Assembly: GCA_950295325.1 (NCBI GenBank)
Contig: OX485809.1
Coordinates: 5,210,001-5,274,000 of the forward strand
Length of the DNA: 64,000 nt
Reading direction: 5' to 3'
Origin: Polytrichum commune
Lineage: Eukaryota > Streptophyta > Polytrichopsida > Polytrichales > Polytrichaceae
Part shown: one piece after another, positions 1 to 64,000 of the stretch
Position numbering within the stretch: position 1 is the stretch's first letter
Layout of the letters: each line of letters begins with the position of its first letter
The notes under the pieces: generated by a model
Told to the model about the DNA's origin: nothing
The model's database searches: none
What the model saw: the letters and a program-made list of their open reading frames with translations, nothing else
Position numbers and translations under genes: made by a program

Positions 1-292
1 TTATGTTATGTTAACATGTCATGTTATGTCAATATGACATTCAGATAAATTGGAGCACACCCTGTGGCCCTATTACTTATATCTCGCGCAACCAAGTGTG
101 TCAAGTCAAGAAAGTTTGTGAACCCTTTGAATGGTCCACCACTCTGCGGGATCACTTTTAGTTAGAATGTTAGCATTAAAAGTTAGAATTGATAGGGAAT
201 TTAGGAAAAATTAGTTCATTTAGCATTTAGCCTAGAAGAAGGAAGGTCAAAATGAAACTAAGTAGTGCTAGAAGATAGCAAAGTAGAAAAAA

Positions 293-395
293 TGTGCTAG
301 CTAGTAAAAACAACTAGCTAAGCAAATATTAGTAGATGCTAGCTATTAAGCAAATGTTAGTAAATGCTAGCTAAGCAAGTGTTAGTTTATTAGTT
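293..395. repeat. Short tandem repeats of a GCTAGCTAAGCAA-like unit
   Basis: Imperfect tandem copies of a roughly 25-30 base unit built on GCTAGCTAAGCAAATGTTAG. They lie within putative LTR-type element a. The other two LTR-type elements also carry internal tandem arrays. Confidence 0.7.
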
Positions 396-1189
396 AGTGT
401 GAGGCACACAAGACTATTGGAGGTGTTTTACGTAAGAAGATAAAATCGGCTTGAAGACTTTTGAAGACAAAAAAGAAAGAGAGCAAGGGGGCTACTTGCC
501 CACTTGCCCCCTTGCCAACTCGATGGCGGAAAAATTAGAAAGATTTCTAAAGGTTTTTTGTCGGAGCCACCTCGGCGAGAGGGTGGCAACCTCAACCGGG
601 AAAACCCCCGAGCCAAAATTTCGGGAAAGGGTTTGAAAAATGGATCCGGTGGAGGAGGGGTCCAACCCTTTTGTGAGAGGGTTTAAAAACCCCTCCTTCC
701 ACCTTGTAGCTCTCTCTCTTTCTCTAGTTTTTGGGCGAAGCCCTGCTTCAATGTAGTTAGGAAAAAATCCTTTAGCATGTATTCTCAATGGTCTAAAAGA
801 AAGGCTTGAGAACCTCCTCTACTCTCTCTCTCCTAGTTAGGTTGTGTGTTTATTAACACACCAACAAAATTATTCCTTCTTTTGTAGAGGTAGGTTGGAT
901 GGTAGAATTTTGAGTAGAGGCATTATAGACCTCATCTGCCAATGCCCTGAAGGCTTAGTTCAAAAGCTAGAACAAGATACTTATCATTTTTCTCTTAGAG
1001 AGATTTCATATAGCTATCCATAGCCGTTTCCCATTTGTGATTTGGTTGAGATGACAATTAGTTATGGATTTTCAAAGATGGAGTAGAAAAACTGGGTGGT
1101 CTTGTGGGTAGCGGCTGCTGGATCAGACCTGCGAGCCCAATAGGAATTTTAATTCCAAGAAATTATATTTTTCCCAAGTAGAACTTTTG

Positions 1190-1600
1190 TGTAGCTTTCC
1201 AAAATGGCTTAGAACATTTGATTTGAGCATGATTTGAATTAGATATGAATTGTGCAAGATGGGACACATAGTTTGAGAACTTTTGGTTGACTGCTGCATT
1301 ACAGAGGACCTGCTGGGTTCACTTCGGCTTACCTTTCTAATCACATATTTTTATCAAATACATCTTTTTAATATCTCTCCAGGGTCATATAGAACGTTTG
1401 ATTTGACTAAGATTTGAATTAGATATGAATTGTTGAAGGCGAGATACATAGTTTAAGCCTTCTTGATTGACTGCTGTGTTACAAGGAGTCCGCTGAATTT
1501 CTATTAGCTTAACCTGCTGATGTCATAATTTTTCTAGTTAGAGCTTGTTCATAGCTTTCCAATGGTATAAGGAAAGCCTAGATCCAAGTAGTAAGGAATG
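1190..1600. repeat. Diverged direct repeats, about 180-base period
   Basis: A block containing TTTGAATTAGATATGAATTG, a 'cacatagttt' segment and 'ttgactgctg' occurs near 1200-1325 and again near 1380-1510. A partial third copy starts near 1545. No coding potential is evident. The region 840-2690 otherwise shows no gene. Confidence 0.6.
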
Positions 1601-2695
1601 TGCTATGAATTTTTGAAGTTAGAAGGTAGATAGGTGGGTTGGAAGGGTCGGTTGAATCGACCTCACACTTCCAACCCTCATAACTTTTGCATTTCTTATC
1701 CGATTAGAGTGATTTTTAGATCATTGGAAAGATAATTTGGTGCACTAAGTATAAATATTATGCTTAGGATTAAATTACAGGGCAGAATAACACTTTATAT
1801 TTTAATTGTTAACTAAGGTACGCTTACTACCAAACTAGTTACAAAGAAGGAGGCAAGGTCGACGCTCGGAAAGTGGAGCAAGGAAGGAGGTAGCGGCTCG
1901 GCCTACATCAAGCCCAAATCAACCGAGGAAAATTGAGGTAAATTAACTAACCTTAAGCCTTCCATTTAGGATCGGAGGGAGCACGGCTAAGGTACGCATC
2001 TCTAAACCCACTCACCTATCTCGTAAGGTCAAGTGGCTTGACCACTTGACCGCCAAGGGAGTACCCAATTCCATTGTTTTCGGGGCCCTTGGTATGTTTT
2101 GTGGTAGTAGCTTCATTTATTAGCAAGTTTCGTGTGTGGTAAGTCGGATTAATCACCGACACGACCACTCTGAATGTTGTTGGTGGAAAGGTGGGGTTAA
2201 TGACCCGCGAATCCACTATTATATTGTTGGCCCCATAGATTGGGAGTAATGGCCCCAATTTATGCAGATTGCGCAACAGGTTGAACCTACAGGTTGCCCG
2301 TCACCCTGGTCCCATTGAGTTGCATTTCGTGGTCTATCCAGTGTAAACACATTTAACAATCAAAACATACAAAATAAATCGTAAACCCTTGTTGGCAAGA
2401 GACCCGAGGTAAGGGGTGATGCCTAATATGTTAATGTAGTGAGTTAGGACGTGCAAACAAAAGTAAGTAATTAAGAAGGAATTTGTGTGAAGGGTGGGAC
2501 TTAGGCCAAGTTCCCCCGCTTAGAAAACTAAATAGAACTAAATAAAGAAATAGGAACAATTGAATGGTCGACGTTATACACCTATCATCCGGGTTCGACT
2601 TGGGCGCCTGCAAATGCAGGCCACCTTCACCGAAGGGCTTGTGTGATACTTTTAGGCTCCCTCGAAAGGGGGTGGCCCAAAAGTACCACAAAGTT

Positions 2696-5600
2696 GCATC
2701 AAAATGTTGTACACACATACTTACTAGGCTAAGCAGGCTAACAAGGAATGATCATAATATAGTTGCATTTGACACTCTTCAAACTTTGTCCATTTTTATT
2801 GAGAGCTATCAGTTTTTAACATCATCATGGTATCTACTAGGGTCATGCATAACATTCATTTGCAGATTTTGTCACTTGAAACCCTTTATTGAGTTGGATG
2901 AAGCGTGGCATTCAACAATTTGAATGCACTTTCTAAATTTGTAATTGCAAGACTTCATCCATATATTAATATGCTTTGACAAGTTTACTCCACAAGTTTA
3001 CTAGTAGGGTTTAGGGTACCCTAAACTTGAATCAGCATTATTTCCTACCCCAAACAATACATTGTGCTCTATTAAACACTCCAAACACTGGGTGCTCATG
3101 TGGATCATTAGCCCTAAGCCGATGTGGCATCACAATTTAACTTCTAATGAATGACATCGCTGGGTAAACGCCATTCATCGCTCAATATCACGACACTTGA
3201 TGAGTAACATAATTCCCTACATGCATAATACTAGCTTAAGGGTTGCCCCACACTTTTACGGTGACCATACAAAGAAGACTTAAATCACAAAGATTGCATA
3301 CAAACAAACTTCTCATCCATCAACATAAGGAACACTTGGCTCACATGATAGGATTGTGGCCACAGACCTGATCATGATATCAATCAAAGTATTCAAAGCC
3401 AGTATGGAGTTCACTAAAGTACCTTAACCAAAAAACCCTAAACCCTAAACCCAAACACAGACCCAAACCCAGACCCTAAACCCTAAACCCTAAACCCTAC
3501 AAACGAAACCCAAACCCATACACAATGGATGTATAGTAGAACCCATGAATTACTCCATAAACAATATGTGGAGACATAGCATGAATTGCATAGCACACAT
3601 GAAGAGCCATGATGACAGTGTTCTGTGGCAATGTACGGCCAGTACATCGGTTTAGTAACGAGCCGGCTGATAGTTTTGCGGTGATTTCCAATTGATTATG
3701 GACTGATTCGGGATGGGGTACCGTGACATGTGTATCATGTTGAGGTCGGAAACCTACCGATTCCAGCTGGCGAGTTGAGGGGACAACGACCAGTTGAGGG
3801 ATTTACTTCATAGTCCAGGAATGTTACGAAGTCCACTTAGCCATTAGAGGCAAGTAGCCGAAGGGACTAGGGATAGGGCGGAAATGTTTCTAGTGTTCAT
3901 AATCTTTAGTATAGTCAATATGACACCTTTGGGGAGCGCAGAAAGCCACCCTAAACCAGCTAAAATTCCTATTATGACAGGTGGTCTAGAATCTTCTAAT
4001 CTGATAGTAGGGAATACAAACATGTAAGCAATATGTCATTGAGCTTAAAAACATATACAACTTGGTCAAACAATATAGATGGAATTTATAATATACATGT
4101 GACAATATATTCAAATAATTTGAAATATACATGTGACAATATAGATTGAAGAGTTATAGGATCTATGGTGTTGCCTACCTAAGTTGTGAACTGTCATCTT
4201 ATATTTTAAATTCCTTAATAGCGTTTGAAAACTAAAAAATTTATTAACACCAAAATGTAAAGAGTTGTCCGATTAAGAGTTACACAACAATGTATAATGA
4301 CGTAACGCATCACTAGTAAGATTCACCGTAGGTGGTTGGTGTGAACATTATCATGATCCACATCTCTTCAATGCACATGAACATTGAGATGAAAGCCGTG
4401 TGCACGATTTCTCAATTTTGGGTCAGTAATCCCTTCCCCTTCCATCCGAATATAACTTAGTCTCGAATGACATCTAGTAATCATCATAATTCAGGGGTTA
4501 GCTCCTAGTTCATATTTAATTTAGACAATTTTGGCTTGAGAATGTTTCGATCCAATGGCATGATTATTATAGTATATGGCTTAGCCCTCCATCCCATAAT
4601 GTGTCAGCTCTTGGACCTAACATAATATGAAACTATACATTGTGACCAAATTGAATGGTGGATCCGAAGCATTAATTTACCATTGTGAGCGGAACCCCTT
4701 GGAATGCCACACTGAAATTTCACATCAATACATTAATTGTCTTTCCTTATGAACACATTAATTTTAAATTATGTTGGAGATTGGGCTTGGTCCAATAATT
4801 AGATTTAGGCAGCTGTAGCCAAGGACCATTATATTAATTGGTAAAACAAACTAACAAATCACCTCATGTTTAGCACATTGTAAGCCTTTTGTGAGAAAAT
4901 CCTGGCGTGCAAGGAATTTTCAGACATAGCACTTAATATGAATAACTTGGAAGTTGAGGAACCTAGTAGGAAATTTGTAAATCCATATACAAATTGAATG
5001 TATTTGGGATCGTTTTTGTAATCGTAGCCTGAGTTGGGGTTTTTTTTTGGTTTCCCATTCATTGTAATTTGCTCAAAATGCAAACCAAAGTGGCACTTAG
5101 AGTGTAAGGGGTTTAGGGTTTAGGGTTTACGGTGAGGAGTAGGGTTGATGGGCCTCCGGAGGCTACTCAATCTTAACTAATATTTAACTCACACATCAAC
5201 TTTTCGCCTATTGGTTACACTATTGGAGTCAATTTGTTTAGGGTACAAGGGTTTAGGGTCAATTTGAGATGGCATCCTCTAATGTTAGTTGGCGGCACAA
5301 ATTTCGAATGTTAGTTGGAGGCACAATTTCCGAATGTTTGTTTGTCAGCGCAAAATTGAAATTGTTGTTGATTCAGAAATGTTTTATGTTTACGAAATAC
5401 CCCAGAGATGTTGTTGATCACAAATGTTGTTGGTTTCACATTTGCAAACTTTAAGGTGACTAACCCAAACATCATGATCAAGGTTGCAAATACCAATTAT
5501 TACTCACCCGCCAAGTTAAAGCGATCATTATACCACCGATAAGAAGCCAAATGAAAAGACGTCCAAGTGAGGACTCCGAGGCTAACCAATGAGGTTCATT

Positions 5601-6960
5601 GCCCTAGGTTACTAAGGCAGATGGTCCACAATCCACTCAAATTTCAGTCTCAGATTGTCAATAAAGCACCTTTAACTCCGACCATATTAAATACAACCCA
5701 AAACCCTCAATAGCACAGCGATCATCACAATTTTGTGACTTACCATTGAAAACGTCTGTCATTCTGAAATGGAACTCAAATTAGGATGTTTATTCTATAG
5801 CAGATTAGTTGATAGCACACCACTTTCACAAATTATTCACATTCAACTAATTGAATGTAATTACGTGTAAATAACCTTAACTAATCTCAATAAATAAGAA
5901 AGTATGCTTCACATATTGCATGTAAAACAATTAACACTAGCAAATTGATGTTTATCTATAAATCAGACCATCACAACCGGGTCATCTGTAACCCGCGTTT
6001 GGCAGTCATGGATTACGATTTAGCAACGAGAACCACAAAAAATCAAAATTGAAAGTAATACCCCTGTGGAAAATAGTGGTTGTTCGCACCTATATCCCCA
6101 TTTTTTTAACACACTGAGTGAACCCAGAGATGTTATTGTGTTGTGACATGGCCCGAGCTCGTTGAATTGGGTGAACCCAAAATTATGGGCCAAACCTTGG
6201 CGTAGGGGCCAATTGAATGTCATATTTCACATCAAAACAAAATCCTTACATCTAGTATCGTTTATAGCGAACTAGATCCATTGGATTATGTGGAAATTTA
6301 TACTACTCTTTCCCAAATTAGTTCTTGAACATTTGGGTCACTGAATTGGCCTACCCTCTAGAAATGTTAACCATCGGGATCGCCACAACATTTATAGAGG
6401 TGTTAACAGCTAACAATTATTATAAAATTATTATTATTTTGAACCCTATAAAAATCTTAACATTTATAAAGCTAACAAATAAACAACAAAATCACATTAT
6501 ATGTAGGCAAGCTTGGACCAAGTGCCGCAAACTTAATTGTGATTTTAGTCCCCTTCGTCAAATGTTACGATATTGGGGGGTGTTCAATAATTCCCTTTTT
6601 GCTTGGGAACATTGTACGCGCCTCAATAGCAGGGTATGATGCCCAAGTGTGATGGCAGTGGTGGGCCGAGGGTACCAATGGATAGGAATTACCAATTCAG
6701 GCGTGTTTTCATCCCATCAATCCAACTTGGATCCAAAGGCGTACCAGCGGGTAGTACGCGCTCATAGTGGTGATGCCCAAGAGTGGGCGATGTGCTAAGT
6801 ATCATTACAGGATTGGGGGTGGACCGGATTGGCAAAATTTCCCACGTTCACAATTGCATGATGTGCATGTAAATACCCACCAAAAGGCATCAAAAGCCGT
6901 CCTTCCGTTGGAGCTGTGACGGCCTAAAACGACAGGGAGGGAACCTTCAAATTTGTATTA
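2696..6960. other. Intergenic, AT-rich, no gene recognised
   Basis: No reading frame here resembles a known family; the ORFs of 60-120 codons look like chance. The stretch holds interstitial telomere-like tracts (listed separately). Near 6046-6115 it also holds a block that recurs in shortened form at 56491-56534. Confidence 0.6.
3430..3502. repeat. Interstitial telomere-like repeat (CCCTAAA)n
   Basis: Several CCCTAAA units, mixed with degenerate CCCAAAC/CCCAGAC units, match the plant-type telomere repeat. Shorter tracts lie near 3008-3024 and, in TTTAGGG orientation, near 5109-5130. Confidence 0.85.
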
Positions 6961-7119
6961 GGGCACTATTCTCCCACCAAATCTGCTACACCCGTCTATA
7001 TAAGCCGGCAACATGCACACTCGCACCCTCTTTTGTCGCCCTCTGCCAGGGAGCACAACACCACAACCTTCTTGTTGCTATCCCATCCCTGGATCCATAA
7101 ACAAGGTTCGGTCCTACAC

Positions 7120-7300
7120 ATATACCACACCTGCTCGAAGGGGTGTTGTAGCATATGTTGTTCCATGTGTTGTTCCATGTGCAAGGAGCATTGCAATGGC
7201 GGTAATACCACACCTGCTCGAAGGGGTGTTGTTCCATGTGTTGTTCCATGTGCAGGTCCATGTGCAGGTCCATGTGCAGGGAGCATTGCAGTGGCGGTAG
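7120..7300. repeat. Direct repeats around a CATGTGCAGGTC motif
   Basis: The segment 'ccacacctgctcgaaggggtgttg' region occurs twice (near 7125 and 7207). TTGTTCCATGTG and CATGTGCAGGTC are repeated several times between and after. Long overlapping ORFs on both strands arise from this repeat structure and are not genes. Confidence 0.7.
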
Positions 7301-7361
7301 TTTTCTAGGGCCTCTAATCATCCCTCTATACCGTACAGTACGGACGTGTAGCCAAAGCCTG

Positions 7362-7566
7362 GAAGCCAGAGCCAACCCAAGGGGTTTCACTCGATAGAGT
7401 GAAACCTCAAGGGCCATAAACTTAGCTAGAGCCAGCCCAAGGGGTTTCACTCGATAGAGTGAAACCTCAAGGTCCATAAACTTAGCCAGAGCCAGCCCAA
7501 GGGGTTTCACTCGATAGAGTGAAACCTCAAGGTCCATAAACTTAGCCAGAGCCAGCCCAAGGGGTT
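7362..7566. repeat. Palindrome family 2 array, left part (60-base units)
   Basis: Three near-identical 60-base units each contain a 24-base palindrome (7383-7406, 7443-7466, 7503-7526) with core TTCACTCGATAGAGTGAA, followed by the start of a fourth unit. The fourth unit is cut at 7566 by an LTR-type insertion and resumes at 9750. Because 60 is a multiple of three, the array stays open in several frames and creates a spurious repetitive ORF. Confidence 0.92.
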
Positions 7567-8784
7567 TGTGAGCCCAAAAGGGTGCCCACATTTAGTCTTA
7601 GACCCTTGAAACGTTAGTTGATGCACTTTGAAGTAGCATGTTACTTCACAAAAATATAAAAAGAGTGAAATGTTAGTCTTAGAAGTACCATGTTGTAAGA
7701 GGCTAGGATGTGAGTTGTTATTGTGTTTTTACCTTCGGAAGGATTTGAGTGAATGAGGATAGGTAAGGAGAACTTGGATTGAGTAGTTAGTGAGTAGGCT
7801 AGTACAAATGGATGGAGACAACCAAAGTGACTCAAGAGGCAAGTGCATTCGAATTGGGATGAATGGAGGATCACATGGAGCGCACAAGTGGACCACCTCA
7901 TCATGGCCACTTAATGGGGAAGGCCCAAGGAAGAATGCAAGGTGGAGGATAAGCAAATTCTCAAAGCACCAATCAAATCACGAGTTAAGCATCGTGGTTT
8001 GAATTAAGTGGTGAGCGACGATTTGGGAAAGTAAGGGGAGAAAGTTATGGCGGCGGAAAGCGAAGGAGGCTAAGTTTGGGTTGAAGCATCCCAAGTTTGG
8101 TAAAGTGTGGTAGGTAGAAGGCCAAGGCTAGTTAAATGTTCGAATTAGGATCCTTGTTGATCATTTGAGGGAGGAAGGCTTAGAAGATAGGATTGGCGCC
8201 TACTAAGTAGGAGGAAATCTCAAGGGCTTATCGTGAGCCTTGAGGGTGCTCACCCCCTCAAGCTTACTATATAATCCCTCATTCTTCCCTCACTCATCCT
8301 CTCTTTCCTTTGTGCTCCAAGGCACCCCACGAGTTATAAGTGTGGGTGTGGGAAGCCATATTGGAGCACATGTGTGTGCTTAGTTTTTAGTTTGAGAGCC
8401 AAGGCTTATTAGCCTTGAAGAGGGCTTGACCTCTTGGTAGAATTAGTGTTGACGTGAAGGATTTTAAAGTTAATTCATGATTCCAATTTGTGGTACTTAA
8501 AGTTCATGTTTTGAATACACGTGGTTGCAAGTTCCATGTTTAAGAGTTGAGCACTTGATGTTGTGATGAGTGCAAAAATATACTTGTGTGGATTAGTTAG
8601 TCTTAGTGAAGTTAGGAAATTCTCTCTCCCCCTCTCCTCTCTAGGATTTTAGGATTTTAGGATTAGAGAAGAATTGTGTGATTAGAAAGGGGTTGTTAGT
8701 AGAATTAGGAAAATTAGGTAGGAAGATTAGTTAAGGGCTTGAATAATTAGTGAGGTAGTTGGGGATTACAACTACAAAGTTGTG

Positions 8785-9055
8785 GGTTCATGAAGGAGCT
8801 GGGTTTATGAAGGAGCTGGGTTTATGAAGGAGCTGGGTTTGTTTAGTTAGAAAGTAAAGAGCTGGGTTTATGAAGGAGCTGGGTTTGTTTAGTTAGAAGC
8901 TAAGGAGCTGGGTTCATGAAGGAGCTGGGTTTATGAAGGAGCTGGGTTTGTTTAGTTAGAAGCTAAGAAGCTGGGTTTATGAAGGAGCTGGGTTTATGAA
9001 GGAGCTAGGTTTATGTAATGAGAAAGTAAAGAGATGGGTTCATGAAGGAGCTTAG
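8785..9055. repeat. Tandem array, about 17-base AAGGAGCTGGGTTTATG unit
   Basis: Roughly a dozen copies of a 17-base unit, interspersed with a longer spacer containing TTTAGTTAGAAGCTAAG. It lies inside LTR-type element b. Element c has a different-sequence tandem array (36010-36325) at the corresponding place. Confidence 0.85.
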
Positions 9056-9333
9056 TAGATAGCCTACCTAATTAGCTCATAGACAAGTAGTTAGTTACAT
9101 TATGCTAGTTAGTGTTATGTGTGGCTTTCACAAGTAAATGTATTTGAGATTGACTATAGAGAATAGTGTTTTTTTTTAACACTTGCATCCTCTCTTTAAA
9201 AATAAACCACGTGCACAACTTAATGGAGAATGTGGAGCACTCTCGCGATGGCAAGACAAAGGAAGCAAAGACCAAAGGTGCGAGGGAGAGATTGACATAA
9301 GTCACATAAGTATTTCTTAATACTTAAAGGCTT

Positions 9334-9546
9334 ATGTACGGTATGGAGACACCAAGTGAGACCTCTTATAGTAGCGATACGGAATACACAAGTGATAGTT
9401 CAAGTGGTAGTATAGAGTCAACGGCACGGACTCCATTTAGGAGAGGGATATCCTTAAGGGCTTGTGTAGCTAAAGCAGCCGGATGGACGTTAGAAGCAAA
9501 CAAAGACAAAATAGCACCCGAGCATAAGGAGGTTAAAATAACATAG
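9334..9546 (+). CDS. Small ORF with conserved RGISLRACVAKAAGWTLE peptide (element b)
   Basis: A 70-residue ORF inside LTR-type element b. An acidic, Ser/Thr-rich N-terminal half (residues 1-35) is followed by RGISLRACVAKAAGWTLE. The inverted element c encodes the identical 18 residues at 35630-35685. Over these 18 codons the two copies differ in 15, and every difference is synonymous, so the peptide has evidently been under purifying selection. Upstream, near 9220, element b also has an out-of-phase MENVE-like start matching element c, so this copy is probably rearranged. I do not recognise the peptide. It could be the start of a gag-like protein or an exon of an internal gene. Confidence 0.45.
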   Translation: MYGMETPSETSYSSDTEYTSDSSSGSIESTARTPFRRGISLRACVAKAAGWTLEANKDKIAPEHKEVKIT

Positions 9547-9749
9547 TTAACTTGTGCATTCTCCACATACGTATTGAAATCGTACATTGAGTTGTTAAAA
9601 GTGAAATTCCAGTTAAATCCAAGACCACTTGAAGGGTGAACCTTGCACTATGGACTCATCCAAGTCCAAATCCAATACCGCGGAGGAATGTGAGCCCAAA
9701 CCCACTACTCGGACTACGGACGCTTAAGGGTGGGGGGTTTGGCCTCACA

Positions 9750-10023
9750 GGGTTTCACTCGATAGAGTGAAACCTCAAGGGCCATAAACTTAGCCAGAGT
9801 GAAACCTCCAGGGTTTCACTCGATCGAGTGAAACCCCATGGGCTGGCTATGGCTAAGTTTATGGCCCTTGAGGTTTCACTCTATCGAGTGAAACCCCTTG
9901 GGCTGGCCATTTTACTTACCTTTTTACTTACCCTTTTACTTCCCCTTTACTTACCCAGAGCCGTAACACCACTTAATTATCAGTCAGCCCTTGAAGTTTC
10001 ACTCGATCGAGTGAAACCTCAAG
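9750..10023. repeat. Palindrome family 2 array, right part
   Basis: Palindromes lie at 9751-9774 (one arm change), 9811-9836 (perfect, 26 bases, core TTCACTCGATCGAGTGAA), 9872-9895 (unit in reverse orientation) and 9996-10017 (perfect; extendable to 9990-10023 with one mismatch). The surrounding 60-base unit appears in both orientations here. This part is continuous with 7362-7566 once the LTR-type element is removed. Confidence 0.9.
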
Positions 10024-10224
10024 GGCACTGGCGTCTTCCAGCAGATGGCTCTAGGGTAGGCTTTGTGATATTCAAAATTGCAAATGAATGTCAGTACACT
10101 ACATAAAAGCAGTCTGTATCATTACTACAAACCATATAGTATTGCGAAGTTATTTAGAGCCCATATATTAGGAAAGGATTTCATTGCAACATGTGCTATG
10201 TGAATATAGTGCCAGCCCAATTAG

Positions 10225-10246
10225 CTCTCACTCGATCGAGTGAAAG
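10225..10246. repeat. Palindrome family 2, copy nearest gene A
   Basis: Contains TCACTCGATCGAGTGA (10228-10243), perfectly palindromic, about 150 bases upstream of the gene A start. Its position in the presumed promoter or 5' leader suggests a possible regulatory or recognition site; that is inference. Confidence 0.75.
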
Positions 10247-10391
10247 TTCATTGGCAGGCTGCTTGTGCTGGCAACCAACATAGTGCGAGTGCAAGCTCTA
10301 ATATGATTAAATAGCAGATTGTACGTGAAGCTATATGAAGGCCAAGTTGTAGCCCTGACTGCGCAAGTGTTTTTGTGCAGATTTGCGGAGA

Positions 10392-13300
10392 ATGGATGCG
10401 GAATCATCTACTTCAGAGGAGGTGGTTTTCTAAACTTAGATGTTTAATGTTGTATGTTGGAATATGTTTTATTAATGATAAGTGTGATGTGCAGGGGTCA
10501 TCCCTTTCAGACGCAATATTCTCGGAAGATGAAACTGTTCCAGTTGAGGATATTGACCCCAATTGCAGTGGACTTCATAGGGATGATTGGGTGAACAAAC
10601 CTGTTATGCTTGTGAACGAACGTGGACAGAATATGGCAAAAGGAATTTGCCGTAATGTAAACCCAATTGACTGCGTGGAAGACAAATGTTTGGGACCTGA
10701 TCACGTTGGTGTCCTCATAATGGAGCCTATTGATGGCATGATGGACATGGGGGCCATGTTTGCTTTGAGGGCCTGGCCAATTTCTCGTGTTTTTCACGAT
10801 GGATGCACTCTGGCACATCACATCCTAGTTAGTGGCCAGAGATTGCGGACACAAACTAAGATGCTGGAGAAGCGAAGGAAGGAAGGGAAGAGGGCGTATG
10901 ATACATCCCGGATATCAGAGCGTCGTAAGCCAACAAAAAATCCCAAATACTGACCAATGCAAGCATACAACAACTATCTGCAATTCTGTGTTGTGATCGC
11001 GAGTGCCTCAGATTCTTTCCCAGAGATGAGGCATTCGCTCTTCGAACTGAATTTTATGATTGCTCCACAAGGATGAGGCATGCAAAACGTCTTGAGGTCC
11101 ACGGACAAGTACATCCACTTCCGGGGGCGTGTACGAATGTCGTAACACTAAGTGGACGTGATATTTGCCTCATCGCATGGAGGCACATATTTGTAATATC
11201 AAAAACCGCGTTCTACATAAATCGACAAGAATTCAATTGTGGGGTGCGACCACGAGACCATGGAAACTTGAACACCAAACGGTATCGTGTGTCCACACAG
11301 CAAGCCACTGCCACTCTTTCCAACCTCTTAGAGGACAAAGCGGACATGATGCCCCATAAATCCCGCACTTTGCCTAACGGCACTCGAGTAGTGGAGATGG
11401 TTTTGCCTCGCGGAACAAAATGGAAGAAATTTTTGGAGACAATCAACCAGGTTAGTATGCTCATGATGTTCCATTTATTCCGTTTTCAATGTTAGTCTGA
11501 GCCTCACAAATCAGAACACCTGGATTGAGGCAATGTCTAAATGTTGCATGTGGTATGATTTTCAGGTGAATGAAAAATGTGGGTTGCAACCAATTTCTCT
11601 TTCTACTCTGAGCCAAATAAGACAGAATTATTTTAAGCACTACGTGACAAAAAGAGCAGGGGATAATTTTGCTCGCTGTGGGAAATGCGATTCACTTATG
11701 GCTATTATTCAACAACATGTTAAAGGTTCCGCCGCACACACCGGGTTTTCGAAGCAGTTGGAGAAGCACCAGGCACAGCATGAATCCGCTCGTAATGCTT
11801 ACCGCTGTATGAGAGCGTTGTCTATTGAGCATCCCCGCAAGGTTTTGACCATCATTCACGACAAAATGGACCATGGCAAAACTGCATCTCCATGCTTTGC
11901 TAACAAGAACAAAGACACTGATATGTTCACGAAACTACCACTTTCAGTGACAGGCATGATGGCTCATGGCCATGGAGATGAGAGATATGCTCATTATGCA
12001 TTGGATTTGTATCCTGGTGATTGCAACCATACTGTGGGCTCATTTGCGAGGCTTCTTCGCGATTTGGAAAAGCCCCCGGCTTCATCATCTCGCATGCTAT
12101 TCCATGGTGCGGGTCGGTCACCGCTTTATCGTGCTGTTCTTCATGGGAGTGATGTATGTTTGTCAGGATTACGACCTCCACCCAGTGAGCCTATTCCAGC
12201 TGTCTTGCTTCCACCCGTTTTGCATGTTCAACTCGATAATTGTTGGAAGGACAACAAGTGTAGATATGTGAAGGCATTTTGGTCCATGCTCACGGCCAAA
12301 GGTATATTCACGGAGGTCCACGTGTCTTACCTTTTAGTTGGTCATACACATGATGACATTGATGCTTCATTTGGTAGATGGAGTATGGACTTGCGCGAAC
12401 ATGATTACCCCACTATCCCCTTGCTCATGAAATCATACATGGACATGGAGAAGGTCCCTATCATCCCACATATGATAGAGGAGCTTCCAGATTGGAGGGC
12501 TTTTGTTAGTGAGTACATTCCTGATGGCCAAGACAAACTCATTGGCCATACGAAAGCCCAACAATTCAAATTTGTTGTACGGGATGATGGTTGGCCCGTC
12601 ATGCATTACAAGGTGCTTAGTACGCATGATGAATGGTTGCCCAAGGATGGCATATTGATGTGGAAATCCAACATAAAGGGGGAGCCAGTTTTCCCACCTG
12701 GGGAACCTTACCCTGCTAAACCTCGAGAAATGGCAAAACTGGACGATGTTCTTGTTGGGTTGCAAGGGTTTGTTGACTACTGGCAATCTATATGTGACCA
12801 TGACATGACCAGAGCATATAGGGGCTCACAAACACATCTTTTACAATACTGGACTGGGGTACTGGAGGCATTACGGGCACCCCTCACAAATGTGTACACT
12901 GCGGGATTGGCACTCCAAGAGGGATTCTGGCCATCCTCCCGAATCGAATTGGACGCACATCCTTTCATGAATATTGGTGAACTTCGTGAGGAGCACCAAC
13001 CAGATGACCATTATGTGGGCCCCTCTAACCTTCGACCTGCACCTGCTTTCCGCATTGCCGACAACGTGCATGAGGGGCATTTCCTCATTCTTCGACCCCA
13101 AGATCAAGACATTGATAGACCCATTTGGGTGTGCCGAGCTTTGTGTCCACCAAACTTGAACGTCACTGGGGACCATCCCCGTCAGATTCTGGTACAGTGG
13201 TTCACTCCCACTTCAACTGCTAGAGACATAACAAGGAAATACCATGGTTGGGACTCCAACAAGAACTTCAAGTGGAAAGCCGATTCGAAATATTCCATCC

Positions 13301-13551
13301 CCGACTGGCAACCAATTGACTGCATCTTGGCACATGAAGATGTTGAGCCCCTTAAGATTACTATTCCACCAGAGCAGATTGAATTTGCCAAAGACAACCT
13401 TCGTCGTTGTTCTGAGCAAGAGCGCGGAGGGATGGCGGTTGAGGAGGACGTTGATCTGCCGAGTGCGCGACGAGTAGGTCGTGGACGTGGAACTGGAGGT
13501 CGTGGCCGTGCAACTGGTAGACGGGGAGCTCGGGGCAACCCTTCCTCGTAA
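10392..13551 (+). CDS. Gene A: DUF7869-like transposase-like protein, frameshifted
   Basis: Paralogue of gene B (49437-52533), followable over nearly the full length. Likely exons are 10392-10421, 10495-11450 and 11566-13551; the last junction (GT at 11451, AG at 11565) is phase 0. The start ATG at 10392 (MDAES...) parallels the MDSN start of gene B. A frameshift lies near 10925-10963, perhaps at the A6 run 10935-10940: homology leaves the first frame at about 10930 and resumes in another frame with an FFPRDE-containing segment. The exon-3 core has HDKMDH (near 11860), LDNC (near 12232) and GHTHDDID (near 12340). These acidic positions resemble the RNase-H-like triad of DUF7869 proteins, which suggests DNA transposition. 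The C-terminus is Arg/Gly-rich. The product would be about 990 residues. The frameshift may be a real lesion or a sequencing error. Confidence 0.72.
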
Positions 13552-16369
13552 TGCGAGACTGGAAAACCCACATCGTATTCGTCACACAATGATTCATGAT
13601 TAGATGTGATTTCCTTGACAATGTGAGACACCACATCAAATACTCCGGTGATTGGTACTAATTTTTTTGGGGTGGTTCCTCGATGGGAGACCATCATGGC
13701 TCCTCTCGGACATGTGGGTGCAATTTTTGTTGATTTCAACACTATGACCAGCTAAATGGAACCCCATTGTGGGCACGGTATACCCGTGCAACTCTTAATG
13801 AAAACCACCAGCATTATAGAGGGCGGGTTCATTTATCTAATGTGAAGTGTTGTTATTTGAACTTTGAAGTATGTAATGCAAGGTCTGTCCTTTGTATTTG
13901 GATGTAGTTGGCATGACTTGTATTAATGAGCCCTCGGTCTGTCACTGTGCACACCACAAACACCCCTTCTATCACGTTTGCAAACCACACTACCCTGGCG
14001 CGACCACACACCGTTCCCACGTAGCCACAAAATGTGTTCTTGTTCCCCCGTTCCACAGTGCGCACATGCGTTCCCATAGAGCGTTCCCAACGTTCCCCTA
14101 GAGAGTTCCCACGTTCCCATATAGAGTTCCCACGTTCCCATATAGAGTTCCCACGTTCCCGTAGAGTTTTTATGCGTTCGCTCTAACGTTCCCATACATA
14201 GGTTCCCACGTGCGCATCTGGCATTCACATGGTCTAACTTCATTGTTCCCACGTTCCCACAAGCTAGTTGCATGTTCCTGGGAGCAATAAATATGTTCCC
14301 ATGTCCCCAAAATGTAAAAAAATCTTCACTTTGGGACTCCCAAAAGTCCCGAAATGTTTAATATAGTGTTACATGTACTTGAGTGACACCACCAAGCCCC
14401 TTGTGACTTGGCAACCAGTGCTTCCCCAATATGACTCTCAACACTCAATCTTTATTCAAGGGGCATCGAGCTTCAAGCATTCAAAAATGCTCCACACCCT
14501 TGTGGTACCTGTTACATTCAGTCACCCAAAACGTCATCAACCCTAACTTGAAGTCACTAACCTAAGATGTTAAATTACTTGATATTGAAGCAACACCAAT
14601 GAAACATTGGCTTGCCCATGTCCATCCATTCAAGTCCACCACTCATCCAGTCAATCCATGCAAATAAATTCCTAATCACACCTTTTCTTTATTATGTTTA
14701 GACCACAAGTATTAACAAATACTCTAGTCACACACCCACACAAGGAAAATAAAGACTCCAATCTTGTCTATGCTTTAATAAATCCTAATCTAATCTCCAC
14801 CCTCTAATTCTACCACTACTTCTCGTTCACTTTGCAAATGGCTAACACAGAAGCACAACCAGTGATTGCAATTCAATGACAGGCTTCAACTCATTGAGGC
14901 CTAACCTAATCATTACCGCTCTCCCCTACCTCGACAGTAAACTTCTTCAAACAACCCATCAACCTTTACAAACAGCAGCCCCCTTGCTGGAATCGCGAAC
15001 TCCTTCTTACTGCCCCCTTTTCAGCTTGTGGCAACATGAATTCTTCCCTCGCCCTTTGGCTATGGGCCCTTGCCTTGGCTGCTTCACATTACTACCTCTT
15101 GCTCCTAGTTAAACTAAGAGACCAAAAATTTGGCTCACACAACCCACTAGTGGGATGTGGATATAATTTCATCATAATATTCTTTCTAAAGAAAACTAAG
15201 TGTGTACAAAAGAGAACTTAGAAATGCAAGAAGAAGGACACACAATTTTGGCAAAGAGGAGAAGAAGGAAGAAGAATTTGAAGTTTTCTAGCACGAAGCA
15301 ATTACATAGGGCCAAAATGGAACGACAAATGGATAGGGTCACTTTATGTAACATCGAAGACACTGCACGCGTATTAGAATTTCCTTCAATAAAAGAAAAT
15401 AAGAATGTTGAAATCGAGACGCAAGATAGCAAATAACCCCTCATTTTTGGAAATGATGATGACAAACAAGTGAGCAACACTACCAACGATATGTTTGACG
15501 TAGAACAAAAAGAAGTATGTACTTCCATTTACAATGCACCAGTAAATCCTTCATGTTTTTATGTATACATGAGGCAATTTTCCAATTGATATCACCTCAT
15601 AAACTTCTAAAGTACCTAAGCATAGAAATTGTGTTTTTTACTCAAAATTTGATTGTACGGAATTTGAAAACAAAAAACCACATTAAAAAAAATGAGAATG
15701 TTGTCAATAAAAACATTGTATGCAGATTAGTGGCTACTACGTCTAAAGCAATGTGATAATGCAACATGCAAACCTTAACCCTAAAAATCAGAAGGGATTT
15801 TTCCCCCATTTTGAACCAATTCTTTGCGGGGAATTTTTTATGTTCTAATCCATTATCAATGGGTTTTTCTGTTTCGATCCACTGGCGTGGGAGATTTTTC
15901 TTCCAATTTGATTTATATTCTTGAGGGGATTGGAAGGACGAAATTTTTTTCTAAAAATAGACATCATTTTGACCAAAATATTTAAGGGAAATTAAACGTT
16001 TTGGAACGGTTTTAAGGAAAAAATACCATTTCATGAGGGTTCTACACAGGAAGCACACGGAATATAAAGGGAGCTGAACACTCCAAGTAGAGTGCCAATG
16101 GAGAAGCCAAGCGGAAGAACAATGGCCAGCGCGTTTGCTATGGCAAACGAGGTCCTTCATTAAACGGCAAACAAACCACCCACATCTGCCAGTGTGTACA
16201 AATCGTCTAATAGCAATGATGAAGTGACGGTTGGCATGGACGTAAAGTTGGCAACGCCATCAACAAACTCTTCTCTAGAACAACATGTAAATTTCTTTTT
16301 TATTTTATTTATAAGTTTTTTTCAAATTTCAGTGGTTATAATCATTTTGTAAATGCTTTGAAACAAAAA
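13552..16369. other. Intergenic; short tandem repeat near 14068-14170
   Basis: No gene recognised. Near 14068-14170 a 21-base unit (CGTTCCCATATAGAGTTCCCA) is tandemly repeated about four times, with degenerate GTTCCC-rich flanks to about 14280. The antisense and short ORFs here have no family resemblance. Confidence 0.6.
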
Positions 16370-17240
16370 TTTGGAATAGGGGTTTCGATACTGAAATCCC
16401 TATTCCAAACATTTCCTTTAAAAAAACACTTATCATTCACCAATTTTATATTTATGCCATAGCCTCTATCTTCATTTTCTTGTATACTTATTTTTTCAAA
16501 GAAAGTTGTGGAATAAGGGTTTCGGTACCGAAACGCCTATTCCACAATTTTTTAATTTTTTTAATTTTTTGACCATTGCAGCCCCTAGGTCATAGGGACA
16601 AAAACAAACCAATAGAACCCACCTCCCATGGAGGCATAAATCCTCATGCTACAACACGGCCCGCCGTGTTAAGCAACTGGATAACGGGCTCCCAGTTATG
16701 CCGGTATCATGTACGGGCGTTATTTATTTATTTTTCCACAACTTTTTTTAAAACAATATACTTCTCAATAAATAATTTCATGTTGACGCCATAGCCAGTA
16801 TCCTCATTTTTATTCATATTTATTTTTGAAAGAAAGTTGTAAAATAGGGGTTTTGGTACCAAAACCCCTATTCAACAACTTTTTTTTAAACAATATATTC
16901 ATTTTGTTTTCTATGTTCATTTTTGAATGAACGTTGTGGATTCGGGGTTTCGGTACCAAAACCCCTATTCCACAATTTTTCTTCAAACAATATACTTCTG
17001 AATATATAATTTCATGTTGACGCCATAACTGGTGTCCTTATTTTTTTTATGTTTATTTTTAAAAGAAAGTTGTGGAATAGGGGTTTCGGTACTGAAATGC
17101 CTATTCCACAACTTTTCTTCAAACAATGTACTTTTCGGTAAATAATTTTATGTTGATACCATAGTCGGTATTCTCATTTTTTTCCATATTCATTCTTAAA
17201 AGAAAGTTGTGGAATAGTCCTATTCCACAACTTTCTTTTA
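16370..17240. repeat. Palindrome family 3 array
   Basis: Six long palindromes at variable spacing (about 97-330 bases): 16370-16409, 16506-16547, 16834-16881, 16934-16975, 17066-17115 and 17197-17240. The inner core is GGGTTTCGGTACCGAAACCC and the outer arms are TTGTGGAATAGG-like. One copy has TTTTGGTACCAAAA in place of TTTCGGTACCGAAA, so both arms changed together. The last copy keeps perfect 21-base outer arms but lacks the inner module. Spacer sequence (a 'catgttgacgccatagc' block and T-rich runs) is also repeated. The array directly precedes the methyltransferase-like relic. Confidence 0.92.
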
Positions 17241-17699
17241 GACAATTTACATTTCAGTAAATAATGTCATGTTGACGCCTTAGCCGGTGTCCTCATTTTT
17301 TTTCCTATGTTCATTCGTTTGATTTTTGTAATATATTTTATTACATTGTGTATTTTATAATCAACATTGTTTTTTTTTTCCAGATAAATAGGCATTGGAA
17401 TTCTAATCCTAAACCAGAAATGGTCTTGGAAAAATTGCAAAAAATTGCAACAATTTCTGTGAATGGTTAGTATAAAGTGAAATGGTTGAAGTGATGGAAT
17501 TCATCTCCGATGATACGCAAGGCTTTACATTTTGTGCCTTCCAATTTTATAGACAATGACCTTCATTTGTGGTTGGTAAAAGCATAATTTTGGGTTTAGT
17601 TAATATTATGATTTATATTTGTAAATAAATTTATGCTTATGAAAATTTTATAATTATTATATAGCGTTTGTATTTGTTAAGATAGTTATTTGACATAAC

Positions 17700-19500
17700 G
17701 TTTTATATGTGAATTCTAATTTTTAGTTGGAGGAGGGTGCCATCAATGAGTTTCATGGTATTCTACCACAATTGAATGATGTGGTTTGGGATAACGTCCT
17801 TCAAATTGGAGATTACATAGAGAAATGGCGTTGTCTTTTCTGGAACAAAGTGTATATTCTAATGTTACGCGGTTCAGTATCATTTGAAAAATCCATAATA
17901 TTGATGAAGAATTATGAAAGCGAATTGGCAGTGAAACATGTAATACACAAGTTTTTTTCTACACTTGATTATTTTGAAGTAATAAAGTTTATCTCCATTG
18001 GTGATATCAAACTAAACTTGTTTATTAAATTTGTGTAGGTACCTAACATAGGAACTTGAATCCCAGAAAAAAATTCCATTGCAAGCATTGTCTTCATTAT
18101 TGAACTCATGGACTAACATGTCAAGTGACCAATGCATATTTTGAACGTTTCAGTTGATATTGTGGACTCATGATTTATTGGTTCATTGTCCGTGATTTAT
18201 TGAATGTCCAATAAATTTCCATCTCGCCGAAAAAGAAATTCTTAGGTTATCAATGGAGTCATCACAATCAATGAAGAAAAAACCTTATGAGAAGCAACAA
18301 CATGTTGGGAGAAGAGATGAACGTAAACGAAAAGCGCATATTACACCAGCACCTTCTGTACTAGCAAAAGTAGTTGTATCGTCGCCACCACGGCCACCAT
18401 ATAGACCAATGCTACAAAACAATTAAAAAAAATGTTGATTTGCACCTTGATGATATTGCATTAATTTTTATTCCACCCCAAGTTGTTATCGCTTCAATAT
18501 CTTCAAATTATGTTTTTCAATCTGAACATGTGGTTATTGAAGCTTCTGATGGATCCAATATACACAAGGTTTTTCACGTTTGTGAAGAACGAGTCCATCT
18601 CCAATATATTGGAGAATGATACAATCAACAACCCAATGTTGATATATGCATTTAAATTTGTCGAAAAAATTAGTGAATTTGAACAATATTATTTAATTTT
18701 ATATATTTTTGTAATTTTTTGTGCTTTAGAACAGCTCTTTGTTATTTATATAATTCTAATGTATTTCATTTTGCATTATAGGTTGGCCATGGTTGCAAGA
18801 CTCTTGTTTCGTCCGAAAACTATAAATTTGGTGGATTTGATCTTATCATTGCAGATTTGTCTAATGGTCTACTTATTTTGAATGTGTCTTCTCTTCTAAA
18901 TTTAATTCCATCTCTGAATGCATACAACTCAAAGGACATAGAGGCTTTATTTGAGTTTGCAGATGGTTTTCTCACAGATGATACTCTATTGTTATTATTT
19001 TTTCCGGAGTTCAAAACAATTTTGGATGATATTAGGGCATATGCTGCTTCATATGGATTTGCATTGGCAAAGGATTGGTGGGCAATAAATGAATTGTCAT
19101 TGTGTTGCCTACAAATACAAAATTTACGGTACAGTTTTATCTTAAATCTTCAAGTATTTTTTTGAATATCTATGGATTATATATTTTATTTGATATCATG
19201 ATAAATGATTATTTTCTAATAATGATAATATAACATTGTATATAGACTCGACAGTTCCGGCTCATGATGTTCTTTCAATTGGAGCCCCGTCCACAATTTG
19301 TTTTCAAGAAAGTGGGTGGTCTATCTCCAATGGAAGTGGGGGCCTTAGATATCTTTTTCAATCGTACTACGTCCAAGACGCAATTGATGCACGAAAATAT
19401 CCCATGGAGAGGAGCTTGTGAGAAAGACCCAGAGTCTTTGCAATTTCTTATTGAAGCATTGACTAAACCATGAGATGTTATATTTCATGCTTATGCATCT
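17700..19500 (+). pseudogene. Decayed DNA-methyltransferase-like gene
   Basis: Several spliced-looking fragments remain. The clearest exon, 18782-19128 (AG before it, GT after it), has FDLIIADLSNG, which resembles a degenerate DPPY motif of N6/N4 DNA methyltransferases, followed by a LLLFFPE strand and a YGF...DWWAINEL segment. The next exon, from 19246, needs a frameshift and then reads PWRGACEKDP...LIEALTKP, typical of the stretch before the AdoMet-binding motif in permuted beta-class enzymes. A TGA stop (19471-19473) follows exactly where that motif would begin. Upstream frames 17727-18038 and 18253-18620 look like earlier exons with stops. Family assignment is by motif reading only. The DGQH/methyltransferase gene at 59306 may be a distant relative. 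Confidence 0.45.
18253..18426 (+). pseudogene. Short basic ORF, part of the methyltransferase-like relic
   Basis: A 57-codon frame beginning MESSQSMKKKPYEK. It is Lys/Arg-rich in its first half, with a KRKAH stretch that could be a nuclear localisation signal, and Pro-rich near the end. It lies between fragments of the decayed methyltransferase-like gene and is probably one of its exons or its linker region. Confidence 0.25.
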
Positions 19501-22500
19501 ATAAATTAGAAACAAGTTTTTTTTTAAATTTTTTGTAAGTTTTAGAATTTAAGTCTTTTGTGCATGACAAATATGTTATAATGTGCACAATTGTATTTAT
19601 TGCATGTGCATCTATACATGCTTGCCGTCGTAGTGGCCGACACCTTGTTGCATTTTAGAGAGACTTGACAATTTTCGACGCAATATTAGGCTCTTTGTGT
19701 GATGTATTGCCACCTCCTATTGTCCATGTCTTGTAATCAATTAACATGGCATGGGAAGATGATGACGAGCCTACTCGGAAAGTTCCAAGGAAATCTCCTT
19801 TTAGTGCGTAAGTTTGTTGGTTTGAATGATTTTATAATTTTGGTTTTTCTTGTGGACTATTTAGTCTTCCACCAATTGTTTCTAACATTTTTGGATATTG
19901 TGTGTAGAAAAATGAAGGAAGCGATGTCCCCCCCCCCGCTCATCAATTGATTCTCTCTGTGTATGCCAAGTCTGAGGTGATACGGTTAGCAACCGTCATT
20001 ACACCTCCAAGGTGAAGTAGATCTAAACATTATGATCTTTGTATCTTGACATTCATGAATATAAAAGTAGAGGAATGTAATGTTTGTGCTTGTATTAATA
20101 AGAAGAATAATAGATACTAAAATAAAATAAAATATAGGTGCATGAAGAGGTCTTGCACATGACTTGGTATATATGTGCATATGTTTTTTTTTTTTTTTGG
20201 TGTCAATAATCTAGTTTTTATAAAATAACCACTTAGAGTGGACATTGATTTGTGAGACCATTGTCTAAAATCCCTAAACCCTAATGATTTCCACAACATC
20301 ATTGTTTTATAGCTTTCATCATTATTTCAAATGTTCATATGAATTGGAGCAATCAATTGGCAAGTTAGTTTTTGGCATGTAACATGTGTTGATGTTTAAG
20401 CTACAAATATGTGGTTATAGGATACCAAACCCACGGTCATGGGTATGTTTCTTGAAATTTTCTCACCCTAATCCACTCATTAGTTATTGCTCACCGCTCA
20501 TATGATAGCGCTCCCCAACTTCCTACACCCACTTACATACTTAAATTCAACCTTGTTCATGTAATTTCCTTTGTAACTAGGAAGGCTACACCAATTTTTT
20601 GGCTTACAAATATTAGAGGTACCCCACTTTTCAAGGTTCTCTTTTGGCACAATTTGTTGTATTTCATCACATTACTAAAATCCTAGCTTATTATGATGCA
20701 AATGAGATTTTGTGATTTTGTTTTAGGTTCATAGCAGCTCAAAGTAAACGTACTCTTATTCTGAATGAAATGGAAGAGGTTGAATATGAATTTTTGGATT
20801 GAATAGTGTTGTGGATTGAAATTGTGTGAGAGGTGCACTTGTGCTGAGATGAAGGGTATTGGTTGCCCATGGCATATGTGAATGGCTCACTTAAAGCAAA
20901 CATACCCTTGTTTGGAATAAAATGGAAGGTCTTGAATTTGAATTTGTGGATTGAATAGTGTTGTGAATTGAATTTGTGTGAAAAGTGCGCTTGTGTAAAT
21001 GGCTCACATGACTTAGAGACTTGTATACTCCACAAAAAGTTGCAATTGATAATGTCCAATTGTGTATTTGATTGCATAATACAATAATATCTCAAGTGAA
21101 TTAGGTTATGATGAACTTGTTTCATAATTTAGTTGGTTGTGCAGTTATCTTGTTAAACAATTTGTTTCTTGTCCAAGAATATGAACTTATGTTTGCAATT
21201 TTTTCAATTTAGCCTATCAAATTAAAGGCTCACACAATCTTGAACTAATATCAATTTCATACAAGGTTTACATCGGGGGGGATCATTCCCTCTTATATTA
21301 ATGTATACACGTGCGCTCAATACTTATTTATCGGGGGGCTATTTACCTTGCAGAAAAGCTTATAAGGTATGGTATTTCTCAAAACAAAGGTAAATGCTTG
21401 TATTTTAATACACCCTATTAGTAATTATAGATTTTTGGGGGAATAATTTAAAAGTACCCTATTCTACTTATACTACGAAAGAAAATTGGAAAGAAGATTG
21501 CATTTCAAATAACGCGCTAAATTTTTTCCTCCCTACACGTAGATAGAGAACATTAACTCCACATTGGATATGTTGGTTCAATAACGTTCAAGCCAACCAG
21601 CCTGTGAAGTCATACATCCAAGCTTTTCCAACATAAAATCACCTATTTTCATCAACTAGCACAAACCCTACCCTAGACCCGCTACCCCTAATAATCGTTT
21701 CCATGCTATTTTATATGTATTGACAATATTAAAAAAAAATGCCATTATAAGTGATGGCATTTTTTCATGTAAACATGTTTCACTATTTTAAAACCTCCTA
21801 TATCATAAGTATGTTTTTTTGAAAAATTTATCTACAATGAATAACGTACGTTAAGGGCAGCTTCGGCACATGTTAGCCGAATAATTAATTAAAGTTCAAA
21901 AAGTAGGTTCGGCACCTAAAAATAATATATTCATACTTTCGGCAATTTTCTCTTTTAATTTTTAAAAATTCAGCCTAAATTCATTTTTAATTTTCTATTT
22001 AAGCTTATATCTTGTACATCTCTCTTGCATTGAATGACAAGTAAGATGTGAGTGAAAAGTTGAGAATGCTCTGTGCTTTATGCAAGTAGAGTGGAGTTGT
22101 GTTCAACAATGCATATGGGATATGTAAACTTTGAGGTGAAGCACCGAGTTAGACTTCATTTTTATAACACGCATAGCTTTTGCATTGAGTCTTCAAATGA
22201 CATAAAATTTCTTGGAGGTGAAAGATTACTTGATTTCTAAACTTTTCTTAGACCAACAAAATTCCAAAAAAGTTGATCTTCTATGCACAAATGAGCTCCG
22301 AAAAACTGTTATGAACGCATTTTAATTTTTTGATCTTTACACGGCTGCAATGTTTTGTCCATATCTTTTGCATAAAGACTTATTTTGACACAACACTTGT
22401 TGGAGGTGGAAGAAGGATTGATTTCTCAACTTTTGTTAGTTGGACAAAATTCTATAAAACTTCATCTTCTATGCTCAATTAGACTCCAAAAATTTGTTTA

Positions 22501-23304
22501 CAACACATTTGAAAAGCCTCACCTAGAGTCTTGCTACTTCTTAACCCATATTCTTTGTGGACTAATGTAAGTGAGCTTGATTACAAAAGGAGCACCTTCT
22601 CTCTTTCAAAATTCACATATGCTTCCACTGTAAGTAAAACTCTAGTGAGATGTAAGTAAAACTCTAGTGAGAAGTAAAAATTTCTTACTTTTTGGCAATT
22701 TTGAAAAATAATTAATTTTATGTTCAGGAAAAAATTCCAATAATTTTTCAAATTTTTTGGCATCTATTTTTAGAATTATTTTATGCCGAACCTGCCCTTA
22801 ATGTACAGTATATTAGACCCTATTTTTTTAATTGCACATTGTTTCTACAATTTTCGCCAGTGAACCCCTCGAAAGGTTTGCAAAGACTTTCACAAAATTG
22901 TTTCTAATATGCTAATTTGAATGGTGTTGTTTTACTAGCTTGCATTTTGTATCAAGAAGAAAACATTACATCAAGGAGGCATAGATAGAGATGATTCTTA
23001 AGTGAATATTGTAAGAGTGTATATGACCAAATATCTCATAATATTTAAGAGACTTAATTACAATTTGATGAGTGGTTTGTGTTTGTAGACATTACCAACA
23101 TATGAAGATGATTATGTAGAAGTTCTTGATGAAGCGCGGAAGTGCTCTATTGGACCAGTGGACAACCTGAAGCTTATAAACTCAAATCATAGTTTACATG
23201 CACATGTTATTAATATAGAACCCTATTGTGTATGTTTTTTTCTTATTTATTGATATAAAGTGGTGAAAGATTGAAAGTTGGGTTCAATGTATTTTTTTTT
23301 CTAT

Positions 23305-23335
<31 letters not shown>

Positions 23336-23677
23336 GTTTGTGTATGTATATATATATAGGAATGACATCATGAATCTTTTAGTTTTGTGTTTTTTTTCTT
23401 TCTAATGTCGTTATTGTTGGTAGTGAAATATTATTTTGTATTTGTATGTTTGCTTGTGTTGTTTTGAACCTATTTCTCATACAAATGGAAGAAATGGATT
23501 GAAATCTTCTTATATGTTGATAATATACTCTTCATTTTATAAAGGTGAATTAAACTTTGTTTTTCATTACTAGGTGTGAGAATTATTTTAAATAAAGGTT
23601 GGGTATGTAAATTCTATGTAAATCATTTTATATATATATTAAATGACTAAAATTGAATTATTTTGTAGACATAACTT
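19501..23677. other. Intergenic with local duplications
   Basis: No gene recognised. Diverged direct repeats occur at about 20735-20850 and 20885-21000 (a 'ttgtggattgaatagtgttgtg' region) and at about 22180-22330 and 22360-22520 ('cttggaggtg...cttctatgc'). A (TA)n microsatellite is at 23308-23335. The sequence is AT-rich throughout. Confidence 0.6.
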
Positions 23678-25640
23678 ATGGCTTCTAGAAGTAACAACGA
23701 CCATGGAAGAGCTTGTCAACTCAATTTGAATGAGATGTATAATGAAAGAGTTGCATCTCAACCTTCAATCCAGTCATCTCAACAACTCCAGGGCTTGAAC
23801 AATCTGAAACTTTTCCTCACAACTTGGATAGTGAAACTCAATCAAATGAAGATGTTGAAAATGATGTAATTGGGAAACATGTTTATGCCATTCCTAATTA
23901 ACAAAGGTATAGAAGAGTTTTCAAGGCTTCATGGAAAATTGGTAGGCCATGGTTGTTATATTACAAACCAAATGATGAGCCAACAATAAGGTTCATGAAA
24001 TATGTGTAAATTCCAAATTGGGGACACGTATAAATTACAAAAGTTTACAAAAATTTGTTGTCAAGGTTCATGAAAAAAATTTCGGCCACATAAATTTGGT
24101 AGCTCGTTGGGAGGCTCTATACATTCTACAACGTGAAAATATACCTCCAATGAATCCAGGTCTAAATGTCATGGTAGATAGAGAGTAATCAAGAATCATC
24201 ATTGTGATGAAAACTTTATAGTTTACAATATGGAATGATTGTTCAATTTTGAGTTATCAAGACACATGTTAATTGTTTTCATTACTACAAACTCCAAATA
24301 TACTTATTAATGATGAATATGGCTCATATACTTCAGGCTATGTAGCGTTGGAACTTTTATAGGTAATTTCAAAGCATATCAATGATGAACTTTTAATAGA
24401 GGCACAATCCTCTCCATTTATGCTTTGATGATAAATGAGGCCATTGATCGAACTCTTAAACAAGGTCTAATCGTTTATGTTGTTTATTTGTCAAATAATG
24501 GGAAAATGACCTCATAATGGAAAAGCAAATAATGTTGAGTCTTTGATTCTTCAAGATGGTACAACAGAATGGTACAGCAGAATCTATGTATGAAGTTGTC
24601 ATTGCATTATTGGAGAAAATCCATTGGATGCCTCTCAACCAAGTAGCTTTAGCCACTGATGGGGCTTCTAGTATTACAGGACATCATACGGGACTAGCAT
24701 CTAGAATGCATGTAGAAGTTACAACTCTCATAAATGTGCATTGTATTGCGCATCGTGAAGCTTTAGCTACATGAGATGCAGCTAGAGTTTTTCCAAAGTT
24801 TCAAATGTTGGATCGTTTTGCCAACAATGTTTATGAGTGGGTGGGTTGTAATACAAATTGACGTAATGAGTTGAAATGATTGTTGAAAGATGTATTTGAA
24901 GAAGATTATGTAGTAGTTATACAAATTCATCCAGTAAGGTGGTTTTCTTGAGTTAATGTCATGACCCGCTTACTACAATGCATGCCGGTGTTATTGCAAT
25001 TATTTAGAGATGAAGAGCTGCATTGATATGAGATGATGTGGTCTTTTAAATTCTATTTTTACTTGAATTTGCTTGTAGATATTTTACAAGAGTTGTATAA
25101 ATTGAATGTCAAATTACAATATAATATAGTTGATATCACAACTATTGGTGCAACTATCAGTATCATTATTTCAATTTTATCAAGTCATTCAATATCCGGG
25201 AATGGACCTATGTTTGGTCGTACAAGCAAGAATTTTTCCAAATTCTTGATGGAATCTATGGAAAATCTTCAGTTGAGTTATGAAAACAATACAAGAGATC
25301 GTATTATTCATGCGTTGGCAATTGATGAGCCTAATGAACTACAACAATGCATATTATTAGGTGCATCTTATGTGTGAAATTTTTTTCATGCTTTGAATGA
25401 TGGTTTCCCAGACCTTCTAGTATTTAATGTAGCTAAACTTTTCAGCCCTTGTAATTAATATCCAAGTGATGATAGTGACCAACTCACAAATACCCAATTG
25501 TGGCTCGAAAGGATACTGTTGAAGTTTCAATACATTAAAGAAGATAGTGGCATGTGTAAAGGAGAACTCATGGAATTTATGGAGAGTCATAACAACATAA
25601 GATAATCAAGTGGCCAAGAACTCACCATCATAATTCAAAG
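23678..25640 (+). pseudogene. Decayed hAT-type transposase
   Basis: Fragments in several frames follow the order of a plant hAT transposase. A start-like segment is at 23678. Near 23905-23990 a frame reads SWKIGRPWLLYY. At 24556-24774 a frame contains LATDGASSITGHHTGLASR followed by INVHCIAHREALA, corresponding to the conserved 'DGAS...G...HC.AH...L' block of hAT proteins. Near 24925 there is an HPVRW segment with an in-frame stop. Later helical segments continue to about 25375. Multiple stops and frameshifts make it non-functional. It is much more diverged than, and not a copy of, the intact hAT gene at 32312-34990. Confidence 0.7.
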
Positions 25641-28533
25641 ACTGTTTGAACTGAAGAACTGTATTGCAACACCATAGTCATGGAGTCAAAATCTTTAAAC
25701 ATTCTTTCTTCTTTTGGATTCCCTGTGACACTTCAAATAGGTAGTCAATTTGTCTCAAAGTGCTTGAAGGTGATCATGCAACACCAAATACCCATGCTTT
25801 TACACATTATATGAGCCACGGAGTACGTAGACCGACATTCTAAGCAGCATGAAATAGCAAGCTCCAACTCTCATGTTGCTCATTTAGATTTGCTAACATG
25901 TATACACATGTAATATATTAAATTTGTATCACACCTTTACATATTCTAAAATATTCTAAAATATTCATAATAGGCTCAGATCTTACCACAAGGCTTTGGC
26001 TGCTTATATACTGTATGATGCTCCAGCATCCAGATTCTTAAAATTCCATCACTCAAGTGGAAGCAGTCTCCAGGGAGATATTTGGGCATAATCGGTCAAA
26101 ATCCTAGTATTACCAAGTCCAACTGGTTACATGTTGCGATCTTTTGGTTCTTATTTATTGATTTGAGGTATATTATTCTACAGACTCATGAAGTCTTGAA
26201 CGTCAACTGGTTATTTCTCAAACTCAACCGGTTCATCTGTAACTAGCAGCTTTGTTCATTGAGTGGAAGAGTAAGTTGTAAGTATTGGGTCCTCACAATT
26301 ACATAAAACATTTGTTACTTCTTTGATCCAAAATTTACATTCACAATTAGGTGTTGGGTTGACATGTTTTCAGCAAATACTACCAAGAGACAATGTACTT
26401 TACACACTCCTTGAGCATGAAGTTTATATCACAAGTGCATGCAACAAATTTGCAACATCTTAAAAAGATAATCCTCAATTTCAAAACTTACTCAGAGAAG
26501 CACTTCGAATTGAACTAATTAGTTTTCGGCAAAGAGTAATTTGTTGCCTCCCACTCTAAGCCTTACTTCACTTCTATAAAAATGTGTTTCCTTGGATCAA
26601 TTCTTGTCAATGTCGACCCTTAATGTAAAAGCCGAAAAGAAGGCTCAAAATTGAGGTCGTGGGGACCTTCCGTGCACGATTTTCTCTGCCCTACGTGCAA
26701 GTCGGATTAGTAGGTTTGAATTGATAAAACAATTTGCCATTGAAAAAAATGCCACATGTTGTCATGTGATTGGGTGGAACCTCTGAAACATGATGTGGAA
26801 TTTGAAACTATGGCAATGACGTACCCAATCAGACCTGAACGTATAGTAAGCATATTCGAGAAGAAGGACCATAGCTGTTTTAACGCGGTTGCTACATGAG
26901 CTTGCCATAAAGTGCCACGTCCAATAATTGCAAGGAGCTTTCAACATATAGGTAATCATGTTCGTAGTGCACAACCTCGAATTTGTAGACATGTACATAC
27001 TGTAACTCCTTTCATAAATGGCTAGAAATTTGTGGTGTCTACGTCTACTCATCCATTATGTAGGTGAAAATACAATGAATTATACTATAACATGTAAATG
27101 CCTATTTTTAGACAAATTGATTCAAAAAATAGCACTAGACACCCCAAATGTAGATGGCAGAGTCTAGGTACATGAAATGACCCTCAATCTTATTGGGCAC
27201 TTTTTTTTAATCTAGAGTCCTTTCATCCACGATGGATGAGTTGACATAGATGCCACGAATCCCAAGCTTTCATAAACTATACAAAACCCAGCTTCTAGTC
27301 ACGTCGTCTCTACGAAAAGCATAGAAATAAATGTAACATCTTAAATGATGCAGGGGTTCTTGTTCAACAACCGCATATTTGGTTCATGATTTATAATGGA
27401 TGACTTTAGTTTCAGTAATGATTAGATATTAATCTAATTCACACCTGCAAGTGATCATTGTGCTTATGATTCAGCTTGATGTTTAATCAACTTGTTCAAC
27501 AAAACACTAATGATCGATCCTCACGTATGCTAACTTAATTCACTAAGGAATGAACAAATTTAACTTAGGGTACATGACACACAATTTAAAAATTTCCATG
27601 TGGCAGTGAGGTTTGATTTAGACTGAGATTCTAGTGGTTGAGTTGGAAATATAAAAACTCAACATCTTCTAGTTACATATTGATTGGCGTTGTTGAGTGG
27701 CAGCTACTAATCTCAATGATGGAGGGCACCTCACAGAGTTTCAGAAAATCCATGTGATGATACGAAATGAGAATCACAATGCATGTTATATCTCACAACA
27801 CTAGATCGGAGATGTTCAACATTAAATTCGTTTACATTATTTCACAAAGTTTCACAAAATCCACATGATGATATGAACTGAGAATCACAATGCATGTTAT
27901 GTCTCACAACACTAGATCAGAGATGTTTGACATTATATCTGTTACATTGTTTCAAATATCAGTGAGTGTCTAGAAGTAAACTACACACACGCAAATATAG
28001 AGAAAATGGCAAACATTTGTGTTATTCTGCATAGATCATGTCCATCACTGATATTGATCATGGGTAGCGTTACACTAAATAAGTCATCAGATGATTTATA
28101 GCATGAAAAATTAGACACTACCATTATATGACTCCTAAACAATCATAACATTAAGTAGCAATATTAGAAGGGTACCCTTTGATTACCCATAATATTACGT
28201 CAACAAGAAGAGAAAAGTTTGCAAAGCAAGGGTGAATGAATGAATAATTAATAATAGCATCAAAAATGTATCAAAGAGGTTTCAGTGCGGGTGTCGGGAG
28301 ACTTTTCCAAAAAGTGCAACTACCTTTTTGACCTCACCAACTTTTCCCATTGCTTTATAGCTATTTAGATTTGTTTAGATTGTAGTTTAGCCTAGATTAG
28401 AACCTTTACCACCACTTGGCATTAGTTTTGTCCTAGAAACTGACATAATTAATTCTAAGCATTGAAAGTAAGTACCCAAATAAATTAAAAATAACCTAAG
28501 TAAGACTCAAAAGTAACACTACCTTTGCTCTTG

Positions 28534-28573
28534 AAAGAGCATCAAACCAACATGTGCTGGTTTGATGCTCTTT
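28534..28573. repeat. Hairpin-forming inverted repeat
   Basis: Perfect 16-base arms (AAAGAGCATCAAACCA at 28534-28549 and its complement at 28558-28573) enclose an 8-base spacer. No neighbouring gene explains it. It could be a microRNA-like or fold-back transposon remnant. Confidence 0.85.
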
Positions 28574-31131
28574 TGAGAAGGTCATTCCGGCCTTGCTACT
28601 TAATGTTATGATCATCTTGCACTGGTGAAAGAACAATGCCAATCTAGATTTTGTAAATTTCTAGTGACGTAGTACAGTTTCCAACGATGTATGACAATAG
28701 CCTGGGACTCATATGCTTGTAGTGAGACAATCATTCTACCATATTCATCAAACCTTAACAATAATCTTAACAATAATCTTAACAATAATCTTAACAATAA
28801 TCATTTTTTATTTATTTTTTGGTTGGATTAGGACACTTAATATATTAGAATGGTATGTGGTTTGGTGTAGCTCCAACCATGAGTAACAAGAAGACAAGCT
28901 TTTACTTGAAAGAGATTGGACTGTGTGCTAAAAAATAATAACTATTCTAGGCTCAATAGTCAACAATCTTGGGGGACCTATATGACCACATAATGAGCAC
29001 GACAATCTTCACTTTGATAATGAACGAGATATTCATACAAGCTCCAAAAATTATGAGAAAAGCGGCTACAGCCTCAATTTGGATTTGCTTATCATCTGGT
29101 ACTTATTGTGCATTTCATATCCTAAAAAAATTTGGGCTAATCGGTACAACTAATCATTCAATACTTAAATAATGTCAAACTTATTGGCTTTGATCACCTT
29201 CAAGTCGCATTTGAACCCATCCCAAGCAATCATGTACATCGATTACCTCAATTCATCTAGCAATGTCAGCCGACTCCTGAAGACTCTCCCTCCATCGACT
29301 GCTGTTGCTTAAGTTATTATTTTCAGTTTAATATGACATTGTCTAAGAGATATGTGACTACTTCAAGCACACCGTGCTTTGAGAGAAGTCTTGCAAGAGG
29401 CAGGACTGCACCACTAGCATATGAATCCTACACAATTGTTCCATGTCGATGAAAGAATAACGCAAGTCTATTTCAACGACGTAAGTCAATTTGCCTACGA
29501 TTCATATGCTTGTAGTGCCAGTTGTCAAGCCTTTAATAATAGCATCTTCAATACCGAGAGTCGTGAGTTGTATCTCATTAGGAGGTCTTGTCTCCTATGT
29601 TGTTCTCCCTCTTTATTAAGACACGCTTGGTTGTTCAAGAAAGTGTTGCATCATCCGAATCTTATATTCTCAGTAACATGACATTTTGACCTCAAGTGTC
29701 ATACTACCGAGGTTACTCAAGAAAATGGCTTATTTCAATGTAAAATGCCATTTTGTGTACTGTACATTATAATGAAATTACATAAATACGAAAAAAATTT
29801 GTTTCAAAGTACTAATCACATATGAACCATGAAATACATGTGATTCCACCACTTATGCACATTATATACCCCTATCAGATGACAAATTGAGCCTAAAAAA
29901 ATGTCGTACTACAAGCGCCGTAGTCGTAGTAAGGAGGTAAGTGGACACTTAGAAACATTGGCCAACATGAAAAGCGTAATGTAGTCGAGGTGTTGTATTA
30001 TAATTGAGTGGTGTAATATGGAGGGGTAGAATGTACAAAATGCAGTCGGCTTTGCGTCAGATGAGCACAAGTTATTAAGGAATAATTTAACTATCAAAGT
30101 GGAGGAACGGTTAAGGACATGATCATCGGGCTGCTTTGTGTGATTTCTTACCTGTAATGATTTTTAATGCACAAGTGTTGATCACCTTCGTCGCATTTGA
30201 AATCGTCACAAGCAACCATGTATTAGCTTGATCAAGCAATGGCCTACTCCACATCAAATATGATTGCTAGTTTCTATGTATTCATTGAATCTATCTTCTG
30301 GAAGAGTGTCACTAAGCACGTCATGCTTTTGCAAAGCCTTGAACAATATCTTTATTATTAAGATTGAGCGAACAATCTTCTATGAAACTTTCAACTGTGT
30401 CTCATGAGAAGAACATGGGACATACCCCTTAAATCCCATGGGTTACAATGTTATAGATGGCAAGTTGTGTATGTCCCATGATAGAGGGGAATCATCATGG
30501 GACAAACCAAAGTGAGATGCATCAAATATGAGAATTTGTTTCATCTCACAATTGCCCCTCTCAATCAAAGGAACAATTTCAACTTTTCAATAATGGGCTT
30601 ATAATAATTTTATTTCAAAACATGATGGCCCCTCCACACTTGACTCTATCTCCGCCGGTGTAGGGTTTTTACTTTGACGATGAATACCGTATCAATGTGA
30701 ACTCCAGAAAACATCTCACAAGTGACTACAACTTCGATTTGGATTTGCTAATCATCTCATACTAATCACATGTTTATTGTTATATGTGCATGAAAGAATG
30801 TTCTATCTTTGTTCCATTTTAGAGATCTTGTAGATCTAATCTAGATCTAGATGTGAGTCACCTTCGTAAGTAATTACTAATGTGAGAGAGAGAGGGAATT
30901 GCCATCTACAAGTGTTTTTCATTCATCCAACAAGAAGCCTTAAATAGTAAAAATTCTCAATTTTCTATTTTAAGTCATTTAGACGCCGAATTTAGGTTCA
31001 AAGACCCCAAATTAGTCTAGTCCAAATTATTTGAGATGAATCCGCCAAAAATCTATAAGGGACAAGTTTTTATGTTGGATGGAGGAGAGGTGTTTTAATT
31101 TCTACATTCTACATTACAAGGTAAACCATAC

Positions 31132-31211
31132 ACATGTGTAATTTGAGGGCTTTTACATGTGTAAGCTGGCTTCACATACACATTGCTTAAAAGCCCTCAA
31201 ATTACACATGT
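31132..31211. repeat. Fold-back element with 24-base perfect arms
   Basis: The arms 31132-31155 and 31188-31211 are perfect inverted copies, beginning ACATGTGTAATTTGAGGG, with a 32-base loop. This resembles a short MITE or fold-back unit. No clear target duplication was seen. Confidence 0.85.
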
Positions 31212-31710
31212 AATGTGCAAGGAATTGGTGGCTAAGATGTTGGAGTTAGGGTGGTGAGATCACAAATTCGAATTCCTTCGCCAACACCCCTTTGTATTAA
31301 TTTGTAAGTGGGAAAAGCTTACCTGTAGGTTAGACCAAGTTCATGGGATGTAAATGATCACTGCTTTTTTGAAATTTCCCTTTGCAAAAACTCCCAAGTA
31401 GCATATTCCCATCATCCATACAAAATGTCCCATCTACACAATTTCCCATGTACAACGACACATTCCCATTATCATTCAAGGGACATGAGCAAAATTCCCA
31501 CTCTTTCCACATTCCCTTCCAAGCCTTATGAACCACAGGACATGAATGGAAATTTTGAGAAATTTCCTCATTGGGACACAAGTGAAAGTTCCATGTGTGC
31601 AAGTTTTTGTCAGATGAGCTGAAATTAGCACTGTGAGTTAGCAATTCACCGAAATGGAGAAATGATGGTTGAGTGGCATGTATGTATGGATCATTCATAC
31701 ATTCATACAA

Positions 31711-31734
31711 TCATTCTCTGTAGGCGACCAGGCC
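31711..31734 (-). pseudogene. 3' tail of STIG1-type pseudogene, separated by hAT insertion
   Basis: Read on the minus strand, removal of the hAT element (31743-38689) and one 8-bp duplication joins this piece to the STIG1-type pseudogene at 38690-39087. The codons then read CRNGLVAY followed by a stop, matching CKSGLCGY of the intact gene at 44050. The two fragments are therefore one former gene. Confidence 0.75.
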
Positions 31735-32311
31735 GTTCCGACCAGCCTTTTTTTTTTGTTTTTTTGGAAGTTGATCATCTGGCTACAGAACAAGCATTAA
31801 ATTTCTCAATAGTGGCGATTATAGTGAATTTGAAGCTAATTTTTTTGGCAACAATGCTCACAAAATTTCATACATTTGGCTACTAACATAAACAATATGT
31901 GGAAAAATGTGGAAAAATGTGGTGATGGTCTTTATTGAAATATAGTTAAAAGTTGGCGACAACTTTGCCCAACACTAAGGTATTGTGGCTACTCCTAGAA
32001 AATCATGCCTTGTAAAATGGCAAACTAAGTCTTGTTTAAGTAGTAGTATGGCGAGTAATTGTTGTAACATATGGTCATATGGCATCTAAATCTGTAGTTT
32101 GAAGTGCAGTGTTCTTCAGTCTTCAAGTCTTCTGGTTCAGTCTACAGGTTCAGTCTTCAGGTCTTGCCTACCTGCAAAACAACAAACAAACACACACTCC
32201 GATGCTGAAATGAGTCCAAAATTTATACAACAATACATAAAAAAAAATGGATGACCACGTTGCTGTCTAGGCAGTAAGGCCATAGCAGCCATTCACTGGT
32301 GCAGCATTCGT

Positions 32312-34990
32312 CTATGAATCAAACACGGCATCATAAGGAAAATTTTGCAAGGTATATATGTTTTGGATGTACATGCCAACAACTACACCAAGATGGGGGT
32401 CAAGGGAGTTGCGGAGTTTCGTCTTCAAGAAAGACACTGATGAGAATACACGCTCATCTTCTACACTCCCGATCACGTGGACCAGCGCTATCTCTGCAAG
32501 TTTCAAATACTCGGGGAACCCATGTGAAAGCACCCTAGAAGCAGATATTGTGCGCCATATTCTAGTGACAAGATTGACGTCAAAAGGAGGTTCCATGGCA
32601 GCAGGGGCGTTGCTCTTCATGGCAATCTTGAAGTAGCCCTGTTGAGAATCCAACGACCATCGATCAAGGATGCCAGGAATGACCTCCTTATCAACCCCAG
32701 TTCCAAGAACTCTAGCATTGCAATACCAATTCTTAAGAGTGTCCAGATGCTTAGAAAATGTAACTTCAGCATCTGGCTGCAACCAGTATTGCGGGTAGAT
32801 GACGCCAAGCGCATCCAAGACTGCATGTTCGGGGAAACGGCGTTGCAACTCTTGTATGAGCTGAGCGGCAGCCCCTGCAACAAAACCATAAATTAACACA
32901 CGTTAATTTAACCAAACATGAATCTAATAAAAAATGCACAACACCAAAGGATTGGCTAAACACATACATGCAAAACAAACATAAAGATGAGAGGGTTAGG
33001 GTGAGGGTACCTGAGCATTGGGTTTTCACATCGTTCACCATTGCTGCAAATGTTTCACGTGTGATAGGCTCCAATCTGCCCGTCTCTTCGTTCTTGCGCT
33101 TGGCAAAGATGTTGCTGCCATTAACAACAAATGCAAGATGTTCTACATTATAGTTTAAATCAAACATGGTTGGGTTCTCGGGATCATTTTGAACCCAACG
33201 TGTGTGAATGTGGTCATGTGTGCCTTCGGTGATGCTCTTAAAAAGAAAGAACTCGTCGGTGTTGAAGGCTCCTGAATTGCAATTGTACATGCTGTACAAC
33301 TGCCCCTCGCACACCTTCACTGCCCCTATGAAATCGCAGATGAAGACATCGCGTTTCTGGGCGAAGGTGATTAGGGAGTCGAGGCATTCTATGAGCGGCA
33401 GCAAGGCACACATCCCAAGGAGGTAGGTGGGATCACACGACAAGTCCAACACAGCCTGCAAAAGGGTCAAACTGAATTGAACTTTGAATTGAACTTTGAA
33501 CATTGAACTGAATTGAACTCTGAATTGACCTAAACCCTAAACTGAATTGAACTCTGAATTGAACTCTGAACATGCAATTACAAACAAAACAAAAAAAAAA
33601 CACATGAAGGCAAGCAAATTACCTGAGCTGACTTCTCCTTCGAATCGCTGTCTGCCTTCATCTTCGCTATTAGGATCCTGTATTCTTGTATAATACGTCT
33701 CAAAGGTTCAATCAAAGAGACCCATCTGGTCTTCACATGTTTTAGGAGCTTCAAACCCTTTGTCTCCATCAAATCAGCAAGTTTCACAAATTCTAGATGC
33801 CTCTTCGGCGAATGCTTGAAGTAAGCATGAGAGCTCTTTAGCAAACCCTCAATACGGCTCATTATATCAAGCTGGGACAGTGTCTTGAAGGCCAAGTTGC
33901 ACCAATGTGCCATGCAATGCACTCCAAGTGCAAAAGGAGCGTACTTACTCTGAATCTGGTGGGTTACTCCAGTTTTTGGACCCTGGAAAGTACTAACACC
34001 ATCTGCACCGAAGCACAACAACATTTTGGCCAAAGCAAGCCTCTCCAATTTGGCAGCTTGGGTCAAGGCGTCTATGATCACCTGGGTTAGGTTGTCTGAA
34101 CCAGATCCTTCAACAACCTTCTCAAGTGATATTAGGTAAGGGACACGACTCCAATTCTGGACCACATAGGCATGGATGGATATCCATGAGCCATTATCAA
34201 TTGTGGTCACTTCATCACATGTTAGTGCAACATAGTTAGCACCCACCAAGACTCTGGAAATGGCAGTCCTTACTTCAGCATACATAAAATCAGCCATAAT
34301 CCAGCCTGAATTGTCACTCCAATGCATCCTAGGGAAGTTAGGGACATTCAGAAACTCATACAAGGCTGTCCTACTCTCATACTCTAGCATAGGACGACCA
34401 TAAGCCAGAATTTGGAATAGGGTTGCAAACTGCACTTTTTTCTTCTCCCTTTCTAACCTATTAGACTGATTCAATTGTTGCAGCACATTATCAAGAGCTC
34501 TGGCATTGTAGAGAGCCAAATTCTTTTTATGTTTAGAATCCTTAGCCATATACCATTCCCCTTTCTTCACATTATAGGCTGGCAGGTTTCTTGTTGCCTT
34601 ACGCCTTCCCTCATGTTTCTTTAATGTATCCCACTTAGGTTGCATCAACCTGTCTGATTTCTCCATGGTAGAGCAGACTGTGCATTTTACCATGTGTAAC
34701 CCACCATTGTTTGTTAGAATGCCCTCTGCCCATGGAAGTTTACAAGCCCACTCCAATTGAAACTTCCTTGTTAGATCATAGTTTTTTCTTGGCTTCTTTT
34801 TAGGATTTACACTCTCCCCATCCTCATCAAAATCCTCATCTGAGTGAGGATTACTTACCTCTTGCAGATCGCACGTCGTGTCTGCACCTCCATCCTCTGA
34901 CGTGCTGGAAATGACAATGCACTTCGGCACTCCCCCATGGCGCGCGTCAGAAGACTCGGCAGGACTGCTTGCAACGGCGTCTGAACCCAT
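32312..34990 (-). CDS. hAT transposase (three exons, apparently intact)
   Basis: Transposase expected to cut and join the ends of the surrounding hAT element in the nucleus. Exons are 34990-33623, 33455-33011 and 32874-32312, joined by GT/AG introns in phases 0 and 1, giving 791 residues with no internal stop. An acidic, NLS-like N-terminus (KKKPRK near residue 65) precedes a short Cys-containing segment near residue 105. The catalytic core has TCDE (D at about residue 259), FGADG (D330) and HCMAHWCNLAF, then KTRWVSLIEPL. The C-terminal dimerisation motif VEDERVFSSVSFLKTKLRNS lies in exon 3. The layout resembles eukaryotic hAT proteins of the ZNF862/DUF4371 kind. The start is the first ATG of the open frame; an upstream ORF (35027-35314) may be an extra 5' exon. 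Confidence 0.88.
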
Positions 34991-35026
34991 TGGCGCAGCA
35001 ACTGCAGCTGGCGGTGGTGGGGACGC

Positions 35027-35314
35027 TCACAGGGTACGTTCCGCGGACGGTAGCACCTGATCGTTGCTCGCACCTGAGCCTGCTGCAGAGATCGGCTTAG
35101 GCACGTTGCGGACAATCTCAAGCGGCGTTGCATTGTCACGATTGCGGGTTGAGGCGTAGTAAACCAGCGTGTTTTGGCGATGCTGGCGCTTCACACGTCC
35201 CCTCTCCACCTTCGCACTGTGCGCACTCTCCCGGGGTGCGTCGGTGCTGTCCTTCTTTTTCCTCTGCGACCCACAGCTTGCTCCAGCATGTGGAGAGACT
35301 TCATCAACGTCCAT
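35027..35314 (-). CDS. Upstream ORF in hAT element, possible 5' exon
   Basis: A 95-residue frame beginning MDVDEVS, with a basic stretch (QRKKK) and KVERGRVKRQHRQ. It ends 36 bases before the transposase ATG in a different frame. Composition resembles a transposase N-terminus, but no intron that would join the frames is obvious; the GT at its end is followed by only a very short gap. It may be a frameshifted start of the transposase or chance. Confidence 0.3.
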   Translation of the reverse strand: MDVDEVSPHAGASCGSQRKKKDSTDAPRESAHSAKVERGRVKRQHRQNTLVYYASTRNRDNATPLEIVRNVPKPISAAGSGASNDQVLPSAERTL

Positions 35315-35578
35315 CGCAGAGACACAGAAACCCCCACAAGCAATTGGTTAATCTTGCAGCCAAGGCAAGTAAGCTAACTAAGCCAAGGAAGCAGATGATG
35401 GCCCTAAACCAGGCATATGTGTGGATAAGCCAAGGAAGCAGATGATGTGTAAGGCCAAACCCACCACCCTTAAGCGTCCTAGTCCGGGTGATGGTTTTGA
35501 GAATCACATTCACTTCATAACATCATAATGTGAATTGCTATGTGGCTCTCATGCCCAAGGTACTCACTTTATCTTAAC

Positions 35579-35785
35579 TCAACTTGTTACATTATTTTGA
35601 ATCTCTTGGCGTGTGGTGGAATTTGATTTCTCAAGGGTCCAACCCGCGGCCTTGGCCACGCATGCCCTTAAAGAGATTCCCCTAGCACCCTTGATCTTTA
35701 CTTCCCTTGTATTGCCCTTGCCAGGATCCTCCACATTCTCCATTCGTTGCACACGTGATCTTATTTTGACAAAAAAAAAGTGCAA
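35579..35785 (-). CDS. Small ORF with conserved RGISLRACVAKAAGWTLE peptide (element c)
   Basis: A 68-residue frame on the minus strand. An ATG at about 35740 starts MENVEDPGKG, and RGISLRACVAKAAGWTLE follows, identical at the protein level to the ORF in element b although 15 of 18 codons differ. The bases upstream (ATGGAGAATGTGGAG) are also shared with element b, where they are followed by an out-of-frame insertion. No known domain is recognised. The conservation implies a protein-coding role in the active form of the element. Confidence 0.5.
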   Translation of the reverse strand: MHFFFVKIRSRVQRMENVEDPGKGNTREVKIKGARGISLRACVAKAAGWTLEKSNSTTRQEIQNNVTS

Positions 35786-36009
35786 GTGTTAAAAAACACT
35801 TTTCTCAATAGTCAATATTTGAACACAATCACTTGTGACACCACACATGACACTGCCTAACCTAATGAATCTAACACTTATCTATAAACTAATCTAATCT
35901 AAGATGGTCTAATGCGTCTATGATTATTTTGGTAATGCCACCCACTTAAACTATGCTTTGGCTAATGAAACGAGCTCCCGGCTGCGGTTGTCTAATGCAG
36001 TCAACCTCA

Positions 36010-36325
36010 ACTAGTTAAACCAGATTCCAGGGCCTTCGTCTAACCAGTCCCAGCTGCAGTCCAGCAGCAGAGTCTCTACCCAGTCTCGGGGCCTTCGTCT
36101 AACCGGTCCCAGCTGTAGTCCAGCAGCAGAGTCTCCTAGTCCAGGGGCCTTCGTCTAACCGGTCCCAGCTGCAGTCCAGCAGCAGAGTCTCACAGTCCAG
36201 GGGCCTTCGTCTAACCGGTCCCAGCTGCAGTCCAGCAGCAAAGTCTCTACCCAGTCTCGGGGCCTTCGTCTAATCGGTCCCAGCTGCAGTCCAGCAGCAG
36301 AGTCTCCCAGTCCAGGGGCTTTTAT
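36010..36325. repeat. Tandem array, about 60-base GGTCCCAGCTGCAG-containing unit
   Basis: About five copies of a unit with 'ggccttcgtctaaccggtcccagctgcagtc...cagcagcagagtctc' structure, inside LTR-type element c. It has no sequence similarity to the array at the equivalent place in element b. Confidence 0.85.
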
Positions 36326-37800
36326 TCAATCTTTTCTCTTTGTGCCTTAATCAATAAACTAATCTATTCCTATAATAGACTAATCCCGCCCACTAATTCT
36401 ACTAAAGGGCTACCTAATCCCCACACATTGTCTCAAGCTCTAAGAGCTCACTCTACTTGAGAAGTATTGAGAGAGAGAGCTTAACTAATTAACTTCACTA
36501 AAACTAATAACCCACACACGTGGCTCAAGCTCTTAACCCCTAAGTGCCCGAGCAACCATATATGGTTGACCAAAAATTTCGGCTCGTTTGTGTGTGGGCA
36601 GGTAAATTCCTTTGACCGCGTAAATTTTTTTGGCGGGCAGTATGGAAGGGCAACTTTTGGATTGAGGCATTTTTGACCAAAAAGAGTAAATATTCGATTT
36701 TAGAGAGGGTCGCAAAGGCATATATGTCCGTGATGTAGGGAATGGGTGGAGAAAGTGCTTTACTATTGGACTATTGTACTTGTTTTTGACATCCAAAGAG
36801 TTCTCATTATTCATTTCTTTTGAAAAGTGTCGTAATGGAAAGAATAAAAAAATTCCGTATTTTTGACCGTCGAATATTAGTATTCACAATTACCAATGTG
36901 AAGTAATTTGCAATATCAAATCGTCAAGTGTTAAAATAAAGAAAATGCATTTCAAGAATTGCAAGGAGGATTGCGAAATGATTGGGATAGCTCTATATGC
37001 ATACATAGGGTCTTTGGAATCACATTTTTGTATTCTTTCACATGTTGGAGTTGTTCGTGTCACCTCAAACTCCTAAAAACACTTATGAGCAAATCATACC
37101 AACATTGTGGGGAGGGGCGGCATACAAAAAAAAGAATGTATACATTTCTCTTGTTTGAATCTCACAACTCTTATGCAATCTCGGTCTCAAAATTGGTATG
37201 CATACTAATAAACAAGTTCTTTAAACATCTATACGGTTAGATTTTGGATAAAAGACAAATTCCCCCATTGGGGATTGTATTAGAGCCATGCACATATTTC
37301 TTAGGAAAAGTGCATTCCGAAAGGCTTGGGCACTTAGGGGTTAAGAGCTTGCTCCCTTGAGAGCGCTTGATGGAGAGAGAGGTAAATGAGAGAAAAAACA
37401 CCTTAAGTAGCAAAGAGGGAGAGAGGGAGAGAGAGGTGAGGATAGGGTGAGAGGATTAGCACCTCCAATCACAATCCCTTAACCTTCTCCTCCAAAGTAG
37501 GGACTAATCCCCATCCACCAAGCTTCCTTCTTCCTAAACTAACAAGGTGGATCCAAAAGTGGGCATTTAACCCGCGGAGCTCACCTTGTTTCACCTTACC
37601 CCCTACTCACATTATCAAGGCATACTCTTATTAAAATCAAACCTTGAAATAATCACACAACACCACCTAATGCCTAAAGTTAAATCCACACCACTCTTCA
37701 CTCTTTTTATGTTTTGTGAATAATCATAACACATCAAAGTCAAACTAAAATTGGTTTCGAAGAGTTAATCACCACATGTGGGCACCATTTTGGGCTCACA

Positions 37801-38060
37801 TGATGGCAAGGAAGTAGATGTATAAGCCAAGGAAGCAGATGATCGCAGATGTATAAGCCAAGGATGTATAAGCAGATGTATAAGCCAAGGAAAAAGATGA
37901 TTGCAAGGAAGAAGATGATGCAAAGGAAGAAGATGATGGCAAGGAACCAGATGATGGCAAGGAAGAAGATAATGCCAAAGAAGCAGGAAATTAAGCAGAT
38001 TTTGCAAGGGAAACTCTTGAAGCCAACAACAGAATGTGCAAACAGGTTGTGCAATGCAAA
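37801..38060. repeat. AAGGAAGAAGATGATGGC-type repeats in hAT element
   Basis: Imperfect repeats of AAGCCAAGGAAGCAGATGATG and AAGGAAGAAGATGATG. Related copies at 35375-35447 lie on the other side of the nested LTR-type element, showing that the two stretches were once contiguous. Confidence 0.8.
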
Positions 38061-38689
38061 TCAACATGTGCACATTATATACTAAACCCAAGCAACTGAA
38101 TTCCATTGCAGATGATTGCAACAATTCAATGGAGAGCGACACGGAACAACAACAACCTAAACCATCAACACACATTGCAAAGGAAATTGAAAGGGAGCTT
38201 GAAGATGATGTGATGTGCAAGGGCTGAGACAATGAAGGAGGCCCCTAAACCAACTAATCATATGTATGTGCAATTGCAAACGGCAACTGGCATTGAAGAT
38301 AGCAGGAGTAAATGGCGAGTACACCTAGCGATGAAAGAGGAAGAAGGCGAAGAAAGGAGAGCGATGAAGGCAGAGGAAACTGGCCATCCCTAAAGCAGGC
38401 TCAACGGTAAGAGGCGAAGGAGGTGAAGAGGACTGGATGGAAGGCGGCAAGACGAAGACGGACGGGAGGCGGGAGGCGGCGAGGGACAATCAACTCAAAT
38501 TGGATTTGGTGGGAGGGTTTAGGCGAAAATCATCTCACCTAATGATGAGATATGGCGTACGGGGCGCTCTCGAGGGATGGAATTCGGCGAATTAGGCCTT
38601 ATTCCATCCCCATAATTAACATACAAGTGTCACCAGCCCTTTTTTTGTTATCACTTTCTTGCTATTTTTCGCCTAAAAAAAAAGGGCTG

Positions 38690-39087
38690 GTTCCGACAAG
38701 GCAGGTTGAATTTGCACCTGTTCCCGCACCACCCGCAGTTTGCACTGTCGATTTGCCTGTTCACGCACACGCCGCTACACTAGTTCAACCCGTAGGAGCA
38801 TTTTGAGTTGCAGGAGCCGCACTTGTCGTTCAAAAATCCTCTCATCCACCGGAAATGCTATTACTGCAGCATGTGGCGTTTTTGTATTGCAGGATATAGG
38901 CTTTACATCCGAAATTCGGTGGAGTCCCTTGCCTGCACTGCAAATTCGCATCCAGGAGGCTGCAACGGCCAGCCTCCCCGCGGGTTCTTGCAAGGAGAAA
39001 TCGGCTACTTCCTGCATTAGCACAAGGCAAGGAGCCAATAAGGAAAACTGGAACTATAAGAAAGAGTGCCACCGCCTTGATCCTCAA
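38690..39087 (-). pseudogene. STIG1-type pseudogene (5' part)
   Basis: The minus strand encodes MRIKAVALFLIVPVFLIGSL, a good signal peptide. A mature region follows with GTPPNFGCKAYILQYKNATCC, matching GSAPNYECKSKNPAHKNSACC of the intact gene at 44050. Homology then continues in another frame (frameshift) as CGSCNSKCSYG, a TAG stop, CSGVCVN and NCGWCGNRCKFNLPC. There the hAT element interrupts the gene; the tail is at 31711-31734. At least three lesions make it a pseudogene. Confidence 0.85.
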
Positions 39088-39351
39088 TAACCAAGAATGG
39101 CGTCATGGCGCTATGGCGGAAGATAGTTTGAATGAGTGGACAACTACACAATGGCACTGAGTTTGAAGAATATTCCGTCTCATGTCTGGAATACATAGTG
39201 ATTCTGTACTTTTCTAAATACCCACGATGAATTCCTTCAAAAGATCGCCAGTTCAATGCATCTGAAGTGGCCATGGCGATGCATGGCGAATCTCACACAT
39301 TCACCACGATCAAGGAGGTTAAAATTATGGCATGCGCAAAAAATTGGTGAA

Positions 39352-39715
39352 ATTTTCATGATTCCTGGAATCTTAGTACCGGGCACTAATATAATTCTTC
39401 CATCCTCTCTGACAATCAAAAGAATCTGCCCATGGCTAATTCGGCAGCTGGTGCCTGTGGTATGTGAGATGAAACTTCATCCACAATTCGAGTAGTATGA
39501 ACTCAAATCTTGCATGATTCCATCATTTTGAAATTTCCATGATTCTTGGAATCTTAGTACCAGGCAGTAATGTAATTCTTCCATCCTCTCTGACAATTAA
39601 AAGAATCTGCCCATGGCTAATTCGGCAGCTGGTGCCTGTGGTATGTGAGATGAAACTTCATCCACAATTCGAGTAGTATGAACTCAAATCTTGCAAGATT
39701 CCATCATTTTGAAGT
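39352..39715. repeat. Tandem duplication, 181-base period
   Basis: Two copies about 95% alike by eye: ATTCCTGGAATCTTAGTACC at 39361 matches the same region at 39542, and ACTCAAATCTTG at 39501 matches 39682. No coding content is recognised. Confidence 0.85.
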
Positions 39716-42700
39716 GACAACTTCGCTAAAAGTGTCGGAAACTAAGTTTCTCCGGATTGCTGTGGTCGGAATTGAGGTTTTTTTTTCTTTCTTACATATC
39801 TTATTGCGAAGAGTTCGTTTTCCAGCTACCAGCCACGGAAATATCGCTGCATGTAAGTTGACATCCAGTTTAACCAATTTCACACACTTATTTTGCCGGG
39901 AATCCTGATTTCCAGTGGACCGTATTTGGTTCTTCCAAGACTTAATTTACCTCTGACACTTGATCGTTTTCCATGGGATACGAGAACTTGGAGAAACTGG
40001 CAATGACCAAGCGGGCAGATGGTGTCGGCGATTCCATCCACCAACTTTTGTTGGATCACATCTGATTCTGCATTTCCAAATTTCTACCTCCCACAACTGC
40101 AATTGCTTACTCTACTCAAATAAAAAAACGATTTTTTAATTTTCCTTGGAATATTTTGTTGTTTGGCTCCACCTCACAGTACTCTTTGAAGAACCAAGTA
40201 TGCTTCACACAAGCACAAGATTCCTGGCACTTGAATGTGTGAACTGATCAAGTGTGCTGAAACTGGACTACTTGCATGCAGTGCTGTTTCCGTGACTGGT
40301 TCCAGGGAAATGGAAACTCTTCTCTAGAAGATATGTAAGAAGAAAAGCTCAATTCTGCAGGGCACAACAACAGTACGTAGTGTACGACGCTTGGCGGAAA
40401 GATGCTCCGAAATGATGGAAACTTGTAGACATGATCTCATGTAACTACAAATCATTTACAAAGAAGGATGATCAGTGCCAGATTCCAGCGTACGTAATTT
40501 CAAAATCAGAAAAACAGTCTCGTTTCCATAATTCAACCAATTAAGGGTTTGAAAATTCAGTTTGTTTCGCTCACGAGTTTCTATGTATATTGTTTAGGCT
40601 GTATAAGGGCTTATATATTAACTGTAGACAGAATCAGGAATTCTTCAAGCAAAGTAGGTCAAAATCAAAAACCTGCAATTATCACTCACTGCATTGTGAA
40701 AATTGATCTTTAAAAAGAGCAACAAATGTGGGACTCCTCTTCAAATGGAGATGCTCATCATGAATGACATGCAACTTAGTTGCATGCCTGATCTATGTGT
40801 GCATGTCTCTTGTGTGCGAGCGCCTTTAAATGAGGATGCAATCAAACCTGGTGCCATTCTCGATCCAGGTAGATTGCAGTTTGAACTTTGTCCAAATTAG
40901 GTCGAGTGTTCCAACGGAAGAAATTATGGCCAGATGCAAATGCGTCAAAAAAACCAACATCCCTGTTCGAAGGTGCTAGCGAGTAGTACTAAACTAGCTA
41001 CTTGGTGCTCTGGTTATGATGAGCATTATCCATCGATACTGCTAATTTTCTTCTTTCTCTTCTTGCTGTCTCTCACTTGACAGCCAATGGAAACCGCTTC
41101 TTTTAACTTTTTTGCACGAGTGTGGTCCACTCTGATGATGCATTTAGGATACTAACCAACCAGTGTCAAAGGAAATTAAGCAAGTGCTGATTTCATTAAC
41201 AAATTTTCTAGCATCAAACAAGTATACAGCCCCTCAGGTAAGTTTCAATTGTCTACCTGAGAATTCGAATGACGTGGGTAGAAGTTAGAACAGAATTAAG
41301 GCTCTAATTAGTCAAGATAATTCAAAGAATTAGGGTTGATCCAACAGAGGCTAGAATTTAGCTGTAACTCCCAGTTCTGCAGCTCACACGAAACTGTCCG
41401 GTGTGCACATTTTCCTGTAACCGGAGCAATATACGCTAGAAAACAGATGAGAGTTCCAAGTGAAGGGTACTTGAGAGAGAGCCTGGCCAAAAACATGAAA
41501 ATGTTCTAGAGAATGCAACCATTTCCCGGGAGCTTGCTTCGTTGACGTTACACAGTAGTACGCCGGCCGTTGCGTGGCAGCTTGCACGGCAGTTCAGTAA
41601 TTGATTAAAGCTGCACCCATGTTGTGTAGTGGAACTAGCAACTACTCTAAACATCTATTTTAGTGTGGCCAGCACTAGTCATCATCGACCCACACTAAGG
41701 AATGAGAGACCTGGTATTCAGTTGCTTTTCCTAATCAAACACTTATATTTGATTGGTGCGTGAGGATCCAAGAACAAGACACATGTATAAGAGAGATTGG
41801 ACTGCGATTTGAAATTTTCTAAACTATTCCACACTCAATAATGAAGACAATGGGGAGGACTTGTGTACAGTGAAATATAGAATCAACAACGTGTACTTTC
41901 AATCACCATAATAAAATCTTGGGAGATCTGATTTTCAATCTAGTTTTTGTTGATATTTCATCATAGATTTGCTAATGCGACACACATAATTTTAAAAGCG
42001 TTTATTTAACCAATAGATGGAGAATAAGAAAAACGAATCAAAAGACACGTGCATATCTTGATTGCCTTGCATTCCATATTGGAATTCGAATCTGAGTCTT
42101 ATACAATGCCCACTTTAGGATTGGCAATTGGTGCACAGTTGTGGGAGGGTTTTCATCTTGATAGGAGTTTCTTTCTTGTATGTAGTGAAGTAAATAGGGA
42201 AAATTGTAACACATCATATCCAATTACATTCAGCTAGGACATTGTGAATTATTTGCTACCTATGAATAACGATTGACCCTAGTGTGGGCAACATATAAGT
42301 TAGCACAATCGCTAAAAGGTTTCAAGTAACCTATATTCCAGATAAAGAACCTAAACTTCAAAGTACATGAACAACCAAGTCATTGATGCTATAATCTCTT
42401 AACACAAAGCATCAAGAAACTACAATTGTAATTTACATATGAATAATAGGATCTTGGTATGAGAGGAAGGATGATATTATGTGATTTCCTTCTTTAAGCT
42501 TCTCTAAAGTTGAATGGAGAGCCTCTCTCAATATTCTAGCAATCTTGTGACACTTGATATTACATAACAAGTCATGAAAACCACTCTATTTAACATGGCA
42601 CATCAATTCTAATGCCAAAATAAATCAGATGTTTAATGAGATTGTAACTTCTTTCGACCCTTCAAGCAAAATTGTCTCTTCACGTCCCTGGACACCTTAC

Positions 42701-44049
42701 ATAATGGGTCCCTGGGCATTAAATTTGCAGCTGCTAAGTTTCTTTAAGTTTAGGCGACAAATTCTTAAGTAGCACAAATTAGGGTTAGGGCTCAAGGTTC
42801 AGGGTTTAGTGAGCTTCAAAAATGAGTTAGCACAGTTCGCTCGATCACGAGATGAGTTGATTTCGGATATCGGCGAGCACGTGATGGAAGAAATCAGAGG
42901 TCAGGCTGCTGTCGTTAGTGTCAGATTGATCTGTCGACTGGCCTGGATCAATACTAGACATGCAGTTCCAGATCATGAGGAGCTTAAACCACGACCACCA
43001 TCAAACCCGGTGGAAAGGCCGACGGTGGATTGGCATTTTAGAAGACCGCATTTAACAAAATTGTCAAAATCTTGACTGCAAACACTGCAACTTCCTCCAG
43101 CCGGACGTGTGTATGTTGTACCTATGGCCAATGAAACTGCCAGTAAGTTCCCTGATCAACCTCATATGAAAATCACATGGTTACTGCTGGTCAGTATGAT
43201 GAATTGGTTCAAAATTTGATTAGTTCAGAAATCTTTGTGAGAGCACCTCATGTAATTAGCTACACTTGAAATCCTTCAGCTCAAATTCATCTTGGAGTCC
43301 AACATCTTAATTACATATTGAACACTCTGCAAATGGCCAGCGCCTTACTCCAAATGTCCTCACAGTGACTAATTCTGAGCGCTGAAAATGTCTCAGTATC
43401 CTCTTATTTCTTACAATGCAGGTCGCGGTAAGACTTTATCCGAAATTAGGCATGACTTCTATGGGTCAGATTATGAAACTGGATTTTCAGTTGAGTTAGT
43501 GTAATTCTACTGGCGATGGGAGTCGACATGTGCCCGAATTAAAAATAATTATAAAATGGAGTGAACCTACTTGAAGTACATGGCTTTACGACCACCTCTT
43601 CCGTTGACAAGCTGGTGGCTAGACATCCACAAGAACACTCAATCTATGAGGATGTATGTACTTGCCGGGTGTACGATTGGTGTTTTAGGTGCTGCTTGTT
43701 CTGAGTGCAGTATACCAGAGACATGATTCTAAAGAAAATAAATTGCGCCCGGCCATGCCCTGCAACGCCGGTCCAGCAATTTGTACGATAGACGTGAGGA
43801 TCATGTGTGACAAGATCGACGGAAGAGAAATCAATGCCAAACTTGCGGTGGCTCTCCTATAAAAATGACAACACTGTCCACTATCTCTCCACCATCCATA
43901 ATCAGCAGCAGCTAGGTTCAAGACTGAAGCCAATACAGTCAGCTGCTGTAGGAACTGCTACCTATATCCTCAAGTGATTTGCCTTACATTGGTGTGCACT
44001 TGCGACATAGCCAGGTTAAGTGGATTTTGTTTACTTCAACTGTTCAGCC
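39716..44049. other. Intergenic upstream of STIG1-type gene
   Basis: No gene recognised. An 88-codon ORF at 42809-43075 and several shorter ones have no family resemblance. The last kilobase presumably contains the promoter of the STIG1-type gene, but I see no motif I would assign. Confidence 0.5.
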
Positions 44050-44535
44050 ATGGCCGCACCTCGTTGCTTCATGGCATTGCAGATGTCTGTGATGTTCATA
44101 GCCATGCTCATGACCGGAGCATCTGCCACAGTATCCGGCTCTGCGGAAGATGGAGCAGCCATGGATGGTGCCAGGGCGGGATTAAACCGGTTCCCTGCTG
44201 CAGGATTTGGACGACGCAGCCTTCTGAACTATAACGCCTGCGGCACCGGCTCCGCTCCGAACTACGAGTGTAAGAGCAAGAACCCTGCCCACAAGAACTC
44301 CGCATGCTGCACCCAAAGCGACAACAGCAAGCAGTGCTATGATGTGGGGGCATATTTCAACAATATGTGCGGCTCCTGCAATACCAAATGCTCATTCGGG
44401 TACGACTGCTGCAGCGGGGTGTGCGTCAACAAACTGTCGGATGCCAACAACTGTGGCTTCTGCGGCAACAAGTGCAAGAGCAACCTGTCGTGTAAGAGTG
44501 GCTTGTGCGGCTACGGTGCGGGTAAAAACATTTGA
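44050..44535 (+). CDS. STIG1-type cysteine-rich secreted protein
   Basis: An intronless 161-residue protein. The STIG1 family comprises small secreted plant proteins, first described in stigma secretory tissue and affecting exudate and pollen-tube growth; the role in this organism is unknown. The start ATG at 44050 gives a hydrophobic signal peptide (residues 1-28, ending near TGASA). A variable linker follows, then RRSLLNYNACG (about residues 56-66) and the Cys-rich domain from about residue 65 to the end, with motifs CCTQS, CYDVG, CGSCNTKC, DCCSGVCVN, NNCGFCGNKC and SGLCGYG. All cysteine clusters expected of the STIG1 domain are present. Two related pseudogenes lie at 38690-39087 and 47255-47690, so this is the only intact member of a local cluster. 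Confidence 0.92.
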   Translation: MAAPRCFMALQMSVMFIAMLMTGASATVSGSAEDGAAMDGARAGLNRFPAAGFGRRSLLNYNACGTGSAPNYECKSKNPAHKNSACCTQSDNSKQCYDVGAYFNNMCGSCNTKCSFGYDCCSGVCVNKLSDANNCGFCGNKCKSNLSCKSGLCGYGAGKNI

Positions 44536-47254
44536 ATGCTAGCAGGACCAAGTGCAGATGATGGCTCTGGCATGTGAATGTGACGAGATTTTAGGCACCA
44601 TTCATCCGATGTAAACCATATGTGATGGCACAATTGAAAGTTATGACTTGCAGAGGTTTTGGAGGCGGCCGATATAACGAGGCCCTGGACCTGTAGCAAA
44701 GTGTGTATTACGAACAAGTATACTAGATATCGAATTTGGATTTACTTCGATATATAGATACCTTCATCGCACCTTTAGACGAAAGGAAGGACTCCCTATC
44801 TGCGGTTGTAGCTTGAAGTAGTACAGCTCAATAAGATCCTGATGCATAGATCAAACAGTCCACCGCGGTAGAACAATGACCAGCTACTTACCTGAATAAG
44901 TGTCGTGCCACTGTAGGTACATGTAGTAGGAGTTTAGTTCCTCAAAATTCAGAGGTATACACAAGCTGAAGTGGTCTTGAGCTTCTTCAATGTTGTATAA
45001 CACAAAATATGAGGAAAACTATATAGAGTCCAGTTAGAGTTACTTCAGGTGATCTGAGTTGTGGATAATTGGCACCTACACAATAAAGAGAACTGATTAT
45101 TGTAAAACTTTGGTGATGAACATGTTTGACATTTACATTATACATCTGCGAGATTATATTCTTTATCTCATGATGAAAGTATTGCACGCGTGGAACTTTA
45201 CTGGTTCCCCGGTATTCTGAACTCTTCTTAGATCACTAAAAATGCACATCACCGAGGGATCGAACTTGAATCTCTTGCTTTATTTTGAATGCAAAAGACA
45301 CGTTCCGAAAAAACTATTATATTTGCAAATTAATACAGGCTTTCAGAACATGCTTCACAAGGCACCAGCTTTTAGTGGATCCCATCTTCGTTGTTGAGTT
45401 CCGAACAGCTCTAGACACCTAATTGCAACCGCGACTGATCGTTACCTATTGAGTATTTGAAAATTGATCACAAGATTAGTTGACAACCTTTATTGTCAAC
45501 TAACCAAGTAAGTATTTGAGGCTAATTAGAGGTGGCTATCGTCTACAGCTACATGATCTATTTACAGCGTAACTACTCATTGATTCCTATGGATTTCAGG
45601 TATTGGATCTGTTCAGAATAGTGGCCTTGATGTGCATATATTATGCTATGAATCAGAAGTCTTTCATCATGTTGTATGTTCTCTGACAGACATTGAATGG
45701 CATTCAAATTAATTAGTCCTTCTAAGCTATATTAATTACTACAGCAGTAGACAACCTAAGACCATAAACCTGAGGCCGGCTTGAAGTTTTCCACAAGCTT
45801 CCAGGCACAGAACACTGCAATGACATCTGATTGAGTTTCAAGGATGTCGAATGATGAGAATGCTACAAAAATTCAAAGTCTTTTAATCAGAAGCGTATGC
45901 CGTCTATATTAATATGCACAATGTTTTTTCACTTAACAATTTCAGAGGTCGTCCATTACTTGAAATTAGGCACAACATATGTCAACTGTTCAGGTAAAAA
46001 GAAACTAAGTACACCTGACGTCGTGGTAATCACGAATGTTTGCAACTCAGAAATTACTAGAACCTTCTATAAATCCTCTAGTTCTGCTTAAGAACTTCAG
46101 GCATGACTTGCAGATTGGACCCGGAACTTGAGATGTTTAAGATGCTCCTCTACAGAACTCTCTAATATCCCTTCAATGGAGTTCGATCTGACGATTGCAA
46201 TCGCCGAGCCTAGGTTTTGAATTAGGAGTCAGGTAGGAAATTTTCGCCGGTTTCTTCTGTCCAAGTCACCAAGAGGAGACATGCATGGAATTAGAGCTAC
46301 CATGAGGCCGTATCATGCACAACATGCAGCAGAATTTCCACGACTGTCATTAAACCAGGTAGACAACAGCTGCCGTGATGGCCGACATTGCAGGCAAAGC
46401 CAATGTAAAGTCTACCGCAACAAAAGATTGTAAAAACCTGCTGGTCACTGCAAAACCGACTGACCCAGCTCCGGACGTGAGCATGTTGTGGCCCAGATTA
46501 TGGCCGGGAGAGCGATGCAGGAATTGTTACAGATATAATATGAAGCTGTACGGATGCGGCATTGATTCTTCCGAAAATGATCCGATGTCTTTAAAAATGT
46601 ATTAGTAAGATGCTCTCTGTGGTTCTTTCTCTCATTTCTACGCCCTGTATTAATGCACATTACTAATTTGGCTGAAATTTGATCCGTTAGGTTATTCCAG
46701 CATTGAATTGTGAAATAGGTAATATGAAACAGTTGGTAGTCCGTCGAACTCAGGTGCGTTTGCTCTTGTATTTCTTTTGACGACTCACCAGCCAGTACTT
46801 AGTCAAAATTTCCTAGACTACTTTGGACTTGACCAAAACAGTGGGTGCCACAGAACCTTGTCAACACCTTATATGATGACCAGATATATATATATATGGT
46901 TATGGGCAGTTTTGGGTCACCGGTTAAGCCTTAAGCTCGCCTCAATGATTTAGGTTGCGGTCACAGGCCTCAGACGAAATTCCTCCAAATCAGCCATTGA
47001 TTCTACAGAACGCTGCACGATTTCAGTACTGATCGACTCAGACGTGAGGATGTCCAAGAAGCTGAGATCGAGGTGCGTGCCAAATTACGTTGATCCATTT
47101 CATATAAATGTCCAGTTCTGTGTCCAATGTCTCCACCAACTTCAAGCCATTCACCACACCTGCACTCACTGCACAAGTGCTAAGCTTCAGCTGGTCGGGT
47201 GATTTCTTGCGCACAGTGATCTGCTTCGTTCTTATTCATTATCCTAATTCAGCC
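44536..47254. other. Intergenic between STIG1-type copies
   Basis: No gene recognised. A 76-codon ORF at 46375-46605 has several cysteines but no match to the STIG1 pattern. A short (TA)n run lies near 46886-46898. Confidence 0.5.
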
Positions 47255-47690
47255 ATGGCAGCACTCTTTTCTTCCTCCTCCACAATGGTGGCATTGCAGC
47301 TGCATGCGGTGTTCGTTGCCTGCCACGGCCTCCATCTCTCTGCAAGATGGAGTTATGCCGTCCAGAGCAGGAAACCGGTTCCTTTTGGACAACCCTAACC
47401 CTGCAGCATCAGGAGGAGGACGACGCAGCCTTCTGAACTACAACGCCTGCAGCACCGGCTCTGCACCTGTGCTACGATGTGGGGGCATATTTCAACACTA
47501 TGTGCGGCTCCTGCAATACCAAATGCTCATTCTGGTACGACTGCTGCAGCGGGGTGTGCGTCAACAAACTGTCGGATGCCAACAACTGTGGCTTCTGCGG
47601 CAACAAGTGCAAGAACAACCTCCCGTGTAAGGGTGGCATGGCGGTTACGGTGCGGGCAGCTAACATTCTTAAACTTGCCATCACCGCTGC
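47255..47690 (+). pseudogene. STIG1-type pseudogene, close copy of the 44050 gene
   Basis: The start MAALFSSSSTMVALQ corresponds to the signal peptide of the intact gene. A frameshift occurs before RRSLLNYNAC. Then about 74 bases are deleted between the GSAP codons and the CYDVG codons, removing the ECK...CC segment and shifting the frame. The CGSCNTKC...NCGFCGNKC stretch is nearly identical to the intact gene. A further small deletion after CKGG destroys the last LCGYG motif. Three independent lesions support pseudogene status despite high nucleotide similarity, so the duplication is fairly recent. Confidence 0.88.
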
Positions 47691-49436
47691 AAGTGGCACT
47701 GATGATGATAATGCGTCTGGCCATGCATTGGTCAGTAGTTTGATCATTCGAAATTTGCGGCGCATTCCGTATGCTCTCACTCATCCAATGTAAACCATGC
47801 AGTTAGAGAGTGTTGGTGACTTGCAGAGGTTTCGGAGGCGACCTTGAATCGATGTAACAAGGTAATATGGATTAATGCAGCAGTACTTGTATTACAGTTG
47901 ATTTAGATCACTTCTAGTGTAGAACGTAGCAGGGGATAGCGTTAGAAACAGAAGGAATTAGGACTCCCTCTGTCATGAGGTTTCTGCTTCAGTACCGCTC
48001 AATAAGCTCATCCATGGATAGAACAACTCCACTGTAGCAGTAGATGAACTTCTTTAGTTCCTAAATAATTAGTTGTTGCAGTTCTTCATCTGTATGTCAT
48101 AAGGATTTCAAACTCTTAGAACCTCACAGCTGATAGGACATGAAATAGATCGGTGAGGATTTTCTTAATGTTGCACGGCGCCTACATGTTCGCGGCAGTG
48201 ATCAGCGGCAGGATTCAGTTAGATCATCATCAGCGGTGATCAATTATTGTGTAATGTATACATAACTTCACATACTTAAGTTATCTCGGACTAAGTCTAG
48301 TATATAATTGCAATGATGGGGAGCTAAATCTCTGCTGAATAAGTATTCTTGTACTTTAGTTTCTGAAATCGCACAGTACTTCCTGTACTTCGAGAACAAA
48401 GGAAAGCTTGCAGATTAAGATCTCCAGTACGAGGTATCATTCCCACATGCAGGATGCCAGAAAAAAAAAAATAGAATATACTGCAGAGGTTCTTTATGAT
48501 TTTCATGACCTTTTTCTGTTTCTTTTGCGAGAAGTATATTCACACTGTTCACACTGCCTTTAAAAAGTACTGATGTATAAAGATGCATTTCAGACATGGC
48601 TGCTACCTGCAGCGGCGTTACTACCAGGGGAAACAAGGAAAGAGAAAAAAAATCAGCCCTCAAGACTAAAACTATATCAAGTTTTCTCAAGTTCCAGAAT
48701 GGCAGACACTAGAAAATAGTACTATGCAAGTACTATCACTTGAATGAATTGTGCCTACGCCTTGATCACCATCTGTACAAACACTATATTCGTTAATTGG
48801 AGACTTTGGAAAGTCTCAAAATAAATTGGACCCGTAGTTTCGGATGCGAATATTGTGAACGTAGGGAACATGGGGAACAATGGCAACATAATGTTCGAAA
48901 GATCCATATGTGATGAATATATATGTTTCTAAATATAGTAATTATTTGGGGGATAATCAAAACTACGCCAACACAATATTCCAATGTCACAAATTCACAA
49001 TTATTTTGTATTTTTGATTTTGTATTGAACAAAATTAATGAATCTATAAATAGCCATCTGATTTTATATCTAGGGACTCTTGGATGCGTATCCCAAACAT
49101 AACATCTTAGCCAATTGTGGGTGAATTGAACGGCACATCCCAAACGCAACAATATTAAAATAATTTGATAGTGTGTATAAGAAATTGCAAATTAGCATCT
49201 GCAATATAATTATATAGTTTGGACTCCACATCCGTAAACACAAACATATAAAAAACATTTGATAGCGCATGTGAAGTTGGATTCCACATCCGTAAATCAA
49301 TACAATCATGATATATAATTGTAATCTATAAAATTGCTATAAAATGTGTCTAATATAGTATTCGACCCCAATGTCATATATTTCATGAAAAACCAAGACA
49401 CATTTCAAATAATTGTGGTCCAACCCTACGTCAATA
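47691..49436. other. Intergenic; partial family 1 arms downstream of gene B
   Basis: No gene recognised. CCACATCCGTAAA occurs twice (near 49226 and 49290) and GGATGCGTATCC, a near-palindrome, occurs at 49082-49093. These resemble single arms of the palindrome in the gene B intron. Confidence 0.45.
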
Positions 49437-52400
49437 TCATTCTCCATCTTCATCTTCAGCTTCATTTCCATTCTCGACATCGTTTTCTGCAGCAGCAATA
49501 CGTGCCAAGTTGTCTTTGGCAAAATCTATATGTTTTTGGGGGATGGTCATTGTCTCTGATTTGGAACCTTTGCGTGGTTTCCAAGCACAAAGTATGGTAT
49601 CTGTGTTTATCCATATTGGTTCGTATGCTGAGTCCATTGTCCATTTGAAACCTTTTTTGGTGTCCCACCCTAAATATGTGCGGAGCACATTTTGATCTTT
49701 GGTGCTGGGACGGCAATATTCCACCTCAATTTGATGAAAATTTGGGCTAGTTGGAACAAAATTTGGTGATGACAATGCTTTTACCAACCAAATCGGTTTA
49801 GGGTGCTCCTCATCTCCAGGACGTACGAGGATCATATACCCTTCGTAGCAATCAACAGCCACACGAAATGATGGAGCCGGACGATTACGAGCTGGGCCAA
49901 CATAATGGTCGTCCGCTGCGAACTCTTCACGGATGTCCCCATTGTTGAAGAACATGGCCTCAGATTCCACGATTGTCACTCGGCTTTGTGGCCAAAAACC
50001 TTGTGTCAAACATGAATGTGTTTCGACATCGGGTGCTAGCAATGCTGAGCGAATGCGATCCCAGTACGTAATCAATGGTTCGTGGGTATCCCGAACACGC
50101 CTTGTGATGTCTTCCTCGCACAATTCTTTCCAATATTGGATGAATCCGGATATACCTTTGATGATTTCTGGTCCATTCCTCATGGGGTTGGGTTTGCAAG
50201 GCTTCGGCTCCCCATCAGGTAGCATACATTTGCCATCTTCGTTTTGGCGCCATACGAGTATCCCTTCCTCTGGACCCCAATCCGGGGAAGTGCACAAAAC
50301 TTTGAATTGCATGGCCGGCAAACCATCATCACGCATATAGAATCGGAATTGTTGAGCCTTGGTATGGCCCACTAAACGGTCACCTCCCTTAAGAATGAAT
50401 GGTTCGATAAACGCTTTGAAATCGGGCACTTCTTCAATCAAATGCGGGATGACTGGCACATTATCCAAATCCATGTATGATTTCATGAGAAGAGGAATCG
50501 TCGGAAAATCCTCCTCGTGCAACTTCATACTCCAACGTCCAAATGAAGCGTCAATGTCATCATGCGTGTGGCCAACCATCAAAAAAGACACAAACACTTC
50601 TTTGAAAATGCCCTTGGCTACGAGCAATGACCAAAAACAAAACACGTATCGACATTTGTTGTCTTTGGCACAATTGTCCAGTTGCACATGTAGAGTTGGA
50701 GGCAAAGGTTTAGCAAGAACGGTTTGTTCAAGCGGTTCTTGCAGTGACGATAGACATACTTCTTTCCCCTCTAGCACAGCCTCATAAATCGGTGTTGTTC
50801 CACATCCAACAAAAAGAGCGCGAGAGGATGATGTTGGCGGACTCTCAAGATCTCGTAGAAGTTTTGCAAAAGACCCTACGGTATGATTGGCGTCGCCTGG
50901 ATAGAAATCCAAGCCATAATGTGCATACTTGACGTCCACATGGCCATGTGCGATCATACCTGAATTAAGACATACAAATGAGAAGTACATTCCAATATCA
51001 TTTATAATAAGGAAATTCAATTTTTCCGCAAGCAGGCCAAGAAAATGAACAAACACTTACGGATGTACATCCGTAACTCTTAACGATGAGTATGTGGGTT
51101 CGCAAAAAAAATGTGAAAACCAACGAACCTGTGACAGATATTGGAAGCTTGAAATATCCATCTGTAGCCTTTATTTTCCGTGCATAACAAGGGCACGCAG
51201 TCTTCGCATGGTCCATTTTGTCATGAATGATTGTCAAAACCTCATTCGGCCTCATTATCGATAATGCGCGATTCTTGTAGTAGTCTTGACGGTGTGCCTC
51301 TTGGTTGTTGACATGCTCAATGTATTTCCGTTGATGTCTATTGTGCGACTCAGTCCCTATGGGATGTGCATCTCGAAGGCCCTTGTATTTTTCACAAGCA
51401 GAACACCTGGCAAACTTATCCCCAGGCCTCTTCGTAATGTACTCTGCAAATTGTTGATTCTTGATCACACTCAATTTTGACAACGAAATCGGCCCACATC
51501 CAGCCTTTTCGCCAACCTCATTAACATCCATAAGTATGTTCTTCCATTTTGTCCCTGTAGGCAAAACCATCTGGACAACCTTTTCCCCCGACGGCAGAGT
51601 CCGTGTTTTGTGTGGCATCGCATCTGCTAATGGCATAATGATGGTTGATAGTGTTGCAGCTGCTTGGAGTGTTGCCTCCCTGGGCTTCTTTGTACCAGAG
51701 TTGCCATGGAACCGAGAACGCCGTCCTTGCAGCGAGTAGTTCCGGAACCTATAAAAATCTGCCTTTGAAACTGCATGTATAATGTACCATGCCGTGCAGC
51801 ATACCTCTATATTTTCCAAGGTCACAACCTTACGACCTTCGGCATCAAAGTGCATGTTGCGATGGACTTCAAGTTTCTTTGCAGATCGCATCCGAAAGTC
51901 CGCAAGCCACATCTCTTGTCTCAAAGATTTGATTTTGTCACGGGGAAATAGTTGGCAACACATTTTTGCACAACAATCCTTTGTTGCTACGGACCTAATA
52001 GATGTGTCTCCCAATGTTAGATCTCGACGACGTTGCGTGGGTTCACGGGGCACGCGAACGGAATCATATTTACGCCAACCTTGTCTAGGACGCATTGTGG
52101 CGAACAAAGTCTTTTGTATTTCCTCAAAACGACGTGCATGATTCCACAAGCTGACACCATCGTGAAGAACACTTCGCAACGGCCATCGACGAAGAGAGAA
52201 TCTCCAACCAGGAGGTACTTCCAATGGATGTAAGGAGTTCAAAATGCACACCCCAACATCTTCCTCCCCAAGGGGATTTGCATCAATACAGTCCATAGGA
52301 TTTGAGTTCCTACAAACACCATTGGCCACGGGGACGCCGTATCCATTGACTATGACAACATCAAGATCAATCCATTGTTCCTGCGAATAACCCTCACATG

Positions 52401-52533
52401 TTGGTATGAAATCATCCTCTGCATTGGCGACACCAATTGTAGTTTCATGTTCCATAACACCTTCAAATTCGCTAGCATAGCTTGACGCTTCCGAAGAGAA
52501 CTCGAATGCATTATCTCGGACGTTGGAATCCAT
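49437..52533 (-). CDS. Gene B: DUF7869-like transposase-like protein, intact
   Basis: Two coding exons (52533-51129 and 50959-49437) joined by a 169-base GT/AG intron in phase 1 encode 975 residues without stops. The start MDSNVRDN was chosen over an upstream in-frame ATG (52593) because it parallels gene A. Residues 1-60 are acidic and Ser-rich. A Cys-containing segment (CCAKMCCQLFPRD, about 210-225) follows, then a second Cys pair (FARCSACEKYKG) near 380. The core has IIHDKMDHAKT (about 435), VQLDNCAKDNK (about 562) and VGHTHDDIDASFGRWS (about 597). Order and spacing resemble the RNase-H-like, DDE-type core of DUF7869 proteins; catalytic function is inference. The C-terminus is acidic. Palindrome family 1 lies immediately upstream and in the intron. 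Its divergent neighbour is the ParB-methyltransferase gene. Confidence 0.8.
51057..51076. repeat. Palindrome in the intron of gene B
   Basis: TTACGGATGTACATCCGTAA is a perfect 20-base palindrome. It keeps the outer family 1 arms (TTACGGA...TCCGTAA) with an altered but still symmetric centre, and lies inside the single coding intron of gene B. Confidence 0.9.
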
Positions 52534-52674
52534 GGCCACTACAAGTGACCCACATGAAGAGTATGTCAAAATATCCCATTCAATAAATGTCATGGATAGT
52601 CCTAACGCTTATTGTCAATGAAACACAATGTCAACAATAGTGGATTTCATGGCCTGGAAACAAAGACACATTGG

Positions 52675-53156
52675 TATACGAACGCGCGTACGTATATCTC
52701 CATGTAACAACATTATCAGTGCAAGCACGCGCATACATATGTCTTTATTTATTCATAGTCGGCGGAAAGGTCCAGACAACAAAAACATGACAGTTTTATG
52801 GGCGCGCACCCGTAAATCTCTTCGTGGTCAAAGAGGTCAATATCATGCGCAAATGTTTTCGCAAACTATACAACATAGGTATACGGACGTGCGTCCGCAA
52901 ACATCCGAATGTCAAAAGTCAGTGTTGTGCAAGACACACAGAGGTTTAGGAAACCAAGATGTCCAGGTGTCAGGTTCCTACTGTGTATTATGAATGTCAA
53001 AATATTATACTATGACACATAGGGTGATGTAAGCTTAGGGTTTAGGGATCTTATACCTCCATTGACCGTACAGTCTCAATGTAATATTCTACATGGCACA
53101 TAGTGAAAAGTATGGAACCAAAGGTTTGCAGGTTTACGGATGCGCGTCCGTAAACC
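52675..53156. repeat. Palindrome family 1, degenerate copies upstream of gene B
   Basis: Copies at 52675-52696 (GAACGC centre, one mismatch), 52795-52816 (GGGCGC centre, two CpG-type changes), 52884-52897 (CGGACGTGCGTCCG) and 53131-53156 (one C-to-T change). They begin about 140 bases upstream of the gene B ATG and may lie in its promoter or 5' leader. Confidence 0.8.
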
Positions 53157-53314
53157 TCTCTGTACCTCATTACTAGCACAAATAGGTTTAGGTTACTGGA
53201 CGTGAGTCAAAAAAATTTCATGACAATACAGTCTCGTTGGTATACTATACATGGCAAGTGGTCATGATGTCAGCTCAGGTGCAATACCGAACAATGGAAC
53301 AAAAAGGTGCAAAA

Positions 53315-53718
53315 GTTTACAGACGCGCGTCCGTAAACCTCAATGTAGATGAAATAGGTCAAGTATAATTCTCACTGCAATAGATATCCAATCAAGCAAG
53401 AGGTTAAAGGTTTACGGACGCGCGTCCATAAACCTTAATGTACATGAAATAGCTGAAGTATAATTCTCACAACAATAGATATCCAATCAAGCAAGAGGTT
53501 TAAGGTTTACGGACGCGCGTCCGTAAACCTCAATGTAAATGAAATAACTCAAGTATAATTCTCACAGAAATACATATCCAATCAAGCAAGAGGTTTAAGG
53601 TTTACGGACGCGCGTCCGTAAACCTCAATGTACATGAAATAGCTCAAGTGCAATTCTCACAGAAATAGATATCCAACCAAGCAAGAGGTTTAAGGTTTAC
53701 GGACGCACGTCCGTAAAC
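53315..53718. repeat. Palindrome family 1 array with exact 95-base period
   Basis: Five copies start at 53315, 53410, 53505, 53600 and 53695, exactly 95 bases apart. Each is a 24-base palindrome with core TTACGGACGCGCGTCCGTAA. The 71-base spacers ('caatgtacatgaaat...ccaatcaagcaagagg') are themselves near-identical. One-arm changes are at CpG positions (to CA or TG). Confidence 0.95.
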
Positions 53719-56700
53719 CTCCGTGATTTGCGGCGCCATAATAGGACCATTTCACCAGGAACGATACTTGCCATAAACAAAAATCAATCACTATAAGGAT
53801 CCAGACAGTGCAATCCACATAAAATTGGCTCCACTAATGGGTTTATGGCTTGGAATTTAGTGTTTAGGGTATAAAAGGTCCATTGCAATAGGATCTGTAC
53901 CTGCACGAAATAAACATCCAGAACACTACAAGGGTCCAAGCAGCGCAACCCACATCTGAGATGCAAAAAGAGTCCCTTGGTGGAGGGGTGTCCCCTTAAG
54001 TACTGATCGTTTCCCTTGGATCCGTTTTCCAACATAGGATACTAGCCACCATCTACGTCCTATAAATAAAAACCTAACATTACTACATTCCGTGTGCCAG
54101 CCTTACAATGGAATGTGTATTCATAGTGGACAACATGCATAGACGATGAGTCCACATAATGACAAAGCAAAAGGCATCTACGTATTTATGGTGGACAACA
54201 AAGAAAATAGGCTAATAATATATGAGCATTGAACATTGTTGAGGGGTGGTTTATAATATTGAAGTACCTAATATTGAGAGGTCATTGTAGAACTAGGAGA
54301 CAGAAAATTATAGTGTCGTGTGAAACATCAACCACAACAACAACAATAGTACATGGAGTATAAAAATACGTGTCATTCAAAATTAAACTAGCATCTATTT
54401 TATTGTTTTGCATACGATGTAATGATATTCACTCCAATATCATGTTATCTCCTCTCATCTAGCATTTAAACTAGTAATTACATTTGCCACCACCCTACCA
54501 TCCAACCCGTTTAATTTACCCACTTTTACACACCTATACATAATTATACTAATACGTACACAAACTTTGAGCGCCTAGATGCCATGAAAATAGCACATCT
54601 ATTGTCATAGGCACTATGGGTTGCTTTAAAATCAATATTCTCAATTTCCTCTCTTAACTTTAGGGCCCCCTTCAATACATCAACATTTATTTCAAAAAAA
54701 ATAATACTAGCATTCTTAATGTACTATACGTGAGACAAAAAACAATTTTTAGTACCCCATGTACATTATCTACAATATTGACTCAAACAATAGCAGTTGT
54801 TGTTCTAAGTAACATTATGAGCCCAACAAAGCATAATGGAGAGAAGGGGAGGGTAGGGTATCCAAATATTATAAAGGCAAGCAATTTTAAGTTGGTGACA
54901 GAAGGGGGATACTCTCATTAGTTCATACGTGGTACCCTAAATCCTAAACCCTAAACCCTAAACCCTAAACCCTAAACACTATACCCTATACCCTATACCC
55001 TATACCCTATAACCGCCCACCCCTGAACAAACACAACGACATACGGTACGCATGGTTAACTGAATAACTCCCAATACATGTGTAGCCTTAAGTGGAAGTA
55101 ATTCAAAACTATATGACTACCTTTAAATTTTGTAAAATAAAACCATAAACATTTCAAATGTGAAGCAAATTTAGGGGTAACCTTACCTTTCATTTTTTAA
55201 AATCTTTCTTTGGCTTTAAACCATTTGCTTTAAACATATACTTTTGATGAAAGGTTTTGAAGATCGTATATTGGTATTCTATAATCGAGTCCTAAACACA
55301 ACTCACCACCGAAAGAAAACTCCAAATATAAACAAGTTTGCTACTACTTATAAGCGATAATACAAGCTGAGGCCTATGTGTGGAAGGATTGGATGGATCC
55401 GAAAGGTTGTTTAATGTACAAGAGGGATGTACATTCAACACATACCCATGCATTTTGTTTTAATACAAGCTTAGACCTATGTGTGGAGGGATTGAATTAA
55501 TCCGTAATGTTGTTTAAGGTATTACAAGCATATGAATTCTCCCCATATCTCGATGTTTCGGTTTTGTTAATTGCGTTTCACAACTTATTGCGATAATTGA
55601 GGGATTCACAAGTATTTCTTGGCAAAGTTTCATGAGAATTTGTGGCCAATTGGTATATTGCCCCAATTGCATTTGAATCCCACCTTTGAGAAGAAAAAGA
55701 ATTCTTATACTGAAGTTAATCAACAAGACATCCTTTTATTGAATATTATTACTATTCTCGAAATATAGAGTCCCCTCCATAGCTCGGGGGGTGCACTGTA
55801 CTAAACATGTACGAGTTATACGTGAGTGCACAGGAGGGGTATTGATTTGGACCTTGCCGTATTGCATATACATATGGTATACATGTTATAATTTATAGTT
55901 ACGTACATATATGGAAGGCCTTTAAAAAGTATAGAATAATTGTACTTGTATGGTATTGTTACTATACTATATATCATAAGTGTTCATATTGGATAAGTTT
56001 TCATAAGGTTTGGTTTGTTGGGAGAGTTTATAGGATGCGGAGGAAGTTTGGTAATCGTTGGGTGGAGTATAGGGATCCATTTGACTTGATGGACCGTCCA
56101 TCAAACGTGGAGATTGGTTTATGTTGGTATCAAAAGGGGCTAACAACAAGTGGACATATGATCTTATTGATCATTCCATGGTAGACTTCGAGACAATAAT
56201 TGCATTTGTATACTTATGTTAATGACTCTCGGGGGGGGGGGGGGGGGCAGTCATTGGTTGGAGTAGCAATATACGTGCAAACAAATGATAGGGTATTTTA
56301 AAAACATGGGGGCAAAAAATTATAAATGGACTTAAGAGTAATATAGGGTATCAAAAATGGCACTGGACATCTTTAAAGTAGTATAGGGTATGGAATAATT
56401 GGTAATTTGGAATTATAAGTAATGCAAGCCATTTTTCTATTAACCCAAAGTAGAAATTTATATAATGATAGCATGTGAAAAAAAAAAAAAATTGAAAGTA
56501 ATACCCCCCTATATCCTTATTTTTTTAACACACTGCCCCCCCGAGTAATGACTAATATATATGAATGGATGTTTTTTTGTGTATACATATTGTTGCTTGT
56601 ATATTTATTGTTGCAATTGTATGTGTATTACTTCATTTCACAAAAAATCACTTGTATATATTAGGGGGTTTTTAGAGTATGCAGTGAACGCACGTGATTC

Positions 56701-57300
56701 TAGGTTTTAATGAAAGGTGCTCCCCCACTCTCCATAGAGGCCACACTAGAAATTGTAGTTAGTTTCTCTCATTGTTTGGAGTTCCAAAATGATATTATTA
56801 TTATTATTGATGTCATTTAATTGTTGACAATGACATAATAATTTACTCAACCTCACACCCTAATATAATTTCCTAAAATAATGAATACTTTCTAGAGCTC
56901 GTATGAATATTTCACTCATTATCAAAAGTGAAGAGAAGAGGCAACGAGATGGCTCATTTTATATTTAGAGTGACATTTAGTGTGACTTTTAACTTGCCTT
57001 AGCATAAACATAAGATGTTATTATGACATAATATGATAATAAAATCACCAAACTAAGTATAAATTAAACCCCTATTTCAATACCAAATATAGACCAGTAG
57101 GGTGATGCCACGTAAGGGTATAGGCCGGCGATTGGGCGCGACGTTTGGGGTAGGGACACGTGGAGGCACGCCATTGTTTTAGGGTTCCAAGTACTCCAGC
57201 ACCCTTTCGCCCTCGCTCTTCGTGCTTTTCCTTCCTTCTCTATCATCTCTTCCTTCCGTTCCTTCTACTGTTGCTCTTGCTTCTCTTGCTTTAGGGTTAT
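53719..57300. other. Intergenic between the divergent genes
   Basis: No gene recognised. A (CCCTAAA)n tract followed by (CCCTATA)n lies at 54940-55012. A run of 17 G lies at 56231-56247. A block at 56491-56534 matches 6046-6115 in shortened form. No family 1 palindromes are seen between about 53720 and 57688. Confidence 0.55.
54940..55012. repeat. Interstitial telomere-like tract with CCCTATA variant
   Basis: Five or so CCCTAAA units run directly into four CCCTATA units. The first type is the plant telomere repeat; the second is a locally expanded variant. Confidence 0.88.
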
Positions 57301-57329
57301 AGGGTTTCAAAGTACACCAGCTCCCTTTT

Positions 57330-57660
57330 GCCCTCCTCTTCGTGCTTTTGCTTCCTTCTCTTGCAACTCTTGTTTATCTTGTTTATCTTGTTTCTCTTGC
57401 TCATCTGCTCTTGCTTCTCTTGCTCATTTGCTCATCTTCTCTTGCTCATCTGCTCTTGCTCATCTTCTCTTGCTCATCTACTCTTCTTCTCTTGCTCATC
57501 TTCTCTTGCTCAACTTCTCATCTTCTCTTGCTCATCTGCTCATCTTCTTTTGCTTCTTTTGCTTCTCTTCACTTGTTTCTCTTGCTTCTTACCCTTATCT
57601 TCACTTTCTTCTCTCTCTTCTCTTGCTTCCCTTGCTGGTCTTGCTTCTCTTTCCTCACAA
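57330..57660. repeat. Pyrimidine-rich CTTGCTCATCTT repeats, probable 5' leader
   Basis: A C/T-rich low-complexity tract of CTTGCTCATCT/TTCTCTTGC units. The Leu/Ser-rich ORFs it creates in three frames are not genes. It lies just upstream of splice-like donors that lead to the ParB-methyltransferase gene, so it may be a transcribed leader. Confidence 0.6.
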
Positions 57661-57688
57661 TGCAAAACTCATTCTTATTGGTCAATTG

Positions 57689-57702
57689 CTGACGCGCGTC
57701 AG
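57689..57702. repeat. Short family 1 variant CTGACGCGCGTCAG
   Basis: A perfect 14-base palindrome keeping the GACGCGCGTC centre but with CT...AG outer bases. It is the first family 1-type site on the ParB-methyltransferase side, a few bases before a GTAAGT donor-like site (near 57709). Confidence 0.75.
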
Positions 57703-58094
57703 AGCTAGAGTAAGTTCTCCTTGTTTGCTGCTCATTTGCTTATTAGCTCATTAGCTCATTAGTAAGTTTTGCTTGCTGCTTGCTTGCTTGCTGCTCATTA
57801 GATCATTAGGATGCTCATTGTTGCTTGCTACTGCTCATTAGGTTGTTTTCAGTTGTTGATCTCAGTTGTTGCAAGGGTAATTAGTGTTTCAGATGTTGCT
57901 CATTAGGGTTTCAGTTGTAGCTTCACCATGTAGTTCATTATATTTTTTGCATACAAATCAATAGTTTCCTTTCACTTGTGTTGCATGAATCTGATTTATG
58001 AGCAACTTTTTTGAGTAGTTCTCAATGTTGAATCATGCATGTGCACATTGAATTACTAGAGGTTTCTGACCTCAATTTTATTGTTCATTTGCAG

Positions 58095-58437
58095 TTGGTA
58101 TTAGCTGCAGCAGGAGCAGCTAGTTGTGGTTTAGGAGCAAACACTCTAGAAAGGTAAGTTTTTTAGAACATTGCAATTGCATTTTGTATGATTGCAATTT
58201 TGGGTTGTTGTGGTTTAGGGCTTAAGGTTAGCATGACAGAATGTGAGATTCCAGTTTCAAGGAATTCTGAATTTGTTTAGTACTTTGTCTATGGCTACAT
58301 TCTAAGAATCATTTAGTTATGGACATGTCAGTGTTCTGAAAGTGCCTTATGTTGTCAATCTGCAGTGCAGTGTTTGCTATTGCAGTGAAGTAAAATTGCA
58401 TTCTTATTTGGAGGGCAAAACCATATTGGACGACAAG
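58095..58437 (+). other. Probable non-coding 5' exons of the ParB-methyltransferase gene
   Basis: Two segments have good splice borders: 58095-58153 (TTGCAG before, GTAAGT after) and 58366-58437 (CTGCAG before, GTAAAG after). Joined, they hold stops and no long frame, so they are probably 5' untranslated exons. The following intron would run 58438-59305, ending TTTGCAG directly before the ATG. Confidence 0.4.
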
Positions 58438-58465
58438 GTAAAGTCCCGAAAAACACGGAGCATTA

Positions 58466-58950
58466 ATGAAAACATTGGAATACGCAAACATTACAATAGC
58501 CTTTATAATCCTCAAAGTTTACGGACGCGCGTCCGTAAACTTTGTGGATCTTTGTGTAGGTGAGAGACAAGCCTCTCAAACAACATATTACGCAAACGAA
58601 GCCAAATATTGTAATATTAGGCATATTAAAATAGCCTTTATAATACTCAAAGTTTACGGACGCGCGTCCGTAAACTTTGTGGATCTTTGTGTAGGTGAGA
58701 AACAAGACTCTCAAACCGCATATTACGCAAACGAAGCCAAATATTGTAATATTAGGCATATTAAAATAACCTTTATAATACTCAAAGTTTACGGACGCGC
58801 GTCCGTAAACTTTGTGGATCTTTGGGTAGGTGAGAGACAAGCCTCTCAAACAATATATTACGCAAACGAAGCCAAATATTGTAATATTAGGCATATTAAA
58901 ATAGCCTTTATAATACTCAAAGTTTACGGACGCGCGTCCGTAAACTTTGT
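58466..58950. repeat. Palindrome family 1 array with exact 135-base period
   Basis: Four perfect 32-base palindromes at 58513-58544, 58648-58679, 58783-58814 and 58918-58949, exactly 135 bases apart, with core TTACGGACGCGCGTCCGTAA and extended arms CAAAG...CTTTG. Spacers are near-identical. As 135 is 45 codons, long repetitive ORFs open on both strands; these are artefacts. The array lies in the presumed last 5' intron of the ParB-methyltransferase gene. Confidence 0.95.
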
Positions 58951-59105
58951 GGATCTTTGTGTAGGTGAGAAACAAGACTCTCAAAAATATATGTAGGTGA
59001 GAAACAAGACTCTCAAAAAATGTAGGTGTGAAACAAGACTCTCAAAAAAATATTAACCGTAACTTGAATACATTGATATTTACCACCATACTATCTTTGC
59101 GAAGT

Positions 59106-59125
59106 TTACGGACGCGCGTCCGTAA
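59106..59125. repeat. Palindrome family 1, single copy
   Basis: A perfect copy of TTACGGACGCGCGTCCGTAA, about 180 bases before the ATG at 59306. Confidence 0.92.
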
Positions 59126-59226
59126 CTTATAGAGATATTTGAGTATATGATATACGCGTTATGCGTATTTGGAAGAAATGTATCTTTTCATTTGGATCCA
59201 AAAATATAATTGAGACAATTTGGAAA

Positions 59227-59252
59227 ACTTTACGAACGCGCGTTCGTAAAGT
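59227..59252. repeat. Palindrome family 1 variant with mirrored change
   Basis: A perfect 26-base palindrome with core TTACGAACGCGCGTTCGTAA. Relative to the standard core, a G-to-A change on one arm is matched by C-to-T on the other. It lies 54 bases before the ParB-methyltransferase ATG. Confidence 0.93.
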
Positions 59253-59305
59253 ATGATCTATATCTTTTGCCAAGAATTCTAACTTATCTATCTTATCATT
59301 TGCAG

Positions 59306-62300
59306 ATGGCATCTAAAAAGAGACATGCAATTGAGATGTTCGCAGAAGCTCTCATTCCTCCGCTACCAGAAGCCATCAAAGACATAAGTCCCAACGACCA
59401 TTACAAGCCACAAGATGAAATTGTGGATAATTGGACAGTATTGGTAGAAAAGGACGAGAAAGAAATATTTGTGCTTAGATTTGCATATCAAATGAAGACG
59501 GACATAGATGAAGTTGAGAAGTGGATAAAGCTTAAATCGTGGACAGTAGAGTGTGCAGTGGCACAAGGGGATTATGTAGTAATAGACCTTGAGAAGAAAG
59601 AAGATCGGGTCACTTTCATTTTGCACGAATCCTACCACCCCTTCAACAAAAATGAGTGTGAGAATGCTAGTACAGATGCGGCTTGCTTCAATCTCCAGAC
59701 GGAGTTCCAAGACTATGCATGCAATGCACCTTGGACGGGTAAGCGGCTTGGACGACTCTTGAACAATGTAACAAGAGTAAATGGAGCCTTGCTAGAGGCC
59801 AGAAAGGGGAAAGATAAGAAAAAACAAGTCGTTCCTGAACGACCTAAGCGTGTGCCTAAACCAGTGCCGGAATCCTCAAGGCCCTCGCAGAGTGGTGCAT
59901 CAAGAGGGAGCAGACAGGCGAGTAAACGCTCTCACTCGCAGATGGACTCTGGACTAACAGAGGGTCCGGATGTCAGCTCTACACTGACTGTCGCTCCACT
60001 CCTCAAAAAGGGTCAACGCCCTGACGCCGAACTCTCAACAAAAATATTCCAAGAGTTCGATGAGAAGACGAAGGGATGCTGGCCCCTTGGCAGGTATTTT
60101 ACTTTCGAAGTAGACGTCTACAAATGCCACAAGGGCACCGAAAGTATGAATACCAGAGCAAAAGAAGAAAGCGGTGTATGGTGGCAAATGAACAACATCA
60201 TGAACAACCCCAAGTTTGACAGGCAAACCATTTGTGTGACACCAAAGGATCCTATCGTTGAAGTCAACGAAAAAAATTGGCCGATTCTCAAGAATGGAGA
60301 GTTCTACATTGTCGACGGCCAACATAGTGTAATGGCTGCAAAAGCTCTCCTTGAAGACGACGAGTGGAAAAGCCCATTAAAGGAGACAATCCGATATTGG
60401 AAGGCATTCGTCGTGCATTCCAAGGACTCGAACCAACTCATAGCAATATCTGCCTTCATGAACCAGGGGAATAAAGTGAGGCAGTTCGAGGCTTCATGGG
60501 CAGCCAACATCGTGGCTGGGAGGACCTTGTGGGTGGAGCACGAATGTCCCCCAAAAGAAAGACATAATGCTGTCGTGAAGAACCCAAAATGGCAAGTATG
60601 TTACTCAAATAGATTTACGGACGTGCGTCCGTAAATGTGGCCCTTCTCCTCCCACTGCTTCAAATATTTGAATTTAATTTGTACTGAATTCAATGTTCTG
60701 ATTTCTTGCAATTCGCGCCTCTTGCAGACATTCAGCAATGCCATATTGACAAAGTTCTCGAGTATAGACATGAAGACAAGCGGCATGAAAACAGTGCATG
60801 AATTAAAAGGCGAACTCAAGCTCATCACTGCAACAGAAGAGACGTGGTCAATATGGTTGCGACTTTTCGATGCCCACAACAACGGCGACCTTGTCAATCC
60901 AGATACGGAGAACACCTACAAGAGCGACTCAAAAGTTAAGGTACCACCAATCCTGCGAGAGTTCTTTCGTCCCCTCCAAGGATTGATGGACTCGGAGCTG
61001 TACAGGGCAGCAGAACACATTCTTCTAGAAACTCCTAGAAGAACTCTGCCCTATCCCAAAATCTTTCTGAAGCGGCCGAAGCACATGAAGCCATCCACGT
61101 ACCACATTAAGGAATGGTGCGATTACAGAAAGAAGAAGACCATGGCTGTAAGGGAGATTAGCAAATTGCTACCCACCCACAACCTCATTAATAGTGATGG
61201 TAAGATCGTGTGGGAGAATTGGAGGAAGCTGAAGGGTGAATACCACATCAATGGCGTCTCAATGCGAGCTTTGATAAGAGGGGCATCATCCTTCCTTGCC
61301 CAACGATCCAGAAGGAACGAAAAGAAGGGATCCATCGACGAGAGGGAGGCAGGGTTGTATGTTCACTTTCTCGATAGGAAAAAGAACGCGAAATTTGGAG
61401 GGTTTGCAAGATTCTGCACGGTCGCAAAGGGCATGAAGTTCGGCGCATGGGACACCCATGCTTCAAGAGCCTCTGTGAGAGATGACCCCAGGGGTTGCCC
61501 TTTCGCCATTTTTGATTTTCGTGCAATTCCCGGAGCATGGAAGCAAGACGTTGCGGGAGCACCCTTCTACGAGCCCTTCTTAAAAGCCTTCAAGAGCTAT
61601 CGCTCGCCTGCCCTCTTCGAGCCTCATGTGTGGTTATGGATTGTAGAGCAAGAGAGGTCCACATCCATTGTCCATCTGTACACATCAACGATGGACCTCG
61701 AATACGATATGTACCACAGCACCTACATCCCAGCGAAGACAGAAGGGATCACTTTCATTCAAGAGGCAAGGGGGGTGAAGCAAGTGGGAGCTGTGCAGCT
61801 TTATTTCTTAACACGCAAGTCTTCCCCAACTGGGCGATTGCCCATTAAACCACACGAGGTGTTCAGGAAAGTCTATTCGTTGCCGCCACCACATCCCAAG
61901 GAGCTTGTTGAGGAGACAATGCATGCAATCTATCCGGCGTTCGAGCTCCGGATGGACTTTTATATAGGGGTCTTGAAGGCTTTAACTGTCATGAGTGAGA
62001 CAGTTTACAACGTCTTCGGAGGCACGAAGTTTATGTATGCAGCACTGGTGAGTATTTGTTTGTCTTTCAACCCACCTATCTTTTGCATAGTTATTTTACG
62101 GACGCGCGTCCGTAAAAACCCAGTATCAGGTGCATGTGAATTTTACGACCGTGCGTCCGTAAAATTGTCCAACTTTTGAGTGGTGGTTTTACGGACGCGC
62201 GTCCGTATAACGTGTTGACATCTAGCCTCATTTATATGCAATCACCACTATTGTTCTTATCTAATTTTCTTGTTATGGTCCAGATGCTTGGCTTGCAGGT

Positions 62301-63714
62301 GAATTCTTTTGTGCAAGATTCCGACTACGATGACGCCCATACTCACAGGGTAATGGCCTCCAAAATGGATATCCAGGACATCATGGACATCCTTACACCC
62401 CATCTTGTTGTGCCTCTTTCTTCTAGAGAAGAGGCAATGCCCGGAATGGAGACAGACCCTGAAGAGGACCGAGATCCCAGTTCCCCAAGAGCGCAACCCT
62501 CCACACAGGAGCCTTTACACGGCCTTGTTCGCGACCCAATTAATCCAAGTGCTTTCCTGCTGGGAACAGACGACACGGATGCGCAGGAGGCACGCGTGAA
62601 CTTCACTCCGATAAGGGTCCCTCATACCCCTGTTCTCTCACCTTTTGGGACTCCCACCTCTCGAGTTGGATTTCCCTCAACTGCGGGTCCATCTCGTGCT
62701 CCAGGAGTTATGGCCGAGAAGGATGTGGACCTTGCGGCAGAAGGCGGATGCACCGCTTCATCTGGAGGGGGATCTCAACATTCAGATCTACCCCCTATGG
62801 AGGGGAGGGATGTGCTGGAGTTGATATTGAGGCCTGATATCTCTCTATATCGTGAGAGTCGACGAAAGAGGAACAAGACGCCATACAACGAATACCCTGA
62901 AGGCGCGGTCTTGGAGCTCTCCGATGAAGACGAGGATGAGATTAGGATTCACAATGCCATCTCTGCCTTGCCTACGGAACCTGGCAAGGTGAAGAAAGAG
63001 CCGATGTCAGTGTCCGAATTGGACGAGAAGATGGAGAGGCGAATGAAGGAAGAGCTTGACCAACGGCTTCGAGAAGCTAACGAGGAGCACGCCAAAAAGA
63101 TGGCCGCCATCCAAGCTGAGATGGAGCAAGCTAGGTTGGAGTCTGCTCGAAGGCACGCCGATCTCATGGCCCAAAATCAACAGTTCTTGGCCCAAAGTCA
63201 ACAATTTATGAGCCTGATGCAGAGCTTGCAGGCAAGACCCCCTGTAGTCTATACAGCTCCCGATGCCGTCATGTCTATGCCCCCCACTCTCATGCGGCCT
63301 CCGTCTAGTAGCCATGCGGTGTATATACCCGAGCATGCTTATCCAGCCCCCGCGTTGATTGTCCCGCCCTCTCCCCTTGTTGTCGCCACTCCAGAGGAGC
63401 CCTCCTCTCATCCTACAGGAGTGGAGGAGATACCGGCACGTGACATGGCGGGTGCCGCCGAGACAGATGTCAATGAAGGCAATGCCCCCATCGGCGATGA
63501 AGATGTACATATGCGGGGCAGCCAAGACTCCACAGATGAGGATCAGCCTTACGTGGATACTCAAGGGTCGCAAGCGGCTGGAGACACCTTGTTGGTGGTC
63601 GAAGATCTGGACAATTTTGCGGACGCGCGTCCGGATCCTGTGCCCATGACGGGGCCAGGTGAGGGAGGCACTGCTGGCGCGGACCTCGCCCTTGAAGAGG
63701 TAATCAACCTTTGA
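59306..63714 (+). CDS. ParB-like (DGQH) and DNA-methyltransferase-like fusion protein
   Basis: Three phase-0 exons (59306-60595, 60728-62047, 62284-63714) encode 1346 residues without stops. The ATG follows a TTTGCAG acceptor. Residues 1-170 are unassigned; 170-265 is a basic, Ser/Pro-rich linker. Residues 280-430 contain GEFYIVDGQHSVMAAKAL (DGQH at 337-340), resembling the DG(Q)HR motif of ParB-type nuclease domains. Exon 2 ends with VYNVFGGTKFMYAAL (FGGT at 860-863) and exon 3 continues MLGLQV...QDSDYDD. Together these resemble the AdoMet-binding motif I that closes permuted N6/N4 DNA methyltransferases. A DPPY motif is not evident, so catalysis is doubtful. A coiled coil (about 1115-1189) and an acidic tail follow. 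ParB-methyltransferase fusions are known from phages and bacteria. All introns carry family 1 palindromes. The second acceptor at 62298 is an alternative. Confidence 0.7.
60613..60636. repeat. Palindrome family 1 in coding intron 1
   Basis: A 24-base palindrome with one central CpG-to-TpG change (core GGACGTGCGTCC), inside intron 60596-60727 of the ParB-methyltransferase gene, 17 bases after the donor. Confidence 0.9.
62094..62210. repeat. Three family 1 palindromes in coding intron 2
   Basis: Copies at 62094-62117 (perfect), 62139-62166 (imperfect centre GACCGTGCGTC, arms AATTTTACG/CGTAAAATT) and 62187-62210 (one outer mismatch), within intron 62048-62283. Confidence 0.9.
63620..63633. repeat. 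Family 1 core inside coding exon 3
   Basis: CGGACGCGCGTCCG, perfectly palindromic, is read as part of codons for FADARPD (about residue 1316). It is the only copy found inside coding sequence. Confidence 0.85.
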
Positions 63715-63732
63715 GCATGCCTCCCACGTTAC

Positions 63733-63744
63733 GGACGCGCGTCC
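63733..63744. repeat. Family 1 core just after the stop codon
   Basis: GGACGCGCGTCC lies 19 bases after the ParB-methyltransferase stop, with a preceding TTAC arm but no matching right arm. It would fall in the 3' untranslated region. The remaining bases to 64000 show no gene. Confidence 0.8.
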
Positions 63745-64000
63745 AAAACTTCCTTGTCTGCCTCCTTCGTGGCGTGTGTATATTATCGAGTTCAATCCTC
63801 GACTTCGCCCGGCGGGTGGATACAATTTTGTTAGCATAGATTCCATTAACTTCAACAGATATTTTTTGCGACAATGTATATTATTCACCAAATGTATATC
63901 ACCAATTACATTAATACCAATTTTTCAACTGGATGGTTCGGATTATTTTTGGCCTTATAATTTGTGTTGAGTTTATCCATGCTTGTCAATTGGTTTTCTT

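Follow-up and report, generated by a model that had tools for sequence, protein, structure and literature searches.

Palindrome arrays within large DNA transposons that carry DUF7869 and ParB-like genes in Polytrichum commune

The window, i.e., the whole 64,000-nucleotide stretch of Polytrichum commune DNA analysed here (C7:5210001-5274000), contains parts of two elements, A and B, each of which carries a DUF7869 gene, a ParB-like gene, and an NLI-type phosphatase gene, the last of which was absent from the first-pass annotation of this DNA. The layout is the same in both elements, running from one end through an outward-facing DUF7869 gene, an array of short palindromes, a long spacer, and a second array to the ParB-like gene, the phosphatase gene, and the other end (Table 1), with the exon ends of these genes representing our own reading of the open reading frames. 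The window also holds AAACCCT-type repeats and intron-bearing genes, both suggestive of a plant. The genome that was searched comprises 407.8 Mb in 64 contigs.

Table 1. Genes, palindromes, and element boundaries in and around the window (positions are those of the window)
Feature	Position	Strand	Remarks
Element A, right half of a 28.8-kb DNA transposon	1..14370 (whole: -14456 to 14370)		right end ...AATATAGTGTT at 14370, flanked by ACAT
Family 2 palindromes	7385..7524		three copies, 60 bp apart, with an off-centre base (one mismatch at the centre)
Family 2 palindromes (GTTTCACTCGATCGAGTGAAAC)	9753..10245		five copies before gene A
Gene A, DUF7869 gene of element A	10375..13551	+	several exons; PF25273, E 7.1e-40
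Family 3 palindromes (GTTTCGGTACCGAAAC, longer inverted flanks)	~16378..17230		~136-bp units, outside element A
Element B, 17.3-kb DNA transposon	48780..64000, continuing to 66106 past the window		full-length copies on C1; inverted ends flanked by TACA
Gene B, DUF7869 gene of element B	49437..52593	-	at least two exons; PF25273, E 5.6e-41
Family 1 variant TTACGGATGTACATCCGTAA	51057..51076		gene B intron; both sides altered symmetrically
Family 1 array	53133..53717		six sites before gene B, each with 0-1 mismatch, partly in a 95-bp unit
Family 1 array	58513..59252		six sites before the ParB-like gene, four of them in a 135-bp unit
ParB-like (DGQHS) gene of element B	59306..63714	+	exons 59306-60595, 60728-62047, 62296-63714; homologue in A
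Intronic family 1 sites of the ParB-like gene (two introns)	60614..62209		60614, 62095, 62142, 62188
Two partial family 1 sites (4 mismatches)	63616..63749		63616 in the last exon of the ParB-like gene, the other just past the exon
NLI-type phosphatase gene of element B	64025-64804, just past the window		PF03031

Six loci on contig C1, picked from clusters of the family 1 palindrome, which biases the sequenced context, were compared with the window, and two of them have the entire 17.3-kb unit (97.7 and 99.3% identity), one has the right 12.8 kb (99%), and the other three have diverged further. The left inverted end of element B is AACACTATATTCGTTAATTGGAGACTTT, the right end differs from it by one base, and the ends are approximately 28 bp long. 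Target duplications of 4 bp (TACA, CACT, ATGG, TTGT, and TTTA) flank five of the five copies in which both ends are present, with two further loci, which have no comparable left end, standing outside this count. In element A, the left end at -14456 is the reverse complement of the right end (0 of 22 bases mismatched), ACAT lies on each side, and the first 11 bases of the ends are common to element B. The inverted ends and target-site duplications of DNA transposons with terminal inverted repeats are present, then, in all five copies of B and in the one copy of A, and both palindrome families, 1 and 2, are carried by complete DNA transposons.

The genes of these elements differ in how much they have changed. 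The DUF7869 proteins of A and B are 52-53% identical, whereas the ParB-like proteins share 24-27% by exon, and the comparison of B with the copy at locus C1f gives 93% and 75-78%, respectively; judged by these identities, the ParB-like gene diverges faster than the DUF7869 gene. The phosphatase is 30% identical between the two elements and scores above the PF03031 cut-off in both (39.8 and 49.7 bits vs. 21.8). The ParB label of the second gene is tentative and is taken from the DGQHS/NGQHT motif; none of the five ParB-like members matched a ParB profile (N-terminal domain) up to E 10, and a weak match to DUF6551 (E 0.12) was seen in two of the five. This gene had been read in the first-pass annotation as a ParB-methyltransferase, and the methyltransferase part of that name has been dropped here, as its profiles gave no match in Pfam (three open reading frames, the first two exons) or in NCBIfam, and no methyltransferase domain was found by profile in exon 2 of any of the five members. 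Weak matches to YEATS (E 0.018) and to Iota toxin component Ib (E 0.01-0.06) were taken as chance.

With regard to the RNase H-type catalytic fold of transposases, a profile search with DUF7869 returned no PDB relative, and an AlphaFold model built from two sequences had a mean pLDDT of 31; a literature search on DUF7869 found nothing. Nothing was found either in the literature searches on ParB together with transposable element, methyltransferase, and Physcomitrium, and on the NLI interacting factor gene with transposase and terminal inverted repeat, while a search for relatives in viral contigs and in bacterial and archaeal genomes led nowhere.

When AT runs are excluded, the window contains 16 perfect palindromes of at least 18 bp, against 0.4 per 64 kb under a dinucleotide null, which led to the rejection of chance as their origin. 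It had been claimed that arrays of palindromes stand upstream of element-type genes, and this is confirmed for families 1 and 2, which lie before the DUF7869 genes, with the two family 1 arrays of element B located approximately 0.5 kb (before gene B) and 54 bp (before the ParB-like gene) from the nearest coding start. Palindromes of this length number 54 in 88,504 bases within five element copies and seven in 92,936 control bases outside the elements, six of the seven forming one further array; this control is the DNA that flanks the elements, minus two stretches with second DUF7869 genes.

The layout is not, however, restricted to the upstream regions as originally described, given that both gene B and the ParB-like gene also have intronic copies, and one partial copy lies within an exon. 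When up to four mismatches are allowed, element B has 21 sites, of which 20 are outside the exons and one is inside, with the exons accounting for 45% of the element as modelled. In five copies, the sites with up to three mismatches keep a distance from the element ends of 3.9-4.4 kb on the left and 2.3-3.9 kb on the right, and the family 1 core remains perfect among elements whose ParB-like exons are just 75-88% identical in protein. In element A, gene A is preceded by eight family 2 sites, and the family extends to the left of the window, where the ParB-like gene has 13 sites before it and a single intronic one.

Across the genome, 2,695 sites of family 1 (up to two mismatches) and 287 of family 2 (up to one mismatch) were found, and the reversed control pattern gave zero sites for each of families 1, 2, and 3. 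On C1, exact family 2 sites occur as two clusters, both of them 1.43 kb upstream of a gene A copy at 97% identity (two of two), and none lies beside the 11 scored copies on this contig at 81-85% identity, in a search which scored 71 of 2,328 candidates and took exact sites only, so that sites with one mismatch are possible beside these copies. Among the matches listed on C2, family 2 is found 1.55 kb upstream of two gene A copies, a third group fits the second array of one of these copies, and no gene is listed near the sites at 23.20 Mb.

Exact family 1 sites lie upstream of all five matches to gene B (at least 93% identity) in the listed span of C1, in a search which scored 85 of 1,866 candidates, at distances of 1.9-2.4 kb in four cases and 17.8 kb in the fifth, where the left part of the element seems to have been displaced. 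Of eight matches from another DUF7869 search in the listed family 1 span of this contig, one has the palindrome and is of the B type, and for two family 1 clusters, at 25.42 and 25.98 Mb, no gene is listed. A genome-wide scatter with no enrichment at these gene families, which would speak against a link, is not what was found for families 1 and 2, and an unlinked scatter was rejected for both, given their co-location with copies of their own genes. Within the reach of sequence comparison, then, the association of each palindrome with one DUF7869 subfamily is supported for families 1 and 2 on C1. The earlier proposal, in which each palindrome is a recognition site that co-evolves with its own gene, is in this respect supported for families 1 and 2 and extends to new families, more weakly for family 5 (two of five), but is not supported for family 3 (two of 22 listed clusters).

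Elements A and B also provided a blind prediction, according to which an array was expected approximately 2-3 kb upstream of a DUF7869 gene, and in its single trial a 1.4-kb stretch, located 1.9-3.3 kb upstream of a DUF7869 match of another type, contained TTTGGGTCGATCGACCCAAA or its one-base variants eleven times, at a spacing of 78 bp (family 5). This family has 9,456 sites genome-wide (up to one mismatch) and is also found upstream of the second DUF7869 gene at locus C1b. In the listed span of C1, an exact site lies within 4 kb upstream in two of five DUF7869 matches (2.4 and 3.9 kb), and the remaining three, one of which is of the same 502-aa type, have no exact site upstream. At locus C1a, the second DUF7869 gene, which is 85-87% identical to that of B, is preceded by a single GTTTACGAACGATCGTTCGTAA (family 4), one copy being thin evidence for a palindrome family of its own, and family 6 (TGTTTCGGGCCCGAAACA) is present as six copies approximately 250 bp apart, which start just past locus C1f.

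The palindrome families had been described as unrelated, which is not borne out, as they start with GTTT and mostly end with AAAC. Families 2 and 5 have GTTTNNNTCGATCGANNNAAAC in common, families 1 and 4 share TTACGRACG, and families 3 and 6 share GTTTCGG..CCGAAAC, while gene B and the copy at C1a are close relatives with similar palindromes. A single ancestral site that was later diversified would fit this pattern. The copy at C1b has 65% identity with A and 76% with B, even though its palindrome form resembles that of A, and given that A and this copy are not closest relatives, the form of the palindrome does not simply follow DUF7869 kinship.

Family 3 has 89 sites in the genome (up to two mismatches), in arrays with a spacing of approximately 136 bp, and two of its 22 listed clusters, as read from the lists, have a listed DUF7869 match no more than 10 kb away, one of the lists behind this comparison including 150 of 1,491 candidates. 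The region at 14.4-30 kb was scanned with profiles and with the exons of these elements, and no significant homology was found there, so that the methyltransferase-like relic which had been placed after family 3 is left unconfirmed. This result and the weak co-location led to the rejection of family 3 as the mark of a third element of this kind, and its tie to the DUF7869/ParB-like elements is not supported.

In our reading, which is held with moderate confidence, families 1 and 2, as well as 5 and probably 4, would be cis sites, each specific to its element, in one group of large DNA transposons, bound by the ParB-like protein for anti-silencing of the VANC type. We infer that each palindrome is bound symmetrically by a dimer of an element-encoded protein, as suggested by the symmetric sites, that the ParB-like protein is the likeliest binder, and that its likeliest role is sequence-specific self-activation or anti-silencing, as in the case of VANC in the VANDAL elements of Arabidopsis, with sister subfamilies having switched key and lock. 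The choice of binder follows from the expectation that it should differ between subfamilies: the ParB-like gene diverges more quickly than the DUF7869 gene, and in A as well as in B it comes with an array and intronic sites of its own. As the sites are found at gene starts and in introns, far from the ends, control of expression or chromatin is most likely, rather than cutting. An improbable extension of this reading is that a ParB-type clamp loads at parS-like palindromes, spreads over kilobases, and holds the element in an open state; the clamp and its palindrome would switch specificity jointly to found new subfamilies, and the Pol II CTD-type phosphatase of the element would act as partner.

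The arrays precede the DUF7869 genes in A, B, and the blind case, and the palindrome type tracks the DUF7869 subfamily, which would also be expected if the palindromes were sites for the DUF7869 transposase, or for a TNPA-like helper, that assembled the transposition complex in the manner of the arrays of short protein-bound sites in En/Spm. This alternative is rather doubtful, however, as the end regions are avoided (by at least 2.3-4.4 kb), and some sites are intronic or stand at the beginning of the second gene, which in element A is at least 10 kb from the nearer element end. That a DNA-modifying enzyme of the element targets the palindromes and thereby marks the element's own DNA is unlikely, given the lack of a methyltransferase profile match and the fact that no DPPY-type catalytic motif could be seen by eye, although CG is present in all the families, at 2 to 5 per site, and the second gene has an FGG motif which, by eye, is possibly a worn methyltransferase motif I. 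A role as RNA hairpins in introns and leaders appears highly unlikely: the intron sites, and perhaps some of the upstream ones, would be transcribed, but an Rfam scan of the window at gathering scores gave no match, and the arrays continue further upstream than the coding starts, into DNA whose transcription is putative.

The symmetry of the sites has a further aspect. In a set of 116 distinct family 1 sites, taken from seven loci with up to six mismatches allowed, both sides are altered at 43 position pairs, and the changes are complementary in 31 of these, against approximately three expected with independent sides, the 31 being inflated by copies of one site and corresponding to approximately five separate events when merged by eye. 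The symmetry reaches into the variable flanks, once over 56 bp, and hairpin-templated mutation may therefore add to selection. This continuation, together with the many sites in tandem units of 57-136 bp, is what would be seen if the arrays were passive, being spread by tandem duplication and kept symmetrical by hairpin-templated repair with no protein involved. Such an origin is nevertheless quite unlikely, given that the same core occurs in differing units and in single intron sites, where it is identical even though the flanks vary, and that it would not predict the non-exonic, subfamily-wise placement.

The reading as binding sites of an element-coded protein finds its closest parallel in VANDAL elements, for which PMC5735166 and PMC10398659 describe motif repeats in non-coding regions, a motif that varies between related families, and a proposed co-evolution of protein and motif. 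The elements analysed here are similar in having motif repeats in the non-coding parts of a DNA transposon (20 of the 21 sites in B), with the motif differing between related families, subfamily by subfamily on C1. They differ in that VANDALs are MULEs with 8-9-bp motifs, whereas here there are palindromes of 16-24 bp, 4-bp duplications, and DUF7869, ParB-like, and phosphatase genes, and both binding and anti-silencing would be a matter of analogy. In a comparison by Pfam profile alone, the open reading frames scanned had no match to a MULE transposase or VANC. For plant transposon-encoded anti-silencing with palindromic sites, a literature search returned work on fungal TET transposons.

If binding by an element's own protein is true, these elements would add a further example of plant transposons with recognition codes of their own, apparently from a different transposon group, where each element's own tag suggests lock-and-key self-recognition. 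As long palindromes are easily counted, and thousands of sites and several subfamilies coexist in one genome, the joint change of protein and site specificity would be directly testable.

Other known systems share particular features with these elements. In En/Spm (CACTA) elements, the repeats bound by TNPA are subterminal, and the Chapaev group, which is related to En/Spm, has a 4-bp duplication. The many short sites per element and ends that include CACTA (AACACTATATT) are in line with En/Spm, but here the sites are internal, at least 2.3 kb from the ends in five of five copies, two extra A precede the CACTA, and any kinship of DUF7869 with the CACTA transposases is putative. Sola-type elements (Sola2, PMC3627910) resemble the present ones in the 4-bp target duplication and short inverted ends; a kinship of the transposases would be putative, and the duplications found here go beyond A/T alone (CACT, ATGG). 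A palindrome array adjoining a gene with a ParB-like motif is also reminiscent of the bacterial ParB-parS system, which differs in that the present gene has no ParB profile match, the centres of the palindromes are longer, and the setting is a eukaryotic transposon. As a lead only, the half-site of family 2, GTTTCAC, is the same as what we take to be the parS half-site.

Elements of the same kind as A and B, the two DNA transposons that carry genes A and B (DUF7869), are clustered in this region of C7, given that a copy of gene B (C7:5154916-5156436, 100% identity) and a relative of gene A (C7:5178832-5180709, 90% identity) lie 30-55 kb to the left of the window. The phosphatases encoded by the third genes of elements A and B share 30% identity.

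On C1, a second DUF7869 element (C1:36945001-36949893; L021/L020) adjoins the copy at the comparison locus C1b, terminates in the same AACGAATATAGTGTT end, and has palindromes of family 5 upstream. Beyond the element at C1f, a further palindrome array, TGTTTCGGGCCCGAAACA (C1:37237713-37240000; L032), has six copies spaced by approximately 250 bp, in a form similar to that of family 3.

Within the window, one pair of reading frames resembles, by eye, a hAT-type transposase relic, and the Pfam scan, which covered two ORFs, returned no significant match. Two other frames, similar to one another, may resemble STIG1-type plant proteins.

Genes and reading frames in and beside the window
Feature	Window position	Strand	Basis
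Element A third gene, NLI/SCP-type HAD phosphatase	-13135 to -12290 (L036:2865-3710)		PF03031
Element B third gene, NLI/SCP-type HAD phosphatase	64025-64804 (L033:25-804)		PF03031
Frame pair, hAT-type transposase relic-like	32312-35026	minus	by eye
Cysteine-rich, secreted-looking frame	44020-44535		
Cysteine-rich, secreted-looking frame	47220-47630
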